From Pedobacter hartonius (GTDB lineage: Bacteria; Bacteroidota; Bacteroidia; Sphingobacteriales; Sphingobacteriaceae), in NCBI RefSeq assembly GCF_900107535.1, contig NZ_FNRA01000008.1, forward strand, positions 124,001 through 188,000: 64,000 nucleotides of DNA. Reading direction: 5' to 3'. Position 1 is the stretch's first letter. Every line of letters begins with the position of its first letter. Positions 1 through 64,000 of this stretch are shown here, piece by piece. The notes under the pieces were generated by a model. It did no database searches and was not told where the DNA came from. It saw only the letters and a list, made by a program, of their open reading frames with translations. The translations under genes and the position numbers were made by a program.

Positions 1-1278
1 ATCCTGGATCTGCACGCCCTGCCCGGAGGCCAGGGGAATGACCTGAACATTGCGGACAGGGACCCGTCAAAACCCTCGGTATGGGATAGCGAGGCGAACC
101 GGCAAAAGACGGTGGCACTGTGGAAAAAACTGGCCGGACGTTATGTGAACGAACCCTGGATTGGCGGATACGATATCATTAATGAGCCCAACTGGGGATT
201 TGAAAACCCGGCAGAAGATCAGCATGGCCTGAAAGAACAAAAGAACGCCCCGCTCAGAAAGCTGATGGTGGAAATTACTGAAGCGATCCGTTCAGTTGAC
301 CAGAAACATATGATCATTATTGAAGGAAATGGCTGGGGCAACAACTATAACGGAATTATGCCCGCATGGGATAAGAATATGATCCTCAGCTTTCATAAAT
401 ACTGGAACTACAATGACCAGGCCTCCGTAGCCCATATTGTAAAAATGAGGGACCAGTACAATGTGCCGGCATGGCTGGGCGAAACCGGTGAGAATTCGAA
501 CGTGTGGTTCACTGATGCGATCCGGCTGCTGGAGAAAAACAATATCGGCTGGTCATGGTGGCCGCTCAAAAAGATAGGTTTTAATAACCCTTCAGAAATA
601 AGATCGAATCCCAATTATAACGGCATAACTGATTATATGAACGGAAAGGGCAACAAACCTGCAGCAGGTAAAGCTTATAGCGGACTGATGGAGCTGGCTG
701 AAAACCTCAAACTGGAGAACACGATCATCCACCGCGATGTGATCGATGCGATGATCCGCCAGCCTTTTTCTAATGAGACCCTGCCTTTCAAAAACAATAT
801 CGTGAGCAATCATACGCTGCTCAAAGCCGTGGATTATGACCTGGGTGTAAGTGGTGTCGCATACAGTGATAAAGACACTGCGGATTATCATGTATCTACC
901 GGAAAAACCAGTCCGGGAAACAAAGGCGGTATATATAGAAATGACGGAGTGGATATCAGCAGTGATTCCAGCAGGCGGGAAGCATATTACGTGAGCAGTT
1001 TTGAAAGCGGCGAGTGGCTTCAGTATACCATTACGGTAAAAGAAAAGGGCAGTTATACCTTAACGTTTAAACTGGCGGCAACAGCCAAAGTCAAATTATC
1101 GCTGTCTGTGAATGGCAAAGCTGCAGCGAAAGAAATAACCGTTCTCCCTACCGGCGGGTTGACAAATTTCAGGCAACTGGAAGTAAAAAATATTAAATTG
1201 GACAAAGGGAAACAGGTATTGAGAGTTTACGCCGATGCCGGAGGCTTCAATTTTGACAGTATACAATTCCAAAAATAA
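1..1278 (+). CDS. GH5-family endoglucanase-like glycoside hydrolase with C-terminal CBM6, 5' truncated
   Basis: Seen: the frame is open from base 1, so the N-terminus with any signal peptide lies outside the window; 425 residues remain. DIINEPNW at about residues 58-65 carries the Glu typical of the GH5 acid/base (E62), and WLGETGE at 158-164 the Glu typical of the nucleophile (E161). The start ILDLHALPGGQ is also typical of GH5. From about residue 270 to the end there is a jelly-roll module of CBM6 type (GIYRNDGVDI, GEWLQYTI, a final FNFDSIQF). Known: GH5 enzymes cleave beta-1,4- or beta-1,3-linked glucans or mannans, and CBM6 binds the polysaccharide. Substrate cannot be told from this fragment. 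Expected location is periplasmic or extracellular. The cytochrome gene follows directly, so the two may be co-transcribed. Confidence 0.88.
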   Translation: MLDLHALPGGQGNDLNIADRDPSKPSVWDSEANRQKTVALWKKLAGRYVNEPWIGGYDIINEPNWGFENPAEDQHGLKEQKNAPLRKLMVEITEAIRSVDQKHMIIIEGNGWGNNYNGIMPAWDKNMILSFHKYWNYNDQASVAHIVKMRDQYNVPAWLGETGENSNVWFTDAIRLLEKNNIGWSWWPLKKIGFNNPSEIRSNPNYNGITDYMNGKGNKPAAGKAYSGLMELAENLKLENTIIHRDVIDAMIRQPFSNETLPFKNNIVSNHTLLKAVDYDLGVSGVAYSDKDTADYHVSTGKTSPGNKGGIYRNDGVDISSDSSRREAYYVSSFESGEWLQYTITVKEKGSYTLTFKLAATAKVKLSLSVNGKAAAKEITVLPTGGLTNFRQLEVKNIKLDKGKQVLRVYADAGGFNFDSIQFQK

Positions 1279-1285
1279 CAGCAAC

Positions 1286-2467
1286 TTGAAAGGCTACAGG
1301 CGTTTGTTTTTAATCTTTGGGCTGATCATTGCGATGGTCAGCCTTTTCGCGCAATGCATGAATTCCGGCAGGGCACCGGCAACGGAAAAGACCTATGCCG
1401 GTATGGAGGCCTGTAAGCAATGTCATGCTCCAATCGTGGAGAGTTACCTGCAGAATCCGCATCAGCAAACTTCAGCTGCTGTGGGAGATGACCAGATAAT
1501 CAACGGCCACGGCGCGCATTCAGCGGTTTATACATTTGATGCGCATGTAAAGCTGATCGTAGAAAAGAGGGATGGCAAAATGTTCCAGGTACTGTACCTT
1601 GATGGCAAGGAACAACTGGCCCGCCCATTTGACATTAAGATTGGTTCAGGAGAAAAAGCCCATACCTACGGTTACTGGAAGGGAAACCAGCTAAAGCAAT
1701 TGCCCCTGTCCTACTTCAGTGCTATCCGGAGCTGGGCAAACAGTCCCGGATATCCTGCTGATAAGGTTTACCTGGACCGCCCTATAGGCGCACGATGCCT
1801 TGAATGCCACAGTTCCTTTGCAGATGTAAAATCAGTTCCCGATGGACCGCTAAAAGTGAAGGAGGAACTGAAGCAAAGCTCGCTGGTGTATGGTATAGAC
1901 TGTGAACGCTGTCATGGCCCGGCGGGTAAACATGTTGAGTTTCACCTGGAGAATCCACAGGAGAAAACCGCGAAATTCATCGCTGTCTACAAAACACTGA
2001 GCCGGCAGCAGAAAACAGATGCCTGTGCAGTTTGTCATTCGGGAACCGATATGGAAGTACAAAAATCAACTTTTGGCTTTAAACCGGGGGATGACCTGAA
2101 AGACTATTATTTCAGGCCTTACGGAGCTGTTGCGAAAAAGTCGCCGGATGTACATGGGAACCAGACCAGCATGCTTGCCGCAAGCAAATGTTTTATCAAC
2201 AGTAAAACAATGGAGTGCTCTTCCTGTCACCGCACGCATGAGAACCTTAAAGGCAATCTGACAGCCTACTCACAACGCTGTATCAGCTGCCATGCTACTG
2301 CAACCATAAAACACAGCCCTGCAACGTTAGCCAATGCGATGGTCAAAACGAACTGCATTGACTGCCATATGCCGGAACAGGCTTCCAATCTGATCTCTTT
2401 TCAGCTTGCCGGGAAAGCGAAAACCTCGAAGTACTTTTTAAGAACACATAGAATCGCCATTTACTAA
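1286..2467 (+). CDS. Seven-heme c-type cytochrome (cytochrome c554-like), probable lipoprotein
   Basis: Seen: seven CXXCH heme-binding motifs at about residues 43-47, 171-175, 206-210, 247-251, 311-315, 332-336 and 357-361, counted from a TTG start at 1286. That start gives a basic n-region (KGYRR), a hydrophobic segment and a Cys at residue 24, which reads as an export or lipoprotein signal. An in-frame ATG at 1235 is the alternative; it would overlap the GH5 gene by 44 bases and put a polar extension before the signal. Known: multiheme cytochromes of this type carry electrons in the periplasm or act as nitrogen or sulfur oxyanion reductases. There is a long heme-free stretch between hemes 1 and 2. 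No partner oxidase or reductase is encoded nearby, so the electron donor and acceptor are unknown. Confidence 0.82.
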   Translation: MKGYRRLFLIFGLIIAMVSLFAQCMNSGRAPATEKTYAGMEACKQCHAPIVESYLQNPHQQTSAAVGDDQIINGHGAHSAVYTFDAHVKLIVEKRDGKMFQVLYLDGKEQLARPFDIKIGSGEKAHTYGYWKGNQLKQLPLSYFSAIRSWANSPGYPADKVYLDRPIGARCLECHSSFADVKSVPDGPLKVKEELKQSSLVYGIDCERCHGPAGKHVEFHLENPQEKTAKFIAVYKTLSRQQKTDACAVCHSGTDMEVQKSTFGFKPGDDLKDYYFRPYGAVAKKSPDVHGNQTSMLAASKCFINSKTMECSSCHRTHENLKGNLTAYSQRCISCHATATIKHSPATLANAMVKTNCIDCHMPEQASNLISFQLAGKAKTSKYFLRTHRIAIY

Positions 2468-2550
2468 CCTGCACTATGATCAGGTAGTCTCTCCTGAACA
2501 CTGAAGTTTTATTGAAAGATTATATGCCTTTAAGTTAGTCACTAAGCTCA

Positions 2551-3297
2551 CTACATCCATTTACTTAGATAGGCATTAAATGCATCCTTATACTGTTCCC
2601 CTACAGTGATGCTCAGTTCGCCGATGTTTAAGCTGTTTTTTGTAACCGAATTCACTTTATCCAGGGAAACGATGTAAGACCTGTGTACCCGCATGAAGGA
2701 TTTAGGCGAAAGCTTCTGCTCCAGGGCCTTCAGGGTAATCAGTGACAATACAGGCTTAGGCGTGCTTTCAAGATAAATTTTAGCATAGTCCTTCAGGCCT
2801 TCAATATACAGGATGTCACGCGTGGCAATACGCACCAGCTGGTATTCCACCTTTAAAAAAATATATTCTTCATCCTCAGCAGGCTGGCTGGCCAGGGCTG
2901 CTGCCGGCGCAGGTTTCAGCAGTTCTGCATAGGCCATTGCCTTATTGGCCGCGGTAAGGAATTCCTCATAATTAAAGGGTTTCAGCAGGTAATCGAGTGC
3001 ATCTACTTTGTACCCTTCCAACGCAAAATTATTAAATGCAGTAGTAAAGATCACCCTCGGTCCCCCACTTCCGGGCTGCCTGTCAAGGATTCTCGCCAGC
3101 TGGATCCCCGTAAGGTCAGGCATCTGGATATCCAGGAAGATCAGGTCGATCTGCTGATCGTGGATCATCTCCAGCGCTTTTACGCCGCTGGAAAAACTTC
3201 CTGCAAGATGCAGGAAAGGAGTTTGTTCTATAAAGCTGCACACCAGGCCAAGAGCCAGGGGCTCGTCATCAACGGCTATACAATTCAGGATCATCAA
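2551..3297 (-). CDS. LytTR-family response regulator (LytR/AlgR type)
   Basis: About 248 residues. The N-terminal receiver domain has the acidic pair D10/D11, the phospho-acceptor D56 in FLDIQMPDL, and the conserved TTA and K (YLLKPF) positions. The C-terminal part (about 145-248) is a LytTR DNA-binding domain with the typical FMRVHRSYIVSL core. Known: such regulators are phosphorylated by LytS-like kinases and bind direct repeats upstream of target genes. It overlaps the kinase gene upstream by 29 bases, so the two form a translationally coupled pair. The adjacent divergent efflux operon is a plausible target (inference). The start could be either of two consecutive ATG codons. Confidence 0.93.
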   Translation of the reverse strand: MMILNCIAVDDEPLALGLVCSFIEQTPFLHLAGSFSSGVKALEMIHDQQIDLIFLDIQMPDLTGIQLARILDRQPGSGGPRVIFTTAFNNFALEGYKVDALDYLLKPFNYEEFLTAANKAMAYAELLKPAPAAALASQPAEDEEYIFLKVEYQLVRIATRDILYIEGLKDYAKIYLESTPKPVLSLITLKALEQKLSPKSFMRVHRSYIVSLDKVNSVTKNSLNIGELSITVGEQYKDAFNAYLSKWM

Positions 3298-4360
3298 GTG
3301 TTAAAGTTAAATGAACAATAAATTCATTGCTATCTTCAGTTTTCCGGGCTGAAAAAGTATGTTTTCCGGGATATAACAAATCCAGGCGCCTTTTGGTATT
3401 GCTGAGTCCGATCCCGCCGTAGCTATCTACGATTTCGGCATTTTCATTAAAGATCGTATTGGTGACCTTCATTTCCAGCACCTTGTCCTGCAGACTGAGC
3501 TCTATGGCAATAACTGACGGTGCTACGGCACTTACCCCGTGTTTAAATGCATTTTCAATATAAGGCAGGAACAGCATCGGCGCAATCTGGATATCCTGGC
3601 TTAACAGCGGCCCCTCGAATGAAACTTTAGTGGTGTCATTCAGGCGCAGTTTCATCAGCTCAAGGTAATCCACAATAAAAGATACTTCCTTACTCAGTGG
3701 TGTGATACCTGCCTGTGTATCATACAGAAGATAACGCATCATTCTGGACAGTTTATGCAATGCCCTTCTGGAATTCTCTACATCTACGTGTGTTAAAGCA
3801 TAGATGTTGTTTAAAGTATTGAAAAAAAAGTGAGGGTTGATCTGTGCCTTCAGGAAGGAAAGCTCCGAGCCTATCTTTTCTTTTTCCAGTGCTTCGCGCA
3901 GTTGTTTATCCGCCTGCCATTTCTGGATCAGCGTAACACTGGTGCTGATGCCAACGATCATCAGGGTCATCATGATCAGGAAAATATCTAACCTGTCCTT
4001 CCGTCTGTGAGGCCTGAACACTCCCGAAGCGTTGAATGCCTTGTCCATCAGCTCCGGAAGATGTAAAGATTCATCCAGCATATTGATCAGCGGGCCAACA
4101 ACGCATAAGATTGCAAGGATCACCACGATAAACCCGAAATTCCCGTTCTTCATCAGCAGGCGCGGAACCAGTATATTACTATTGATATAGAACACCGCAA
4201 CCAGCATGATGAGCACACCGCTCTGTTTGATCCAGAACTGGTAAGGCAAAGGGATATTCCAGCTTAAGGGCTGGTAAAAAAGCAGGATAAAAGCAAAGAG
4301 CATCCAAACGAGTAAGTGGAGGAGGATGGTGATATAGGCACGGCTTTTTACTGGATTCAT
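3269..4360 (-). CDS. LytS-like sensor histidine kinase (His_kinase family)
   Basis: Four N-terminal transmembrane segments at about residues 10-30, 45-65, 78-98 and 125-145 (from the chosen start) precede a coiled linker and the His_kinase box QINPHFFFNTLNN with its phospho-acceptor His. A HATPase region follows (PYIENAFKHG, GGIGLSN). No extracellular sensor domain of any size is visible, so sensing is probably within the membrane. I chose the ATG at 4360 (MNPVKSRAY); an in-frame ATG at 4390 adds ten residues. A TAnnTTTG-type box (TAATTTTG) lies just before 4360, which would make the shorter form nearly leaderless; this is weak evidence. It sits back to back with the TolC-MacAB operon. Confidence 0.9.
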   Translation of the reverse strand: MNPVKSRAYITILLHLLVWMLFAFILLFYQPLSWNIPLPYQFWIKQSGVLIMLVAVFYINSNILVPRLLMKNGNFGFIVVILAILCVVGPLINMLDESLHLPELMDKAFNASGVFRPHRRKDRLDIFLIMMTLMIVGISTSVTLIQKWQADKQLREALEKEKIGSELSFLKAQINPHFFFNTLNNIYALTHVDVENSRRALHKLSRMMRYLLYDTQAGITPLSKEVSFIVDYLELMKLRLNDTTKVSFEGPLLSQDIQIAPMLFLPYIENAFKHGVSAVAPSVIAIELSLQDKVLEMKVTNTIFNENAEIVDSYGGIGLSNTKRRLDLLYPGKHTFSARKTEDSNEFIVHLTLTLDDPELYSR

Positions 4361-4544
4361 CTTTTCCAAAATTAGGCTTGATAACTGCATGCAAGGTAAT
4401 CAACCTTCTTAGAAATGTCCAATCTTTCCATCGGCTGTATTGTACTGCTGGTCGGCGTATTTGCAGGCCAGGTCTATCGTGTTTTTTTTAACCCTTAAAG
4501 AAGTGTTGATTTGAGTGATAAACAAGGATTTTTAAACACTTTAT

Positions 4545-5879
4545 ATGTTAAACCTAACCATTAAAAGTCTGCTCCTGCTTTTTTTAAGCTTCTCCTGCAT
4601 CAGGGGATTCAGCCAGGACACGACAGGAAAATCCGTTCCTCCCATCTGGGACCTGGAAACCTGCCTGCAATATGCGAAGAGCAATAACATCACACTTAAG
4701 AATCTGAGACTGGATACTAAAAGTGCGGAGCAGGATAAATTGCTGGCAAAATCAGCAGTATTGCCCGACCTGTATGGTTCCGGATCCCTGTCATATAACC
4801 ACTATAACCGGAATACAAATGGCAGTACATCGGCTATCAATTCCTCAGGATCATACGGATTGAGTTCTGCCTGGACACTGTACCAGGGTGGATATCTGAA
4901 AACGGATATCAAACAAAAAGACCTCTCCGTACAATCGGCAAACTACAATGTACTGGTGAGCGAGAATGATATTACCTTACAGATCACACAGGCCTACCTG
5001 AACATTCTGGTGGACAAAGAGAGCATCATCTACAACAAAGACCTTGTTAAAACCTCTACTGCCCAGCTGGCACAGGCACAGCGTCGTTTTGATGCGGGTA
5101 CCGTAGCCAAAAAGGTAGTGATCCAGTTTGATGCCCAGCTGGCTACCGACCGTTATAACCTGACCGCGGCAGAAAATGCAGAACGCCAGGATAAGATTAC
5201 CCTGAGGCAATTGCTGCAATTGGGTGATGCCAGGGATTTTGATGTGCTGAAGCCAGACACCGTATTGTCTGACGCGCCAATTCCCAGCCTGATGACCGTG
5301 CAGAAGTACGCACTGGAAAACCGCCCGGAGGTAAAAGGCGCCGAACTTGCGGTACGCATTGCTGACCTTGATCTCACGAAAGCCAAATCAGGCTATCTGC
5401 CTACGCTAAGTCTCGGTGCAGGCATAGGAACCAGCTTTGCCAATGACCCTACCTATAATACCTTCAGGCAGTTTGATAACAACTTTTATCAGCAGGCCGG
5501 ATTAACCCTCACTGTGCCCATCTTCACCAAAAGACAAAATAAAACCAATGTGGCAAAAGCCAGGATAGCCATCGACCAGAGCAGAAATACCCTGGAAAAT
5601 ACCAAAACGACACTGGCACTGACCACAGAAAAAGCATATATCACGGTACAGAATTCGAAAACACAGTTTACCTCGGCCACTGAGCAGCTGAAGTACAACC
5701 AGGAGCTTTACCGGATCTCCAATGAAGAACTCAGGATCGGAACCGCAAACGTCTACGACTTTTACCAGCAGAGAAACCTGTACGTACAGGCACTGCAAAG
5801 CTTTATACAAGCAAAATACAACGCTGCACTGGCAGCAAGAATCTATGAGTTTTACCTTGGAGTACCTATTAAATTATAA
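4545..5879 (+). CDS. TolC-family outer membrane efflux protein
   Basis: 444 residues with a signal peptide (about 1-23, ending near RGFSQ) and two outer-membrane-efflux-protein repeats rich in long amphipathic helices, as in TolC. The ending ARIYEFYLGVPI is typical of this family in Bacteroidota. Known: it forms the trimeric outer membrane channel of a tripartite efflux pump. It is the first gene of a tight operon with a membrane-fusion protein (3-base gap), an ATPase and a permease. Exported substrate unknown; macrolides, peptides or siderophores are known for MacAB relatives. Confidence 0.93.
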   Translation: MLNLTIKSLLLLFLSFSCIRGFSQDTTGKSVPPIWDLETCLQYAKSNNITLKNLRLDTKSAEQDKLLAKSAVLPDLYGSGSLSYNHYNRNTNGSTSAINSSGSYGLSSAWTLYQGGYLKTDIKQKDLSVQSANYNVLVSENDITLQITQAYLNILVDKESIIYNKDLVKTSTAQLAQAQRRFDAGTVAKKVVIQFDAQLATDRYNLTAAENAERQDKITLRQLLQLGDARDFDVLKPDTVLSDAPIPSLMTVQKYALENRPEVKGAELAVRIADLDLTKAKSGYLPTLSLGAGIGTSFANDPTYNTFRQFDNNFYQQAGLTLTVPIFTKRQNKTNVAKARIAIDQSRNTLENTKTTLALTTEKAYITVQNSKTQFTSATEQLKYNQELYRISNEELRIGTANVYDFYQQRNLYVQALQSFIQAKYNAALAARIYEFYLGVPIKL

Positions 5880-5882
5880 ATC

Positions 5883-7121
5883 ATGAAGCCAAAAAAAATT
5901 ATCTTAATTATTGTTTCTATTGTGGTCATTACTGGCCTGATATGGTATTTCTTCATGAGGAACAAGGAACAGCCTGCTGTGCTGACAACTGAAAAACCGG
6001 AAACAGGAATGATCTCTACCAGCGTAACCGCCACCGGTACGATACAACCGGTAGATACGGTAACTGTAGGTACACAGGTTTCCGGTACGCTATCAGCAAT
6101 GTATGCAGATTTCAATTCAACCGTAAAAAAAGGCCAGCTTCTGGCTGAACTGGACAAAACGTTGTTACAGGCAACCGTAGATCAGGCCAAGGCAAGCGTT
6201 GCGCAGGCACAAAGCAACGAGGTGTATCAGGCGGCAAATTACAAACGCCAGCAGCAGCTGTTCCATACAGATGCCATCAGTAAATCTGAATATGACCTTG
6301 CTTTAAACACCTATCAGGTGGCAAAGGCAAATGTGAACGCCACAAAAGCACAGTTACGTTCGGCAGAAAGAAACCTTTCCTTTACGCAGATCTACTCTCC
6401 CATTGACGGAGTGGTACTGGGCAGGAGCGTAAGCATCGGCCAGACCGTAGCGGCAAGTTTCAGTACACCAACCATTTTTACCATTGCCAAGGATATCACC
6501 AAAATGCAGGTAGAGGCCAAGGTAGATGAGGCGGATATAGGTAACGTAATGAAAGGGCAGCGCTCTACTTTCACCGTAGATGCCTTTATTGATGATACTT
6601 TTAACGGAACGGTTAAAGAGATACGTTTACAGCCGGCAATTTCATCAAATGTGGTAACCTATACCACAATCATTGACGCGCCGAATGATGATAAGAAACT
6701 GAAACCGGGAATGACGGCAAGTATAGTGATCTATACCAAAGAGGTAAACGATGCCCTGCTGATCTCTGCAAAAGCATTGAAATTCCGTCCGGACTCCACG
6801 CTCGGTAAAGACTACGAAATCATTCCGATCAAAGGTTTAAGAGAGGGAAAATCAAGAATGAAAAAGACGATTACCCAACCCAGTGGTGAAAAAACAGAGG
6901 TAGTCAAAAACGAACCGAGTTATGTATGGCTGGTACAGGGCAAAAAACTGGTGCAGAAACAGATTAAAACCGGGTTGAATGACAATACCCATGTCCAGGT
7001 GCTGGAAGGGCTTACCACCGGCGATGTGGTAGCATCCGGCACAGAGACGGTAGTTAAAGGGGCACCTGCAGCTGCATCAAGTCCGTTTATGCCGAAAAGA
7101 CCGGGAGGAAACAGACGATGA
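5883..7121 (+). CDS. MacA-like periplasmic adaptor (HlyD/RND membrane-fusion protein)
   Basis: 412 residues. One N-terminal membrane anchor (about 5-24), then a barrel-sandwich/lipoyl half ([12 protein letters not shown]), a helical hairpin rich in Gln and Ala, the second lipoyl half ([20 protein letters not shown]) and a beta-barrel domain. The tail is Pro/Gly/Arg rich (PKRPGGNRR). Known: MacA-type adaptors link the ABC transporter MacB to TolC. The stop codon overlaps the ATG of the ATPase gene by 4 bases, so translation is coupled. Confidence 0.93.
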
Positions 7122-7864
7122 GCAACAAGATCCTTGAAATCCGTGACGTAAAACGCGAGTTCATCATGGGCACCGAAACGGTGAGGGCATTGAAAGGGGT
7201 ATCCTTTGATGTGAATGCCGGAGAGTTCGTGACCATTATGGGAAGCAGCGGCTCGGGCAAGACCACGCTGCTGAATATGCTGGGTTGCCTGGACAAACCT
7301 ACTGAAGGCACGTATCTATTGGACAATGTAAACGTGAAGGAACTGTCCAAAGACGAACTGGCCAAGCTGAGAAACACCAAGATCGGCTTTGTTTTCCAGG
7401 CATACAACCTGCTTCCACGGACTACCGCGCTGGAAAACGTGGAACTGCCTTTGATGTATAACCCCTTGATCAGTTCACAGGAACGCAAAGACAGGGCAAT
7501 TGCAGCCCTGCAGGCAGTAAAGCTTGACGGAAGGTTCGACCATACGCCCAACCAGTTATCCGGCGGGCAGCAGCAGCGTGTGGCTATTGCCAGGGCTTTG
7601 GTGAATGAGCCTGTAATGATCCTTGCAGATGAGGCCACAGGAAACCTGGATACACGTACTTCTTATGAGATCATGTCGCTGATGCAGGACCTGAATTCAA
7701 ATGGAAAGACGATTGTTTTTGTAACGCATGAGCCCGACATTGCCGCATTTAGTACCAGAACAGTAATGCTGAGGGACGGAAAGGTGCAGAAAGATACAGA
7801 GAACATAAACCGCCGCTGGGCAAAAGAGGCACTGGCGTCACTGCCGGAGTCAGACGATTATTAA
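7118..7864 (+). CDS. ABC transporter ATP-binding protein (MacB/LolD type)
   Basis: 248 residues. Walker [10 protein letters not shown] at 42-50, Q-loop near 94, signature LSGGQQQRV at 147-155, Walker B with catalytic E172 ([11 protein letters not shown]) and the H-loop His in VTHEPD. It belongs to the MacB/LolD/FtsE subgroup. In E. coli MacB this domain is fused to the permease; here it is a separate protein, as in many Bacteroidota. It drives export by the permease encoded 12 bases downstream. Confidence 0.95.
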
Positions 7865-7876
7865 ACAGAAACCATT

Positions 7877-9097
7877 ATGAAGATCATTAATCTTATACTT
7901 CTGGCCATGAAAGCACTGCAGCGCAATAAACTCCGCGCATTGCTCACCATGCTGGGCATCATTATAGGGGTGGCCTCTGTCATCACGATGATGTCTATCG
8001 GGGAAGGTTCCAAACAGAGCATCAACAACTCTTTGTCAAGCATGGGCTCCAACATGATCACGATCATGCCGCAGAGTAACGAACCCGGAGGCGCGAGAAT
8101 CATGGGGAGCAGCTTTAAAACGCTTACCATTAAAGACGTGGATGCACTCAAAAAGAATGCAGCACATATCGCATCGATATCTCCACTGGCATCTTCCAGC
8201 GGGCAATCCATCAGTGGTGCCAACAACTGGCCTACCACTATACAGGGCGTAAGCCCGGAATACCTGGACATCCGGAAGCTTTCTGTACAGGACGGCATTA
8301 TCTTTTCTGAGCAGGATGTAAAATCTTCTGCAAAGGTTTGCCTGCTGGGCAAGACAGTGGTAGACAACTTATTCCCCGGGGGCGAAAGCCCGCTGGGTAA
8401 GGTCATCCGCTTTGGGAAGATCCCCCTGCAGGTGATCGGGGTACTTACACCAAAGGGAACAAGCAATTTCGGACAGGATCAGGATGATATCATCATTGCT
8501 CCCTATACCACAGTTCAGAAAAGGGTATTGTCCTCTATCTATTTTAACCAGATCTATGCATCTGCGACTAAGGAAGATGATTCTGACGCTGCGGTTGATG
8601 AGGCGAACACCGCATTAAGGGAAACGCACAAGCTCAGGGAAGGTGAAGAAAACGATTTCCAGATCAGGACACAGGCCGAGCTGATGACCATGCTGAACTC
8701 CACCAGCAGTATGATGACTGCCCTGCTTACTGCCGTAGCCAGTATCTCTCTTGTAATTGGTGGAATTGGGATCATGAACATCATGTACGTTTCCGTGACA
8801 GAAAGAACGAGGGAGATCGGTTTAAGAATGTCCATCGGGGCAAGAGGTGTGGATATCCTGCTGCAGTTTCTGATCGAAGCCGTGATGATCAGTGTGACAG
8901 GCGGTGTGATCGGGGTAATTCTGGGCATTTCAGCCGCAATTATCATCCCGGCCATGTTGAACTGGCCAACGGTGATCTCGGAATTCTCCATCATCATTTC
9001 CTTCCTCGTGTGTGCCATTACAGGAATATTCTTTGGCTATTATCCCGCATTAAAGGCTTCAGGACTGGATCCTATTGAAGCACTGCGGTACGAATAA
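7877..9097 (+). CDS. MacB-like ABC transporter permease (FtsX family)
   Basis: 406 residues. An N-terminal membrane helix (about 20-42) is followed by a large periplasmic MacB-type domain (about 43-270) and three C-terminal helices (about 282-305, 330-358, 370-395) of the FtsX family, with the conserved GGIGIMNIMYVSVTERTREIG stretch. Known: these are mechanotransmission exporters that push periplasmic substrates through TolC. Last gene of the operon; a strong hairpin follows. Confidence 0.94.
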   Translation: MKIINLILLAMKALQRNKLRALLTMLGIIIGVASVITMMSIGEGSKQSINNSLSSMGSNMITIMPQSNEPGGARIMGSSFKTLTIKDVDALKKNAAHIASISPLASSSGQSISGANNWPTTIQGVSPEYLDIRKLSVQDGIIFSEQDVKSSAKVCLLGKTVVDNLFPGGESPLGKVIRFGKIPLQVIGVLTPKGTSNFGQDQDDIIIAPYTTVQKRVLSSIYFNQIYASATKEDDSDAAVDEANTALRETHKLREGEENDFQIRTQAELMTMLNSTSSMMTALLTAVASISLVIGGIGIMNIMYVSVTERTREIGLRMSIGARGVDILLQFLIEAVMISVTGGVIGVILGISAAIIIPAMLNWPTVISEFSIIISFLVCAITGIFFGYYPALKASGLDPIEALRYE

Positions 9098-9117
9098 AGA
9101 TTCTCATTTCTATACCT

Positions 9118-9145
9118 ACGGCCCGGTTTCCATGATCCGGGCCGT
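9118..9145. terminator. Hairpin terminator between convergent efflux and toxin genes
   Basis: Nine perfect G/C-rich base pairs (ACGGCCCGG at 9118-9126 with CCGGGCCGT at 9137-9145) and a ten-base loop, placed between the convergent permease and RES genes. The tract after it on the forward strand (taaagttta) is only moderately T-rich. Confidence 0.7.
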
Positions 9146-9165
9146 TAAAGTTTAATCATGGCAGA

Positions 9166-9621
9166 TCATTTCTTAATCCTGACATCGAAAATAAAATCAC
9201 TGGCGTTAAGAACTTTTACAAGTTCCATTTTAGCAGATAAAGGATTGATCAGATAATTATATTCTTTAGCAATTATTGATGACGGTAGTTTTACTCCAAG
9301 ATATTCTTTCTCCAAAAACAACTTCGAGCCAAAATCCTTTGTAGACTGTGGACCGGGATGACTCTGCCAGTCTCCAGGCAATTCACTGATCTTAAAAGAC
9401 CTAAATTCTGCTTCGGGAATCTCGTAAGTAGTGATATTCAGATTTCTCGGGATACTGTTCAGTTCAATATTGGCTGCGTACTCCAAAATAGCAAGCGCCC
9501 TGCTTTCAGAAGCATAAATACAGGGAATACCAGCATTATTCCACCTTCCACCGTTGAGCCTTGAACCTAAACCTTCTGTGTCACCGGAATAGGGCTGTTT
9601 TGAGAGTCTGTATATCTGCAT
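9166..9621 (-). CDS. RES-domain toxin of a RES/Xre toxin-antitoxin pair
   Basis: 151 residues covering a complete RES domain. The family name residues are visible: Arg in GGRWN (R26), Glu in ILEYAA (E47) and Ser in KLPSSII (114/115). Known: RES toxins stop growth by degrading cellular NAD+. It starts 3 bases after the antitoxin gene, the usual antitoxin-first order. The pair sits alone between an efflux operon and the Moco operon, consistent with acquisition as a small mobile unit, although no mobility gene is seen. No truncation is apparent. Confidence 0.88.
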   Translation of the reverse strand: MQIYRLSKQPYSGDTEGLGSRLNGGRWNNAGIPCIYASESRALAILEYAANIELNSIPRNLNITTYEIPEAEFRSFKISELPGDWQSHPGPQSTKDFGSKLFLEKEYLGVKLPSSIIAKEYNYLINPLSAKMELVKVLNASDFIFDVRIKK

Positions 9622-9624
9622 CGC

Positions 9625-9978
9625 CTAAGAATAAATACCATATTCAATACGGCCTATGATCTCTTTTACTTCATTAATACCAGAACTGGTATTTAACAGA
9701 TCTATAGGAATCTGATATCCGAGGGCACGGTTTTGGGTGTACATCCACCTTTCGAAGTTCTCTTTATCCTCGAAGACATGATAACCGTACTCATATAAGG
9801 CTGACAGCGCAAGGATTTTTTTACTGATTGATGCACTGAATCTGTCGTCATCTTTCTTTTTGTGAATGTTTGTTTTGCTTGTTCCCAGAATGGCGGAAAG
9901 ATGATCATCATCCATATTAATATGGTTTTTCATCTCTACTAAAGTTGATTTTGAAATTCCTGTTCTTACTTGTTTCAT
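9625..9978 (-). CDS. Xre/MbcA/ParS-type antitoxin (DUF2384 toxin-binding domain)
   Basis: 117 residues. The N-terminal part is helix-turn-helix-like (DDHLSAILGTSKTNI), and the C-terminal half (about 50-117) resembles the MbcA/ParS/Xre toxin-binding domain, with ALYEYGYHVF, a single-Trp helix ENFERWM and ALGYQIPIDLL. Known: this antitoxin buries the RES active site and represses its own promoter. TTTGA/TCAAA repeats directly before its start codon are candidate operators. Confidence 0.88.
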   Translation of the reverse strand: MKQVRTGISKSTLVEMKNHINMDDDHLSAILGTSKTNIHKKKDDDRFSASISKKILALSALYEYGYHVFEDKENFERWMYTQNRALGYQIPIDLLNTSSGINEVKEIIGRIEYGIYS

Positions 9979-9982
9979 CTTA

Positions 9983-9998
9983 TCAAAATTTGATTCAA
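9983..9998. promoter_or_regulatory. Overlapping palindromes before the antitoxin gene (candidate autoregulatory operator)
   Basis: Two overlapping inverted repeats, TCAAAATTTGA (9983-9993) and TTGATTCAA (9990-9998), lie 5-20 bases before the antitoxin ATG. Known: Xre antitoxins bind short palindromes at their own promoter. Binding here is inference. Confidence 0.4.
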
Positions 9999-10026
9999 GT
10001 TATAAAGCTACAGACAAGATAAGCTT

Positions 10027-10061
10027 CAAAACTTAAATAGTTTCTTAATAAGACAAATATA
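10027..10061 (-). promoter_or_regulatory. Candidate promoter of the toxin-antitoxin pair
   Basis: On the minus strand a TTTG (10054-10057) stands 18 bases before TAAGTTTTG (10027-10035), close to the Bacteroidota consensus TTTG/TAnnTTTG with one extra T. A perfect TAnnTTTG (TATATTTG, 10054-10061) overlaps the first box and could be the actual -7 element. The surroundings (10000-10097) are very A/T-rich and hold no gene. Confidence 0.35.
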
Positions 10062-10097
10062 AAACTTTTTTTTATTTAAAAATTAATATTTAATTAA

Positions 10098-11009
10098 TTA
10101 TTCATGCCGGGTACCCTCTTTCACCTTAAACACATGTAATACCGCAGGGAAAAGTGCATCCATCCCTTCTTCGGCCCCCTTCACAGAACCCGGCAGTGTA
10201 ATCACCAGCATATCTTTAATAAAACCCGCCACTCCCCTGGAAAGCATGGCATAGGGCATCCGGTCCTGCCCGTATTTCCTTACGTTTTCCATGATGCCGG
10301 GGATCTCCCTGTCCAGTAAAGGAGCAATAGCATCAGGAGTCACATCCCTTGACGACAGCCCTGTGCCCCCGGTAAAGATCACCAGATCGTAGCCCTCTTC
10401 GGAGAGCCCGAGGGCCTTTTCGCGGATAACTGCTGCTTCATCCGGAATGATATCATAATGATTGGTCTCCAGTTTGAACTGCTCCAGCTTTCCGATAATG
10501 GCTTTGCCCGAACCATCCTGTTTCTCCCCTTTGGTGATGCTGTCAGAACAAACGACCACCGCACATTTCAGCGTATAGTCATCCGGTAGTTTATACTGGC
10601 TTTTGCCGCCCGACTTATGCTCAAGCCTGATATTTTCGATCTCTATGCCTTTATCTATGGGTTTAAGCATATCATATAGCGTCAATGCCGTAACCGCAGC
10701 GCCATGCATGGCTTCAACCTCTACTCCCGTTTTATAAACGGTATGCACTTCTACACGGATCACGATGTGCAAGCCTTCAATTTCGTGGGATATTGCGGTA
10801 TACTCTACCGGCAGGGGATGACAATCAGGGATCACATCACTTGTTTTCTTGACAGCAAACAAACCTGCCACTCTGGAAAACTCGAAGACATCTCCTTTAG
10901 GTACCTTTTTCTGCAGGATCGCATCAATGGTGTGCTGACCCGAAACTTTTACGCTGGCAACCGCAACTGCCTTTCTGAGGGAATTGGATTTGTGTGTAAT
11001 GTTTACCAT
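10098..11009 (-). CDS. moaCB: Bifunctional MoaC/MoaB molybdenum cofactor biosynthesis protein
   Basis: 303 residues. Residues 1 to about 140 match MoaC, which forms cyclic pyranopterin monophosphate: KKTSDVIPDCHPLP, a GVEVEAMHGA block and the Lys-rich KSGGKS. Residues from about 148 to the end match the MoaB/MogA fold that adenylylates molybdopterin: CSDSITKGEKQDGSG, FTGGTG and a final LPGS motif. Such fusions are known. It is the last gene of the Moco operon; its ATG overlaps the moaE stop by one base. No clear terminator follows, only an A/T-rich tract. Confidence 0.93.
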   Translation of the reverse strand: MVNITHKSNSLRKAVAVASVKVSGQHTIDAILQKKVPKGDVFEFSRVAGLFAVKKTSDVIPDCHPLPVEYTAISHEIEGLHIVIRVEVHTVYKTGVEVEAMHGAAVTALTLYDMLKPIDKGIEIENIRLEHKSGGKSQYKLPDDYTLKCAVVVCSDSITKGEKQDGSGKAIIGKLEQFKLETNHYDIIPDEAAVIREKALGLSEEGYDLVIFTGGTGLSSRDVTPDAIAPLLDREIPGIMENVRKYGQDRMPYAMLSRGVAGFIKDMLVITLPGSVKGAEEGMDALFPAVLHVFKVKEGTRHE

Positions 11010-11452
11010 TATTTATTTTCCTTCCATTGGTGAGATTCATCCGTTAAAATTTCCTTTCCCCAGATCGGCAGTTCCGCTTTGATGCGCTCTACCAGCTCAT
11101 CACAAGCCTGCATTGCGGCCTTGCGGTGCCCGGAAGAGGTAAATACGAAAAGGCAGATCTCCCCCGCAGCTACCAGTCCAAGGCTATGATGGATGTGCAT
11201 ACAGGTCAGCTCATATTTTTCAAATATCGCCTCCCTGATCTCATACATCTTTTCCAGGGCCATTTCTTCATAGGCCGTATAATTGATGCCTGTCACCTGC
11301 TGTTCACCGATCTGATCGGCACGTACCTGTCCAAGGAAGATACTATGCGCACCAATATTGGTCTTGCTATGGTGTTTCTGAATGCTGTCAGCAATGGCCT
11401 GTGCAGAAACAGCTCCGTTAACAAATATATTCTTCAATTTCTTTTCTCTCAT
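11009..11452 (-). CDS. moaE: Molybdopterin synthase catalytic subunit MoaE
   Basis: 147 residues. GHR (108-110), K125 and K133 in the LPIWGKE block correspond to the substrate-binding and catalytic region of MoaE. It inserts the dithiolene sulfurs, carried on the MoaD C-terminus, into precursor Z. It lies 7 bases after moeB and overlaps moaCB by one base. Confidence 0.93.
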   Translation of the reverse strand: MREKKLKNIFVNGAVSAQAIADSIQKHHSKTNIGAHSIFLGQVRADQIGEQQVTGINYTAYEEMALEKMYEIREAIFEKYELTCMHIHHSLGLVAAGEICLFVFTSSGHRKAAMQACDELVERIKAELPIWGKEILTDESHQWKENK

Positions 11453-11459
11453 TTCCGGG

Positions 11460-12563
11460 TTAGTTTAAGCGCAGGATACCGCCTTTTAAGCTGTAAAATT
11501 CTTTATCCGGATAGGCTTCCTGCAGCAACTCTCCGGCAATGACACTCCGCACACCTGAATGGCAGAAAAGAACGATCTTATCTTTATCTATAACAGGGAT
11601 CTTTTTCCTGATTTCAGATAAAGGCACGCGGACATGTTCAAATGAAGCTTCCGGAAGTTCGGCAAGCTCACGGACATCGATCAGCTCATATTCCTCATCA
11701 AACATGATCTCCCTGAACTCCCCGGGGCTTACCTCCTGAATTTCGGGGCCACCAGTCCTGATCCCGCAGAACCAGCTGTAGTCCGTCCGGAGAAAGGCAT
11801 CCAGGTCTGCCGGAGAATTGTTATCCTCCTGATTTGAAGCAGTGAGATTGATTTTATAGGTTTGGTTATTGTTTACGTTATAGATCAGCATCTGATTGAT
11901 CAGGGGCTCGCCGGTACCGGAAATAAGTTTGATGGCTTCGCTGGCCTGCATGGTACCAATGATACCGGGCAATACGCCAAGTACGCCTGCTTCTGAACAG
12001 TTCAGTACCTCGCCCGGCTGCGGGGGATTGGGAAAGATATCCCTGTAATTCACTTTCCTGCCGGAAGCATCGCTTACGTTAAATATTGCTACCTGCCCCT
12101 CAGACTCAGATAGCGCGCCGTAAACTAAAGGCAGGTTTAACAGGGCACAGGCATCATTGACCATGTACCGCGTAGGAAAGTTATCGGAACCGTCTATCAC
12201 CAGATCAAATTTGCTCAGGATCAGTGCCGCATTCTGATTGCTGAGTTCCAGCGGATAAGGGATCACCTGAATATCGGGATTGAAAAGGCTGAGTTTCTCT
12301 GCTGCACAATCGGCCTTTAAACGGCCAATGTCGGCAACGGTATATAAAATCTGGCGGTGCAGGTTGCTGAGCTCCACGACATCATTGTCCACAATCCCCA
12401 GGGTACCTACTCCGGCAGCGGCCAGGTATTGCAAAACAGGACAGCCCAGTCCGCCTGCCCCGATCACCAGGACCTTTGCATCAAAGAGTTTTTGCTGACC
12501 GGCAAGGCCGAAGTTTTTCAATATAATTTGTCGCTGATAACGCGCTATACCTTTGATCTCCAT
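11460..12563 (-). CDS. moeB: MoaD-activating E1-like enzyme with C-terminal rhodanese domain (MoeB/MoeZ type)
   Basis: 367 residues. The ThiF/MoeB domain has the ATP-binding GAGGLGCP (35-42), the D-N-x-x-T-R block (DNFPTRY) and C189 in CSEAGVLGVLPG. The rhodanese domain (about 283-367) has an active-site loop CHSGVRS with C334. It adenylates the MoaD C-terminus and probably supplies the sulfur itself. Odd: the Zn-binding Cys positions usual in MoeB are missing, with NYRDIFP where family members often have a CxxC pair, and no CxxC follows before the rhodanese. Its start codon lies one base after the moaD stop, with a strong Shine-Dalgarno inside moaD. Confidence 0.92.
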   Translation of the reverse strand: MEIKGIARYQRQIILKNFGLAGQQKLFDAKVLVIGAGGLGCPVLQYLAAAGVGTLGIVDNDVVELSNLHRQILYTVADIGRLKADCAAEKLSLFNPDIQVIPYPLELSNQNAALILSKFDLVIDGSDNFPTRYMVNDACALLNLPLVYGALSESEGQVAIFNVSDASGRKVNYRDIFPNPPQPGEVLNCSEAGVLGVLPGIIGTMQASEAIKLISGTGEPLINQMLIYNVNNNQTYKINLTASNQEDNNSPADLDAFLRTDYSWFCGIRTGGPEIQEVSPGEFREIMFDEEYELIDVRELAELPEASFEHVRVPLSEIRKKIPVIDKDKIVLFCHSGVRSVIAGELLQEAYPDKEFYSLKGGILRLN

Positions 12564-12564
12564 C

Positions 12565-12798
12565 TTATCCTCCTGAAAAAGGTGGCATTAACGCCACAGT
12601 CATACCATCTGTTAAAGGCTTGTTCCCATGAATGATTTCCTGGTTTACAGCGATCTGATACCTGATGTGCTGTAATGCCGGATATTGATCCAGCAGACGT
12701 TTGCTGACCGAATTGGTATCGGCCATATCTTCAAGCTGAAGACGGCTCTGCCCAAGCAGTTCTGTTAATCGCCCGAATAGTAAAATTTCTACTTTCAA
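12565..12798 (-). CDS. moaD: Molybdopterin synthase sulfur carrier subunit MoaD (TTG start)
   Basis: 77 residues with a ubiquitin-like fold and the C-terminal PPFSGG; the final Gly carries the thiocarboxylate. I chose the TTG at 12798 (reads MKVEILLFGRL), since MoaD proteins begin exactly at this beta-strand. An upstream in-frame extension to 12894 is possible but would add 32 unrelated residues and overlap moeA. Partner of MoaE; activated by the MoeB encoded one base downstream. Confidence 0.88.
   Translation of the reverse strand: MKVEILLFGRLTELLGQSRLQLEDMADTNSVSKRLLDQYPALQHIRYQIAVNQEIIHGNKPLTDGMTVALMPPFSGG
12569..12574 (-). promoter_or_regulatory. Shine-Dalgarno of moeB embedded in the moaD Gly-Gly codons
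   Basis: On the minus strand AGGAGG stands 5 bases before the moeB ATG. The same bases are part of the last sense codons of moaD (TCA GGA GGA, then TAA), which encode the C-terminal Gly-Gly needed for thiocarboxylate formation. Confidence 0.75.
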
Positions 12799-12850
12799 TT
12801 TAAATATATTGAGGGCTTGCAACCCGGTTATCAATTTTAAAATAACCGCC

Positions 12851-14053
12851 TTACTCAGGAAAAATATAAATTTTAACCTTTGTTCCGGCGGCAACTACGG
12901 TTTCCTCTTCTGCCAGTTCTATCATGCAGTTTGCCTGTGCAAATGAACTCATTCTAAAGGATTCCTGAGCGCTCAGGGGAGTAACATTTCCGTCATTAAA
13001 ATGTGCTTTCAGAAAATGCGTCAGCCCCGCGCCCTTTGTATAGTCATGTGTCAGTGTAGCCTCCTGTACTTTCATGCTTCCCGGCCCCCCGTCATTGATA
13101 TTACTTTTGTAACCGGTCATCTTTTCCAGTGCCGGCAGCACATACTGATAGAAACAGCTAAGCACCGAGGAAGGGTTGCCGGGCAGGCCAAAAACCAGCT
13201 GCTTTTCTGTTTTACCAAAGTACAGGGGCTTGCCCGGTTTCTGTTTCACCTTATGGAAAACCTGGGTAACACCGGCCTTCACTGCAGCCCGGAGCACAAA
13301 ATCATAGTCGCCCACACTTACGCCGCCAGTCAGTAATATCACATCGTTTTCCGCCAGCGCTTCCTGCAGGACAGCCGTCAGTTCATCCAGGTTATCATCA
13401 GCATTGTAAAAATTGATCTTTGTGATCTGCGCCAGTTCCAGAGCTGCCGTTAAAGAATAGGAATTGGATTCATAGACCTGTCCGAATGCCAGTTCCTCGC
13501 CCGGCCGCTGTAACTCCTTACCGGTTACGATAATGGCCACAGCTGGCGTCTGGCATACTTCCACCTCAGTATACCCTATCCCCGCCAGGAAACCTATCGC
13601 AGCGGGTGTGAGCTTACATCCCTTTTGCATAGCTAATGCGCCCGCCGCAGCCTCCGCACCTTTGCAGCGTACACTTGAGCCCGGTGCTAACTGATCATCG
13701 AGAATGGTCAGGATGCCGTTCTTTACTTCCACTTTTTCCTGCATCACTACCGTATCGGCTCCATGAGGCAGGGGCGCTCCCGTAAAAATTCGGGCAGCCT
13801 GTTCCGGCAGCAGGGTAAAGGGATGATCAGCACCGGCCTGCATTTCACCGTTAATGGTTAATGGAAGGTCACGTTCGTCAAAGCGTATCGCGTAACCGTC
13901 CATTGATGATTGTTCAAAGGCGGGAATATCTGTCTTTGCGTAGATGTCTGCTCCCAGGGTGGCGCCCGCAGCTATAGCTAAAGGAACGTGATGTAAAGAC
14001 AGGGGTACTACCTGTTCCTGTATGAGTGATTTCGCTTCTTTTACAGAGATCAT
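12851..14053 (-). CDS. moeA: Molybdopterin molybdenumtransferase MoeA
   Basis: 400 residues with the MoeA domain order: N-terminal scaffold (FEQSSMDGYAIR), the lobe with GAPLPHGADTVV, the MogA-like central domain (LTGGVSVGDYDFV and VFGLPGNPSS) and a C-terminal beta-barrel (about 325-400). It inserts molybdate into adenylated molybdopterin. It sits 15 bases after moaA in the same operon. Confidence 0.95.
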   Translation of the reverse strand: MISVKEAKSLIQEQVVPLSLHHVPLAIAAGATLGADIYAKTDIPAFEQSSMDGYAIRFDERDLPLTINGEMQAGADHPFTLLPEQAARIFTGAPLPHGADTVVMQEKVEVKNGILTILDDQLAPGSSVRCKGAEAAAGALAMQKGCKLTPAAIGFLAGIGYTEVEVCQTPAVAIIVTGKELQRPGEELAFGQVYESNSYSLTAALELAQITKINFYNADDNLDELTAVLQEALAENDVILLTGGVSVGDYDFVLRAAVKAGVTQVFHKVKQKPGKPLYFGKTEKQLVFGLPGNPSSVLSCFYQYVLPALEKMTGYKSNINDGGPGSMKVQEATLTHDYTKGAGLTHFLKAHFNDGNVTPLSAQESFRMSSFAQANCMIELAEEETVVAAGTKVKIYIFPE

Positions 14054-14068
14054 AGAATTTGATTTTTT

Positions 14069-15049
14069 TTATCCTCCGATAGTGATCATACTCCTGTTGT
14101 GGATGGTATTTGCTTCGATATTTTCAAATAATCCTGAAAACTGCCCTCCCAGTGCCTTCGCTTTACCGGCAATACACTCATGGATCAAAGGCAGTACTTC
14201 TTCTCCCTTTCTCAGGGGGCCGAGCAAATCTGTTTCCGTTTCAGAAAAGAGACAGTTTTTTAATTTTCCGTCTGCCGTTAAGCGCATCCGGTTGCAGGTA
14301 GAACAGAAAGGGGCGCTCATGGTGCTGATCACAGCGAATGACCCTGCATGTCCGCTCACCTGGTAATGTTTTGCAGTATCATTTGTACCGCCCGGGAGGG
14401 AGTGATAGTTGTACCGGGAAGATACTTTCTGAAGGATGTCTTCCAGTGATACCACCTGGTTGCTCGTCCAGCGGTTACCGGCGAAAGGCATGAACTCAAT
14501 AAAACGGATCTCTATAGGTTCATCTTTCGTCCAGGCGATGAAGTCCACGATTTCCATGTCGTTCAAACCTTTCATGACCACCACATTGATCTTCACTTTG
14601 ATATGATGCTGCAGCAGCAGCCCGATGTTATCTTTCACCTGCCGGTAAATATCTCTTCTGGTAATGATATGGAACTTGTCCGCATCGAGAGTATCCAGAC
14701 TGATATTGATGCTTTTGATCTTCGCCTCCAGGAATACGTTTATAAAATCATGTACACGTGCGCCATTGGTGGTCAGGGAAAGGTCCACAGGCAGCCTGGA
14801 CAGGGACAAAATGATCTGTGCGGCATCTTTGCGTACCAGCGGTTCGCCACCGGTAAGGCGGATCTTATTGACTCCCTCCTGTACAAAGATCTTAGCCAGT
14901 TCTTCAATTTCTGAAGGCTGCATTAATTTGGAAGCCTGGGTAAATTCATAGTCCTCTTCGGGCATACAATAAAAACAGCGCAGGTTACAGTTGTCTGTAA
15001 GCGACACACGCAGGTAATTATGTACACGGTTAAAAGAGTCCTTTATCAT
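14069..15049 (-). CDS. moaA: GTP 3',8-cyclase MoaA (radical SAM)
   Basis: 326 residues. The radical-SAM cluster motif CxxxCxxC is at C21, C25 and C28, and the second 4Fe-4S cluster ligands are at C249, C252 and C266. The protein ends in Gly-Gly (MITIGG), a motif needed in MoaA for cyclisation. It carries out the first step of Moco synthesis, together with the MoaC half of the fused protein. Confidence 0.96.
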   Translation of the reverse strand: MIKDSFNRVHNYLRVSLTDNCNLRCFYCMPEEDYEFTQASKLMQPSEIEELAKIFVQEGVNKIRLTGGEPLVRKDAAQIILSLSRLPVDLSLTTNGARVHDFINVFLEAKIKSINISLDTLDADKFHIITRRDIYRQVKDNIGLLLQHHIKVKINVVVMKGLNDMEIVDFIAWTKDEPIEIRFIEFMPFAGNRWTSNQVVSLEDILQKVSSRYNYHSLPGGTNDTAKHYQVSGHAGSFAVISTMSAPFCSTCNRMRLTADGKLKNCLFSETETDLLGPLRKGEEVLPLIHECIAGKAKALGGQFSGLFENIEANTIHNRSMITIGG

Positions 15050-15071
15050 TTTTATCTATTCGTTGAGGAGA

Positions 15072-15671
15072 TTATAAAGCAGTTAATCTGTTATAATCAT
15101 CCATGGTATCAATATCAATTTCTCCATTTTCAAATGGAACTGAAGCAAGCTCTTCGTCATATTTTTTAAGGAGCTTTTTTGCTCCTTCCGGGCCTTTAAG
15201 CGCCATCAGATCGTCAAAATGACGCCTGGTAAATAGTACTGGAGTACCTAAAGTTCCTCCATATGCACTGGCAACAATATTTTTGCCTGTTATGTTTGCT
15301 TTATGTTGCAATGCTGTCAGCACCCGGGCAGTAAGAAAAGGCTGATCACAAACTGTCAGGATTACCCCTTCCAGATCGGTATGCTCGTCCATTAAGCCCT
15401 GCAATCCTTTGCGGATGGAAGAACTCATTCCCTCTTCCCAATCCGGATTATACACTATTCTGATCCCTGTATGCTCAATACTTTCCGCAATTAGCTGATA
15501 GTTTCCCCCTAAGATAACAAGAACTGATCCATCCACCGCATTTTTTGAGGCATCAATAGTGTGCATCAGCAAACTTTTATCCTGGTATGACAAAAGCTGT
15601 TTGGGCTGCCCAAGCCGGGAAGAGGGGCCGGCAGCGAGAATGATGATGCCATATTTTGTTACTGAGTTCAT
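15072..15671 (-). CDS. mocA: MocA/MobA-like molybdopterin nucleotidyltransferase
   Basis: 199 residues with the nucleotidyltransferase start LAAGPSSRLGQPKQLL (canonical LAAGxSxRMGxxK) and DQPFL as metal-binding block. The neighbour XdhC and the Rossmann details favour the MocA (CTP, molybdopterin cytosine dinucleotide) branch over MobA (GTP); this is inference. The ATG overlaps the xdhC stop by 4 bases. Confidence 0.85.
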   Translation of the reverse strand: MNSVTKYGIIILAAGPSSRLGQPKQLLSYQDKSLLMHTIDASKNAVDGSVLVILGGNYQLIAESIEHTGIRIVYNPDWEEGMSSSIRKGLQGLMDEHTDLEGVILTVCDQPFLTARVLTALQHKANITGKNIVASAYGGTLGTPVLFTRRHFDDLMALKGPEGAKKLLKKYDEELASVPFENGEIDIDTMDDYNRLTAL

Positions 15672-16819
15672 AGATCGATGATCGAGTTTTCCATGGGATG
15701 CTGATGTATGGGATCGTGCTTATCCCGTAATGAAAGTCCGGATTGTTCGCTGAGCACCTTTTTGATCTCTGCAGCAATGGACAAGGCAATTTCCTGCGCC
15801 GTTTCTGCACCCAGATCAAGCCCCACAGGACCAAAGATCCTGCTGAGCTGCGCCTGGTTCGGCTTCAGGCCTTCCTCCTGCAGTTCGCCGATCATCCGCT
15901 CCAGCTTTTTCTTAGGGCCCAGGCTGCCGATATACCGGCACTGATCCTGTTGCAGCAGTGCTTTCAGCAATGCCAGATCGTAATTATAATTATGCGTCAT
16001 CAGCACCACCACCGTCTGATCGTCAATCTGAACCTGTGGCAGAACTTCTTCTGGCTTAGCCACCAGTATCCTGCTGACCTTGGGAAAACGCTGCAAATTG
16101 GCATGTGAAGGACGGCCATCCACTATCGTGGTTTGCCATCCGAGCATTGCGGCGAGATCTGCCAGTGGAAAAGCATCATTTCCACCACCGGCAATGATCA
16201 GTGAAACGGGAGGCTTGATAAATTCGACAAAGGCGGTCAGCAGATGTTCTCCGGACAGGTAATCCCTGATAAAGGACCTTTTGGTGAGCAGGGCATGATT
16301 GGCCTCCGATAAGAGTTCAGCATCGCACTGTATGGAATTTTGCTCAGACACAACAGTATCAGGCAGTAACAGTAAGCAGGTACCCGGAACAGGCTCCTGG
16401 GGCAATAACAGAGAAAATAAGGTAACCAATACACCTTCCTGCCGTTTTGCGGATAGCTCCTGGAGCAGGCTGACAGGGTGAATAGTCTTTTCCGGATCGA
16501 TAGGTTCAAACAGAATATGAACAATGCCGTTGCAGCCGAGCTGTACACCAAACTTTGCATCATCTTCATCAGTGGTATCATAAGTAACCAGCTTATTCTG
16601 CTGCTGGTTGATCACCAGCAATGCCTTCCGCAGGGCATCGCCTTCAAGACATCCACCGCTGATCGCACCTGTTAACATCCCATCGTCAGTAACCAGCATC
16701 CGCGCTCCGGGGCGGCGGTATGATGATCCTTCTACATGTACTACGGTAGCCAGTGCCATCCTCTTTCCTTCCTGCACCGCAATGGTGTAGGCCTCTATAA
16801 TGTCCAGAATTTCTTTCAT
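15668..16819 (-). CDS. xdhC: XdhC/CoxI-family Moco maturation protein
   Basis: 383 residues. The N-terminal XdhC/CoxI domain carries EGSSYRRPGARM and the SGGCLEGD block; the C-terminal XdhC_C Rossmann domain (about 205-345) has IIAGGGNDAFPLA. Known: XdhC protects Moco and passes it, sulfurated, to xanthine-dehydrogenase-type enzymes. It opens the Moco operon, so the operon probably serves a Mo-hydroxylase encoded elsewhere; no xdhA/B or coxL is in the window. The 121 bases before it hold no recognisable Moco riboswitch. Confidence 0.9.
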   Translation of the reverse strand: MKEILDIIEAYTIAVQEGKRMALATVVHVEGSSYRRPGARMLVTDDGMLTGAISGGCLEGDALRKALLVINQQQNKLVTYDTTDEDDAKFGVQLGCNGIVHILFEPIDPEKTIHPVSLLQELSAKRQEGVLVTLFSLLLPQEPVPGTCLLLLPDTVVSEQNSIQCDAELLSEANHALLTKRSFIRDYLSGEHLLTAFVEFIKPPVSLIIAGGGNDAFPLADLAAMLGWQTTIVDGRPSHANLQRFPKVSRILVAKPEEVLPQVQIDDQTVVVLMTHNYNYDLALLKALLQQDQCRYIGSLGPKKKLERMIGELQEEGLKPNQAQLSRIFGPVGLDLGAETAQEIALSIAAEIKKVLSEQSGLSLRDKHDPIHQHPMENSIIDL

Positions 16820-16940
16820 AAAATCAGTATTTTTTATTCAGGGTGCCGGAGCACACATAAATTGCTAACAATGATTGTACCGGGATCTGTCACCAGCGCG
16901 CGCCTCAGGCGGAATGGAATTGAACGAATAAATCAGCTGA

Positions 16941-17174
16941 TTACATCCGGTATCTCAGGGAGACAGACCTGCCTAATGCCTGGGCAAAATCCGGCTCAAT
17001 TGTTATTTCTCCATCCTGCTGTACCCATATTTTACTGATATCTTTTGATAATGTAATTGGCACGCCATTCAGGACTATTTTCAACTCAGCAGTGTCCTTA
17101 TTAATCTCAGCACCGTTGATAATTTCATACACATAGTCAGTGTCTTTATACGTTATACGCATCTTCAATCCCAT
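16941..17174 (-). CDS. Small uncharacterised protein (77 aa)
   Basis: I do not recognise this protein. It is mostly beta-strand-like and has no signal peptide, membrane segment or Cys. The start at 17174 is supported by AAGGAG 6 bases upstream, stronger than most sites in this window, and by a TAnnTTTG box just beyond. It lies between the Moco operon start and the terminator of the peptidase locus, on the same strand as both, and could be co-transcribed with xdhC (121-base gap). Confidence 0.6.
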   Translation of the reverse strand: MGLKMRITYKDTDYVYEIINGAEINKDTAELKIVLNGVPITLSKDISKIWVQQDGEITIEPDFAQALGRSVSLRYRM

Positions 17175-17180
17175 ATTCTT

Positions 17181-17198
17181 CTCCTTGCCCCAAAGGTA
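17181..17198 (-). promoter_or_regulatory. Candidate promoter and Shine-Dalgarno of the 77-aa gene
   Basis: Minus strand: TACCTTTG (17191-17198) fits the Bacteroidota -7 box TAnnTTTG, and AAGGAG precedes the start codon. The -33 TTTG is not evident. The rest of 17199-17336 holds no gene; a weak AAAACTC/GAGTTTT inverted repeat lies near 17203-17228. Confidence 0.45.
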
Positions 17199-17336
17199 AA
17201 TTAAAACTCCTATAACTCAGAGTTTTTGTTTTTATTACTTCAAAAGCAGCTTAAACCAAGATTTTTTCAAATTTTCCAATGAGAATGTACCTGGTAACCG
17301 AAAAGTACAAGATATGGATACCGGCAGGAGCCACAC

Positions 17337-17370
17337 AAAAAATCCGCTCTGGTCTATTGACCGGAGCGGA
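17337..17370 (-). terminator. Intrinsic terminator of the SusCD-peptidase locus
   Basis: A 12-base-pair stem (17343-17354 with 17359-17370, one G-T wobble), a four-base loop and six T residues on the minus strand, 48 bases after the last M14 gene. A textbook intrinsic terminator, marking the 3' end of the locus. Confidence 0.85.
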
Positions 17371-17417
17371 CTTATATACCGAACGTATTCAATCGGTTGC
17401 GCTAAAAAGCTATCAAT

Positions 17418-20279
17418 TTATTTATCATTTGGCATCCCATAAAATTGGTTGAAGAGCAATTTGAACGTCCCCAGTGACTGTCCGCGGAAAGTGATCTCAG
17501 GACCAAAGGTATAGAGTTTTCCGGCACCAACTGATGCCACAAAACCGGCCACCCCGTCTTTCAGGTAGGACTGTCCCCAGGCCCATCCGCTGCGAAGGGG
17601 TTTGTCTGTCGGGAACCAGAGTACAGGCACTACACCCTTCCTGGCAGCATCATCATCCAGTTTAAATACCGGGCTGTTGTCAAAGTTCACATCTACATCA
17701 GCAGGCATCCCCCAGGCAGCAGGTACTTTCGGATCTACACTTACATGCAGGATGCTTCCCGGAATATAATATTTAGTGCCCGGCAGGGGTTTGTTGGTGT
17801 CTTTGTCCACCAGCGCGTTATGCACAGGAAGGCCAAGGTGGTACGCCAGGTTTGCACTGCTGCCTATTGTTAGGATAGCACCACCGGCTTCCAGGAAAGA
17901 CTTTAGCTGCGGAATAGATTTCTCCGGAGTGATCTTGCCCAGCATTTTCCGGAATTCCTCAGGTGTGTTTTCAGGTTTCGGCATCCGGTCGTAGAACATG
18001 CTGTTCGACTTAGGTTCGCCTCCTACAGGAGGAATGGCACGGGTGACAAATACGATGACATCATATTTGCTGTTCAGATTTCCGGCATCGATATCCTGCG
18101 GATAGACTATACTATAGTCGAAATGGTTTTGTTCCATCAGCCAGCGAAGCCATCCTGAAGGTATAGAGCCTCCATATTGGTCCCAAAGGCCAATACGAAG
18201 CGAAGTAATCTTTTTGGCATCTGCAGGCATCTCATCCGTTGCCATCACCTTTACTCCCAAACCGGCGTCAGCCTTATCAAGCACAGTTTGTGCGGCTGCA
18301 CTGGCAGGAATATAGAATGTACCCGTCTCAGCAAGTCCCCCGGCACCCTTTGGCACACGGTAGACCTCTACTCCCGCTTTGAGCAGATCATTGGCCACAC
18401 TAAACGAATTGTTCACTTGTGAACTCAACAGGTATCCTTTTCCCGAAGAAGGCACAACCTGTTTTGGAGGGACCTGGATCTGTCCGTAAGGAACCTTCAC
18501 GAAGGGCCCGCCAAAATTATTCAGTACACGCTCAAATTTTACGCCCATCTGGAAGGCCAGTGTCCATCCCGCAGCATCATAAGGCCGGATCGGAGGGCCT
18601 CCCGGGTAAAGAAAATCATTCGGGTGATCCTGTGGTTCAAACATATCCAGCACATGCGGACGGAAAGCCTGGTCGGTTTTCACAATATATGAACCGGCAG
18701 GGTAGTTAATGCCCTCCACGCTGAAACTGGCAGTGGCTTTCTGCACGCTGATCCCTGATTTAATCAGGGCGTTCAGGAACTTGATTGCGGTAGGAAAGTC
18801 GGGCTGGTCTGCAGAGATGATATACCCCCTTGCATCGCGGTTTGCCGGATTTTTGAGTACTGCATCATAATATTTCATAGGGATATCTGCACCGCGGGTC
18901 ATCCATCCCATTGGGTCCCATGCAGAACCAGCATTATCGCCGCCGCTTTTCTGATCGTTTTTGTAGGCTTGTGTAATGGCATCTGTACGTTTCGGCGACA
19001 GCGTCCAGTTATCTTTGCTTCCTCTGTCAATAGAATTTTTGCCCATCTTGTAGATATTGTACAGCACTTCGTCCCGCTGACGCGCCGCATAATCAAATAC
19101 AGAATAGTTTAATGATACCGAGTAGTCGATCGACTGGCGGAAGTGCCATACCTCCTGTGGCAAAACCGGGTTTGGTGTTGCGCCATTTGGTATAAGACGG
19201 GCAGGCACTAGCGGGATTTTCTCAGGCGTAGGATTACCGATGATCTCAGTAAGCAACCCGATCATATTGTGGAACTGCGTAGTGGTACGCAATCCACCGT
19301 TATACCAGGTAGAGAAACTCGATCCTGTCAGGCGGGTATATCCTGGTTTGTTTTCTACGTTAAGCCGACTGTACATCGCTGCACCGAGAGCGTCAATACC
19401 AGTGATCATCAGGGGATCGAACACATAATTGAACGGATCGCGGTACGGCGGGCCGGCAAGCACTGAACCTTCAGGGCCCCTCTGGTGATGGTTATACATG
19501 ATTTGAGGGAACCACTCCAGGAAAAGCTGTTTACTCATGTTGGTTGCTTCCTTCGTGTTCATCATATAATAATCACGGTTGTTATCGTGACCAATGTATT
19601 TTTCGTAGAGCGTAGGGATTTCAGTATTTCTTTTCAGCGGATCTGCATCTTTCATATACCAATTGGATACCAATTCCATTCCGTCAGGATTGGCATGCGT
19701 GAAGAGGACGATTACATTGTCGAGAATACGCATATTTTCGGGGTCTTTACGACTGATCAGCTGGTACATAGTTTCGATCAGCTGTGCTGCACCCACAACT
19801 TCTGTAGCATGCAGTCCGCCGTCAATCCAGACCACCGCTTTTCCTTTGGCTGCCAGCGTAAGCGCCTGCTGGTTGCTGAGGCCTTCAGCACGTGCGAGTT
19901 TCTGGGCGATATCCTTGTACATCGCCAGGTTTTTGATGTTCTCCGGTGAAGAAACAACCATCATATATTCGTGGCGCCCTTCTTCAGTAAGACCGATATC
20001 TACCAGTTTGGTCCTGGGAGAAGCTGCCAGCTTGTTGTAGTAGGCAACAGTTTGGGTGTAGTTGGCAAGTTTATAATCGTCTCCGATATTGAAACCGAAA
20101 TGCTCTTTGGGAGAGGGCACGCTCTGTCCGGGATATTTCGCCTGTTTGTAGCTGTCCGCCCTCTTGATAACGAGAGGTTTCTTTGGAGAAGCTGCGGTCT
20201 GCGCATTCCCCTGCGATGCTGTCACCAGCAGTACAGCGCTGAGCATCCAGGAAAACCTGGTATTTAAAAATGCTTTCAT
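17418..20279 (-). CDS. Exported M14-family zinc carboxypeptidase (953 aa)
   Basis: Signal peptide about 1-26 (ends GNAQ). The M14 peptidase domain has the zinc ligands H157 and E160 (GGLHATE), the third His at 264/265 (YNHHQRGPEG), a substrate carboxylate-binding NR pair (DNNRDYYM, 233-240) and the catalytic Glu E345 (LLTEIIG). The C-terminal third, from about residue 700, resembles a class I glutamine-amidotransferase-like domain (GSIPSGWLRWLMEQ, FLEAGGAILTIG). Known: M14 enzymes remove C-terminal residues from peptides. A full-length paralogue lies at 23277-26033. Last gene of the locus; a terminator follows. Confidence 0.92.
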   Translation of the reverse strand: MKAFLNTRFSWMLSAVLLVTASQGNAQTAASPKKPLVIKRADSYKQAKYPGQSVPSPKEHFGFNIGDDYKLANYTQTVAYYNKLAASPRTKLVDIGLTEEGRHEYMMVVSSPENIKNLAMYKDIAQKLARAEGLSNQQALTLAAKGKAVVWIDGGLHATEVVGAAQLIETMYQLISRKDPENMRILDNVIVLFTHANPDGMELVSNWYMKDADPLKRNTEIPTLYEKYIGHDNNRDYYMMNTKEATNMSKQLFLEWFPQIMYNHHQRGPEGSVLAGPPYRDPFNYVFDPLMITGIDALGAAMYSRLNVENKPGYTRLTGSSFSTWYNGGLRTTTQFHNMIGLLTEIIGNPTPEKIPLVPARLIPNGATPNPVLPQEVWHFRQSIDYSVSLNYSVFDYAARQRDEVLYNIYKMGKNSIDRGSKDNWTLSPKRTDAITQAYKNDQKSGGDNAGSAWDPMGWMTRGADIPMKYYDAVLKNPANRDARGYIISADQPDFPTAIKFLNALIKSGISVQKATASFSVEGINYPAGSYIVKTDQAFRPHVLDMFEPQDHPNDFLYPGGPPIRPYDAAGWTLAFQMGVKFERVLNNFGGPFVKVPYGQIQVPPKQVVPSSGKGYLLSSQVNNSFSVANDLLKAGVEVYRVPKGAGGLAETGTFYIPASAAAQTVLDKADAGLGVKVMATDEMPADAKKITSLRIGLWDQYGGSIPSGWLRWLMEQNHFDYSIVYPQDIDAGNLNSKYDVIVFVTRAIPPVGGEPKSNSMFYDRMPKPENTPEEFRKMLGKITPEKSIPQLKSFLEAGGAILTIGSSANLAYHLGLPVHNALVDKDTNKPLPGTKYYIPGSILHVSVDPKVPAAWGMPADVDVNFDNSPVFKLDDDAARKGVVPVLWFPTDKPLRSGWAWGQSYLKDGVAGFVASVGAGKLYTFGPEITFRGQSLGTFKLLFNQFYGMPNDK

Positions 20280-20311
20280 ATTTACGTTGGTTTTAGGTGG
20301 TTCTAAGTTTT

Positions 20312-21751
20312 CTATTTTCTGTAGTCCAGTGCAGGCTTTCTGTCGCCAAGCAGGGCCTCATACTTATAATCGGGCCCTTTCCGTTCATTAAATTCTTTGG
20401 TTGCCGCTTTGAGTGTTTCCGGTGTTTTGAAAAGGTCATAGGCAGAAAGCGCGATGGTTTTCGCAGCGATCATCATCCCTTTCTGCCCAATTGTATTGCC
20501 TGCAGCTGCAACATTCTGCCAGCTGTGGCCTGATGAACCGGGAACAAAAGTTGCCGTAAACACTCCTGCAGTTGGGGTTGCCCAGCTCACATCGCCTACG
20601 TCAGATGAGGCACCGCCTGCGGAATTCTTTAGTTCTACCGTAAAAGGCCCGACAGTTGAAGTACCGGCTAAAGACGGAGCTTTTCCACCCTGAAAGGTAG
20701 ATTGTATCTTTTCAGCGAAAGCCTTTTCTTCAGTCGTATAGGTAAAACCGCCTACCAGGCGCATATTTTTATCCATAACGGTAGAAAGCGCCACATTTGC
20801 CAGCATATTATAGGTGCCACCGATCACTTCATACTCCATTTTTGTGCCTGTACCCAGTGCAGCACCTTCCGCAGCTTTCACCATTCTCTCCCACACCTCT
20901 TTTACCACCTGCATATCGGGATTCCGTACATAATAATACACTTCTGCAAAGGCAGGAACCACATTTGGTGCTTCCCCTCCGCGTGTGATCACATAGTGGA
21001 TCCTCGTATCTGAAGGGATGTGCTCGCGCATCATGTTCACCATATTGTCCATTGCCTCTACTGCATCCAGTGCCGAGCGGCCTTTTTCCGGCGCTGCGGA
21101 AGCATGGGCAGCAATTCCTTTGAACCTGAACTTCGCACTTTTGTTGGCTAACCAGGGTGCAATACTTGCAGAGTTTGCATTGCCGGGGTGCCAGTGCAGG
21201 GTAGCATCTACATCGCTGAACAAGCCTGCACGCACCATATACACTTTTCCTGAGCCGCCTTCTTCTGCAGGACAGCCCATAACTTTGAGGGTGCCTTTGC
21301 CTCCGCTTTGTGCCATCCAGTCCTTAACGGCTATAGCTGCCGCAACTGATGCTGTTCCGAAAAGATTATGCCCGCAGCCATGACCGGCTTTGCCACCTGC
21401 AGATTCCTGAAACGGACTCTCCGTCTGGGAGATCCCGGGTAAGGCGTCATATTCAGCCAGGATAGCAATGACAGGTTTCCCCGAACCATAAGTAGCCACA
21501 AATGCTGTAGGAATGCCGGCTACACCTTTTTCCATTTTAAAACCGGCCTGTTCAAGCTGTGTTTCCAGCAATGCTGAACTTTTTTCTTCCTGGTAACCCA
21601 TTTCGGCAAATCCCCAGATATCTTTGGAAATCTTGTTGTATACCGCAATTTTTGCATCCAGGGAAGAGATCAGCTTTTTTTTGTCGGCATTCTGTGCGAA
21701 TACCGTAAAGGACATTCCCAGTGCCATGCTGAGCAGCGTAATTTTTTTCAT
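20312..21751 (-). CDS. Exported M20-family amidohydrolase (AbgB/M20D type), copy 1
   Basis: 479 residues with a signal peptide ending FAQ (about 1-20). Metal-binding HGCGHN at 124-129, the catalytic Glu pair E163/E164 (GCPAEEGGSG) and HWHPGN are visible. Known: relatives hydrolyse p-aminobenzoyl-glutamate, N-acyl amino acids or indole-acetyl-amino acid conjugates. It is a tandem duplicate of the gene 12 bases upstream; the dimerisation-domain block GRSALDAVEAMDNMVNMM is identical in both. Confidence 0.92.
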   Translation of the reverse strand: MKKITLLSMALGMSFTVFAQNADKKKLISSLDAKIAVYNKISKDIWGFAEMGYQEEKSSALLETQLEQAGFKMEKGVAGIPTAFVATYGSGKPVIAILAEYDALPGISQTESPFQESAGGKAGHGCGHNLFGTASVAAAIAVKDWMAQSGGKGTLKVMGCPAEEGGSGKVYMVRAGLFSDVDATLHWHPGNANSASIAPWLANKSAKFRFKGIAAHASAAPEKGRSALDAVEAMDNMVNMMREHIPSDTRIHYVITRGGEAPNVVPAFAEVYYYVRNPDMQVVKEVWERMVKAAEGAALGTGTKMEYEVIGGTYNMLANVALSTVMDKNMRLVGGFTYTTEEKAFAEKIQSTFQGGKAPSLAGTSTVGPFTVELKNSAGGASSDVGDVSWATPTAGVFTATFVPGSSGHSWQNVAAAGNTIGQKGMMIAAKTIALSAYDLFKTPETLKAATKEFNERKGPDYKYEALLGDRKPALDYRK

Positions 21752-21763
21752 CTTTATCGTTAA

Positions 21764-23194
21764 TTATTTCCTGTAATCCAGCGGTGGCTTTCTGTCGCCC
21801 AGCATCGCTTCATATTTAAAATCTGTCCCTCTTCTTTCTGCGAATTCCTTTGCTGCAGCTTTTAATACTACAGGGCTGTTAAAGAAGTCGTATGCCGAAA
21901 GCGCCAGTGTTTTTGCCGCGATCATCATGCCTTTGGCACCAATACTGGTTCCTGCAGCGGCAACATTCTGCCAGCTGTGACCGGCAGAGCCGGGAACAAA
22001 CGTAGCGGTGGATAATCCTGTAGTAGGAATCGTCCAGCTGACATCACTTACATCTGATGAACCATGTACATCCTCTTTCTCAAATGCCTGTATCTTTGCA
22101 GTTGAGGACAGGTCCGGTCCTTTACCACCCACAAAGCTCGTCTGAATCTTTTCAGCCCAGACTTTCTCCTCCGGCGTATAGGTAAAACCGCCTACGATCC
22201 TCAGGTTGGCATCCATGACCTTAGCCATAGCGAGGTTGGGCAGCATGTTGTAAACGCCCCCGGTAATCTCAACTTCCATCTTGGTTCCTGTACCCATTGC
22301 GGCACCTTCAGCAGCTTTGACTACTCTTGCCCAAACATCTTTTACCACTTGTTTGTCCTGGTTCCGCACATAATAATATACTTCTGCAAAGGCAGGAACC
22401 ACGTTTGGAGCTTCGCCACCATGGGTAATTACATAATGAACGCGGGTATCTGAGGGGATATGCTCACGCATCATGTTCACCATATTGTCCATGGCTTCTA
22501 CCGCATCCAGTGCAGAACGTCCTTTTTCCGGTGCCCCTGAAGCATGCGAAGAGATGCCTTTAAACCTGAATTTTCCACTGATGTTAGCCAGTGTGTTAAA
22601 TGTTCCTGCAGAATTCACATTTCCCGGATGCCAGTGCAGGGTAGCATCGACGTCATGGAACAGGCCTGCACGTACCATATATACTTTGCCCGATCCGCCT
22701 TCTTCTGCCGGGCAGCCCATCAACTTGATGGTTCCCGGTTTGCCCGAACTTTTCAGCCATTCACTGACAGCGATAGCTGCAGCTGTAGATGCTGTACCGA
22801 ACAGGTTGTGGCCGCAGCCATGACCCGCCTTCCCGCCGTTTGATTCCTGTACAGGATTGCCCGTTTGCGAAATCCCCGGAAGGGCGTCATATTCTGCCAG
22901 GATGGCGATCACCGGTTTTCCCGAACCATAAGTAGCCACAAAGGCTGTAGGGATATCTGCCACGCCTTTGGTAATGGTGAAACCTGATTTCTCCAGTTCG
23001 CTTTCCAGCAGGGCGGAACTTTTTACTTCCTGATAGCCCACTTCTTCAAAGCTCCAGATGTCTTTGGCAACTTTGGTATATTCATCAGTTTTTGCAGTCA
23101 GTGAACTGAGGATCTTCTTTTTATCCGCATTCTGTGCCATCACCCCGCAGGAGAGGCCAACAGCCATGGTAAGTAAAGTAATTCTCTTGATCAT
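21764..23194 (-). CDS. Exported M20-family amidohydrolase (AbgB/M20D type), copy 2
   Basis: 476 residues from the ATG at 23194, chosen because it gives a clean signal peptide (MIKRITLLTM to VMAQ); an in-frame start at 23230 adds twelve residues that would run into the upstream hairpin. HGCGHN (125-130) and the E-E pair (GCPAEEGGSG) are intact. Tandem paralogue of the 20312-21751 gene. A terminator-like hairpin lies directly upstream, so expression may be lower than that of the genes before it. Confidence 0.91.
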   Translation of the reverse strand: MIKRITLLTMAVGLSCGVMAQNADKKKILSSLTAKTDEYTKVAKDIWSFEEVGYQEVKSSALLESELEKSGFTITKGVADIPTAFVATYGSGKPVIAILAEYDALPGISQTGNPVQESNGGKAGHGCGHNLFGTASTAAAIAVSEWLKSSGKPGTIKLMGCPAEEGGSGKVYMVRAGLFHDVDATLHWHPGNVNSAGTFNTLANISGKFRFKGISSHASGAPEKGRSALDAVEAMDNMVNMMREHIPSDTRVHYVITHGGEAPNVVPAFAEVYYYVRNQDKQVVKDVWARVVKAAEGAAMGTGTKMEVEITGGVYNMLPNLAMAKVMDANLRIVGGFTYTPEEKVWAEKIQTSFVGGKGPDLSSTAKIQAFEKEDVHGSSDVSDVSWTIPTTGLSTATFVPGSAGHSWQNVAAAGTSIGAKGMMIAAKTLALSAYDFFNSPVVLKAAAKEFAERRGTDFKYEAMLGDRKPPLDYRK

Positions 23195-23212
23195 AAGATA
23201 GGTATTGAACAT

Positions 23213-23265
23213 AAAAAGCGCTGTCTGCATACTGAAGCACAGGGCAGCAGATTACAGACAACGCT
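23213..23265 (-). terminator. Terminator-like hairpin inside the peptidase operon
   Basis: Minus strand: an 11-base-pair stem (23255-23265 with 23217-23227, one G-T wobble) followed by TTTTTAT. It lies between the second M14 gene and the M20 gene whose ATG is only 19 bases farther on, so it probably attenuates rather than ends transcription (inference). Confidence 0.6.
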
Positions 23266-23276
23266 ATACAATGGGA

Positions 23277-26033
23277 TTATTTCTTCTGGTCGTACAATTC
23301 GTTAAACAGCATTTTGAAGGTACTGTGCGACTGGCCCCTGAACGTGATTTCCGGTCCGAAGGCATACAGTTTACCTTTTCCTACCGGTGCTTCAAACGCA
23401 GCCACACCATCTTTCAGGTACGCCTGTCCCCATGCCCATCCGCTATGCAGCGGTGTAGCCGTAGGGAACCATGCCAGTGGTTTAACGCCTTTTTCAGCAG
23501 ATCCGGCTTCCAGTTTAAATACCGGGCTTCTGTCAAAAAGAACATCGTTCTCCTCTGCCATACCCCAGTTTGAAGGCTGTGTTGTATCCAGGCTCACCTT
23601 TAACAAACTTCCCGGGATATAGTATTTAGTACCCGGAAGTGGTTTATCCTTGCCGTCTTTTCCCGGTTCTACCAGTTGGTTTTTAACCGGCAAACCCAGG
23701 TGATAGGCCAGGCTGGTACTTGTACCGATCGTTACGATATTACCGCCTGCTTCCAGGAATTTTTTCAGCATCGGTACTGATTTAGCAACGGACACCTTGC
23801 CCACCCATGGCTGGAACTCAGTGGGTACATCTTCTGCTTTCGGCATCCTGTCGAAATAACGGCTTGATGCCGCTGGTTTATCTGATGCGGGAACAATTCC
23901 CGTAACGAGGATAATTGCATCGAATTTTTTATTCAGGTCGCCCGCATCTACTTCATTCGGATAGATCATGGTATACCCATAGTGGTATTGCTCCATCAGC
24001 CAGCGTACCCATCCTGCCGGGATTGAACCTCCGTACACATCAACGATCGCAATACGTGAAGGTGTGATCTTAGTTAATCCTGACGGTTTTGCAGTTGCCG
24101 CAGTTACCGTTAAGCCGTAATCTGCGGCAGATTTGGTAAGGATAGCCTGTGCTTTTGCAGCAGCAGGAACATAGAATTCACCTGTGGTACCGCTGGTTGG
24201 CCGATAAACTTCGGCGCCGCCTTTCAGCAGGTCGTTCACCGCAATGAAAGCATTGTTTTGTTTAGGACTGATCGTGTAACCGCTTTTTGCAGCAGCAAGA
24301 GTCAGTTTCGGTGCCGACTGGATCTCTCCGTAAGGAACCTGTTTGAAAGAACCCGTAACTTCGCTCATCGCCCGGTCAAACTTCAGGCCCATCTGGAAGG
24401 CCAGTGTCCATCCCGCAGCATCATAAGGTTTGATCGGAGGCCCGCCTTCATACTGGAAATCATTCGGGTGATCCTGCGGTTCAAACATATCGATCACATG
24501 CGGGCGGAAAGCCTGAGCAGTGGAAACCACATAAGATCCTGCCGGATAGGTTTTACCTTCTGAGGTAAAGGCGGAAGTGGCTTTCTCCACACGGATACCG
24601 GAACGAATCAGTGCATTGATGAACCGTACTGCAGTGGGGAAATCTGACTGGTTTGCAGGAATCACATAAGCCCTTGCGTCACGCAATTCAGGGTTTTTCA
24701 TGACTGCATCAAAATATTTTGCAGGGATACCGCTTTCGCTGCCGAAAGAGAATTCACCTTCGCTTTTTTCTCCGCCAGTATCTTTTTTATCCTTGTTATA
24801 GGCGTCTTTAATGGCCTGTACATATTTAGGATAGAAAGTCCAGTGATCTTCATGCCCGCGTGCAATGGAGTTGATCCCCATCTGGTAAATATTATATAAT
24901 AAGTTGCTGCGGTTACGCGAAGCATAATCCAGTACTCCGTAATTCAGTGATACGGAATAGTCGATCGACTGACGGAAATGCCATTTCTGAGGAACAACCG
25001 GGTTAGGCGTAGCTCCGTTTGGAATCAGGCGGTCTGGCACCAGTGCGATATTTTCAGGAGTTGGCCCCCCGATGATTTCGGTAAGCAATCCCACCATATT
25101 GTGGAAATAAGGGGTAGTACGCAATCCACCATTCCACCAGGTAGAGAACTGCGAACCGTTACGCTGGGTATAACCCGGTTTATTTTCTGTATTCAGGCGG
25201 TTGTTCATCGATGCCCCTACGCCGTCAATACTGGTAACGATCAGCGGATCGAACACATAGTTGAAAGGGTCACGGTACGGAGGGCCTGCAAGAACAGAAC
25301 CTTCAGGGCCGCGCTGGTGGTGATTGTACATGATCTGGGGGATCCATTCCACAAACAGCTGGTTGCTGATGTTCTGGCTTTCCTTCATGTTCATCATATA
25401 GAAATCGCGGTTGTTGTCATGCCCTACGTATTTCTCATATACACGCGGGATATCCAGTTTACGCTTTAAGGTATCCGCATTGCGCATATACCAGTTACTC
25501 ACCAGCTCCTGCCCGTCCGGGTTGGCCTGCGTCAGCAGGATGATGTCATTGTTGAGGATGGTCATGGTTTCCTCGTCGGTACGGGTGACCAGCTGGTACA
25601 TGGTCTCGATCAGCTGGTGGGCTCCTACAGTTTCTGTGGCATGCAGCCCACCGTCAATCCAGACTACAGCTTTACCTTTTGCAGCAAGCTTTTTGGCTTC
25701 TGCAGGCGTAAGGCTTTCTGCATGGGCAAGTTTTGTAGAAATATCCTTGTATTCAGCCAGTTTTTTGATGTTCTCCGGTGAGGAAACGATCAGCATCCAC
25801 TGATGGCGGCCTTCTTCCGTCATCCCGATATCAACCAGCTTAGTCCGTGGCGAAGCCGCTAATTTTTTGTAATACGCCTCCGCCTGTGTATAGGTGGTCA
25901 GCTTGTAGTCATCCCCGATATTAAACCCAAAGTGCTCCTTTGGTGAAGGAATGGATTGCGCGCTGGCTAAGCCTGCTGTACACAGCAAAGCCAGGGTAAA
26001 CATTTTGCTAAATTTGTTGTACATATTCTCCAT
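23277..26033 (-). CDS. Exported M14-family zinc carboxypeptidase (918 aa), paralogue
   Basis: Signal peptide about 1-26 (LALLCTAGLASAQ). Zinc ligands H131 and E134 (GGLHATE), third His 238/239 (YNHHQRGPEG), DNNRDFYM and LLTEIIG are all kept, so it should be active. It shares architecture and long identical blocks with the 17418-20279 protein, but lacks about 25 residues after the signal peptide. The C-terminal glutamine-amidotransferase-like region is present. The start could also be the ATG three codons later. Confidence 0.92.
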   Translation of the reverse strand: MENMYNKFSKMFTLALLCTAGLASAQSIPSPKEHFGFNIGDDYKLTTYTQAEAYYKKLAASPRTKLVDIGMTEEGRHQWMLIVSSPENIKKLAEYKDISTKLAHAESLTPAEAKKLAAKGKAVVWIDGGLHATETVGAHQLIETMYQLVTRTDEETMTILNNDIILLTQANPDGQELVSNWYMRNADTLKRKLDIPRVYEKYVGHDNNRDFYMMNMKESQNISNQLFVEWIPQIMYNHHQRGPEGSVLAGPPYRDPFNYVFDPLIVTSIDGVGASMNNRLNTENKPGYTQRNGSQFSTWWNGGLRTTPYFHNMVGLLTEIIGGPTPENIALVPDRLIPNGATPNPVVPQKWHFRQSIDYSVSLNYGVLDYASRNRSNLLYNIYQMGINSIARGHEDHWTFYPKYVQAIKDAYNKDKKDTGGEKSEGEFSFGSESGIPAKYFDAVMKNPELRDARAYVIPANQSDFPTAVRFINALIRSGIRVEKATSAFTSEGKTYPAGSYVVSTAQAFRPHVIDMFEPQDHPNDFQYEGGPPIKPYDAAGWTLAFQMGLKFDRAMSEVTGSFKQVPYGEIQSAPKLTLAAAKSGYTISPKQNNAFIAVNDLLKGGAEVYRPTSGTTGEFYVPAAAKAQAILTKSAADYGLTVTAATAKPSGLTKITPSRIAIVDVYGGSIPAGWVRWLMEQYHYGYTMIYPNEVDAGDLNKKFDAIILVTGIVPASDKPAASSRYFDRMPKAEDVPTEFQPWVGKVSVAKSVPMLKKFLEAGGNIVTIGTSTSLAYHLGLPVKNQLVEPGKDGKDKPLPGTKYYIPGSLLKVSLDTTQPSNWGMAEENDVLFDRSPVFKLEAGSAEKGVKPLAWFPTATPLHSGWAWGQAYLKDGVAAFEAPVGKGKLYAFGPEITFRGQSHSTFKMLFNELYDQKK

Positions 26034-26042
26034 TTTTACGTT

Positions 26043-27362
26043 TTATTTATTCACTACGCCAGCCTCTGCTAACAAGACCAGCAGGGATTGCTGGATACCC
26101 AGATATCCCTTTTTATCATTCAAAAACCATTCGTTCAATGCGTGGTAGTTTCCCGATTCCCCTCCTGAACCAATTGTAATACCCGGTACACCTATTGAGA
26201 TCGGGATGTTGGAGTTTGCAGAACCAACGCCCAGTGTAGGGCTTGCCCCCAGGTATTTCATTGCCGCCATTGCATGCTGCACAAGCGGCTGTTTCGGATC
26301 GCTGCCTCCCGCAGGGCGGTCGCCAATCAACTTTACCTCTACGGTAAGATCTTTACCTGCTTTTTTCATCGCATTTTCCTCTGCCAGTTCCTTTTTTACC
26401 GCAGCCTGCAACAGCGCATCCATCGCATTTAACCGTTCAGGATTTTCTGAACGCATGTCTACTTCCATCCAGGATTCGAATGGAATGGAGTTTACCGAAG
26501 TACCACCACCAATCACCCCTACGCTGAAAGTTACCCTGATGCCCGGTGTGGCAGCAAATGCATTTCCAGATTCATCCCAGTAGTGCATGGCACGCCCCAG
26601 GGCATTGTGCGGATTACCGATACCGAATGCTCCGGAAGAATGCCCTCCGGGACCTCTGAAGGTTACCCTGTAACGGTGTGAACCCAAACCACGGTGGGTG
26701 GTATGCCCGTATCCGGTTCCGTCAAATGCGATATAGGAATCAATTTTCCCTGGCCCGGAAGGGCTGAACAGGTTCCTTACACCCCTCAGGTCTCCCTGTC
26801 CCTCTTCACCGGTGGTGCCGATAAATAAAATATCTGCATCGGTTTGGATGCCGGTCTCTTTCATAGATTTCACTACTGTAAGCAGTGCTGCCAAACCCCG
26901 GGTATCATCACTCACGCCGGGAGCGTATAGGGTGTCTCCTTTAAAAGTGACCTTGGTATCGGTTCCTTCAGGAAATACGGTATCCAGATGTCCTTCCAGA
27001 ACCACCTTTTTCTTCCCGGTTTTTCCCTTGCGCAGGCCAATCACATTCCCCGCAGTGTCTGTCCATACAGAATCTACACCAGCGGCTTTGAGCATTTCGG
27101 CAAATTTGATACCCCTGGCTGTTTCTTTATAGGGTGGTGCAGGGATCCCGGTTAGCGTGATGTGGTTACTCCTGGTTTCTTTTTCCAGGTCGATGATTGT
27201 CTGCAATGCCTTTTTCACTATCGCCTTACTGGTGATTTTTGCAATATCAGCGGTATACTGCTGCGCTATCGGGGCCGTTTTAGGAAGTTCCTGGGCGGAA
27301 CCGGACATAGCGGTACCCAGGGCGAGCAGCAGAGACAGTGCAGGTATGGTCAATTTCTTCAT
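26043..27362 (-). CDS. Exported M20-family dipeptidase/tripeptidase-like enzyme, copy 1
   Basis: 439 residues, signal peptide ending GSAQ (about 1-24). Metal ligands H125 and D127 (LEGHLDTVFP), bridging Asp in GVSDDTRG (152/153), and the catalytic Glu E186 with E187 (TGEEGQGD) are visible. It resembles the PepT/M20 group acting on small peptides. A tandem paralogue starts 7 bases upstream. Confidence 0.9.
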   Translation of the reverse strand: MKKLTIPALSLLLALGTAMSGSAQELPKTAPIAQQYTADIAKITSKAIVKKALQTIIDLEKETRSNHITLTGIPAPPYKETARGIKFAEMLKAAGVDSVWTDTAGNVIGLRKGKTGKKKVVLEGHLDTVFPEGTDTKVTFKGDTLYAPGVSDDTRGLAALLTVVKSMKETGIQTDADILFIGTTGEEGQGDLRGVRNLFSPSGPGKIDSYIAFDGTGYGHTTHRGLGSHRYRVTFRGPGGHSSGAFGIGNPHNALGRAMHYWDESGNAFAATPGIRVTFSVGVIGGGTSVNSIPFESWMEVDMRSENPERLNAMDALLQAAVKKELAEENAMKKAGKDLTVEVKLIGDRPAGGSDPKQPLVQHAMAAMKYLGASPTLGVGSANSNIPISIGVPGITIGSGGESGNYHALNEWFLNDKKGYLGIQQSLLVLLAEAGVVNK

Positions 27363-27369
27363 GTGATGG

Positions 27370-28701
27370 TTATTTTGCAGCTAAACCAGCTTCAGAGAGC
27401 AGAACCAGCAGCGATTGTTGAATCCCGATGTAACCTTTATCATTTAAAAACCACTCGTTGAGTGAATGTGCGTTGCCTGCTTTTCCGCCCTGACCGATGG
27501 TCATTGCCGGTACACCTTTTGAAAATGGGATGTTTGAATCTGTAGATGCCACACCCAGTTTCGGTGTTCCACCAAGATAAACTATTGAAGCCATCATGTG
27601 CTGAACTAACGGAATTGTTGCAGGGTTGCCTCCTGCAGGTCGGTCGCCGATCAGTTTGATAGCTACAGTCAGGTCCTTACCTGCTTTTTTCATCGCGTTT
27701 TCTTCTACAAGTGCTTTCTGTACCGCAGCCTGGAACAGGGCATCCATCGCATTTAACCGCTCAGGGTTTTCAGAACGCATATCTACTTCCATCCAGGATT
27801 CAAAAGGAATGGAATTGACTGAAGTACCGCCGCCGATGACGCCTACACTAAAAGTTACCCTTACGCCGGGTATTGCAGCATAAGCATTCCCGGTCTCATC
27901 CCAATAGTGCATGGCGCGGCCCAGGGCATTGTGCGGGTTGCCGATACCGAAGGCACCTGAAGAGTGCCCGCCCGGTCCTTTAAAAGTGACCCTGTAACGG
28001 TGAGAACCCAGTGCGCGGTGTACAATGCCTTCTGTTCCCGAGCCATCAATGGCGATGAAGGAATCAATTTTTCCGGGGCCTGCAGGGCTGAAAAGATTTT
28101 TAACACCCCTCAGGTCGCCCTGTCCTTCTTCACCGGTAGCACCCACAAATAAAACGTCGGCATCAGTCTGGATTCCCGTTTGTTTCATCACCTTCGCGAT
28201 CGTCAGCACAACAGCCAGCGACCGGGTATCATCTCCAACACCGGGAGCACACAGGGTATCCCCCCTGTACTTTACCGTCACATCGGTACCTTCAGGAAAA
28301 ACAGTATCCATATGGGCTTCCAGCACTACCCGTTTTTTGCGGGTACGGCCTTTACGCAGTGCCAGTACATTGCCGGCAGTATCTGTCCAAACAGAATCTA
28401 CTCCTGCGGCAGTGATCATTTCTAAAAACTTCGCTGCCCTTTTGGCCTCTTTATATGGAGGAGAAGGGATTTCGGTCAGCAGCACATGATTGCTCATGGT
28501 TTCCTTTTCCAGATCAACGATTTGCTGCATTGCTTTTTTTACCAGCGGCGCCGCAGCGATCTTTTTAATTTCTGCCGTATACTTTTTGTCTACAGGCACC
28601 GGGGCCGACTGATCGCTTACCTGTGCAGTTACCGTACCAGCACCTGCAGCCAGCAGCAGCACGAAAAGCGCTTTTGCAGCATTTTTTTTATTTATGACCA
28701 T
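27370..28701 (-). CDS. Exported M20-family dipeptidase/tripeptidase-like enzyme, copy 2
   Basis: 443 residues, signal peptide ending TVTAQ (about 1-27). H130 and D132 (LEAHMDTVFP), D157 (GVGDDTRS) and E191/E192 (TGEEGQGD) are kept. It is the first peptidase gene after the Sus-type lipoprotein gene, from which it is separated by a 106-base gap holding a long hairpin. Confidence 0.9.
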   Translation of the reverse strand: MVINKKNAAKALFVLLLAAGAGTVTAQVSDQSAPVPVDKKYTAEIKKIAAAPLVKKAMQQIVDLEKETMSNHVLLTEIPSPPYKEAKRAAKFLEMITAAGVDSVWTDTAGNVLALRKGRTRKKRVVLEAHMDTVFPEGTDVTVKYRGDTLCAPGVGDDTRSLAVVLTIAKVMKQTGIQTDADVLFVGATGEEGQGDLRGVKNLFSPAGPGKIDSFIAIDGSGTEGIVHRALGSHRYRVTFKGPGGHSSGAFGIGNPHNALGRAMHYWDETGNAYAAIPGVRVTFSVGVIGGGTSVNSIPFESWMEVDMRSENPERLNAMDALFQAAVQKALVEENAMKKAGKDLTVAIKLIGDRPAGGNPATIPLVQHMMASIVYLGGTPKLGVASTDSNIPFSKGVPAMTIGQGGKAGNAHSLNEWFLNDKGYIGIQQSLLVLLSEAGLAAK

Positions 28702-28747
28702 ATTAATTTCTATTTAAGTATTGGAATCCTATGCTCTTGCTGGATAT

Positions 28748-28800
28748 TTACATACATAGAGCGGATAACCGGTCAGAATGATCGGCTATCCGGTATGTAA
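28748..28800 (-). other. Long intercistronic stem-loop between lipoprotein and peptidase genes
   Basis: Minus strand: an outer stem of eight pairs (TTACATAC with GTATGTAA) and an inner stem of about thirteen positions (one wobble, one mismatch), a six-base bulge on the 3' side and a five-base loop. No T-run follows, so it is less likely a terminator and may be an RNA stability or processing element that separates expression of the transport genes from that of the peptidases (inference). Confidence 0.6.
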
Positions 28801-28807
28801 CGAGATG

Positions 28808-29431
28808 TTATTGACTTTTGAAGCGTACTCCTGTACGGGTCTCCCCGGGTTCTCCGCGCGACTCATCTGCAAGGTTGGCAAACCAGGCGGCAACGCGGCG
28901 GCCGTCAGACAGGTTCACTACAAACTTAAACAGGAAGTAATCGTTCACAGCAACGGAACTTAAACTCACCTTATTCAACGCAGCAAGTTCTGCCGCAGTA
29001 AAGGTATAAGTCTTTGGAAAAGTAGTTACCGTTTCGTACAGTACATCCGCCGTCCCGATATTCCCGGGAATAGGAAACTGAGCGATGTTGGGATACTGGT
29101 TACCCGGTGAAGAGATCACGATAGGGTAAGCAGGCACACTCGCTTCTGCCTTGTTGAAACTTCTGTACACCTCTATTGAGGTTATACTTGCGTAGCCAGA
29201 TCCTTCCCAGTTAAGGGTGAACGACATCCGCTCATCTGCAAGGTTAGCATCCTTCAGGTTGAAAAATGAAACTTTAGCATTCTGGCGGGTAGGTAATGCA
29301 GATATCGCAGTATCTATCTTCACAGTGGGAATTGCAGTGTAGGTATAGCCCTCCCATTCATAATGGGTCTTTTTACATGAACCTAATCCCAGCAAACAGA
29401 TGCATGATATGGACAGTATAAAATTTTTCAT
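28808..29431 (-). CDS. Sus-locus-associated lipoprotein of unknown function
   Basis: 207 residues. A lipoprotein signal ends at C19 (GLGSCKK). The rest is beta-rich with a possible Ig-like fold (SFTLNWEGSGYASI). I do not recognise a named family. It directly follows the SusD-like gene, where accessory surface lipoproteins that bind substrate are usually encoded, so a surface substrate-binding role is a reasonable inference. Confidence 0.75.
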   Translation of the reverse strand: MKNFILSISCICLLGLGSCKKTHYEWEGYTYTAIPTVKIDTAISALPTRQNAKVSFFNLKDANLADERMSFTLNWEGSGYASITSIEVYRSFNKAEASVPAYPIVISSPGNQYPNIAQFPIPGNIGTADVLYETVTTFPKTYTFTAAELAALNKVSLSSVAVNDYFLFKFVVNLSDGRRVAAWFANLADESRGEPGETRTGVRFKSQ

Positions 29432-29467
29432 AAATTCTTTTTATTTGGTAATAGTTTAATTAACTTT

Positions 29468-31060
29468 TTATTTATCCCAAAAAACAGGTGTTACCTGCTG
29501 TGCAACCTGTATTGCACCGGCATTGGCACCAAAAGAGGTATTTGCAGAAAGTTCCGTCTGAGAATAATAAAGGCGCAGCGGAAATGTACTCAACGGAGAT
29601 AAAAGATCACGCAGAACCGGTAAACCTGTTCTTCTGTAATCGTTATATGTTTCCATACCATTACCATAGGTGGCAATGTACTTCTGCGTCATCACCAGGT
29701 TCAGTTTCCCTGCAGGGGTAGCTGCATCATACTGTGCCAGTAGCTTGGCCACAAGACCTGTGATGCTTGCTGCCGGTATGGCCGTACCATTATTTGCAAC
29801 AGCAAATGCACTCACGCTGCTCAGGCTGGCTGTAACACCATCACTGAAATAAGCCCTTGCATCGTCACCCGTTGCCAGCGTTAAGGCGGCCTCAGCCCTG
29901 ATGAATTTCACCATTGCATTGGTGATGAAAGGAATCACACCTGCGCCTGTTCCATCAGTAACAGCGACTACCTTAGGCGTAGCAGTTGCGCCTGTATTGG
30001 TCAGGTATAAATTGGCTGCAGTCAGGTTGTTGATCGGACTGTTATCATAAAGCCCTCCCGCAGGATATACACCAAACTCAGCCCTGCGTGCCAAATCTGC
30101 AGGAGCAGCAGTACCGTCACCGGGGTTACGGCCATAGTAACCATTGCTGTTTGTTGAGTTGTTCAAACCCGCAGTTGCAGTTTGCCTGTAGATAAAATTT
30201 CTCAGACGCGGATCATCGTTGTTAAACAACAGGTCCATAAAGAACTGGTTCTGATAAAAGGTTTTGGCCGATTGGTATTCGACACGGTGCCATGGATGAC
30301 GGTTATTGGGGTTCTGCCCGGAACCAAACTTAAAGGTGAAATCCAGCGCATTGGTACTGATCAGCGATCCTGCAATCAGGGTTTTGATTGCTGTAGCCGA
30401 TCTCGCAGGGTCTACCAGTCTTATCTGGTTATACATCTTTAATTTCAGAGAGTTTGCCATGGCAATCCATGAAGCTTTTGTACCTGCGTAGAAAACGTCT
30501 GAAGTAGATGGTACCAACGTAGTAGTGGTAACCTTACCCGCATCTGCGATCCCGTCATCAATCATCAGCAATAGCTTCTCATAGATGGCATCTCCTTTTT
30601 CCAGTGGCGGACTGGTGGTTACAGCGCCGTTTTCAGCCTCTGAATAAGGAATATCACCCCACATGTCTACCATCAGGCTATACAGATAAGCTTTCTCAAA
30701 CTTAGCGATAGCCACATATCCCCATTGCTGTGAAGAAGTTCCTGTAGAGATGATGGACTCAAGGTCATTCAGTGTCTGACTGTAAAAGCCGTCCCAGGAG
30801 TTCGCATAATCTGTACCCTGCTGCTGGTAACGGCTGATCGAAGTTGACCACATGGTTTGCTGCATGATAGTGGATGTACCGCTGTTCAGCTGATACATGT
30901 TTCCTGCCATAGATATTTCTGTGGAGGGCAAAAGCAGCGTTAATTGTGCTGTGGTAGGATTGTTCGGATCCTGGTTGATGTCTACAAATTTCTTGCAGGC
31001 ACTACCTGTCAGCAATACACCGGCTAACAGAAACATATATTTTTTATTTCTCATTTTCAT
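29468..31060 (-). CDS. SusD/RagB-family surface lipoprotein
   Basis: 530 residues with lipidation Cys at residue 22 (LLTGSACKKF), then VDINQDPNNP, the start typical of the SusD-like group. TPR-like helices and the late MTQKYIATYGNGMETYNDYR block, common in SusD proteins, are present. Known: SusD closes over the SusC barrel as a lid and delivers ligand. It starts 36 bases after susC. Confidence 0.92.
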   Translation of the reverse strand: MKMRNKKYMFLLAGVLLTGSACKKFVDINQDPNNPTTAQLTLLLPSTEISMAGNMYQLNSGTSTIMQQTMWSTSISRYQQQGTDYANSWDGFYSQTLNDLESIISTGTSSQQWGYVAIAKFEKAYLYSLMVDMWGDIPYSEAENGAVTTSPPLEKGDAIYEKLLLMIDDGIADAGKVTTTTLVPSTSDVFYAGTKASWIAMANSLKLKMYNQIRLVDPARSATAIKTLIAGSLISTNALDFTFKFGSGQNPNNRHPWHRVEYQSAKTFYQNQFFMDLLFNNDDPRLRNFIYRQTATAGLNNSTNSNGYYGRNPGDGTAAPADLARRAEFGVYPAGGLYDNSPINNLTAANLYLTNTGATATPKVVAVTDGTGAGVIPFITNAMVKFIRAEAALTLATGDDARAYFSDGVTASLSSVSAFAVANNGTAIPAASITGLVAKLLAQYDAATPAGKLNLVMTQKYIATYGNGMETYNDYRRTGLPVLRDLLSPLSTFPLRLYYSQTELSANTSFGANAGAIQVAQQVTPVFWDK

Positions 31061-31096
31061 AATTCTACCTGATTTAAATACTTTAATTTCAATTCA

Positions 31097-34000
31097 TTAA
31101 AAGGTGAACCTGAGGTTAACGCCAAATCTTTTGGTTGTTGGCACAGAAAGGTTGTCATACCCTTGGGAGTTACCTGCACCCAATGAACTTACTTCAGGGT
31201 CAAAATTTGTGTATTTAGGGAAATTTGGTGCGTAATACCACAAGTTACGGCCGGTTACCGAAATCATGCCTGATCCGAACGGTGTTCCTTTCAGCATGCT
31301 TTTAGGGAACTGGAAGGCAAGGGATACTTCGCGCAGACGGAATACAGTAGCGTCAAAAATTGATCCTTCATCCACACCACCCGGGCCTATACCGCCGTTA
31401 AAGAACAGATCTTCATAAGAGATACCTACGTTATTAGGAATGGTATTCCCGTTTGCATCCAGGATAGGCTGCAGCGTTGCCGGGTTACCCAGTACTCCAG
31501 GAGATACCAAAACGCCTTCCCTGTTTTCCGTATCCCTGGTTACACCGCGGGATAACATTTGTCCGACAGTATTGGAATACAGATCGCCGCCCTTTTTGAG
31601 GTCGAACAATACAGAGAGAGAGAAATTCTTGTAAGTGAAGTTATTGGTAATACCCAGGATGTAATCAGGGTTAGGATTACCGATCGCTTTTAATGAACCG
31701 GACTGCAATGGTTTCCCGGTATTCGGATCGATCAGGATATCTCCTGCTGAATCACGTGCATAGGCAGTTCCGTAGATCAAACCGTAAGCCTTGCCCACCA
31801 TGTGTACACTGCTTGTTCCGGCTGCACCACCAAAAACGAACTGCTGGTACCCGCCAAGGTTGTTGATCAAGTTCCTGTTACGGGTAAATACTGTTGAAAT
31901 ATCCCAGCTAAATCCATTCGGGTTACGGAAAGGTGCCAGGTTCAGGGCAATCTCCACCCCTTTATTTGTAGCCTCACCCAGGTTTAAGATCTGGGTAGTG
32001 AAACCTGATGAGGGGGCTGCCGTTACCTCAAAGATCTGAGAAGTACTTTTCTTATTGTAATAAGTAACATCAAGGCCGATGCGGTTTTTAAAGAACTGCA
32101 GCTCTGTACCTACCTCAAGCTCTGTGATAAACTCAGGCTTCAGATTGGAATTGGTTAAGAGGTTGGCCAGTGTGGAAGAATTATAGGTACCATTTGAATT
32201 TGTGAACGGCGAGCCTATAGAACCCACACCGGTAGTAGCACCAAGCGGTGAATTTACCAGGTAGAATTCTGCTGTCTGGTAGGCGGTAGACTCATTACCT
32301 ACACGGGTGTAACCACCTCTGACTTTACCAAAGCTAAGGATCTTGTCATCCATCTTGAAGGCTTTCGTGAAGATGAAGGAACCATTTGCACCACCATAAA
32401 AATAACTTCTGTTGTTAGCCGGCAGTGTAGAAGAGATATCATTACGTCCAACTAAGTTTAAAGAGGCGTAGTCTTTATAGTCGAAGGTGATATCCGTAAA
32501 AAATGCATAGTAACGTTGTTTCAATAAGTTTCTGTTGTTGGTTAACTGGATAGGTGTTACAGAACTGGTGTTCGTGATTGTGTTCAGATCCGGCACAATA
32601 ATTCCGTCGCCGTAAAATGCTTTACGGTCTGTTAAACGCTGATTGATGTTATTACCCGCAATCCACCTTAAGGAGAGGTCGCTGGTTAGTTTTTTAGTAG
32701 CAGTAACTAAAAACGTGTTGTCCAGCTCCTGACGGTAGATGTCATCTGTGGCGATACTTCCGTTTGAATAAGATGAAGAACCTTTACCACGTACATTCAG
32801 TCTTCTGTCAGTATAGGCGTTGAAACCTGCAGTATTCTGGATGTTTAACCATGGCAGCGGATCAAATCCAAGCACAAGGTTACCATAATACCTGTCTACA
32901 TTGCTTGTGGAAACACTATGTACGGTAGACCAGTACGGGTTATCAAGCCCTGTATAATCATATACGTTACTTCCGTCAATAGGATTTTCGTAAGGGTTGC
33001 CAGTAAGGTCAAAACTTGTAGGTGTGTACATTAAAGCCGACATGATCGACCCGGTAGCACCTCCGATAGGTGGCGTTTTTTGTCCTGTAGTCACATAGTT
33101 CATGGAACCACTCACGTAGAACTTGTTATCCAGCTTCATATTTCCACTGATGTTGAACGAGGTACGGTTGATCGAATTTCCCGGAACAACACCTGTATTG
33201 TTCGTTCTTGAAAAACCTGCATTCAGGTTTCCTTTTTCGCTACCGGAAGAGATGGAAAGCGCATTTTCATAAACACTTCCTGTTCTGAAGAAATTCTTTG
33301 CATTTTCTTCAGCATAAGATCGGTAAGGGATCTGTATCGGTGTAACACCATCGGCCTGGTATAACTGCGGGAAAACTGCCGATGAGAACTGCCTTGTTAA
33401 CTGGGCAGGGATGGTAGCCCTGGTTGGCAGGATACTCTGAACACCCGGAAAAGGCTGTCCCCATGAACCATAAACCCCCTGGCGGTAATCGTTATTGGTT
33501 CCCTGTCCGTATTTGGTCTGGTATTCCGGAAGGCCGGAAACATTTTCAACCGAATAGGACGTATTATAGGTGATCTCAGTTCCTTTTCTGCTCATTTTCT
33601 TACCTGCTTTGGTAGTGATGATCACCGCACCATTGGCAGCTCTGGAACCATATAATGCCGCAGCAGCCGCACCTTTCAGTACCGTCATGCTCTGGATGTT
33701 ATTGGGATCAAGGTCAAACGCACGGTTGGTAACGCTTGAACCGCCGCTGCTCTGTCCACCTACATTTCCGAAACTGGAGTTGTCAAACGGAACACCATCT
33801 ACAACAAATAAGGGTTGGTTGTTACCATTCAGTGAAGAACTACCACGAATGTTGATATTGGTGGAACCACCGGCAACACCACCGGAAGAACCGATGTTCA
33901 CCCCTGCAACTTTACCGGTTAAGGCACGCAGCGGATCAGGCTCAGATTTCTGGGCCAGTTTGTCTGAACTCAGCGTGGAAACAGAATAGCCCAGCGTAGT

Positions 34001-34705
34001 TTTTTCCCGCTTGATACCCGCGGCCGTCACCACAACCTCACTCAGTGCATTTGAACTTTCGCTCAGCTGAACATTGATCACAGTATTTGCTTCTACCAGG
34101 ACTTCCTGAGTTTGAAAGCTCACATAAGTAAAGACCAGCACACTTTCGTTGTTTGGGATGCTGATCCTGTAATTTCCATCGGAGCCCGTGACAGTTCCTG
34201 TTTTTGTACCCTTAATGGACACACTCACGCCGGGAAATGGTTTGCCGTCAGCTTTTCCGGTGACCTTACCCGTGACAATGCGCTGCACGTTAGGCAGGAC
34301 CAGGCCGTTTGCAATCAGGCTATCGGCGAATGCGAGCTGGTTTTTTTTTAAAACGATATATTGACTGGCATTTACGGTATAATCAACATCGAGTGCTGTA
34401 AGCATCCCATTTAAAATATCGCCTAATTTTTCCTGGCTGGCATTTACACTTACCTTAGTGGTCAGCGGAATAATGGTTGAACTGTAAACAAATTTCACAT
34501 TTGCCTTATTCTGGATATTATGGAGTGCTGTTTCCAGCGTCACATTTTTTAAATTGATGGAAAGCCTTTTATTCAAAACACTCTCTGCGGAAACAGAATT
34601 GGCGAATAACACACCTGAGAGCATAAATAGCGAAATGATCTGTAAAACTGATACCCGCATGAGCTGAATAAAAAGAACCTTTCTGGTTTCCTTACATTTT
34701 TGCAT
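31097..34705 (-). CDS. SusC/RagA-family TonB-dependent transporter with N-terminal STN signalling domain
   Basis: 1202 residues from the ATG at 34705 (MQKCKETRK); an in-frame start at 34771 would add 22 residues and include half of an operator-like palindrome. Order: signal segment (about 15-42), STN domain (about 48-120; residues NLKNVTLETALHNIQ), a carboxypeptidase-regulatory-like domain (about 145-225; GKPFPGVSVSIKGT), plug (SEVVVTAAGIKREKTTLGYS, NINIRGSSSLNG, FVVDGVPFDN) and a 22-stranded barrel ending in NLRFTF. Known: an STN domain contacts FecR in the periplasm to trigger the ECF sigma. Here the neighbouring genes suggest peptides as cargo rather than glycans (inference). Confidence 0.94.
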   Translation of the reverse strand: MQKCKETRKVLFIQLMRVSVLQIISLFMLSGVLFANSVSAESVLNKRLSINLKNVTLETALHNIQNKANVKFVYSSTIIPLTTKVSVNASQEKLGDILNGMLTALDVDYTVNASQYIVLKKNQLAFADSLIANGLVLPNVQRIVTGKVTGKADGKPFPGVSVSIKGTKTGTVTGSDGNYRISIPNNESVLVFTYVSFQTQEVLVEANTVINVQLSESSNALSEVVVTAAGIKREKTTLGYSVSTLSSDKLAQKSEPDPLRALTGKVAGVNIGSSGGVAGGSTNINIRGSSSLNGNNQPLFVVDGVPFDNSSFGNVGGQSSGGSSVTNRAFDLDPNNIQSMTVLKGAAAAALYGSRAANGAVIITTKAGKKMSRKGTEITYNTSYSVENVSGLPEYQTKYGQGTNNDYRQGVYGSWGQPFPGVQSILPTRATIPAQLTRQFSSAVFPQLYQADGVTPIQIPYRSYAEENAKNFFRTGSVYENALSISSGSEKGNLNAGFSRTNNTGVVPGNSINRTSFNISGNMKLDNKFYVSGSMNYVTTGQKTPPIGGATGSIMSALMYTPTSFDLTGNPYENPIDGSNVYDYTGLDNPYWSTVHSVSTSNVDRYYGNLVLGFDPLPWLNIQNTAGFNAYTDRRLNVRGKGSSSYSNGSIATDDIYRQELDNTFLVTATKKLTSDLSLRWIAGNNINQRLTDRKAFYGDGIIVPDLNTITNTSSVTPIQLTNNRNLLKQRYYAFFTDITFDYKDYASLNLVGRNDISSTLPANNRSYFYGGANGSFIFTKAFKMDDKILSFGKVRGGYTRVGNESTAYQTAEFYLVNSPLGATTGVGSIGSPFTNSNGTYNSSTLANLLTNSNLKPEFITELEVGTELQFFKNRIGLDVTYYNKKSTSQIFEVTAAPSSGFTTQILNLGEATNKGVEIALNLAPFRNPNGFSWDISTVFTRNRNLINNLGGYQQFVFGGAAGTSSVHMVGKAYGLIYGTAYARDSAGDILIDPNTGKPLQSGSLKAIGNPNPDYILGITNNFTYKNFSLSVLFDLKKGGDLYSNTVGQMLSRGVTRDTENREGVLVSPGVLGNPATLQPILDANGNTIPNNVGISYEDLFFNGGIGPGGVDEGSIFDATVFRLREVSLAFQFPKSMLKGTPFGSGMISVTGRNLWYYAPNFPKYTNFDPEVSSLGAGNSQGYDNLSVPTTKRFGVNLRFTF

Positions 34706-34760
34706 ACATTTGTTTGATTTTTTGTTAATTTCCTGATTGAATGAGACAAAAAAGTCCCTT

Positions 34761-34777
34761 ACCCATATCATATGGGT
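34761..34777. promoter_or_regulatory. 17-base palindrome upstream of susC
   Basis: ACCCATAT and ATATGGGT form perfect eight-base arms around a single central base, 56 bases before the chosen susC start. Candidate operator or regulator-binding site; no known regulator can be assigned from sequence alone. Confidence 0.5.
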
Positions 34778-34808
34778 GATTCTTAATAAAAATTGAAGGG
34801 GAATTCTG

Positions 34809-34837
34809 TGGCAGAGGTGGCTTCAACACCTCTGCCA
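34809..34837 (-). terminator. Hairpin between fecR and susC
   Basis: An 11-base-pair perfect stem (TGGCAGAGGTG with CACCTCTGCCA) and a seven-base loop, 63 bases after the fecR stop. A T-rich stretch follows only about 20 bases later, so it may be a terminator for fecR or a leader structure of susC. Confidence 0.6.
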
Positions 34838-34899
34838 TCTGTAGAGAGAGTTTCTATTTTATCATAGGCTTTTCATTTAGTTAAGATCTCTGGTTAGGT

Positions 34900-35874
34900 T
34901 TAGTTGTCTTGTTTATCTGTTAATGTTACGGATTGTCCGTCGATGCGGAAGTCGGCGTTAAAAGCTTCGCTCATCATGCTTACTGTATTTAACAGGGACT
35001 GATCTGTAAAATCAGCGGTTATACGGTTACTGTTTAATTTCTTATTCTCTACTTTAATATCTATTTCAAATTTCTTTTCTATCCTTTGCAATACATCTTC
35101 AACGCGGGCGTCATTAAACTGCATGTTGTATTCTGTTCCCCTGGTGAGTGAAGCCACTTCAACCACAGGCTCGGCCTGTTTAACAATTGTTTTCTTAAGC
35201 TCCAGATAAACGGCTTTCTGATAGGGATGTAAAATAATTGCCTTCGAATTTGCTGAACTTAAAAAGACACGCCCGGTCAGCACCTTCACTTCTATTTTAT
35301 GGCTTGTATGTTTAATATTAAAACTGGTACCCAAAACACGGGTGCTTAAGCCTGCACAATGGATCACAAAAGGGTGGATATGATCTTTAGCGATTTCAAA
35401 GAGCGCTTCACCTTCGAGGTCTACATTGCGTAAAGTTCCTTTGAACTTTACAGGATAGCTGAGTTTACTTTCTCCTTTAAGCCATACAATACTGCCGTCC
35501 GACAAAATTGTCTTCGTGATCCCGCTGCCGGAATTAATGGCAGAAGCAAACTGCCGGATATTTAAAATTTCTTCAATCCTGGTATGAAAGATCAGCAATA
35601 AAGAACAGCATAAAATTACCGAGGCGGCGATTTTAAATGCAGGTCTGAGTTTCTGAAACAGAGACCGTTGTACTGCCTCAGGTTGTTTTATCCGTTCTTC
35701 CAGCACTTTAAAAATCCTTTCACCCCGCTCTTCCTGCTCCGGTGCCGTTAAGCGCTCGGAAGCAGTATGATCGGTAATATGCTGAAGCCACAATTCCACA
35801 TTGTTTCTTTCGTCAATGCTGAGCTGATTATTCAGATATTTTTCCAGTAATTTATCAAAGTCCTTATTCTGCAT
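34900..35874 (-). CDS. FecR-family anti-sigma/sigma regulator
   Basis: 324 residues. Cytoplasmic N-terminal region (1-80), one membrane helix (about 82-97), a periplasmic FecR domain (LSDGSIVWLKGESKLSYPV) and a C-terminal DUF4974 (about 240-320; FNDARVEDVLQRIEKKFEI). Known: FecR binds the ECF sigma at the inner face and the STN domain of the SusC-type transporter outside. Its cognate sigma gene would normally be next to it, but here lies 3.3 kb upstream beyond an inserted cassette. ACTGCA/TGCAGT arms (35882-35899) lie just before its start. Confidence 0.93.
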   Translation of the reverse strand: MQNKDFDKLLEKYLNNQLSIDERNNVELWLQHITDHTASERLTAPEQEERGERIFKVLEERIKQPEAVQRSLFQKLRPAFKIAASVILCCSLLLIFHTRIEEILNIRQFASAINSGSGITKTILSDGSIVWLKGESKLSYPVKFKGTLRNVDLEGEALFEIAKDHIHPFVIHCAGLSTRVLGTSFNIKHTSHKIEVKVLTGRVFLSSANSKAIILHPYQKAVYLELKKTIVKQAEPVVEVASLTRGTEYNMQFNDARVEDVLQRIEKKFEIDIKVENKKLNSNRITADFTDQSLLNTVSMMSEAFNADFRIDGQSVTLTDKQDN

Positions 35875-35881
35875 TCTTCGT

Positions 35882-35899
35882 ACTGCATATTATTGCAGT
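35882..35899. repeat. Short inverted repeat before fecR
   Basis: ACTGCA and TGCAGT arms separated by six bases lie 8-25 bases before the fecR ATG. It may be a regulatory site or a structure covering the ribosome-binding region. Confidence 0.35.
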
Positions 35900-35983
35900 T
35901 TATATATGTATGTCAATTCAAAAAGACATTACACCTATCCTATATTAATTTTTTAAAAAAAAATATCAGGAGAAAGCAAAAAC

Positions 35984-36006
35984 AAAAAAAACGGCCGGGG
36001 CCGTTT
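35984..36006 (-). terminator. Intrinsic terminator of the araC-MFS-SDR cassette
   Basis: Minus strand: AAACGGC, loop CCCG, GCCGTTT and a run of eight T residues, about 58 bases after the SDR stop. A clear terminator that isolates the cassette from fecR. Confidence 0.82.
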
Positions 36007-36063
36007 ATATACTGTGGTTGATAAAACATGGGGGGATTCATTTCTTGTTAAATCTCATCAGGT

Positions 36064-36795
36064 TCACCACCTGACTTCACCTTCTTCGCTAAAGAATTTT
36101 CCGGTAGCTCCTTCATCAGGAAGTGTAGCACATCTAACAATGGGTTTAGCTCCTTCTTCTATTGTTTTCGTTCCTTTATAATTGTTAAAGTCGGTAGCGG
36201 TATGGCCCGGTGTGACACTGTTCACTTTAAACTTTGAATTTCTAAGTTCATAGGCTAACGCTATAGTATAAGCGTTAACAGCAGATTTCGACGCGCCATA
36301 GACAGCGAAAAATGGTTTTACCGAATCATACTTAAACCAATTGGGATCACTGTTTTCTGTTAAAGAACCCACTTCACTGGAAACGTTCACTATTCTTGGA
36401 GATACTGATTTTTTTAAAAGGTCTAAGAATTGCTGCGTTACTTCTATGGTTCCAAATACATTGGTTTGAAACGCCCTTCTGTAGTTTTCAATACTGGTAA
36501 CCGATGGCTCTTGCGGCATATTACCAAGAATGCCTGCATTATTGATAAGTACATCTAACAATGTCGTTTTTCGCTCCATTTCTGCTCTTGCTTTTTTGAT
36601 CGAATTACTGTCAGAAATATCTATCTGCAAAAACTCAACATTGGAAAAACCAGAATTATTCAATGTCTTTACTGCTTTTTCTCCATTTTCTTTGTCCCTG
36701 CTTCCCAGGTACACAAAGTATCCTAATGCGGCCATTTGTTTTGCCGTCTCAAACCCAATTCCTTTATTGGCTCCTGTTATTAGAACTTTCTTCAT
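36064..36795 (-). CDS. Short-chain dehydrogenase/reductase (carbonyl-reductase-like)
   Basis: 243 residues from the ATG at 36795, chosen because the NAD(P)-binding motif TGANKGIG starts at residue 7; a longer frame would overlap the MFS gene. NNAG, the catalytic Ser (VNVSSEVGS) and YxxxK (YGASK) are present. The protein acts on an unknown carbonyl substrate. The start is 4 bases after the MFS stop, so the two are co-translated. Confidence 0.9.
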   Translation of the reverse strand: MKKVLITGANKGIGFETAKQMAALGYFVYLGSRDKENGEKAVKTLNNSGFSNVEFLQIDISDSNSIKKARAEMERKTTLLDVLINNAGILGNMPQEPSVTSIENYRRAFQTNVFGTIEVTQQFLDLLKKSVSPRIVNVSSEVGSLTENSDPNWFKYDSVKPFFAVYGASKSAVNAYTIALAYELRNSKFKVNSVTPGHTATDFNNYKGTKTIEEGAKPIVRCATLPDEGATGKFFSEEGEVRW

Positions 36796-36799
36796 TGTT

Positions 36800-38038
36800 T
36801 TACTTATTATTATTAATCGTTTCCGAATTGTAAACTGTTGCGGTTTTTTTTGTATCAGCCTTTTCTTTTTCCCCAAGAAATAATACCAGCACTGCTGTTA
36901 AGCAACTAAGTGCTCCGAATACATATACCATCTGATAATTGTACCACAGTGCAATCAGACCGGCAACGGGAGCTGCGATACCCAAAGACAAGTCGAAAAA
37001 TGCGCCATAAGCACCCAGGGCTGTTCCACGCATCTGTGGAGACACTTTTTTTATAGCCATTACTCCCAGCGATGGAAATATCAATGAAAATCCTGCCCCC
37101 GTGAGGCAACACCCCAGAATGGCGATTGATCCGGAACCTGCAAAACCAATGAGTAACTGTCCTGCAATTTCAATAATCAATGATATCAGGGCGACTGCAT
37201 AGGCTCCGTATTTATCCGGGAAGGAGGAGAAAAATATCCGGACAAGAATATAACATCCGCCAAACATCATAAATGCCTGCGATGCATTTCCCCAGTGTTT
37301 TTGTGTAAAGAGCAAAACGATGAACGAGGATATGCAGGCAAATCCAATGGAAGCGAATGCAAGTCCCAATCCCTGACCTGAAACCTTTCCAACAACTTTG
37401 TAAAAAGGTGCACGGACATGACTCAAATCCACGGGCAATGAGGGGAGCTTATGTGTTATGATCAAACTTAAACCGGATAATAATGAGATGGCTCCAAACG
37501 CACTTTCTATTCCGGTTGTTTTGAACAATGCAATGCCCAATGGTGCCCCTAAGGCGATTCCTGCATACATGGCTATACCATTCCATGTCATGACTTTGCC
37601 GGATTTTTCTACGCCTACCAGTCCGATACCCCAGGTTAAAGACCCGGTGACCAATAAACTTTCAGCTATTCCATGCAGGATTCTTGTTGTTAAAATAATT
37701 GTCAATGCTGTAGCAGCGTTCCTGCTAAATAAAGCCGCCGTCAAATAAAGTATGCCGGTAATTATTCCTAACGTCCCACCTATACGGCTGCTTAACCTGG
37801 CACCTTTTGTATCGGTAAGTTTACCCGCATAAGATCTTGTCAGCAAAGTAGCCAATGCCTGCGTGCCAATAACAACGCCAACAATAATACTATTATACTT
37901 TAAGCCCGTTTCAATATAACCGGGCAAAATTCCGAGCATCATCCCTATAGTAAGGTAAACGGAAAATACGGATAAAATAATTGGAATTATTGTTTTGTAA
38001 AACCCCGGCTCAACATTCTTTTCAATAGTTGCATTCAT
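36800..38038 (-). CDS. MFS transporter (12-helix efflux type)
   Basis: About 412 residues with twelve predicted hydrophobic segments and the MFS loop motif after helix 2 (RSYAGKLTDTKGAR). It resembles the arabinose/drug efflux group. The chosen ATG (38038) is the second of two near the start. A promoter-like TAATTTTG box and an operator-like repeat lie between this gene and araC. Likely exports a toxic compound that the SDR also modifies (inference). Confidence 0.9.
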   Translation of the reverse strand: MNATIEKNVEPGFYKTIIPIILSVFSVYLTIGMMLGILPGYIETGLKYNSIIVGVVIGTQALATLLTRSYAGKLTDTKGARLSSRIGGTLGIITGILYLTAALFSRNAATALTIILTTRILHGIAESLLVTGSLTWGIGLVGVEKSGKVMTWNGIAMYAGIALGAPLGIALFKTTGIESAFGAISLLSGLSLIITHKLPSLPVDLSHVRAPFYKVVGKVSGQGLGLAFASIGFACISSFIVLLFTQKHWGNASQAFMMFGGCYILVRIFFSSFPDKYGAYAVALISLIIEIAGQLLIGFAGSGSIAILGCCLTGAGFSLIFPSLGVMAIKKVSPQMRGTALGAYGAFFDLSLGIAAPVAGLIALWYNYQMVYVFGALSCLTAVLVLFLGEKEKADTKKTATVYNSETINNNK

Positions 38039-38062
38039 ATAAATCACTTAAATTTTATGATG

Positions 38063-38117
38063 CAAAATTAATAAGGTCAATTCCAATAAGGGGTAGCCAT
38101 ATCATGGCAATAATTGG
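38063..38117 (-). promoter_or_regulatory. MFS promoter with nested inverted repeat (candidate AraC operator)
   Basis: Minus strand -7 box TAATTTTG (38063-38070, fits TAnnTTTG). Immediately upstream are nested inverted repeats: CCAAT (38083-38087) with ATTGG (38113-38117), and GCCAT (38096-38100) with ATGGC (38104-38108). They cover the expected -33 position. Regulation by the adjacent AraC protein is inference. Confidence 0.5.
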
Positions 38118-38122
38118 ACATA

Positions 38123-38986
38123 TTATGGTTTCTGTTCTCTAAAAGCAGAAGCAGTGACTCCGGTGTTGTTCTTAAAGAAGCGAGAAAAATAGGCCTGATC
38201 TTCATATCCCAGTTCCCAGGCAATTTCCCTTATGTCTTTACCGGAATAAGAAAGTAATCGTTTGCCTTCCAGAATAATCTCCTGTTGAATCCAGTAGCTC
38301 GCAGGGAATCCGGTTATTTCCTTCATGACCTCATTTAGGTATAATGGTGTGATATGAAGAAGTGAGGCATACGCTTTTACCTGTTTTAATTTTAGGAAAT
38401 GTTCCTTTATCAATTGCCTGAACCGGGTAGCTAATATGTACTTGGGACTATTGATACGTTTGAACTTTGTAGAAGCCCCCAGCAGTTTAGAGGCAATTAA
38501 TCCTGAAATCGCATCCAGCAAAGATTTAATAACAGATGACATCAAATCGTCATTCCCCTTTTCACCCAACCACCATATTCCCAGATGACCAGCAAAAGCA
38601 AAAACCGGGTCCTTTTTATCAAGATCAGTATTTTGAGTGATATTCAACATGGTATCAAAGGCTTCCCGGAACTGTTTCGAAATATAATTAGAATCTACAA
38701 ACAGCAGCCAGCCTTCACATTGGTCTGTCTTTATATAACGATGTACCTGTCCCGGGGCAACATAACAAATTCCTGCATCATTGATTTCTATGGTATGAAA
38801 GTCAACTTCAAAAACAAAATATCCACTCTCTTGGATGATGAACATATAATGGTCATCACGATGTAATTCATAATCTATAAACTTAACCCCATGCAAAGAC
38901 ATGATGTCTATGCCGCTTTGTTTTAATTCATCCTTATGGATTAATATTTTATGTTTTGAAACCAATTTTGCTTTTTTTGAAATCAA
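38123..38986 (-). CDS. AraC-family transcriptional regulator (TTG start)
   Basis: 287 residues. An N-terminal cupin-like sensing domain (about 30-120) and a C-terminal pair of helix-turn-helix motifs (YASLLHITPLYLNEVMKEIT and IREIAWELGYEDQAYFSRFF). The first possible start is a TTG at 38986; the next ATG is 28 codons in. Lies just upstream of the MFS gene on the same strand and likely controls the cassette. Confidence 0.9.
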   Translation of the reverse strand: MISKKAKLVSKHKILIHKDELKQSGIDIMSLHGVKFIDYELHRDDHYMFIIQESGYFVFEVDFHTIEINDAGICYVAPGQVHRYIKTDQCEGWLLFVDSNYISKQFREAFDTMLNITQNTDLDKKDPVFAFAGHLGIWWLGEKGNDDLMSSVIKSLLDAISGLIASKLLGASTKFKRINSPKYILATRFRQLIKEHFLKLKQVKAYASLLHITPLYLNEVMKEITGFPASYWIQQEIILEGKRLLSYSGKDIREIAWELGYEDQAYFSRFFKNNTGVTASAFREQKP

Positions 38987-39018
38987 TTCTACTGCTTGCT
39001 GGCAGTCATGGTATATGC

Positions 39019-39026
39019 CAAAGTTA
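39019..39026 (-). promoter_or_regulatory. Candidate araC promoter -7 box
   Basis: Minus strand TAACTTTG fits TAnnTTTG and would give a leader of about 25 bases. A clear -33 TTTG is missing. The rest of 38987-39196 shows no gene. Confidence 0.4.
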
Positions 39027-39196
39027 TTTTAACCGCTTCCTGTAAAATTAGGTAACGTTAGCGAATAGTTGTATTCTTTTTTTGAGCATTTTTTATATCC
39101 TGCCACCCAATTTTTCATCTGCACAGTAATGGTTTAAGCGTCAGCCCGTAAATCAAAACTCCGGGATTGGTAACCAAATTCAGTGGGTAAATAGTT

Positions 39197-39736
39197 TTAG
39201 CAGAAGATTAAAAGCATAATTGTAAGAGAGAAAAATTGTCCAAGAGAGGTTCTGAGCTGACGAAGAGCTTTGGTAAGCTGATTTTCCACAGTTTTATGGG
39301 AGATATTTAATAGATCAGCTATACTTTTGATGGATTGATGTTCATTTCTGCTCATTCTGAAGATTTTCTGACATTTTTCAGGTAATTTTGATACCTCATT
39401 TTCGATCAGGCTCTTTAAATCCGATAAATGGATATGCTCTTCATTTGAATTATCAACATACGAAGCTTTAAAATTCGCATAGTTGGAAGCATAGTCTCTT
39501 TTTACTTTTTCAGACCGTATATAATTGATGGTTTGAAATTTAACCGCAGTAAAGAGATATGCCCCGATTGAATGTGTAATTTTCAAATCTTTACGTTTAG
39601 TCCATAAGGAAAAGAAAGTCTCCTGCACAATCTCTTCACAAATAAGCTTATTCCTTAGTATATTGTACGCATAACGATAAAGATCCGACCAATAAAATTG
39701 ATATACCTGTTCAAATGCATCAATTTCCCCATTCAT
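39197..39736 (-). CDS. ECF RNA polymerase sigma factor (Bacteroidota sigma-70 family)
   Basis: 179 residues from the only ATG. Region 2 (AFEQVYQFYWSDLYRYAY to EEIVQETFFSLW) and region 4 (LPEKCQKIFRMSRNEHQSI, with a helix-turn-helix IADLLNISHKTVENQL) are complete. Odd: the reading frame stays open 20 codons upstream and reads YSEDSVVVHL before MNGEIDAF, matching the usual start of such sigma factors, but has no ATG, GTG or TTG. The true start may be a rare codon such as ATT. Known: partner of FecR and SusC in a surface-signalling cascade. Confidence 0.9.
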   Translation of the reverse strand: MNGEIDAFEQVYQFYWSDLYRYAYNILRNKLICEEIVQETFFSLWTKRKDLKITHSIGAYLFTAVKFQTINYIRSEKVKRDYASNYANFKASYVDNSNEEHIHLSDLKSLIENEVSKLPEKCQKIFRMSRNEHQSIKSIADLLNISHKTVENQLTKALRQLRTSLGQFFSLTIMLLIFC

Positions 39737-40001
39737 CAGATGAACAACAACACTATCTTCGCTATATGTAGGTGCTTTTTTGATAATTAGGCGTTTTTAA
39801 TAAAGACTTAGGTTAAAAATATGGAATTATTCCTGTAATATTATTAAAACATGACAATATTTAACCTTTTTTCAATAATTAAAATTCAAATGACCAATTA
39901 CGCGACAAAAGACATAAATACAGGGTCATTATTTGCAAAATCCACAACTTAACCAAACAAATAACTCAGGAAGGATAGAGTTTTGATGCTTTCGGAAACC
40001 T

Positions 40002-40043
40002 TTGCTTTTCCTGAGCAGGGCAAACAACGCTCAGGATCAGCAA
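40002..40043. other. Stem-loop in the sigma/pepP divergent intergenic region
   Basis: The region 39737-40201 has no gene. It contains a stem-loop with an outer stem TTGCT/AGCAA (40002-40006, 40039-40043), a 2x2 internal loop and an inner stem TCCTGAGC/GCTCAGGA (40009-40016, 40029-40036). No T-run follows on either strand. Function unknown; the rest of the gap is A/T-rich. Confidence 0.4.
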
Positions 40044-40160
40044 TGGTATAATTTGATAATAGCTGTAATATAGTTTTTCGGCTATACTTTACGAAATAAA
40101 TTTAAATTATTCCTTTTAACCCTGATCTTCGTGTTACTGGGGGGCTATCAATAAAATCCT

Positions 40161-40168
40161 TAGATTTG
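40161..40168 (+). promoter_or_regulatory. Candidate pepP promoter -7 box
   Basis: TAGATTTG matches TAnnTTTG and would place the transcript start about 25 bases before the chosen ATG. No clear -33 TTTG. Confidence 0.3.
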
Positions 40169-40201
40169 TTGTTCATTATTCAATATTCAACACTTGCATA
40201 T

Positions 40202-41977
40202 ATGACATACAAGGAAAAATTAAGCAAAATACGAGCACAAATGAAGGCGGATAGGGTAGATGCCTATATTATACCCTCAGCCGATCCGCACATCAGTGAG
40301 TATCTGCCAAAACATTATAAATGTATTCCATTTGCTTCCGGCTTCACCGGCTCTGCAGGTACGCTGGTCATCACGCATGACTTTGCCGGGTTATGGACCG
40401 ACTTCAGGTATTTTGAACAGGCAGGAGAACAATTGAATGACAGCGGCTTTGAGCTGGTGAAACAAAAGATACAGCATGCCCCTGAATATATTCAGTGGCT
40501 AAATCAAAAACTGGATAAAGGAGCGGTTGTTGCTACAGATGAGAAATTACTGTCTGTATTACTGGGAGATCTCCTCACCCAACAACTATCCGCCAAAGGA
40601 ATCAGCCTGCAGAGTAAAGACTATTTAAGCCCGATATGGGAGAACCGTCCTGAACTGCCAGAAAACAAGGCATTTTTGATTGACGAGGAACAGGCAGGGC
40701 AATCTGTGAGCAGTAAACTAGCTGCCGTAAGGGCTGAACTGCTGAACCATCAGGCAGATTATCACTTCGTATCTTCACTGGATGATATTGCCTGGCTGTT
40801 TAATATCCGGGGAACGGATGTGAGTTTCAATCCGGTGGTATTGAGTTTCGCACTCATCAGTCATGATCACGCGACGCTGTTTATTCATCCCGGAAAACTA
40901 ACCGAAGAAGAAAAATTGGCACTGCTCAAAAGCGGAACGGAAGTACTGCCTTACGAAGAGATCGAGCGGGCCTTAAAACAGATTCCAGCAAATGTTTCAG
41001 TATTGATAGATCCTAAGCGTAACTGTTATGCCTATGCTAAACTAATACCGGCATCAGTACGGATCATCAAAGAACTCAATCCGTCCACGAGCCTGAAGGC
41101 AGTTAAAAATGAGGTAGAATTAAGCAATACCCGCGAAGCTATGCTGAAGGACGGAGTAGCCATTACACGTTTTTTAAAGTGGCTGGAAGACAACATCGGC
41201 AAAACAAAGGTCACAGAGCTTTCTGCTGCCGCAGAACTCCGTAAATACAGGGCCGAACAGGATGGGTTTATAGGCGACAGCTTTAATACCATCAGCGCCT
41301 ATAAAGCTCATGGGGCTCTACCTCATTATGCGCCATCGGCCGAGAGCGATACCGAAGTTAAGGCGGAAAGCCTGTTCCTGGTAGACTCAGGCGGGCAGTA
41401 TTTTTATGGAACTACAGATATTACGCGGACAATCCCAATGGGTGAAACCACAGCGCAGGAAAGAAAGGATTATACTTTGGTATTAAAAGGGATGATTGAA
41501 GGGTGTAGTGCGATATTTCCTAAAGGCACCTGTGGTTACCAGATTGACGCCATCACGAGGAAACCGCTATGGGACCACGCCATCAATTACGGACACGGAA
41601 CGGGACATGGCGTAGGCTATTTCCTGAATGTACATGAAGGCCCGCAGGTATTTAACCCGACCAACACACCAGTGCCTGTTGAGCTGGGCATGATCACTTC
41701 TGTGGAGCCCGGCGTTTACCGTCCCGGAAGGCATGGTATCCGCATTGAAAACCTGGTGACTACAATTGCAATACAGGAAAATGAATTCAATGAGTTCTAC
41801 GGGTTCGAAACACTGACCATCGCACCGATAAGCACCAGTATTGTGATCAAAGACCTGCTGGAAAAAGCACAGGTTGACTGGCTGAATGCCTACAATACTT
41901 CTGTATTTGAAAAACTGAGCCCTGCTTTAAATGATGAAGAGCGCCAGTGGCTGAAAGAAGCTACAAAGGCTATCTAA
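40202..41977 (+). CDS. Aminopeptidase P family Xaa-Pro peptidase (M24)
   Basis: 591 residues from the ATG at 40202, chosen because MTYKEKLSKIRAQM is the usual start. Two creatinase-like N-terminal domains precede the M24 domain with metal ligands in VDSGGQYFYGTTDITRT (Asp pair), GHGTGHGVG (His), SVEPGVY and RIENL (Glu pair). The three-domain form is typical of cytosolic aminopeptidase P of Bacteroidota. No signal peptide. It would complete hydrolysis of proline-containing peptides in the cytoplasm. Confidence 0.93.
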   Translation: MTYKEKLSKIRAQMKADRVDAYIIPSADPHISEYLPKHYKCIPFASGFTGSAGTLVITHDFAGLWTDFRYFEQAGEQLNDSGFELVKQKIQHAPEYIQWLNQKLDKGAVVATDEKLLSVLLGDLLTQQLSAKGISLQSKDYLSPIWENRPELPENKAFLIDEEQAGQSVSSKLAAVRAELLNHQADYHFVSSLDDIAWLFNIRGTDVSFNPVVLSFALISHDHATLFIHPGKLTEEEKLALLKSGTEVLPYEEIERALKQIPANVSVLIDPKRNCYAYAKLIPASVRIIKELNPSTSLKAVKNEVELSNTREAMLKDGVAITRFLKWLEDNIGKTKVTELSAAAELRKYRAEQDGFIGDSFNTISAYKAHGALPHYAPSAESDTEVKAESLFLVDSGGQYFYGTTDITRTIPMGETTAQERKDYTLVLKGMIEGCSAIFPKGTCGYQIDAITRKPLWDHAINYGHGTGHGVGYFLNVHEGPQVFNPTNTPVPVELGMITSVEPGVYRPGRHGIRIENLVTTIAIQENEFNEFYGFETLTIAPISTSIVIKDLLEKAQVDWLNAYNTSVFEKLSPALNDEERQWLKEATKAI

Positions 41978-41979
41978 CA

Positions 41980-42020
41980 AATAATCCCCAGTATGAACAT
42001 AATTCATACTGGGGATTATT
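41980..42020. terminator. Bidirectional terminator between pepP-like and ROK genes
   Basis: An 18-base-pair perfect stem (41980-41997 with 42003-42020), five-base loop, A-run on one side and T-rich arm on the other, between convergent genes: a bidirectional terminator. Confidence 0.88.
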
Positions 42021-42035
42021 ATGATAAATGGTTGA

Positions 42036-42908
42036 CTACGACTGGAACCAGCTGTATGCTGCTCCTACAAGCGCTGCATCTTCCCACATGGTGCTTTGTT
42101 TTAGCACCACTTCTTTGTTTTTAAGGTGTTTCACTACTACAGGCATAAAACAATCCCAGGTCTTTGCAATATTACCGCCAATCACCACTACAGTCGGTTG
42201 TTCCTGATCGATGAAATCATTTAAAAATATAGCGAGGTTTTCACCAAACTCTTCAAATATCTGGTCTTTGATACCCTGGTCTTCAGAAGCCATCAGCGTG
42301 ATCACATCTTTGATCTCCTTACCGGTCAGCTCCTTGTACCTGTTAGAGAACCAGCGGGTAGAAATATACTCTTCAGCAATGCTGTCTTTGAAGGGAATAA
42401 AGGCACGGTCTGAATCAATAGTTTTTCCCTGGCAATTACTTGCAGATCCTAAACCTGTACCCAGGGTAATACCCAAAGCACGCTTTTCCCCCGCTACTGC
42501 ACCAGAGGCCAATTCACCGTGCAAAAACGATTCAGCATCATTTCTGAAAAGAATATTGCTTTCCGGAATACCTAATTTTTGAGCCAGGATTCCCAGAACA
42601 TTCATTTCATACAAAGAGTCATATTTCTTGGTCCCTTTCATCAGGGAAATACCTTTTTCATAGTCGAAAGGACCAGGCATAGCGATACCGATATGTACCT
42701 GTTCGTCACCTGAACTTACGATCAGGGGTTTCAGCGCATCAACCCATGCTTTAATAATTACGTCAGCACCTTCCATGGAGGCTACACGTTCTCTAACCAG
42801 AGAATCTTTTACTATCTTGAAATCAGCTGCGTCAATGTGCGCAGCCGTGATATGCGAACCTCCAATATCGACTCCTATATAAGGCAGTCTGGACGATTTA
42901 AAATTCAT
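42036..42908 (-). CDS. ROK-family sugar kinase-like protein (polyphosphate-glucokinase type)
   Basis: 290 residues. Phosphate-binding DIGGSHI near the N-terminus, catalytic FRNDAESF with Asp, and LGTGLGSA. The zinc motif CxCGxxGCxE of classical ROK proteins is absent, as in polyphosphate glucokinase-like members. It presumably phosphorylates glucose or a related hexose. It lies 31 bases after rfbA on the same strand. Confidence 0.85.
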   Translation of the reverse strand: MNFKSSRLPYIGVDIGGSHITAAHIDAADFKIVKDSLVRERVASMEGADVIIKAWVDALKPLIVSSGDEQVHIGIAMPGPFDYEKGISLMKGTKKYDSLYEMNVLGILAQKLGIPESNILFRNDAESFLHGELASGAVAGEKRALGITLGTGLGSASNCQGKTIDSDRAFIPFKDSIAEEYISTRWFSNRYKELTGKEIKDVITLMASEDQGIKDQIFEEFGENLAIFLNDFIDQEQPTVVVIGGNIAKTWDCFMPVVVKHLKNKEVVLKQSTMWEDAALVGAAYSWFQS

Positions 42909-42939
42909 ATGCTTGGTTTAACTATATTGTGTTTTAGAT

Positions 42940-43800
42940 TTATTTGACCAGTTTTAATAAATAGGCACCATAGCCACTTTTCACCAATGGAGTCGCTACT
43001 TTACGCAGCTGTTCTTTATCAATGAAGCCCATTCTGTAAGCTACTTCTTCTATACAGCCTATTTTCAGGCCCTGACGTTCTTCAATCACCTGAACGAACT
43101 GTCCGGCCTGCATCAGGGATACAAATGTGCCTGTATCCAGCCATGCGGTACCGCGGTTCAGTACACCTACCTTCAATTTACCCTGCTCAAGATATTCCCT
43201 GTTCACATCGGTAATCTCATATTCGCCACGGGGAGAAGGTTTAATGTTTCTGGCAATTTCTACTACGCTGTTGTCATAGAAATAAAGTCCCGGAACAGCA
43301 TAATCAGATTTTGGCACCTCGGGTTTCTCCTCAATAGAGACCGCCACATTATCGGCATCAAATTCAACTACACCATATCTTTCAGGATCTGAGACACGGT
43401 AAGCGAAAACAACACCTCCGTCAGGATCAGAACTCGCCTGTAAGAGCTTGGCCATACCATCCCCATAGAAAATGTTATCTCCCAGGACTAATGCAACTTT
43501 ATCTGTTCCAATAAAGTCCGCACCAATAACGAATGCCTGCGCCAGCCCATTGGGCTCATGTTGAACTGCATACGAAAACTCACAGCCCAACTGTTTGCCG
43601 TCACCCAGAAGTTTCTGGAAATTCGGAAGATCATGTGGGGTGGAGATAATAAGTATTTCTTTAATTCCTGCCAGCATTAATGTTGACAATGGATAATAGA
43701 TCATTGGTTTATCATAAACAGGCATCATCTGCTTGCTCATCACCAAAGTTAAAGGATGCAGCCTCGTGCCGCTCCCTCCTGCTAAAATTATTCCTTTCAA
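42940..43800 (-). CDS. rfbA: Glucose-1-phosphate thymidylyltransferase (TTG start)
   Basis: 286 residues when started at TTG 43800 (reads [16 protein letters not shown]), the exact start of RfbA proteins; a longer frame to 43836 would overlap the DUF3109 gene. GGSGTRLHP (8-16), the uridylyl/thymidylyl block (VLGDNIFYG) and EEKPEVPKS are intact. It makes dTDP-glucose, the first step of dTDP-L-rhamnose synthesis. The rest of the rml pathway (rfbB, C, D) is not in the window. Confidence 0.93.
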
Positions 43801-43816
43801 AATACGCGTTTTAAAG

Positions 43817-44383
43817 TTACGGATTTGAAGATACACTATTTTCTAATTCCCTGTACCATTCCTCCCCATATTTTCTGATCAATGGTCCTTTTAAGAAGGT
43901 ATAAACCGGGACTTTAAGTTCTCTTCCAAAAGTACAGGCATCTGAACAGATATGCCAGCGGTCATAGTTGAGCACATCAAACTCAGGATACTGCGTAATG
44001 CGTATCGGGTATAAATGGCAGGAAATGGGCTTTTGCCAGTCGACAATCCCCTGCTCATGAGCCTTTTCAATAGCACATTTCGTGATTCCATTTTCAAAAG
44101 TTACGTATGCGCACTCTTTGTTGCCATCTACACAGGGGGTAGTGAGGTCACCATCAGCATCTACCACAGAAGTACCATATTGTTCAATAGCAGCAATACC
44201 TTTTGGAGCAAGCATATGTTTGATCTTTGGATAGATCTCCGCTAAAATAGCCGTTTCTGCTACATCAAGCGGTGCACCAGAATCGCCCTCCACACAACAA
44301 ATACCTTTACATTTATTTAAGTTACACACAAAACTCTCGCTGATGACGTCTTCGTGTATGAGTGTATTTTGTACTTCTATCAT
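43817..44383 (-). CDS. DUF3109 family protein (cysteine-rich, possible metal centre)
   Basis: 188 residues with a conserved set of Cys (CNLKNCKGICC-like start, [23 protein letters not shown]), fitting a metal or Fe-S centre as in DUF3109/YkgJ-like proteins. Function unknown. It starts 5 bases after the DUF3108 gene stop. Confidence 0.85.
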
Positions 44384-44388
44384 TGAAT

Positions 44389-45165
44389 TTAATTTTCTTT
44401 TGCCAGCGGGTATCTCAACCCATCGGCAGATTTAATTTCCATCGTAACGGCACCAACAATTATTTCTACCTGCGCCTTTACGGGAACCCTGTTTCCATCG
44501 TCAGTAATCCAAAGATACAAACTGCTGTCTTTTCTAAAGATTCTGCCCGGCTCAATGGAAGGGCTGAATTTTAAACACCTTATATTCCCAAGTTTACTTT
44601 TAATGACTTCCTTTCCTACATATTTGATCTGCAGCTGATGGATCGATTTTCCCAAAAAATAATTGAGCTTAAATTCCTCGCCGATCTTCAGTTTGGAAAT
44701 ATCCAGGCTCCTGGAAAAATAATAGGCAGAAACTAGGTCAAACGTCTGATCAGTCGGAGTAGTAAAAGTTCCTTTATTGGAAACTACCTTTTTTGTATCC
44801 TGGTAAAACCTTGCTTTATCCTCTCTTTTATAGCTTGATTCTTTGATGTTCTCCTGGTAAAAATATGGTGTCAGGTTGTCTTTATCGATATAAGAATCGT
44901 AGTGGTCCCGTATTTTATAAAAAATATCAAAAGTTCCTGATGTTTTTGCGTCAACCACCAGTCTATAGGTGGGTTTACCGTCAAATTTCAGGTCTGAGTT
45001 CAGTACTTTAATAATACCTTCTGCTGCTGTGATAATGCCATATCTCAGTTTATACTGCAATACCTCCCCGGCCTGAAAGACAGGTTCCTTCTTTAAAGGC
45101 AGCTCCTGAGCTTTAGCATGAATTAAGGTAATCAAAAAAACAGTCAGCAAAAATAATTTTCTCAT
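44389..45165 (-). CDS. DUF3108 domain secreted protein
   Basis: 258 residues from the ATG at 45165, which gives a signal peptide (MRKLFLLTVFLITLIHAKAQ); a longer frame to 45243 would overlap the upstream gene. The body matches DUF3108, a periplasmic beta-structure family of unknown function often near DUF2480 in Bacteroidota. Confidence 0.85.
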   Translation of the reverse strand: MRKLFLLTVFLITLIHAKAQELPLKKEPVFQAGEVLQYKLRYGIITAAEGIIKVLNSDLKFDGKPTYRLVVDAKTSGTFDIFYKIRDHYDSYIDKDNLTPYFYQENIKESSYKREDKARFYQDTKKVVSNKGTFTTPTDQTFDLVSAYYFSRSLDISKLKIGEEFKLNYFLGKSIHQLQIKYVGKEVIKSKLGNIRCLKFSPSIEPGRIFRKDSSLYLWITDDGNRVPVKAQVEIIVGAVTMEIKSADGLRYPLAKEN

Positions 45166-45196
45166 ACCTTGTTTAAACACAATATTAATCCAGAAA

Positions 45197-45712
45197 CTAA
45201 TCCTTTCGTTTATAGATCGGAACAGTTGAACACGGCTCGCCATACATTATACTCTTAACCACGGGGGTTAACAAAGCAGTGATTTCTACATAAGCAGACA
45301 CCGGAACATCGATATCAGCACAACCTTTGATGACTACCCTTTCATCCTTATAATCGGCAAGATCAATTTTAGCCAGCGCTTTTGTAAACAACACAGCCTC
45401 CAATACCTCAAGTCCGCCAAATACCACTTCGTTGGCGTAGGGCTTTAATTTATTGGCAAGCAGCATATATGCCCAGGTGGGTACAATCGCGTCCGCACTG
45501 CAGATAATAGCGATGTTCTTACCGGCATAGGAAGCCCAGTCATGTCCTTTGATGAACTCCCTGAAATCCTTTTCCCTCAGTATCAATCCCTGGAACAGAT
45601 TTTCCTTCAGATCATATACCACACGTTCGCCCTGATGATAATAAAGCTCCAGGTTTAAGGTAATTAAACCACTGGAAGCAACCTTATTCACTATATTTTC
45701 CTGAATCTCCAT
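45197..45712 (-). CDS. DUF2480 family protein
   Basis: 171 residues, soluble, recognised as DUF2480, a family confined to Bacteroidota with unknown function. First gene of a same-strand run with DUF3108, DUF3109, rfbA and ROK. Confidence 0.85.
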   Translation of the reverse strand: MEIQENIVNKVASSGLITLNLELYYHQGERVVYDLKENLFQGLILREKDFREFIKGHDWASYAGKNIAIICSADAIVPTWAYMLLANKLKPYANEVVFGGLEVLEAVLFTKALAKIDLADYKDERVVIKGCADIDVPVSAYVEITALLTPVVKSIMYGEPCSTVPIYKRKD

Positions 45713-45722
45713 GATTGTAAAT

Positions 45723-45755
45723 AAAAAAAACCGGAAGTGTTGCTACTTCCGGTTT
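45723..45755 (-). terminator. Intrinsic terminator of the ppiD-like gene
   Basis: Minus strand: AAACCGGAAGT, loop of six, ACTTCCGGTTT and a run of eight T residues, 20 bases after the stop of the PpiD-like gene. Confidence 0.88.
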
Positions 45756-45774
45756 CAAAATTACGTAATAAAGA

Positions 45775-47871
45775 CTAATAGAACTTCACCCTATTGTCTT
45801 TTATATCACTTTTATCCTGTAATGCCTGGAAAGCTGCACCTAATGACCTTTGAGCAATCCCCTGAAGCATAGTTTCTTTCTGTTTGTAAGTATTACCAAT
45901 CGGAGCCGGGTTAGTGAATCCGTTTACAGTAAACACATAAACCGCGCGTTCGCCATCAACAGGTTTTGATACTTTACCAACCGGTGATCCGAATACACTG
46001 CCGATCAGTTTGTTTTCCTGTGCAGCACCCGGAACGATAGGATTTGCAAACACAATATTCTGTACAGGTGTAACGGTTTTTCCAACTTTCTGCGCTACCT
46101 GGTTTAAATTGCTTGCACCCTGAGCTGCTTTTTCAAGTTTCTCGCTCAGCATTTTAGCTTTAACAGCATTTAATACCATCGGTTCAATATCTTTTTTCAC
46201 TGCTTCCAGCGGTAAGATGCCCTTTGGTTTAATATCAGTCAGGTGAGCCACAACAAACGCATTATCCATCTGGTATACTTCAGTAAGCATATCACCTTTT
46301 TCGGCGCCAAAAGCATCACGGATCAGCTGACGCGGGTTGTCAAGACCGGGCGCATAACCCTGGCTTCCTGTAAGCCTGTCTGCCACGGCAACCGTATAGC
46401 CCAATTTTTTTGCTTCTGCATTGAAATTATCTCCTTTTACAGCGCTTAAGAAGCCTGATGCTTTTTTATAGGCCTGATCTTTGGTCTTGCTGCTTGGCGC
46501 AAGGTTTTTCTCTATATATGCCAGTTTAGCAACTTTAGATGAACCGATCTGATTTTCAATTTTGATCAGGTGAACACCGAATTGTGAACGTACTACTTTA
46601 AGGTCGCCAGTCTGCCCGTTGAATGCGGCAGTCTCAAACTCAGGGACCATCTGTCCCCTTGCAAAAGTACCCAGTTCACCACCTTTATCTTTTGATCCGT
46701 CAACGCTGTACATTTTAGCCAGTGCTGAGAAGCTGCCACCATTCTGAACAAGTGTTTTTAGTGAATCAGCAAATTTCTCTGCTTTATCCACACCGCCCAT
46801 TTTGGTTGCATCCAATAAAATATGGCTGGCTTTAACTGAATCAGGCGACATACGCGTATCAATTACCTTAACCAGTTTATAAGAGTTTCCGGAGAACACC
46901 GGTCCGTAAAAACTGCCTGCCGGTAATGCGAAAACGGCAGAATCAATTTTAGGATCAAGTTTACCTTTTGTGATATAGGCATAAGGAACTTTAACGTCAG
47001 AATTGATTGCAGAGAACAATGAATCGCTTTTTGAAGCTTTGAAGTCTGAGGCCAGTTTTTCTACCTGTATTTTGATTGCAGCCGAATCCTCTTTAGTAGG
47101 ATTTACACTAAATGACACGTATTCAAATGAACGTGTTTCAGCAGGGTTTTCAAACTTCTTTTTATTTTCGTTATAATAATCTGAATAATCAGCATCTGTT
47201 GGTTTAACAGAAGCATCAGGAATGCTTGCATAATCAAGGCTTACATAGTTGAAGTTTGCCAGTTTATTCCTGTTCTGGTATTCATCATTTGCTTCCAGTG
47301 AAGTTACATACACTGAGTTTTTGATCAGGTTCGTATATTTCTGCTGTAAAGCTTGTTTTTCAATTTCAGTCTGCAATAAGTCCCACTGTTGTTTCAGCTG
47401 GGGATTAGTGCTCTGTTGTTTCAGCGAGTTGATTACCGCAGCACGGTCTACCTGGCCTGTTTGAGGGTTACCAAAATACTGTACAATCAGCGGGCTTGGT
47501 TTTTTGCCCTGGATCAGGTCAAACAATTCATCACCTGAAATATCCAGACCAAGGCGTTTGTATTCTTTAGACAATAAAATGGAGGCCAATTCACCGTTCC
47601 ATGCATTATCTACAGCCATAGCCGTCATCTGAGGATTTGCACTGCCACCGTACTGTTGTTTGAACTGCTGCAGATTCTGATCTACCTTAGTACCGAACTC
47701 GTCGATGCTGATCTCTTCACCATCTACAGTTCCGACAACCTTTTGTGATGCCGCCCAGAAAGGCTTACCTACGTTAATTGCATCACCAACTAAAAATGCA
47801 ACAATTGCAAAACCGATGGCTCCTACCAAGATAAAGCCTGCACGATTCCGCAAAAATGTCATTAAACCCAT
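45775..47871 (-). CDS. PpiD/SurA-like periplasmic peptidyl-prolyl isomerase chaperone
   Basis: 698 residues. A single N-terminal membrane anchor (about 12-30; GFILVGAIGFAIVAFLVGDAI), SurA_N-type helices, one parvulin rotamase domain (about 345-445; VKASHILLDATKMGG, GGELGTFARGQMVPEFE, GVHLIKIE) and a long C-terminal helical part with a second, degenerate domain. Known: PpiD-type proteins help fold outer membrane proteins leaving the Sec translocon. A terminator follows. Confidence 0.91.
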   Translation of the reverse strand: MGLMTFLRNRAGFILVGAIGFAIVAFLVGDAINVGKPFWAASQKVVGTVDGEEISIDEFGTKVDQNLQQFKQQYGGSANPQMTAMAVDNAWNGELASILLSKEYKRLGLDISGDELFDLIQGKKPSPLIVQYFGNPQTGQVDRAAVINSLKQQSTNPQLKQQWDLLQTEIEKQALQQKYTNLIKNSVYVTSLEANDEYQNRNKLANFNYVSLDYASIPDASVKPTDADYSDYYNENKKKFENPAETRSFEYVSFSVNPTKEDSAAIKIQVEKLASDFKASKSDSLFSAINSDVKVPYAYITKGKLDPKIDSAVFALPAGSFYGPVFSGNSYKLVKVIDTRMSPDSVKASHILLDATKMGGVDKAEKFADSLKTLVQNGGSFSALAKMYSVDGSKDKGGELGTFARGQMVPEFETAAFNGQTGDLKVVRSQFGVHLIKIENQIGSSKVAKLAYIEKNLAPSSKTKDQAYKKASGFLSAVKGDNFNAEAKKLGYTVAVADRLTGSQGYAPGLDNPRQLIRDAFGAEKGDMLTEVYQMDNAFVVAHLTDIKPKGILPLEAVKKDIEPMVLNAVKAKMLSEKLEKAAQGASNLNQVAQKVGKTVTPVQNIVFANPIVPGAAQENKLIGSVFGSPVGKVSKPVDGERAVYVFTVNGFTNPAPIGNTYKQKETMLQGIAQRSLGAAFQALQDKSDIKDNRVKFY

Positions 47872-47998
47872 AATATCTATTATTTATATTTTTTTTAAGA
47901 GGGCGCAAGATACAACTTTTGGCAAAAAAAGAAAACAATTATATGTATTTGAATAAGTATTTAAAAATTAAGGGAATAACACCCCCGGATCAGCTTCC

Positions 47999-48571
47999 TT
48001 ATGGTGCTAAATCACCCTTCACATACGTCTCCCCTGAGCCTTGTTCAAAATCAACTGAACTGAAATCTTCGGGTGCGCTAAAGTTAACCGCATTTAGTAC
48101 CGTACCGTCAGGCCTGGTCACAATACCACGCGGGGAAAAGAACATTTTTTTACGCTGGTCCCAGGTGAGTTCCTCGGTATTGAAAGTGAGGTCATTTCTT
48201 ACGACAACCACGTTTTTCTTAAAGATGGTGATTTGTTCCGTTTCTTTTCTCAGTGCATACTCAGACGTGATTGTGCCTGTTACGGTTTGAAGAGGATCGA
48301 AGAAGGTGATTTTAACCCCAGCCGGCATTTCCTGGTACTTGCTCCCCGAAGAAGGGTTAACCTGGTCCAGTACCGGTGCAAAGCCTTTAGCTTTTACCAC
48401 TGCTGAATCGCTGAAGACAATCTCCACCTTCAGGGACCTGTCTTTGCTGAGCAAAGACTTTTTTGAGGATATTTCAGCCGCTGTTTTCAGATCATCATCA
48501 TTACATGAGCTTAAAAACAGCGGTATAAGGCATAGTATAACAATCCGGGAAAGTATACCGCCATTGTTCAT
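47999..48571 (-). CDS. lptC: LPS export periplasmic protein LptC
   Basis: 190 residues. Membrane anchor or lipoprotein segment with SSCNDDD (about 5-25), then a beta-jellyroll LptC domain (EEIVFSDSAVVKAKGFAP, ARNDLTFNTEELTWDQRKKMFFS-type features). Bridges the LptBFG transporter to LptA in LPS export. Its ATG overlaps the stop of the outer membrane barrel gene by one base. The CorC/hemolysin-like gene that often follows lptC in relatives is absent here. Confidence 0.83.
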   Translation of the reverse strand: MNNGGILSRIVILCLIPLFLSSCNDDDLKTAAEISSKKSLLSKDRSLKVEIVFSDSAVVKAKGFAPVLDQVNPSSGSKYQEMPAGVKITFFDPLQTVTGTITSEYALRKETEQITIFKKNVVVVRNDLTFNTEELTWDQRKKMFFSPRGIVTRPDGTVLNAVNFSAPEDFSSVDFEQGSGETYVKGDLAP

Positions 48572-49908
48572 TAGTCAAATTTAAATCTCGTAAACCATTT
48601 GTCGTTGATGGTAAAACCCAAATGAAGGTTGACGTAGTTTTCACGCAGATCATCTGTCACCATAGTGCCCCTGCGTCCGATTTCGGCGGTTAAATTCATT
48701 TTGTAAAATGCATTTCTTGAGGAAGCCAGTGGTAAGCCCAGACCAAAGCTGAGTGCCATCTGTTTGACGTCATTATCAGCTAATTTGACATAGGTCTTGT
48801 CATAACTGAAGCCTAAACGGTAATCTACCTTGCTCCAGTAGCTGTTGATTGAAGTAATATCAGGCGTGATCTGTCCACCTATGGATGCTCCCCTGCTGTT
48901 TTGCAGCCCCTGGTTAACACCGTTGATGGTCAGGTTAGACCATTTGCCCATTCTCACATCGGCACCAATCAACCATTTGTTGTTCTTCTGAAGAACGATA
49001 CCAAAATTGTGTACCAGCGGAAGTTTCAAATTAGATTTTCCTCCACCCACTGAATCTATGGTCTCAATCGTTGTTCCGCCCTCCTGGGTACCGTCATATA
49101 CATATTTCGTAGCCAGGAATGTTCTTGTTGAATTGATCGTCGAAGCAGAAGAACCTGAATAACCCAGGGTAATCAGCATTTTTGAACTCAGACGAAAATC
49201 GTACTGCGCGCCATAAGAAAATGCAATTCCGCCTACGCTGTTCTTGTTTTGCAGACGTGTTGCATAACTTGGCTCAACCGCCCCGTCATCCACTCCATCA
49301 TCTGAAAACTGCAGGTCCCTGTTTTCGATCAGGTTACCAAAAAGATATTCGATGTTCGCACCAATCCTGAAATTGTCACCGATGCGGTATCCGTATCCTA
49401 TATAAGATTTAGTCAGGCCGCCTTCACCGGTATATGCGCTGTTCACGTTTTGGGTGGCACCGTTTCCTGTTCCCGAACCGCTGCTGATGGTTCCTGTCTG
49501 AAGAAAGTTGTAACCCAGGTCCGAATAAGGAAGGATACCGAAACTTAACGCAGAATGAGTGGTTACGGGAAACGCAAATGCCGCATGGCTGAGTGTACCA
49601 TTAAAGCTTTTGTCTTTTAAATCACCTTTTGTCAGCGTTGTAAACCCTGCAGATATACCCGCATCAATCGTAGTCAGCGTAATACCTGCATAGGAAGCAG
49701 GATTCTGCATATTGATCGTGTTGTAACCTGTCGGCTTGTTTACTGCAGTAGAGATGCCTCCCATTGCCCTTAGCTGAGGAAGTAAACTTCCCCTGAGGTT
49801 TCCGAGTCCGTATCTGGAATAAGGCGACTGTGTAGTCACCTGAGCGTTAACAGAAATGCTGGCCATCAGCACCAGGACTGCAGTTATATAATTAATCTTT
49901 TTGTACAT
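48571..49908 (-). CDS. Outer membrane beta-barrel protein of unknown function
   Basis: 445 residues from the ATG at 49908; a longer frame starts with TTG at 49920. Signal peptide (about 1-22, ends SVNAQ). Repeated amphipathic strands and a final aromatic FKFD give a barrel reminiscent of FadL/PorV proteins. Between coaX (17-base overlap) and lptC, a position conserved in many Bacteroidota; its job is not established. Confidence 0.78.
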   Translation of the reverse strand: MYKKINYITAVLVLMASISVNAQVTTQSPYSRYGLGNLRGSLLPQLRAMGGISTAVNKPTGYNTINMQNPASYAGITLTTIDAGISAGFTTLTKGDLKDKSFNGTLSHAAFAFPVTTHSALSFGILPYSDLGYNFLQTGTISSGSGTGNGATQNVNSAYTGEGGLTKSYIGYGYRIGDNFRIGANIEYLFGNLIENRDLQFSDDGVDDGAVEPSYATRLQNKNSVGGIAFSYGAQYDFRLSSKMLITLGYSGSSASTINSTRTFLATKYVYDGTQEGGTTIETIDSVGGGKSNLKLPLVHNFGIVLQKNNKWLIGADVRMGKWSNLTINGVNQGLQNSRGASIGGQITPDITSINSYWSKVDYRLGFSYDKTYVKLADNDVKQMALSFGLGLPLASSRNAFYKMNLTAEIGRRGTMVTDDLRENYVNLHLGFTINDKWFTRFKFD

Positions 49909-50647
49909 ATTCAAATGCAATGACTTCGTTTAATCCTTTTAATACCAAATAGGGATCGTGTATAATTTGAGGCGCAAAGATGCTGTTTTTTAATTGTTCC
50001 AGCAAAAATGTAGCGTCACCCCCCGTTATTACTACCTTCAGGCCTTTATTTTTTATATTTTCAAGGGAAATGAACCCTTCAACTTCATTGATCACCCCTT
50101 GTAAAACACCATTTGTGATCGCCGTTTCCGTATCGGTTCCCTGGGGAATATTTTGCAGTTCCTTATCCCATTTCACTAAAGGCAGCTTCCCGGTATAGTG
50201 GTTTAAAGCCTCAAATCTCATATTGATACCCAGACTAATGCTGCCACCAAAATAAACGTTTGCATCGTTCAGCAGATCGTAGGTAATGCAGGTTCCTGCA
50301 TCTATTACCAGGCAATTCTGCTGTGGATACGCATGATGCACCGCTATCACCTTTGCCCATCTGTCCTGACCAAGCGTAGCGGGCGTTTTATACTTATTCT
50401 TTACGCCGGTGTTCAGCCGGGTAGAAAACTGGATATAATTGGTACCGGACTTCAGAACGTCTAAAATACCTGTATCATCCTGTTTCACACTGGAAACAGT
50501 AGAATTCACAATTTTGTATTTATCAATTAATTCTGAGAGGCTATTTTGATCAATATGATCAGCACTTTGAAAAAATACCAGCACTTTATCATCAAAAACA
50601 GCAATCTTACTGTTAGTATTGCCGATATCTATGACCAGGTTATGCAT
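49892..50647 (-). CDS. coaX: Type III pantothenate kinase
   Basis: 251 residues. ASKHA-fold phosphate loop DIGNTNSK (7-14), the DAGTCITYDL block and the TGGDA motif are all intact, the pattern of CoaX. It phosphorylates pantothenate in CoA synthesis. First gene of a run with the barrel protein and lptC; a promoter-like pair of boxes lies upstream. Confidence 0.94.
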   Translation of the reverse strand: MHNLVIDIGNTNSKIAVFDDKVLVFFQSADHIDQNSLSELIDKYKIVNSTVSSVKQDDTGILDVLKSGTNYIQFSTRLNTGVKNKYKTPATLGQDRWAKVIAVHHAYPQQNCLVIDAGTCITYDLLNDANVYFGGSISLGINMRFEALNHYTGKLPLVKWDKELQNIPQGTDTETAITNGVLQGVINEVEGFISLENIKNKGLKVVITGGDATFLLEQLKNSIFAPQIIHDPYLVLKGLNEVIAFEYVQKD

Positions 50648-50685
50648 TTACCAATCCCGGGGTAATAACTCCAAACTTCATGGTA

Positions 50686-50715
50686 CAAAGCTATTAATCT
50701 TTACCAAGTTTCAAG
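50686..50715 (-). promoter_or_regulatory. Candidate coaX promoter
   Basis: Minus strand: CTTG (50712-50715), 18-base spacer and TAGCTTTG (50686-50693), a good fit to the Bacteroidota TTTG/TAnnTTTG layout; start about 35 bases upstream of the coaX ATG. Confidence 0.5.
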
Positions 50716-50736
50716 GCTCCAAATTGTTAAAAAAAG

Positions 50737-51717
50737 TTAAACAAACAAAAAGAACTGTATCGCAAATACCAGAATAAGGAATAAACTTTCGTAAAACCAG
50801 CGTTTTGTTGCATTTGAAAAGTAGTATGCCAGTAAAACTGAACCGGGAGGAACACACAGTAAAAAATGGTATAACTTAAAAGCCGGTTTGGTATAAAAAC
50901 TTAAAATGGCGATCAGGAACATAAAAAATAACATCTGAAAAGCCTTTCTTGTACTGATAAAACTCCTGAAAAAGTTTTCGCGCAGCTGGATCATGGCCAG
51001 CACCATCATCACTGTCACCGGGACCAGCACCAGGTAATCGTTATACTGGATCTTAAATACAGAAGGGAACTTGTTTTTAAGGGGAAGCCAGATATTATAG
51101 AACATTCCCAGATTGTCATTCCAGTAATAAAAAATGGCCAGGAAAAATATAATACTGAGGAACCCGATCAGGCCCGATACCCACTCGCGCCAGCTGAATG
51201 CACGGTATAACAGCAGGCTCAGCCAGATCAGCAGCAGCATCATCACGAAAGGAAAGTAGATCAGTGTGCCCAGTGCAATGAATATACCCACATCAAACAT
51301 GATCATGATCGCATTGGGCGACTTCCCTATTTTCAATAATTTATCCATGATCATGATGAGCAGGAAATTACAGATGAGGGTGGGGCTGAGAATCAGGAAT
51401 GGCTCAAACAGGCTTGCCGAAGTGATATAAAGCAGTGCGGGCAGGAAACTTGGCTTGGCCAGCAGTGCATGGTTATTCACGATCCTGTTGAAGATAAGCG
51501 CCTGGATATAGATCAGGATTCCAGCAATCATCACATTTGACAGGGTGGAAAAATCGTTTCCCATAGGGATCTGGACCAGGAACTTGGTATAAGGTTCCAG
51601 AAATTCAAAATTCAGTCTTTCGGGCGGGTTTGTCAGGATAGCGATCCGCATAAAAAACGTATATGCAAAAAGCAGCAGCAGGTTAACAGGATTTAATGTT
51701 TTGAATTGATTGATCAT
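50737..51717 (-). CDS. DUF6427 family integral membrane protein
   Basis: 326 residues with about nine to ten hydrophobic segments and little else. Matches the Bacteroidota family DUF6427 (function unknown). Last gene of the LpxH-like/glycosyltransferase run (30-base gap). Confidence 0.8.
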   Translation of the reverse strand: MINQFKTLNPVNLLLLFAYTFFMRIAILTNPPERLNFEFLEPYTKFLVQIPMGNDFSTLSNVMIAGILIYIQALIFNRIVNNHALLAKPSFLPALLYITSASLFEPFLILSPTLICNFLLIMIMDKLLKIGKSPNAIMIMFDVGIFIALGTLIYFPFVMMLLLIWLSLLLYRAFSWREWVSGLIGFLSIIFFLAIFYYWNDNLGMFYNIWLPLKNKFPSVFKIQYNDYLVLVPVTVMMVLAMIQLRENFFRSFISTRKAFQMLFFMFLIAILSFYTKPAFKLYHFLLCVPPGSVLLAYYFSNATKRWFYESLFLILVFAIQFFLFV

Positions 51718-51747
51718 GCCGTTTAGTTAAGGGCAAAGTAAAGAAAT

Positions 51748-52734
51748 TTATCTGGCAAACTGCTTTACAACCTTTTCAATCACCTGGGCCGTTTCATCAG
51801 GAAAACTAAACTGGTGTTCCTGCGGATTCGAAACCCAGTTTTTCAATATCGGAACCCAGTTTTTATCATGCCCCCAGATAACAGGCAGCCCCATTTCCTG
51901 TAATGCAAACGCGTTGCACTGCTGCTCGTACTGAAATTTCATGGGCACAACCAGCAATTTTTTCCCGAGGAACAGGGCTTCAGACGGCCCCTCGAAACCT
52001 CCCCCGGTGAACAGGCCCCTGCAACTCGCAAGACTGGCGTTAAACTGTTCATTATTTACCGGCGACACACTTACATTTGCCTCCGAAAAACTGGTCTTTG
52101 TGTGTTTCGAAAAAACCCGCCACTTTACGTCGGGGATCTGTTTCAGGATAGGAAGCAGTATCTGATCATCTATGGCGGGAAGATAAACGGTGTAATGTCC
52201 TGCATCACTGGTCACCAGGTTCCGGATCTCGGAACGGATCACCGGCGTATGGATAAAATCATCATATGCTTTAAAATGAAAACCTACATAATGGGTGGCA
52301 GGGGCATAATATTTCATGACCAGCTGCGCCCAGTTTACGCTTGGCGGTTTTGGTACTCTGGCAGATTGAAAAGATGCCTGGTGGCTCAGCCCCACGCTTT
52401 CTATTCCCCTCAGCTTACAGGCCCAGGCCGTAACGGGTTCAAAGTCGTTTAAAATCAGATTGTAATCTTTGAGCGGCAGCTTGCGCATGTCATTGATAAA
52501 ACGCGGAAGGTTCATAGACTTCCAGGTCTCATAGTGGTTCACACCACCCTTTTTCCCGAAGATAAAACTAAAGCCGTGAAGCTGGAAGGCGATATCCTGT
52601 CTTAACTTCACATCTGCCTGTGTACCACTGATTAACAGGTCTACATCGCCATGCTGCTGCAGTAAAGGTACGATCTCGCGCGCACGACTAATATGACCGT
52701 TTCCTGTACCCTGTATGGCATAAAGTATCTTCAT
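51748..52734 (-). CDS. Glycosyltransferase family protein (MurG-like GT-B fold)
   Basis: 328 residues. GTGNGHISRAREIVPLL at the N-terminus and GGGFEGPSEALFLGKKLL near residue 240 match the nucleotide-sugar binding regions of GT-B enzymes related to MurG. Neighbour of an LpxH-like enzyme, suggesting envelope glycolipid synthesis (inference). Acceptor unknown. Confidence 0.82.
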   Translation of the reverse strand: MKILYAIQGTGNGHISRAREIVPLLQQHGDVDLLISGTQADVKLRQDIAFQLHGFSFIFGKKGGVNHYETWKSMNLPRFINDMRKLPLKDYNLILNDFEPVTAWACKLRGIESVGLSHQASFQSARVPKPPSVNWAQLVMKYYAPATHYVGFHFKAYDDFIHTPVIRSEIRNLVTSDAGHYTVYLPAIDDQILLPILKQIPDVKWRVFSKHTKTSFSEANVSVSPVNNEQFNASLASCRGLFTGGGFEGPSEALFLGKKLLVVPMKFQYEQQCNAFALQEMGLPVIWGHDKNWVPILKNWVSNPQEHQFSFPDETAQVIEKVVKQFAR

Positions 52735-52763
52735 CCTCGCCGAATATCTGTAATTTTTATCCG

Positions 52764-53618
52764 CTAGACAATTTCTAATTTTATCTTTTGGAGTAAAGCA
52801 TTGATATCCAGTTTACTGTGTAAATCTTCACTATCAGAAAGTGCCCCTTCTTCCACTTCATCGGTTTGGAAATCCTTGTTGTCATACTTGAAGATGTTCC
52901 ATTCTTTATTCGCGTATTCCAGTGCGGTAAGGTTCTCTACCCAGTCGCCGCTATTGAGGTAAACCACCGACCCGTCCTCGGTTGCGATGACCCGTTTTTC
53001 AGGCTGGTGTATATGTCCGCAGATCACGTACCCATACCCGTTTTTTGCAGCCAGTTCAGCAGCGGTCTGTTCGAATCCGTTGATAAACTTAACGGCATCC
53101 TTAAACTGGGCTTTAATTTTTTTGGAGAAACTCATTTTTTCCTGTCCGATTAAAGTGAGGCCCCAGTTGACAACGCTGTTGATCAGGATCAGGGAATCGT
53201 AGCCCACGGCGCCAAGTTTGGCAAGCCATTTGGAATGCTGCATGGTCACGTCAAATATATCGCCATGGAAAAACCAGGCCTTTTTGCCGTCTAATTCTAA
53301 AACCAGTTTATTCTGAAGATGGAAGCCACCCATATGCATGTCGGCAAATTTCCGGAGCAGTTCATCATGGTTACCCGTCAGGTAATAGACAGGCACACCT
53401 TCAGCGACAAACTTCATCAGCTTCCGCACCACCTTCATATGCGTTTCCGGCCAGTATCTTTTACTGAATTGCCAGATGTCGATGATGTCGCCGTTCAGGA
53501 TGAGCATTTTGGGTTTGATGCTCTTCAGATACTTGAGCAATTCTTTTGCATGACAGCCATAAGTACCCAAATGAACGTCAGAAATAACAGCGATATCTAC
53601 TTCTCTTTTATACATCAT
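52764..53618 (-). CDS. LpxH-like UDP-2,3-diacylglucosamine diphosphatase/metallophosphoesterase
   Basis: 284 residues. Metallophosphoesterase blocks DVHLGT, NGDIIDIW, GNHDELL and GHIHQPE, plus a helical insertion typical of the LpxH family. LpxH hydrolyses the pyrophosphate of UDP-2,3-diacylglucosamine in lipid A synthesis; a related phosphatase role is also possible. Its double ATG overlaps a 30-codon frame upstream. Confidence 0.86.
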   Translation of the reverse strand: MMYKREVDIAVISDVHLGTYGCHAKELLKYLKSIKPKMLILNGDIIDIWQFSKRYWPETHMKVVRKLMKFVAEGVPVYYLTGNHDELLRKFADMHMGGFHLQNKLVLELDGKKAWFFHGDIFDVTMQHSKWLAKLGAVGYDSLILINSVVNWGLTLIGQEKMSFSKKIKAQFKDAVKFINGFEQTAAELAAKNGYGYVICGHIHQPEKRVIATEDGSVVYLNSGDWVENLTALEYANKEWNIFKYDNKDFQTDEVEEGALSDSEDLHSKLDINALLQKIKLEIV

Positions 53619-53700
53619 CTTCCTCCATGGTCAGTTCATAGGGACTGAAAAAGAATGCCACCAAGACCACCACACCAATCGTAAGAGCTATTTCCTGCAT
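53608..53700 (-). CDS. Possible 30-aa single-pass membrane micropeptide upstream of the LpxH-like gene
   Basis: A frame of 30 codons whose stop overlaps the start of the LpxH-like gene by 11 bases. The peptide has a hydrophobic stretch (IALTIGVVVLVAFFF) and an acidic tail (MEEDDV). GGAAATGAT precedes the ATG. It may be a real small membrane protein or a leader peptide coupling translation of the enzyme; support is only the frame, its composition and the overlap. Confidence 0.4.
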   Translation of the reverse strand: MQEIALTIGVVVLVAFFFSPYELTMEEDDV

Positions 53701-53870
53701 ATCATTTCCAGTTTATTATACAAATATGCAATATGCAGGTTAACAGGGTATTAAGAAACTATTATGATCGGGTTACCAGTGATCTTTATATTTCGATCCT
53801 CAATTCGCCTGAGAAAAAATCACAATTGTATTTATACCTGGTGGCCATTTGCGGGAATAGATCTCTCCCA

Positions 53871-53986
53871 GATAACGCTTCCAACGCTATGTGAAGCATA
53901 TAACTGCGTTGCGACTGCGCTATTTGTGGCGAAAAAGCGCAGTCGCAACGCAGTTATAACCTATTTAAAGCGTTAGAAGCGCTATC
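53871..53986. repeat. Nested inverted repeat (116 bases) in the yfhO/lpxH-like intergenic region
   Basis: Inner arms of 23 perfect pairs (53899-53921 and 53936-53958) with a 14-base loop; a 10x10 internal loop; outer arms of 18 bases (53871-53888 and 53969-53986) matching at 16. The two outer mismatches become G-T wobbles on the minus strand, hinting that the folded molecule is minus-strand RNA or DNA. The rest of 53701-54061 holds no gene. Size and the GTTAGAA/TTCCAAC ends recall attC or REP-type elements, but no integrase or RAYT is present. Confidence 0.7.
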
Positions 53987-54061
53987 TATGAATTAATAAT
54001 ACCTCAAGAACGCTAACAAAAACAAACAGTAGCAAAGCGGGCGGAGTATTTTAACCGATAC

Positions 54062-54092
54062 AAAAAAAGGCTGCTACAATGAAGTAACAGCC
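54062..54092 (-). terminator. Intrinsic terminator after the YfhO-like gene
   Basis: Minus strand: GGCTGTTAC, six-base loop, GTAGCAGCC (one wobble) and seven T residues, 24 bases after the YfhO-like stop. Confidence 0.85.
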
Positions 54093-54115
54093 CCTTAAAA
54101 TAAAGTTAGCGTCAG

Positions 54116-56581
54116 TTAAACCGCCTTTTTAGTTTTTTTGTTATCCGTGTAAAACGCAAACCCTAAGCCAAGCAGCAACAATATTGATCCTGCAAGGGAG
54201 ATCTTTTCACCCGTATAATAAGACGTTGGGTGAAATACGAATTCCAGTTTATGGTTACCCGACTCCAGCTGCGCAGCACGAAGAACGTAATCTGCCCGGA
54301 AATAAGGTTTCTCCACGCCGTCGATCAGCATCTTCCAGCCTTTATCATAATAGATCTCGGAGAACACCGCAATCACGTCCCTTGGGGCACTGTATGAATA
54401 GATCATATGATCAGGATTGTAGCTGTCCAGTTTAATAAATGAGGTTGGCCCGCCAAGTCCTGCGCGGGTGGTATCCATCGCGCTTTTATATTTCATATCA
54501 ACGATAGCTTCCGTTTTAGGATCAAAGCTGCTGATGGCTTTCATCTCTTCATCAGAATTCTGAACAAACTGAACTTTGTCTACTATCCAGGCATTACCTG
54601 CCGCAGTAGCATTCCGCTGCATTTTGTAGGATCCCGTCTGCGGGTCCTGCGTGATGATATATTTGGTATTCAGCATATCCAGCACATCCTGGTTTACGCT
54701 CTTCGTAAACTGATGATCGATCAGTTCCTGTATGCGTTTTAACCTTGCTGAGTGTGCTCCGCCCACGGTTTTATGGAAGTAAGAAGCATCGGCACTTGTA
54801 AATGTTGGGATAGAGGTATCGAATACCCTGAAATCAGGGTCTTTATCGGCCATGATGAAGGTATCCACATCCCTTGGCTGATAATGATTGCTCAGCGCAC
54901 TTTTGGGCACGAAGTTCTTGTTGTTCAGGTAACGGCGGTCAACCTGCCACATGTCAAACAGGATCACTACAGCCAGAAGGCCAAAAACCACTTCGGCTTT
55001 CATCTTTTTCGTGATCAGGGCCCAGATCAGTCCGAATCCGATAGCGATGAAGATCACGGTACGGATGGCGTCAGCCCTGGCCAGGTCTACCCTGTCCTGT
55101 ATCAACGCATTACCGATGGTTGTTGCGATATTCCTGTCATTGTTCAGTGCGCGCATCAGCGTTTCAATAAACTGGTCATGGTCTGATGTCCTGAAGCTGA
55201 AAAACAGCGTAGGCATAATGGAAACTACCAGTGCAAAACCACCTGTGATACCGGCCGACCAGGTCAGCTTTTTCAGCAGGTATTTCTGATCATATTTTCC
55301 CTCCTGGGCTTCCTTGATGGCAAGTAAAGCAAGAATAGGGAACAAGAGGCCTACAACGGCCAGTATAGATTCAACAGCCCTGAACTTATTGTAAAGCGGC
55401 ACGTAGTCAAAGAAGATATCTGAAATGAAGGGGAAGTTCTTACCGAAAGATAACAGCATGAACAGTATTGTAGCAGACAGGATCCACCACTTTATCCTGT
55501 CATGAACGATGAATAATCCGAACACAAACAGGAAACAGATGATCGATCCGAAATAGTACGGCCCTGCTGTGAAAGGCTTATCCCCCCAGTATACCGGCAG
55601 GCGCTGTGCAAAATCTGCAGCCTGGTCTGGCGTTGCGCCCACAGTCTGGATGGCTTTTGCCACATTTGATTTTTCATCCAGGCGTTCATTACCACCACCA
55701 TATAAATTAGGGATCAGAAATGTAAGGGATTCCCCAACACCCTGGCTCCACTGGTAAGCATAATCTTTTGGCAAACCATTGTCCGGCTCGGCGGAATCTG
55801 TTTTTAGATTGGATTGACCACGTATGGTTTCTTTTCCGTATTCATAGGTAGTCCACAGGTTACTCGCGTTGATCATGATGGACAGCAGCACTGCTATACC
55901 CAAAAATCCCATTGCTTTACCTAATTCCTTTGTCCGCTTTGTTTTGACGGCGTGGTAGATTTCAATACCGATATAGATCAGCAGGGCTAACAACAGATAG
56001 TAGGTCATCTGGATATGATTGGCCCTGATATTCAGCGCCAGGAACAGTGCCGTTAAGCTGGCACCCATCCAGTATCTGCCCCGCAGCGTTAAGATGATAC
56101 CGGCAAGTATTGGTGCAAAAAAGCCGATAGACAGGGCCTTGTTGCTATGTCCGGCGGCAATGATGATAAAATTATAGGACGTAAAGGCAAATGCTATTGC
56201 CCCCGCAGCGGCAAGCCAGGGATTGATCCTGAGCACGCAGAATAACAGGTAAGAACCCAGAAGGTACATCAGTACGGTACCTACAGGGTCCGGAAAGGTA
56301 TCCTTGATCAGGGAGATTCCGTAAGTAGTTAAATTCAACGGATATTGAACCCAGATCTGGTAGGCAGGCATTCCTCCGAACATTTGATTCGTCCAGAGAG
56401 GGCCTTTGCCATCTTTAGCCTTGTAATCCATGATCTCCTTTTGCATGGCCTTTGCCTGCAAAACATCGCCTTGTTCCGGCACTTTACCCTGAAGGACAGG
56501 ACTAAAGTAGACAAAACATATAATTACAAAAAACGCACTGATGGCCAGATGTATGCCATTCCTTTTTAACCAATTATTCAT
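54116..56581 (-). CDS. YfhO-like large membrane protein
   Basis: 821 residues, about twelve to fourteen hydrophobic segments and a periplasmic domain near the C-terminus (about 580-780). It fits the YfhO family, related to GT-C glycosyltransferases involved in glycosylation of cell-envelope polymers in Firmicutes; the substrate in Bacteroidota is unknown. Last gene of a uvrB-led run. Confidence 0.85.
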   Translation of the reverse strand: MNNWLKRNGIHLAISAFFVIICFVYFSPVLQGKVPEQGDVLQAKAMQKEIMDYKAKDGKGPLWTNQMFGGMPAYQIWVQYPLNLTTYGISLIKDTFPDPVGTVLMYLLGSYLLFCVLRINPWLAAAGAIAFAFTSYNFIIIAAGHSNKALSIGFFAPILAGIILTLRGRYWMGASLTALFLALNIRANHIQMTYYLLLALLIYIGIEIYHAVKTKRTKELGKAMGFLGIAVLLSIMINASNLWTTYEYGKETIRGQSNLKTDSAEPDNGLPKDYAYQWSQGVGESLTFLIPNLYGGGNERLDEKSNVAKAIQTVGATPDQAADFAQRLPVYWGDKPFTAGPYYFGSIICFLFVFGLFIVHDRIKWWILSATILFMLLSFGKNFPFISDIFFDYVPLYNKFRAVESILAVVGLLFPILALLAIKEAQEGKYDQKYLLKKLTWSAGITGGFALVVSIMPTLFFSFRTSDHDQFIETLMRALNNDRNIATTIGNALIQDRVDLARADAIRTVIFIAIGFGLIWALITKKMKAEVVFGLLAVVILFDMWQVDRRYLNNKNFVPKSALSNHYQPRDVDTFIMADKDPDFRVFDTSIPTFTSADASYFHKTVGGAHSARLKRIQELIDHQFTKSVNQDVLDMLNTKYIITQDPQTGSYKMQRNATAAGNAWIVDKVQFVQNSDEEMKAISSFDPKTEAIVDMKYKSAMDTTRAGLGGPTSFIKLDSYNPDHMIYSYSAPRDVIAVFSEIYYDKGWKMLIDGVEKPYFRADYVLRAAQLESGNHKLEFVFHPTSYYTGEKISLAGSILLLLGLGFAFYTDNKKTKKAV

Positions 56582-56668
56582 TAAGGTTTGCTTATATTTA
56601 AACTAACCCCAAAAATATAAATTTGATACAGATTAGGAAGCAAAATAGACCGATTAGAAGAAAATACT

Positions 56669-56923
56669 TTATTTTACTTCTTCGTATTCCACAAAATCAC
56701 CCAGTTTATCTGCATTTCCATGCTTGGGCTGTGGTGGTACATAATCGATAGATATTGAACCTTCCGGTTTAGATGACTGTTGCGGCTGTCCGTTTTGCCG
56801 ACCTTGCTGTTCCTGCATTTTTCCAAAGACGCTCTTCAGCACCACAGGAAAAACAAGCCGCAGGAGTACCCGGATTACCCAAAGGATCAGTATAGTGATG
56901 AAGAGAAATTTAATTATTCCCAT
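56669..56923 (-). CDS. DUF4834 family small membrane protein
   Basis: 84 residues. One membrane helix (about 4-25), then a Gln/Pro-rich tail with SIDYVPPQ and VEYEEVK, the pattern of DUF4834 in Bacteroidota. Function unknown. 39 bases after ywbE. Confidence 0.82.
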   Translation of the reverse strand: MGIIKFLFITILILWVIRVLLRLVFPVVLKSVFGKMQEQQGRQNGQPQQSSKPEGSISIDYVPPQPKHGNADKLGDFVEYEEVK

Positions 56924-56962
56924 TTTTATGATTCATTTAATTTACAAATATAGACAGATTTC

Positions 56963-57154
56963 TTAAACTATCTGTGCTACCCTTCCCACCTGCCCGTCTT
57001 CGAGCCTCACCTTGATTCCCCTGGAATGATAAGGTGATGATGTGAGCAGATTAGCTACGATCCCGCGTGTGAGTTTACCACTGCGCTGATCCTTTTTTAA
57101 AATGATATCTACCTCAAGCCCCGGATAGATATCCGATCTGTTTTTTCCGTCCAT
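56963..57154 (-). CDS. YwbE family small protein
   Basis: 63 residues matching the YwbE family (DIYPGLEVDIILKKDQRSG, HSRGIKVRL), a small basic beta-protein of unknown function. It follows uvrB after only 3 bases, so it is co-translated with it. Confidence 0.88.
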   Translation of the reverse strand: MDGKNRSDIYPGLEVDIILKKDQRSGKLTRGIVANLLTSSPYHSRGIKVRLEDGQVGRVAQIV

Positions 57155-57157
57155 TAT

Positions 57158-59215
57158 TTATTCTACCTTTTTTAAACTGGCCTTTCCAAACCTTTCTTCA
57201 AATACCTTTTCCATGGCAAACATCTCATCCCTGAGCCTGGCCGCCATCAGGAAGTCCATGTCCTTAGCTGCTTTGGCCATGTCCTTTCTTGTCTTATCGA
57301 TCGACTTCTGCATTTCGGGCTTGGTCATGTACTGTACAATAGGGTCGGCAGCTATACTCACCTGGTCGATCTCCACATAAGCAGCTTTCCTTTCCGAGTT
57401 TGCAGAGAAATCAAGCACCGAAGTTTGTTCCAGTATGGCCTCCCTGCTTTTGCCCACTGTTTTCGGCACAATGCCATGTTCGGTATTGTAAGCCATCTGC
57501 CTTTCGCGTCTGCGGTTGGTTTCATCCATAGTCTTAGCCATAGAGTCAGTAATCTTATCGGCATAGAGGATTACCCTTCCGCGGTCATTCCGGGCAGCCC
57601 GTCCGATGGTCTGGATCAGGGAACGCTCGGATCTCAAGAAACCTTCTTTATCCGCATCCAGGATAGCTACAAAAGACACTTCAGGCAAATCCAGTCCCTC
57701 TCTCAGCAGGTTGATCCCGATCAGCACATCAAATTCGCCCAAACGTAATCCGCGGAGGATCTCTACACGCTCCAGCGTTTTAACCTCTGAGTGGATATAA
57801 CGGCATTTGATATTGAGCCTGTCCATGTATTTGGTCAGCTCCTCGGCCATACGTTTGGTGAGCGTGGTGACCAGCACACGGTCGCCCATTTTAATGGTCT
57901 TGTCTATTTCATCCAGCAGATCATCCACCTGGTTTACTGCCGGCCTGACCTCAATCAGCGGGTCAAGCAGTCCTGTAGGGCGGATCACCTGCTCTACATA
58001 CACCCCATCAGATTTTTGCAGTTCATAATCGGCAGGAGTAGCACTTACGTATATGGTTTGTGGCGCTAAACGTTCAAATTCTTCGAAATTCAACGGCCGG
58101 TTGTCCAGTGCGGAAGGCAGGCGGAAGCCATATTCCACGAGCGACATCTTCCTCGACCTGTCCCCGCCATACATTGCCCTGATCTGGGGAACGGTCACAT
58201 GGCTCTCATCGATCACCATCAGGTAATCATCAGGGAAATAATCCAGCAGGCAGAAGGGCCGCATTCCGGGCGACCGCCCGTCAAAGAATCTCGAATAGTT
58301 CTCAATTCCTGAACAGTAGCCCAGTTCCTTCATCATTTCAATGTCAAAGTTGACCCTTTCTTCCAGGCGTTTCGCTTCGAGCAGCTGCCTGTCTCCAATC
58401 AGCTGGTTCTTGCGTACTTCAAGTTCTTCCTGGATGCCCCATATGGACGACTGGAACCTGTCCTTGGGTGTCACAAAAAGGTTTGCCGGGTAAACGGCCA
58501 TATCTTCGAGTTTTTCCAGTGTTTTTCCTGTTACAGGGTCAATTACGCTCAGTTCTTCAATATCATCGCCAAAGAATGAAACGCGGTAAGCTGTGTCCAG
58601 ATAGGCCGGAAAGATATCTACTGTATCCCCCTTCACACGGAAAGTTCCCCTTTTAAAGTCGTTTATGGTCCTGGCATACAGAATTTCTACCAGGCTGTGT
58701 AAAAACGTATTTCTCGATACCCTTGTGCCTACCGCAAAGCGGAATACCGAACGTGAGAAATCTTCGGGATTTCCCATCCCATAGATACAGGAGATTGATG
58801 AAACCACAATCACATCCCTCCTGCCGGACATCAGTGCAGAGGTTGTCCTTAGCCGCAGCTTTTCAATCTCCTCATTGATGCTCAGGTCCTTTTCGATATA
58901 GGTATTGCTGCTCGGCATATATGCCTCGGGCTGATAATAATCGTAATAAGACACAAAATAATTCACCTGGTTTTCAGGAAAGAATTGCTTGAATTCCCCG
59001 TATAACTGGGCCGCAAGTGTTTTATTGTGGCTCAGTATCAATGTAGGCTTTTGTGTCTGCTGGATCACGTTGGCCACAGTAAATGTTTTACCGGAACCTG
59101 TAACGCCTAAAAGCGTCTGATAATGCTCATCATTATTGACACCTGTAACCAATTGCTCAATGGCATTCGGCTGATCACCCGTAGGTTTATAGTCTGAAAC
59201 GAGTTGAAATTTCAT
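57158..59215 (-). CDS. uvrB: Excinuclease ABC subunit B
   Basis: 685 residues. Walker A GVTGSGKTFT (37-46), the beta-hairpin YYDYYQPEAYMPSSNTYIE, motif II DESH and helicase motifs V/VI (LREGLDLPEV, QTIGRAAR), and the C-terminal UVR domain (MAARLRDEMF). Length is normal. UvrB verifies lesions and recruits UvrC in nucleotide excision repair. Start of a reverse-strand run with ywbE, DUF4834 and the YfhO-like gene. Confidence 0.97.
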   Translation of the reverse strand: MKFQLVSDYKPTGDQPNAIEQLVTGVNNDEHYQTLLGVTGSGKTFTVANVIQQTQKPTLILSHNKTLAAQLYGEFKQFFPENQVNYFVSYYDYYQPEAYMPSSNTYIEKDLSINEEIEKLRLRTTSALMSGRRDVIVVSSISCIYGMGNPEDFSRSVFRFAVGTRVSRNTFLHSLVEILYARTINDFKRGTFRVKGDTVDIFPAYLDTAYRVSFFGDDIEELSVIDPVTGKTLEKLEDMAVYPANLFVTPKDRFQSSIWGIQEELEVRKNQLIGDRQLLEAKRLEERVNFDIEMMKELGYCSGIENYSRFFDGRSPGMRPFCLLDYFPDDYLMVIDESHVTVPQIRAMYGGDRSRKMSLVEYGFRLPSALDNRPLNFEEFERLAPQTIYVSATPADYELQKSDGVYVEQVIRPTGLLDPLIEVRPAVNQVDDLLDEIDKTIKMGDRVLVTTLTKRMAEELTKYMDRLNIKCRYIHSEVKTLERVEILRGLRLGEFDVLIGINLLREGLDLPEVSFVAILDADKEGFLRSERSLIQTIGRAARNDRGRVILYADKITDSMAKTMDETNRRRERQMAYNTEHGIVPKTVGKSREAILEQTSVLDFSANSERKAAYVEIDQVSIAADPIVQYMTKPEMQKSIDKTRKDMAKAAKDMDFLMAARLRDEMFAMEKVFEERFGKASLKKVE

Positions 59216-59222
59216 AGATAAT

Positions 59223-59230
59223 CAAAGATA
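59223..59230 (-). promoter_or_regulatory. Candidate uvrB promoter -7 box
   Basis: Minus strand TATCTTTG fits TAnnTTTG but lies only 7 bases before the uvrB ATG, which would mean a nearly leaderless message. No -33 TTTG visible. Confidence 0.3.
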
Positions 59231-59281
59231 AGAATTAATGGCGTATTGATTTGTCGTGATTATATCCTAAATTTATTGGTC

Positions 59282-60409
59282 ATGAAGCTACTTGTATATG
59301 TCCCCTTACTTACGCCAAGGATAAAGTACATTTTCAACTTTATCTTCAATGACATCCTTCAGACACAAGTAGGATTCAGCTCCAATGTTTCCGAATTCAG
59401 GGCTTCAGATGTAGCTAAAATAACCTATGGAGACCAGCCCGAAAAGGATGAGCCCTTTTTTAAACAATCTGATTTCCTCCTGTCACATACTATTTCTGCA
59501 CCTACGCTAAAAACTACAATTTTTGGCGACATGATCGTGCCCTTTGCTGTTGACAACAGCAGTTTACCCTTTGATGTTTTTGCAGCGGCCTTTTATTTTG
59601 TAAGCAGGTATGAGGAGTACCTTCCTTTTAAACCCGGTCCGGAAGGAAATTACCCGGCAGAGGCCAGCCTGCAGAGTAAACTGAAACTGCTGGAATTTCC
59701 GGTAATTGACGGATGGGCCCTGATGCTGAAGAACATGCTGCTGCAACGTTATCCGAAACTGTACTTCGGTAAAAAGGAATTTGAATTTTTTCCGCTGATC
59801 TGTATGTATAACAGCCCTGAGCAGGCTTCTGCATTTTTAAGCGGACAGGTGATGCGGCTGTTCAAAAAACTTCGATTAAAGCTTGAAAAAGCAAGTATTG
59901 AACCAAAGATCAGCGGGCTGCAGCTTTTCTTAAATGAGCAGCACGAAAAATTTAACTTAAACCCGGTTTATTTTTACAGGCGCACCCAGGAACTGGATAT
60001 GATCTGCGAAAAACAGTTTTCATTTCCAAAAAGCTACCTCCATCTGATCAAAAACGGCGCAACGAAAGATTTCCGTATGGGATATGCAAATACCATCGGT
60101 TTCAGGGCAGGCACCTGTACCCCTTTTTTCTGGTATGACCTGCAGCTGGAGAAAACTACGCACCTGCTGGTACACCCGATAGCTATAAATGATGAAATAT
60201 TAAAGCTGAACAGAACGTTTAATATAGACGATGTACTGAGCAGGTGGGGCACACTCATTGAAAATGTAAAACTGCTGAACGGTCATTTTTACCTGCTATG
60301 GCATAAAGAAAGCCTGCCCGAATTTGGAAAGGGAAAAGTTGGAAGAAGACTTTACCAGCAGTTATTAGCTAATTTTTTATCTGAACGCCATGATATTCGA
60401 CTTAAGTAA
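59282..60409 (+). CDS. DUF7033/polysaccharide-deacetylase-like protein lacking catalytic motifs
   Basis: 375 residues from the ATG at 59282. The N-terminal half matches DUF7033 (LPFDVFAAAFYFVSRYEEYL). The C-terminal half resembles the linked polysaccharide deacetylase (DFRMGYANTIGFRAGTCTPFFWYDL). Odd: the TxDxD metal-binding motif is replaced by LICMYNSP, and the segment that usually holds the His-Pro-Ser motif appears deleted, so the protein is probably catalytically inert. It shares 20 bases with the upp start. Confidence 0.78.
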   Translation: MKLLVYVPLLTPRIKYIFNFIFNDILQTQVGFSSNVSEFRASDVAKITYGDQPEKDEPFFKQSDFLLSHTISAPTLKTTIFGDMIVPFAVDNSSLPFDVFAAAFYFVSRYEEYLPFKPGPEGNYPAEASLQSKLKLLEFPVIDGWALMLKNMLLQRYPKLYFGKKEFEFFPLICMYNSPEQASAFLSGQVMRLFKKLRLKLEKASIEPKISGLQLFLNEQHEKFNLNPVYFYRRTQELDMICEKQFSFPKSYLHLIKNGATKDFRMGYANTIGFRAGTCTPFFWYDLQLEKTTHLLVHPIAINDEILKLNRTFNIDDVLSRWGTLIENVKLLNGHFYLLWHKESLPEFGKGKVGRRLYQQLLANFLSERHDIRLK

Positions 60410-61034
60410 GACCAACTCTATAGCCAATACCTTCCTTGCTGAATTACGCGATGAGCATATTCAGCTGGATGCGATGCGCTTTCGTAAAAACCTGGAAAGA
60501 CTGGGCGAATTCTTTGCATGGGAGATCAGCAAAACGCTGACTTATGTGGATACAGAAACACAGACGCCCCTGGGCATAGCAAAAAGCAGGCAACTGCAAG
60601 CCCAACCTGTGCTGGCCACTATCCTGCGTGCCGGACTTCCGATGCAGCAGGGATTCCTCAATATCTTTGACCGTGCCGAAGCTGCATTTATTACCGCCTA
60701 CAGGAAACCGCACATCAATGGCCCGCTGGAGATAAAGGTAGACTATGTTTCATCGCCAGACCTGACTGACAAGGTTATCATTATTACAGACCCTATGCTG
60801 GCCACAGGGCTGAGTATGGTGTCCTGCTGCAAAGAATTGATTGCACAGTTTAAAATAAAGGAACTCCATATTGTGGCAGCTATTGCCAGTACAGAAGGCC
60901 TAAAACATGTCCGTGCACATTTTCCCGCAGCAAAATTATGGTTAGGGGCAATCGATGAAGAGATGACTAGCAAATCGTACATTGTGCCCGGATTGGGCGA
61001 TGCAGGTGACCTCGCCTACGGAACAAAATTATAA
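60390..61034 (+). CDS. upp: Uracil phosphoribosyltransferase
   Basis: 214 residues with ATILRAGLPMQQGF, the uracil-contacting region, and the PRPP loop IITDPMLATG, as in UPRTase. Converts uracil plus PRPP to UMP. Tail PGLGDAGDLAYGTK is conserved. Overlaps the previous gene and lies 16 bases before the nucleotidase gene. Confidence 0.93.
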   Translation: MIFDLSKTNSIANTFLAELRDEHIQLDAMRFRKNLERLGEFFAWEISKTLTYVDTETQTPLGIAKSRQLQAQPVLATILRAGLPMQQGFLNIFDRAEAAFITAYRKPHINGPLEIKVDYVSSPDLTDKVIIITDPMLATGLSMVSCCKELIAQFKIKELHIVAAIASTEGLKHVRAHFPAAKLWLGAIDEEMTSKSYIVPGLGDAGDLAYGTKL

Positions 61035-61050
61035 AACCTCTGAATACAGA

Positions 61051-61740
61051 ATGATTAAACATATATTTTTCGACCTGGACCATACCATCTGGGATTTTGA
61101 TAAAAATGCACAGGAAACTTTAACCGAACTCTACCATCAATATGAGCTGCATGCAATAGGATTAAGCTCCTGCGAATCATTCATCGAAAGATATACGGAG
61201 AACAACCAGCTGCTCTGGGCAGAGTACCACATGGGAAGGATCACAAAAGAGAAGCTGAGGGCCGAGCGGTTCCATAAAACATTTATTGAGCTCGGCATCG
61301 CCCCCGAACACGTACCCCAGCAGTTTGAAGAAGATTATGTAAGGTTCGGCCCCACAAAAACCAATTTGTTTGAAGGATCGGAAAAGGTGCTGGCATACCT
61401 GCAGAAGAAATATACGCTGCATATTATCTCCAACGGTTTTAAAGAGACTACGCTCATCAAGATGGATCTCTGTAATTTAAACCCCTATTTTTCTAACGTG
61501 ATCATTTCTGAAGATGTAGGCGTAAATAAACCGGACAGGGCTATTTTTGAATATGCACTGAAAAAAGCCGGCGCTGAAAAAGAGGAAAGCATCATGATCG
61601 GGGACAGTATTGAAGCCGATATCCGCGGGGCACAGGGCTTCGGAATCAAAGCGATTTTCTTTAATCCGCTGAATAAAGATAAACCGGCGGATGTGGAATG
61701 GCAGATCCTTCACCTGGAGGAATTAATGCATCATTTTTAA
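61051..61740 (+). CDS. YjjG-type HAD pyrimidine nucleotidase
   Basis: 229 residues from the ATG at 61051, chosen because HAD motif I (FFDLDHTIWDF, D8/D10) must lie near the start; an in-frame ATG at 60982 would overlap upp. Motif II is IISNG and motif IV MIGDSIEADI. YjjG-type enzymes remove non-canonical pyrimidine nucleotides, a fitting neighbour of upp. Confidence 0.9.
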   Translation: MIKHIFFDLDHTIWDFDKNAQETLTELYHQYELHAIGLSSCESFIERYTENNQLLWAEYHMGRITKEKLRAERFHKTFIELGIAPEHVPQQFEEDYVRFGPTKTNLFEGSEKVLAYLQKKYTLHIISNGFKETTLIKMDLCNLNPYFSNVIISEDVGVNKPDRAIFEYALKKAGAEKEESIMIGDSIEADIRGAQGFGIKAIFFNPLNKDKPADVEWQILHLEELMHHF

Positions 61741-61747
61741 TCCCCGG

Positions 61748-61768
61748 TGTGATGCAGATGCATCCACA
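61748..61768 (+). terminator. Weak hairpin after the nucleotidase gene
   Basis: TGTGATGC, four-base loop, GCAT-C-CACA (one bulge), eight bases after the stop. No T-run, so a terminator is only possible. The remaining 61769-62184 is A/T-rich and holds no gene I can support. Confidence 0.35.
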
Positions 61769-62184
61769 GCATTAAATATGTAAAGTCTATTCTAATTTGA
61801 TTTCTTATTGCATAAGGCATCTGTCCACATTTGCCAAGTGACCATAGGTATTATTTTAGTTACAAAAAAAACTTCCGGCACAAAAAAACCCCACTTCAAG
61901 TCTGCAAATACACATTCTGCCAGTTAACATATTAACTTTATAAAAAGAATATATTAATTTATAAACACGCAATAAATTGTTCATTTGATTTTAAATAGTG
62001 ATTTCATAAATTAGACAAAGAATCATTGTTGTCTTTTAACGAATTATTTATGAATATACTTAACTTTTCAAACATCGTATTAACGTAAAGTAAAGCTGAA
62101 ACTATTAATTTACACGATGCGAATATTAAGTAATAAATAGATATAGGATACCAACAATGAAGAAGACTAATTAAATTCAAAACA

Positions 62185-63300
62185 ATGAAAAAAAACCTAT
62201 TAACCTTCATCCTATCACTACTCATTGTGGGAGTATATGCTACTCCACGAGTTGTTGATTTTAGAATTTCATCAGGTTCTTTACTTCCTGGGACACTGAC
62301 TTTGAATGCAAATTCAAGTCCAACCAATTTCAGTGCTACTTTTACAGTTCAAAGAGGGCTGGCGGCAGGTACGGCAATCCCCGAAAATGTTGCTTGTGTT
62401 GTGGATATCGTGCTAACCAATCAAGCCAATACTTTTAAGAAATCATTATCAAACACTATCAATTTCATTACTGACGATGTAACGAGCAATTATATTAACA
62501 GAGCGATCTCCGGATCGCTTTCTCCATCTGATGTTGCTTCAGGTGATCAAATTCAAATGAGAATTTCTTATCTCGATGAGAGAGGTGTTAAAGTAACAAC
62601 GCTGGGCGGAGGTTTTTCTTATGCCATCAGCGTACCATCAACCACACCTCCACCAAATCCCGGGGGAACAAACCCTACACCAGGCGGCGGTAGTGTAGGC
62701 ACGCCACCAAATTGGCCAATCGGTTCCGCTGGTACAGTATCAACTATGGCTGGTATAGATATTACAAGCTCTGACCTTGTATATTTTTGGGGAGTTAACG
62801 GACAGGTAACAGTAGGCAACTCAACTTCTACCACAGGTCCAACCAATACTTATGTGCTCCCTGCAGGAAAACAATATACTGATGTGTTAGATATAGCCAT
62901 CGCCCCTACTGGTCTTGTCTATGCATGGTACAAAGACGGAACGATATCTGTAGGAAATTCGGCCTTAAATCTGGGTGATTATGTTGCGCCGAAACCATTT
63001 GCTTTACCAGCTGGTAAAACTCCTGCGGATATTGTAGGTATATCAATAGCTAAAAACACCAGTCAAGTATATACATGGTATAGCGATGGTACTGCCTCCA
63101 CCGGAAATTCAACTGATCTGGGAGCAATACGTCAGCCGTATGCTGTAAATTATCCAGCTGGCAAAAGTGCAGGTAACCTGGTAGATACAGGTATAGCTGG
63201 TAGCTCAGGATGGGTTTACGCATGGTACAATGATAATACGTTGTCAGTTGGCACCTCGGATTCCTTAGCTGCATATATTGCAGTGAAACCAGTTAATTAA
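62185..63300 (+). CDS. Secreted protein with Ig-like domain, Pro/Gly linker and four tandem repeats
   Basis: 371 residues. Signal peptide 1-19, a beta-rich domain (about 20-150), a Pro/Gly linker (about 151-180) and four repeats of about 49 residues (from 185, 232, 281 and 330), each with a core like VYAWYKDGTISVGNS. The repeats suggest beta-propeller blades or a lectin-like array; I do not recognise the family. Divergent from nothing: 444 bases precede it. Next to a convergent outer membrane barrel gene. Confidence 0.75.
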   Translation: MKKNLLTFILSLLIVGVYATPRVVDFRISSGSLLPGTLTLNANSSPTNFSATFTVQRGLAAGTAIPENVACVVDIVLTNQANTFKKSLSNTINFITDDVTSNYINRAISGSLSPSDVASGDQIQMRISYLDERGVKVTTLGGGFSYAISVPSTTPPPNPGGTNPTPGGGSVGTPPNWPIGSAGTVSTMAGIDITSSDLVYFWGVNGQVTVGNSTSTTGPTNTYVLPAGKQYTDVLDIAIAPTGLVYAWYKDGTISVGNSALNLGDYVAPKPFALPAGKTPADIVGISIAKNTSQVYTWYSDGTASTGNSTDLGAIRQPYAVNYPAGKSAGNLVDTGIAGSSGWVYAWYNDNTLSVGTSDSLAAYIAVKPVN

Positions 63301-63353
63301 CTGCAGTAAACAGATAAACAGACCAGGTTTCAGCTTAGATCAAAAACTTGCAC

Positions 63354-63383
63354 ACGCCTGTGATAATTTCTTATCACAGGCGT
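63354..63383. terminator. Terminator hairpin between convergent genes
   Basis: A 13-base-pair perfect stem (63354-63366 with 63371-63383) and a four-base loop between convergent genes. T-run weak on both strands. Confidence 0.65.
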
Positions 63384-63397
63384 TGCTATATGGTTAA

Positions 63398-64000
63398 CTA
63401 TTGAATACCAAACTTTTCAAATCTAAGGTCCAGGCTGATTAAAAAATACCGGGACATCAGCTCATTCTTTGTCTCTAAAGTTGTATTACCTGATACAGAT
63501 CTACTTAACCCATTTGCTTGATTTAATATATCATAAGCCTCCAACTTTAAGCTAAGAATCCTGCTCCTGAAAAATAGCTGTTCCACATATCCCCCTATAA
63601 TTAACGGATTGACGGCGTGCAATGCAAATCCATTATTTACTGTTTTTGATATAGTAGTGCCAGCTTTGAATTTTTCTGAAATAAAAATTCTTGAATCCGC
63701 TGTAAATATCCAGGTCTGAACAATATCTTTATTTACTCCACTTATGGAATATTGATTCGTTCTATAGATGTAGTTCGCATCTGTAGTTACAGTTAGCCAT
63801 TTTTGATTAAGTTGTATCCCAACTCCCTGATTAAGGTTAACTGCCTGACCAATGTTTCTCAGATTTTCACTGAATGAAACCCGGCGATCGTAATTTGCAC
63901 CTCCTTTCACATTAAGACTATACTTTTTGTCTGCCAGCCTTATATTCAGGTAGTAATTAACTCCAGTTGTGTAGTTTCCATTTGTATTCAAAAAATGAGT
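63398..64000 (-). CDS. Outer membrane beta-barrel protein, C-terminal part (runs off window)
   Basis: The frame is open to the last base; about 200 C-terminal residues are seen. Amphipathic strands and the ending SLDLRFEKFGIQ match the OMP_b-brl_3 (PF14905-like) TonB-receptor-related barrels of Bacteroidota (ILSLKLEAYDILNQ). Probably the 3' end of a protein of 700 or more residues; function unknown. Confidence 0.78.
   Translation of the reverse strand, partial: THFLNTNGNYTTGVNYYLNIRLADKKYSLNVKGGANYDRRVSFSENLRNIGQAVNLNQGVGIQLNQKWLTVTTDANYIYRTNQYSISGVNKDIVQTWIFTADSRIFISEKFKAGTTISKTVNNGFALHAVNPLIIGGYVEQLFFRSRILSLKLEAYDILNQANGLSRSVSGNTTLETKNELMSRYFLISLDLRFEKFGIQ

Follow-up and report, generated by a model that had tools for sequence, protein, structure and literature searches.

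Gene content and boundaries of the locus

The window is the whole stretch analysed here, 64,000 nucleotides of the Pedobacter hartonius genome, and all positions refer to it. Its minus strand carries, from 5′ to 3′, FecR, SusC with a putative STN domain, SusD, a lipoprotein and six metallopeptidases in the order M20, M20, M14, M20, M20, M14, followed by a terminator (Table 1). The nine genes from SusC onwards were all found on a single strand, in the order claimed by a sequence-only reading, and the short gaps it described measure 36, 36, 106, 7, 9, 46, 12 and 32 nt from SusC to M14b. Signal peptides, also claimed, were recognized by eye in all six enzymes, with cleavage between A and Q; lipoboxes were read in the same way on SusD (LLTGSAC) and on the third protein. 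The protein family scan of the locus products reported no type IX secretion C-terminal domain. The strong terminator is confirmed: directly 3′ of the last gene lies TCCGCTCCGGTC-AATA-GACCAGAGCGGA-TTTTTT, in a 91-nt stretch with a folding energy of -34.7 kcal/mol.

Table 1. Features of the locus, listed in transcription order.
Feature	Position	Strand	Basis or remark
ECF sigma factor, cognate of the locus	39197..39736	-	Sigma70_r2 and r4_2; FecR directly preceded by the orthologue in P. westerhofensis and G673
AraC regulator, MFS transporter and SDR oxidoreductase, between sigma and FecR	36064..38986	-	Pfam
FecR anti-sigma factor	34900..35874	-	FecR and FecR_C over cut-off
Possible mini-ORF ATG-ATA-AAA-TAG (MIK-stop)	34854..34865	-	hairpin P1 follows after 23 nt
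Structured susC RNA leader with hairpin P1, hairpin P2b enclosed by stem P2 (CCCCU/AAGGG), and stem P3 (UUUGU/ACAAA)	34705..34842	-	covariance model
SusC/RagA TonB-dependent outer-membrane transporter, putative N-terminal STN signalling domain	31097..34705	-	TIGR04056, Plug; STN slightly below cut-off
SusD-like surface lipoprotein (lid)	29468..31060	-	SusD-like_2, E 4e-55
Beta-sandwich lipoprotein of this locus type, candidate surface binding protein	28808..29431	-	predicted model; 20 relatives aligned
Hairpin in the gap between the lipoprotein and M20a1 genes; may step expression	28702..28807	-	stem CGGATAGCCG/CGGTTATCCG
M20a1, exported M20 peptidase	27370..28701	-	Peptidase_M20; ligand motifs intact
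M20a2, exported M20 peptidase	26043..27362	-	closest solved relative poly(Asp) hydrolase 7ljh
M14a, exported zinc carboxypeptidase-like protein, 918 aa	23277..26033	-	Peptidase_M14; carboxypeptidase A fold
M20b1, exported M20 amidohydrolase	21764..23230	-	TIGR01891 272 bits, cut-off 154
M20b2, exported M20 amidohydrolase	20312..21751	-	closest solved relative HmrA
M14b, exported zinc carboxypeptidase-like protein, 953 aa	17418..20279	-	Peptidase_M14; old clade apart from M14a
Intrinsic terminator	17337..17370	-	stem-loop of ~11 pairs, then TTTTTT

The extent proposed earlier, 17418-34705, contains these genes but stops short on the 5′ side, as FecR and the ECF sigma factor belong to the system. 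The AraC, MFS and SDR genes are absent from the sigma-FecR gap of P. westerhofensis and of the sister Pedobacter G673; judging from this gene order they are probably an insertion, outside the system, that splits the sigma factor from FecR. The hairpin between the lipoprotein and enzyme genes is possibly an element that steps expression. P. westerhofensis has a longer stem at the same place, and the gap in G673 is 20 nt only. A polysaccharide utilisation locus holds at least one carbohydrate-active enzyme; Pfam and NCBIfam scans of the ten genes of the locus returned none, and the earlier statement that no glycosidase is present stands within the same scans.

Surface proteins and exported enzymes

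SusC belongs to the SusC/RagA family (TIGR04056, 572.8 bits against a cut-off of 368; signature TIGR04057 also matched). The STN domain ascribed to it aligns with residues 93-142, but at 25.6 bits it lies below the curated cut-off of 28.4. The start chosen by the sequence-only reading (34705, MQKCKETRK) agrees better with related genes than that of the longest ORF (34771). The adjoining SusD gene product scores 187.6 bits with SusD-like_2. Its top-scoring solved relatives are glucan-binding proteins, and its sequence is therefore no argument in favour of peptides; Bt2263 (5fq6) is also among the solved relatives (1e-17). The third protein matched no Pfam or NCBIfam family. Its structure model has a pLDDT of 72, and the fold search gave weak Ig-like matches only (Z about 7), too weak to name the protein by its fold. 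It is possibly a surface binding protein.

Metal-ligand motifs are complete in all six enzymes, as had been claimed, and the members of the pairs are 72% (M20a1/M20a2), 74% (M20b1/M20b2) and 63% (M14a/M14b) identical. Residues 33-375 of M14a fold like carboxypeptidase A (Z 23.4 to carboxypeptidase A4, 257 residues, rmsd 2.7). The zinc ligands HxxE...H and the catalytic Glu are present, H131, E134, H238/H239 and E319 being invariant across 64 sequences. By family model (Peptidase_M14) and ligand residues both proteins are predicted M14 metallocarboxypeptidase-like enzymes. M14a and M14b represent two clades of old origin. Of the 17 positions that separate them, 10 fall in residues 265-309, at the specificity loop. 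They are well suited as a pair for studying how enzymes diverge once duplicated.

All four M20 proteins match the Peptidase_M20 model, and the true start of M20b1 is probably an internal one (MIKRITLL). The label PepT-like, given earlier to the first pair, does not hold: poly(Asp) hydrolase 7ljh (3e-92) and carboxypeptidase G2 (CPG2; 8e-15) both come ahead of the entry named tripeptidase (1e-8). M20a would share the sequence family and metal sites of these two enzymes, and differs in being linked to SusCD. AbgB-like, the label of the second pair, is partly apt. An aminobenzoyl-glutamate protein is among the relatives (7e-17), but HmrA (3e-48) and the Xaa-Arg dipeptidase PM20D2 (2e-37) are closer. 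By sequence M20b would belong to the family of the latter two, from which it differs by being exported and linked to SusCD.

The proposal that each enzyme type is duplicated for different residues fits the M14 pair, an ancient one whose members differ at the specificity loop, but not the M20 pairs, which originated only within the Pedobacter lineage; G673 has a single M20a and a single M20b. A duplication later than the split from G673 was rejected on the trees. The G673 copies group with M20a1 and M20b2, so that loss of M20a2 and M20b1 in G673 appears more likely.

Distribution, regulation and the susC leader

In the near relative P. westerhofensis the gene order is identical and the proteins are 89-95% identical, an order far beyond chance. 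Two further genomes, G673 and G020, have the same order with single M20 copies. The SusC-SusD-lipoprotein-M14 core is conserved in loci of Chitinophaga, Mucilaginibacter, Spirosoma and Dyadobacter. The search for this gene order across Bacteroidota genomes, proposed in the earlier reading, recovered the SusCD-lipoprotein-M14 linkage in every checkable locus with this lipoprotein. Three more confident matches, in G673, G444 and G693 (taken as P. westerhofensis), came from an unbiased lipoprotein search, and M14 adjoins the lipoprotein in G673 and G444. The locus is rare, occurring in 3 of 145 Pedobacter and in 2 of the 395 genomes sampled from the phylum, source genome counted. A strong M14 homologue is present in 87 of 201 Sphingobacteriaceae genomes. 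In many of them the family occurs without SusCD, and the M14 enzyme is thus not dependent on this importer. Among open-licence papers we found no description of this locus type.

The regulatory genes are arranged as in trans-envelope ECF/FecR/TonB-receptor signalling: FecR adjoins SusC, and the sigma gene, displaced here by three genes, is adjacent to FecR in P. westerhofensis and G673. An STN domain on SusC and an upstream FecR occur in all 16 Pedobacter, Mucilaginibacter and Chitinophaga loci holding that stretch. In Spirosoma, STN is absent from 4/4 loci and FecR from the three with enough upstream DNA.

The FecR-SusC gap contains a structured leader that ends at the susC start codon. It was found with a covariance model for which Chitinophaga alone supplied the training sequences (E 4e-7 in 1 Mb) and is common to this Pedobacter and two other genera. 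None of 500 shuffles equalled its covariation, in an alignment that was fitted to the structure. No match to the 4227 Rfam families was obtained in this region at E up to 1, and open-licence papers held no description of the leader. The confident matches all lie inside FecR-SusC gaps; one of these belongs to a GH92 glycan locus, so the leader is not peptide-specific. Weak matches elsewhere in the phylum (L184-L187) lie near no SusC and were taken as chance. An ATG stands 19-28 nt upstream of P1 in 16 of 17 leaders of this locus type, as a raw count. The MIK-stop stretch could alternatively be part of a promoter. We propose, with confidence evenly balanced for and against, that this undescribed mRNA leader (P1, P2/P2b, P3, perhaps preceded by an upstream ORF of 3-9 codons) acts in addition to the ECF sigma factor by controlling translation of susC or read-through. 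Since it is shared by the peptidase and GH92 loci, it would answer a general signal and not the cargo. The idea of a universal leader of FecR-SusC cassettes was rejected: the leader is present at 2 of the 23 cassettes of this genome, and is directly testable against the 21 that have no match. If functional, it would be a post-transcriptional control layer for ECF/FecR-controlled SusC genes.

Cargo of the transporter

Loci of Mucilaginibacter, Chitinophaga, Spirosoma and Dyadobacter show the same linkage of SusCD to peptidases, and no glycosidase was found among the locus genes. Therefore the best reading, which we regard as likely from gene content and sequence, is a regulated oligopeptide-scavenging module with SusCD-fed periplasmic peptide trimming. 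SusD and the extra lipoprotein would bind short peptides at the cell surface, and SusC would use TonB energy to import them. Periplasmic trimming of C-terminal residues would fall to the two large M14 enzymes, with differing preferences, and the poly-Asp hydrolase/CPG2-like and HmrA/PM20D2-like M20 enzymes would split the resulting di-/oligopeptides or amides. Loaded SusC would signal through STN to FecR, which would release the ECF sigma factor to switch on susC. Since no secreted endoprotease is encoded in the locus, the peptides would have to be supplied by other proteins or other organisms.

Peptides are a known SusCD cargo. RagAB of Porphyromonas gingivalis is likewise a SusCD-type pair that takes oligopeptides (PMC11817032; PMC7782687); compared with RagAB as pair and cargo only, the Pedobacter locus also has ECF/FecR control, a further lipoprotein and exported enzymes of the M14 and M20 families. 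The Bt2261-64 SusCD complex of Bacteroides thetaiotaomicron, whose SusD is recognisably related (5fq6), was found with oligopeptide ligands (PMC7782687). The cassette itself (sigma, FecR, SusC with STN, SusD, lipoprotein, enzymes), a type of which 22 others were seen in this genome, is that of polysaccharide utilisation loci with ECF/FecR control, with peptidases in place of carbohydrate-active enzymes. SusCD systems are mostly interpreted as sugar importers. A SusCD-exopeptidase locus kept in three Bacteroidota orders offers a defined example in which peptide import by soil bacteria can be tested, and it speaks against annotating every SusCD as a glycan locus.

Glycopeptide or glycan import, with glycosidases elsewhere in the genome, would agree with the glucan-binding relatives of SusD and with the leader shared with the GH92 locus. 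We consider it improbable, as in the SusD-bearing loci examined nothing else lies between SusCD and the peptidase genes, which always adjoin, with genes beyond that run grouped by clustering and annotated in part. Recycling of peptides from the wall or other parts of the cell's own envelope is very improbable: exported exopeptidase-type enzymes would suit it, and TonB-dependent transporters could recapture shed material, but the occurrence in Pedobacter is sporadic and no muramidase, amidase or permease lies within the locus.

Peptide or amide utilisation is the part of the earlier proposal (a dedicated peptide or acyl-amino-acid utilisation locus) that is retained, given the kept linkage and the lack of glycosidases. 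Its other part, a cargo of N-acyl amino acids or aminobenzoyl-glutamate, seems to us a poor prospect. M20b matches TIGR01891, a general amidohydrolase model, and its distant relatives include AbgB-type and acylase structures, but M20b is absent from several conserved loci (L016, L017, L020, L056, L068), whereas M14 is never missing. Aminobenzoyl-glutamate in particular has little to recommend it, as AbgB is a much more distant relative than HmrA and PM20D2. These compounds are small molecules and are not known to need a SusCD importer.

The cargo could instead be a special class of amide with many acidic residues (Asp or Glu peptides with alpha or beta linkage, poly-Asp- or poly-Glu-like polymers) for which the enzymes are specialised; we think this rather unlikely. 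The nearest solved relatives of M20a point this way, as does R305, which directly follows a GG motif, is invariant in the 64 M14 sequences and lies at or beside the specificity position. A basic residue at position 255 of animal M14 enzymes is associated with a preference for acidic residues at the C-terminus (PMC9925722). However, no firm equivalence between R305 and position 255 could be established. Profile searches of solved structures ended near residue 214, hhalign against a carboxypeptidase T-like pair aligned just 46 columns and did not reach the region of R305, and loop 289-302 has low model confidence. When the Pedobacter 846-aa M14 type is aligned, an Asp falls roughly opposite R305, which does not prove the position. 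Moreover, R305 is equally invariant in M14 proteins without SusCD. An acidic C-terminal preference is possible and only hinted at. Also pointing to acidic amides, Pedobacter sp. KP-2 degrades poly(Asp) (PMC4456602); PahZ1 is the Pedobacter enzyme described.

Gene run and control of the locus

The nine-gene run described in the sequence-only reading was recovered complete, in the order proposed and with short gaps, from 34705 down to 17418 on the minus strand. In family model searches SusC and SusD each scored above the curated cut-off, and the families of the six enzymes were confirmed as M20, M20, M14, M20, M20, M14 (M20a1, M20a2, M14a, M20b1, M20b2 and M14b). The signal peptides and metal ligands attributed to these enzymes were likewise found, the former on 6/6, each ending A|Q, and the latter as intact motifs in 6/6. 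The run does end in a terminator, with a stem of ~11 pairs followed by TTTTTT, and the SusC start proposed at 34705 fits better than the longest ORF. The third gene product is a lipoprotein that belongs to no named family. A domain model scan reported no type IX sorting domain on the six enzymes. The locus is best read as a module for scavenging peptides that is fed by SusCD and controlled by ECF/FecR, in which we infer all of the functional steps. The importer is of a known type, here in a less common form linked to peptides, and SusCD peptide import itself is already known (RagAB, Bt2261-64).

The FecR gene lies directly upstream of susC, and the matching ECF sigma gene is located 3.3 kb beyond FecR, behind AraC, MFS and SDR genes. 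Because the sigma and FecR genes are adjacent in P. westerhofensis and in a third Pedobacter, G673, the trio was most likely inserted between them in the window genome. Across loci, the STN domain of SusC co-occurs with FecR. Both are present in 16/16 Pedobacter, Mucilaginibacter and Chitinophaga loci covering that stretch; four Spirosoma loci are without STN, and FecR is missing from the three whose upstream DNA extends far enough. The two Dyadobacter loci carry FecR, and their SusC has a long N-terminus that shows only weak STN similarity.

Features of the locus and of a second leader-bearing locus in the same genome (G000); other positions are those of the window
Feature	Position	Strand	Remarks
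Candidate structured leader RNA before susC	34705-34842	-	Conserved in Pedobacter, Mucilaginibacter, Chitinophaga
Mini-ORF MIK* or promoter element	34854-34865	-	ATG before P1
AraC-MFS-SDR genes	36064-38986	-	Separate the ECF sigma gene from FecR; missing at this site in P. westerhofensis and G673
Hairpin between lipoprotein gene and first M20 gene	28702-28807	-	Counterpart stem longer in P. westerhofensis; G673 gap 20 nt only
Second SusCD locus carrying the leader (L150)	G000:C20:262000-272000		sigma-FecR-SusC(STN)-SusD-BT_3987-like lipoprotein-GH92

A candidate leader RNA in the FecR-SusC gap

The least expected part of the locus is the leader RNA, which has no tie to peptides. In the FecR-SusC gap, GGCAGAGGTG-TTGAAGC-CACCTCTGCC is identical in three Pedobacter and the far flanks differ. 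A first covariance model, built from 11 Chitinophaga leaders only (18 pairs), finds the Pedobacter leaders at the same place (window E 4e-7 in 1 Mb), as well as two similarly placed Mucilaginibacter leaders; in 46 loci it found nothing else under E 0.5 except Chitinophaga's own leaders. Over 17 leaders, 94.6% of cells are paired and both sides changed in 16 cells, compared with 0/500 shuffles as high and far lower counts for slid versions, although these pair counts lean towards structure because the alignment, training rows included, was fitted to it. Single-sequence folding of the leaders was mixed (z -3.7 to 0; window -3.3), and Rfam gave no match for the leader.

In 16/17 leaders of this locus, an ATG precedes hairpin P1, the first part of the leader, by 19-28 nt, a pattern seen post hoc and without a computed chance level. 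It often opens an ORF of 3-9 codons, and the ORFs so opened stop before P1. The ATG may mark a mini-ORF, or equally well be part of a promoter element.

In the window genome, the first model also hits one further site (E 0.004), which lies between the FecR and SusC genes of a GH92 locus. The later high score of this leader is not independent, since its row trained the second model. In 39 Pedobacter genomes, the second model finds five untrained places (a second place in P. westerhofensis, and G647, G598, G597 and G686), 5/5 of them between FecR and the SusC gene start. The leader occurs in 2/23 sigma-FecR-SusC cassettes seen in the window genome. The match in G686 (L197, G686:C32:140000-153000) belongs to a third SusC, which is only distantly related (34% identity); downstream, what may be an S9-type peptidase gene was noted by eye, and it may or may not be linked to this SusC.

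Enzymes and paralogue pairs

The closest solved relative of M20a2 is a poly(Asp) hydrolase (3e-92), followed by carboxypeptidase G2. Those of M20b2 are, in order, HmrA, the Xaa-Arg dipeptidase PM20D2 and an aminobenzoyl-glutamate protein. Residues 33-375 of M14a match a carboxypeptidase A4-like fold (Z 23.4, 257 residues, rmsd 2.7). The ~540 residues beyond this domain (380-918; window 23277-24900, -) are well conserved. As a lead only, R305 of M14, an invariant Arg after a GG motif, may occupy the specificity position; basic residues there are associated with a preference for acidic C-terminal residues (PMC9925722).

In a tree built by a quick method, with SH-aLRT support only, M14a of Pedobacter, Mucilaginibacter and Chitinophaga forms one clade (support 98) and M14b of these genera a separate one (support 99). 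The M14 duplication therefore predates the divergence of the three genera, unless the locus later passed from one to another. Seventeen positions cleanly separate the two clades, 10/17 of them in residues 265-309 of 918, a segment that precedes the catalytic Glu and in carboxypeptidases contains the specificity loop. This concentration supports a predicted difference in residue preference between M14a and M14b. The M20a and M20b pairs originated after the split from G020 (a different genus of the same family) and before that from G673, which later retained one M20a and one M20b. Thus the proposal that each enzyme type was duplicated for different residues is supported for the M14 pair, which is old and loop-divergent, and may or may not hold for the M20 pairs, which arose later.

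Relatives and spread of the locus

The entire run is present in P. westerhofensis (protein identity 89-95%). In G673 it occupies the same chromosomal setting, flanked by a PepP-like peptidase gene and XdhC-MobA-MoaA genes, with a single M20a and a single M20b. Both are also single copy in G020, where SusC is shorter and FecR was not found within 1.5 kb upstream. SusD of this locus type occurs in 24 loci among those fetched through M14a (L013 and L016 being one place), from Pedobacter, Mucilaginibacter, Chitinophaga, Spirosoma and Dyadobacter. Their shared core is SusC-SusD-lipoprotein-M14; M20a and M20b are present in some and absent from others.

As these loci had been found through M14, an unbiased search was run with the lipoprotein as query. 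It returned three further confident matches, in G444, G673 and P. westerhofensis (G693), and the M14 gene adjoins the lipoprotein gene in both G444 and G673. The lipoprotein is rare (3/145 Pedobacter; 2/395 genomes of the phylum sample), and M14 without SusCD is common, with a strong homologue in 87/201 Sphingobacteriaceae.

A gene for a large PepP-like M24 peptidase (window 40166-41977, +) adjoins the locus in three Pedobacter; it is divergent and possibly a mere neighbour. Elsewhere in the window, an Xre/MbcA/ParS-type antitoxin gene (9625-9978) and a short ORF beside it (together 9166-9978, -) are probably a toxin-antitoxin pair.
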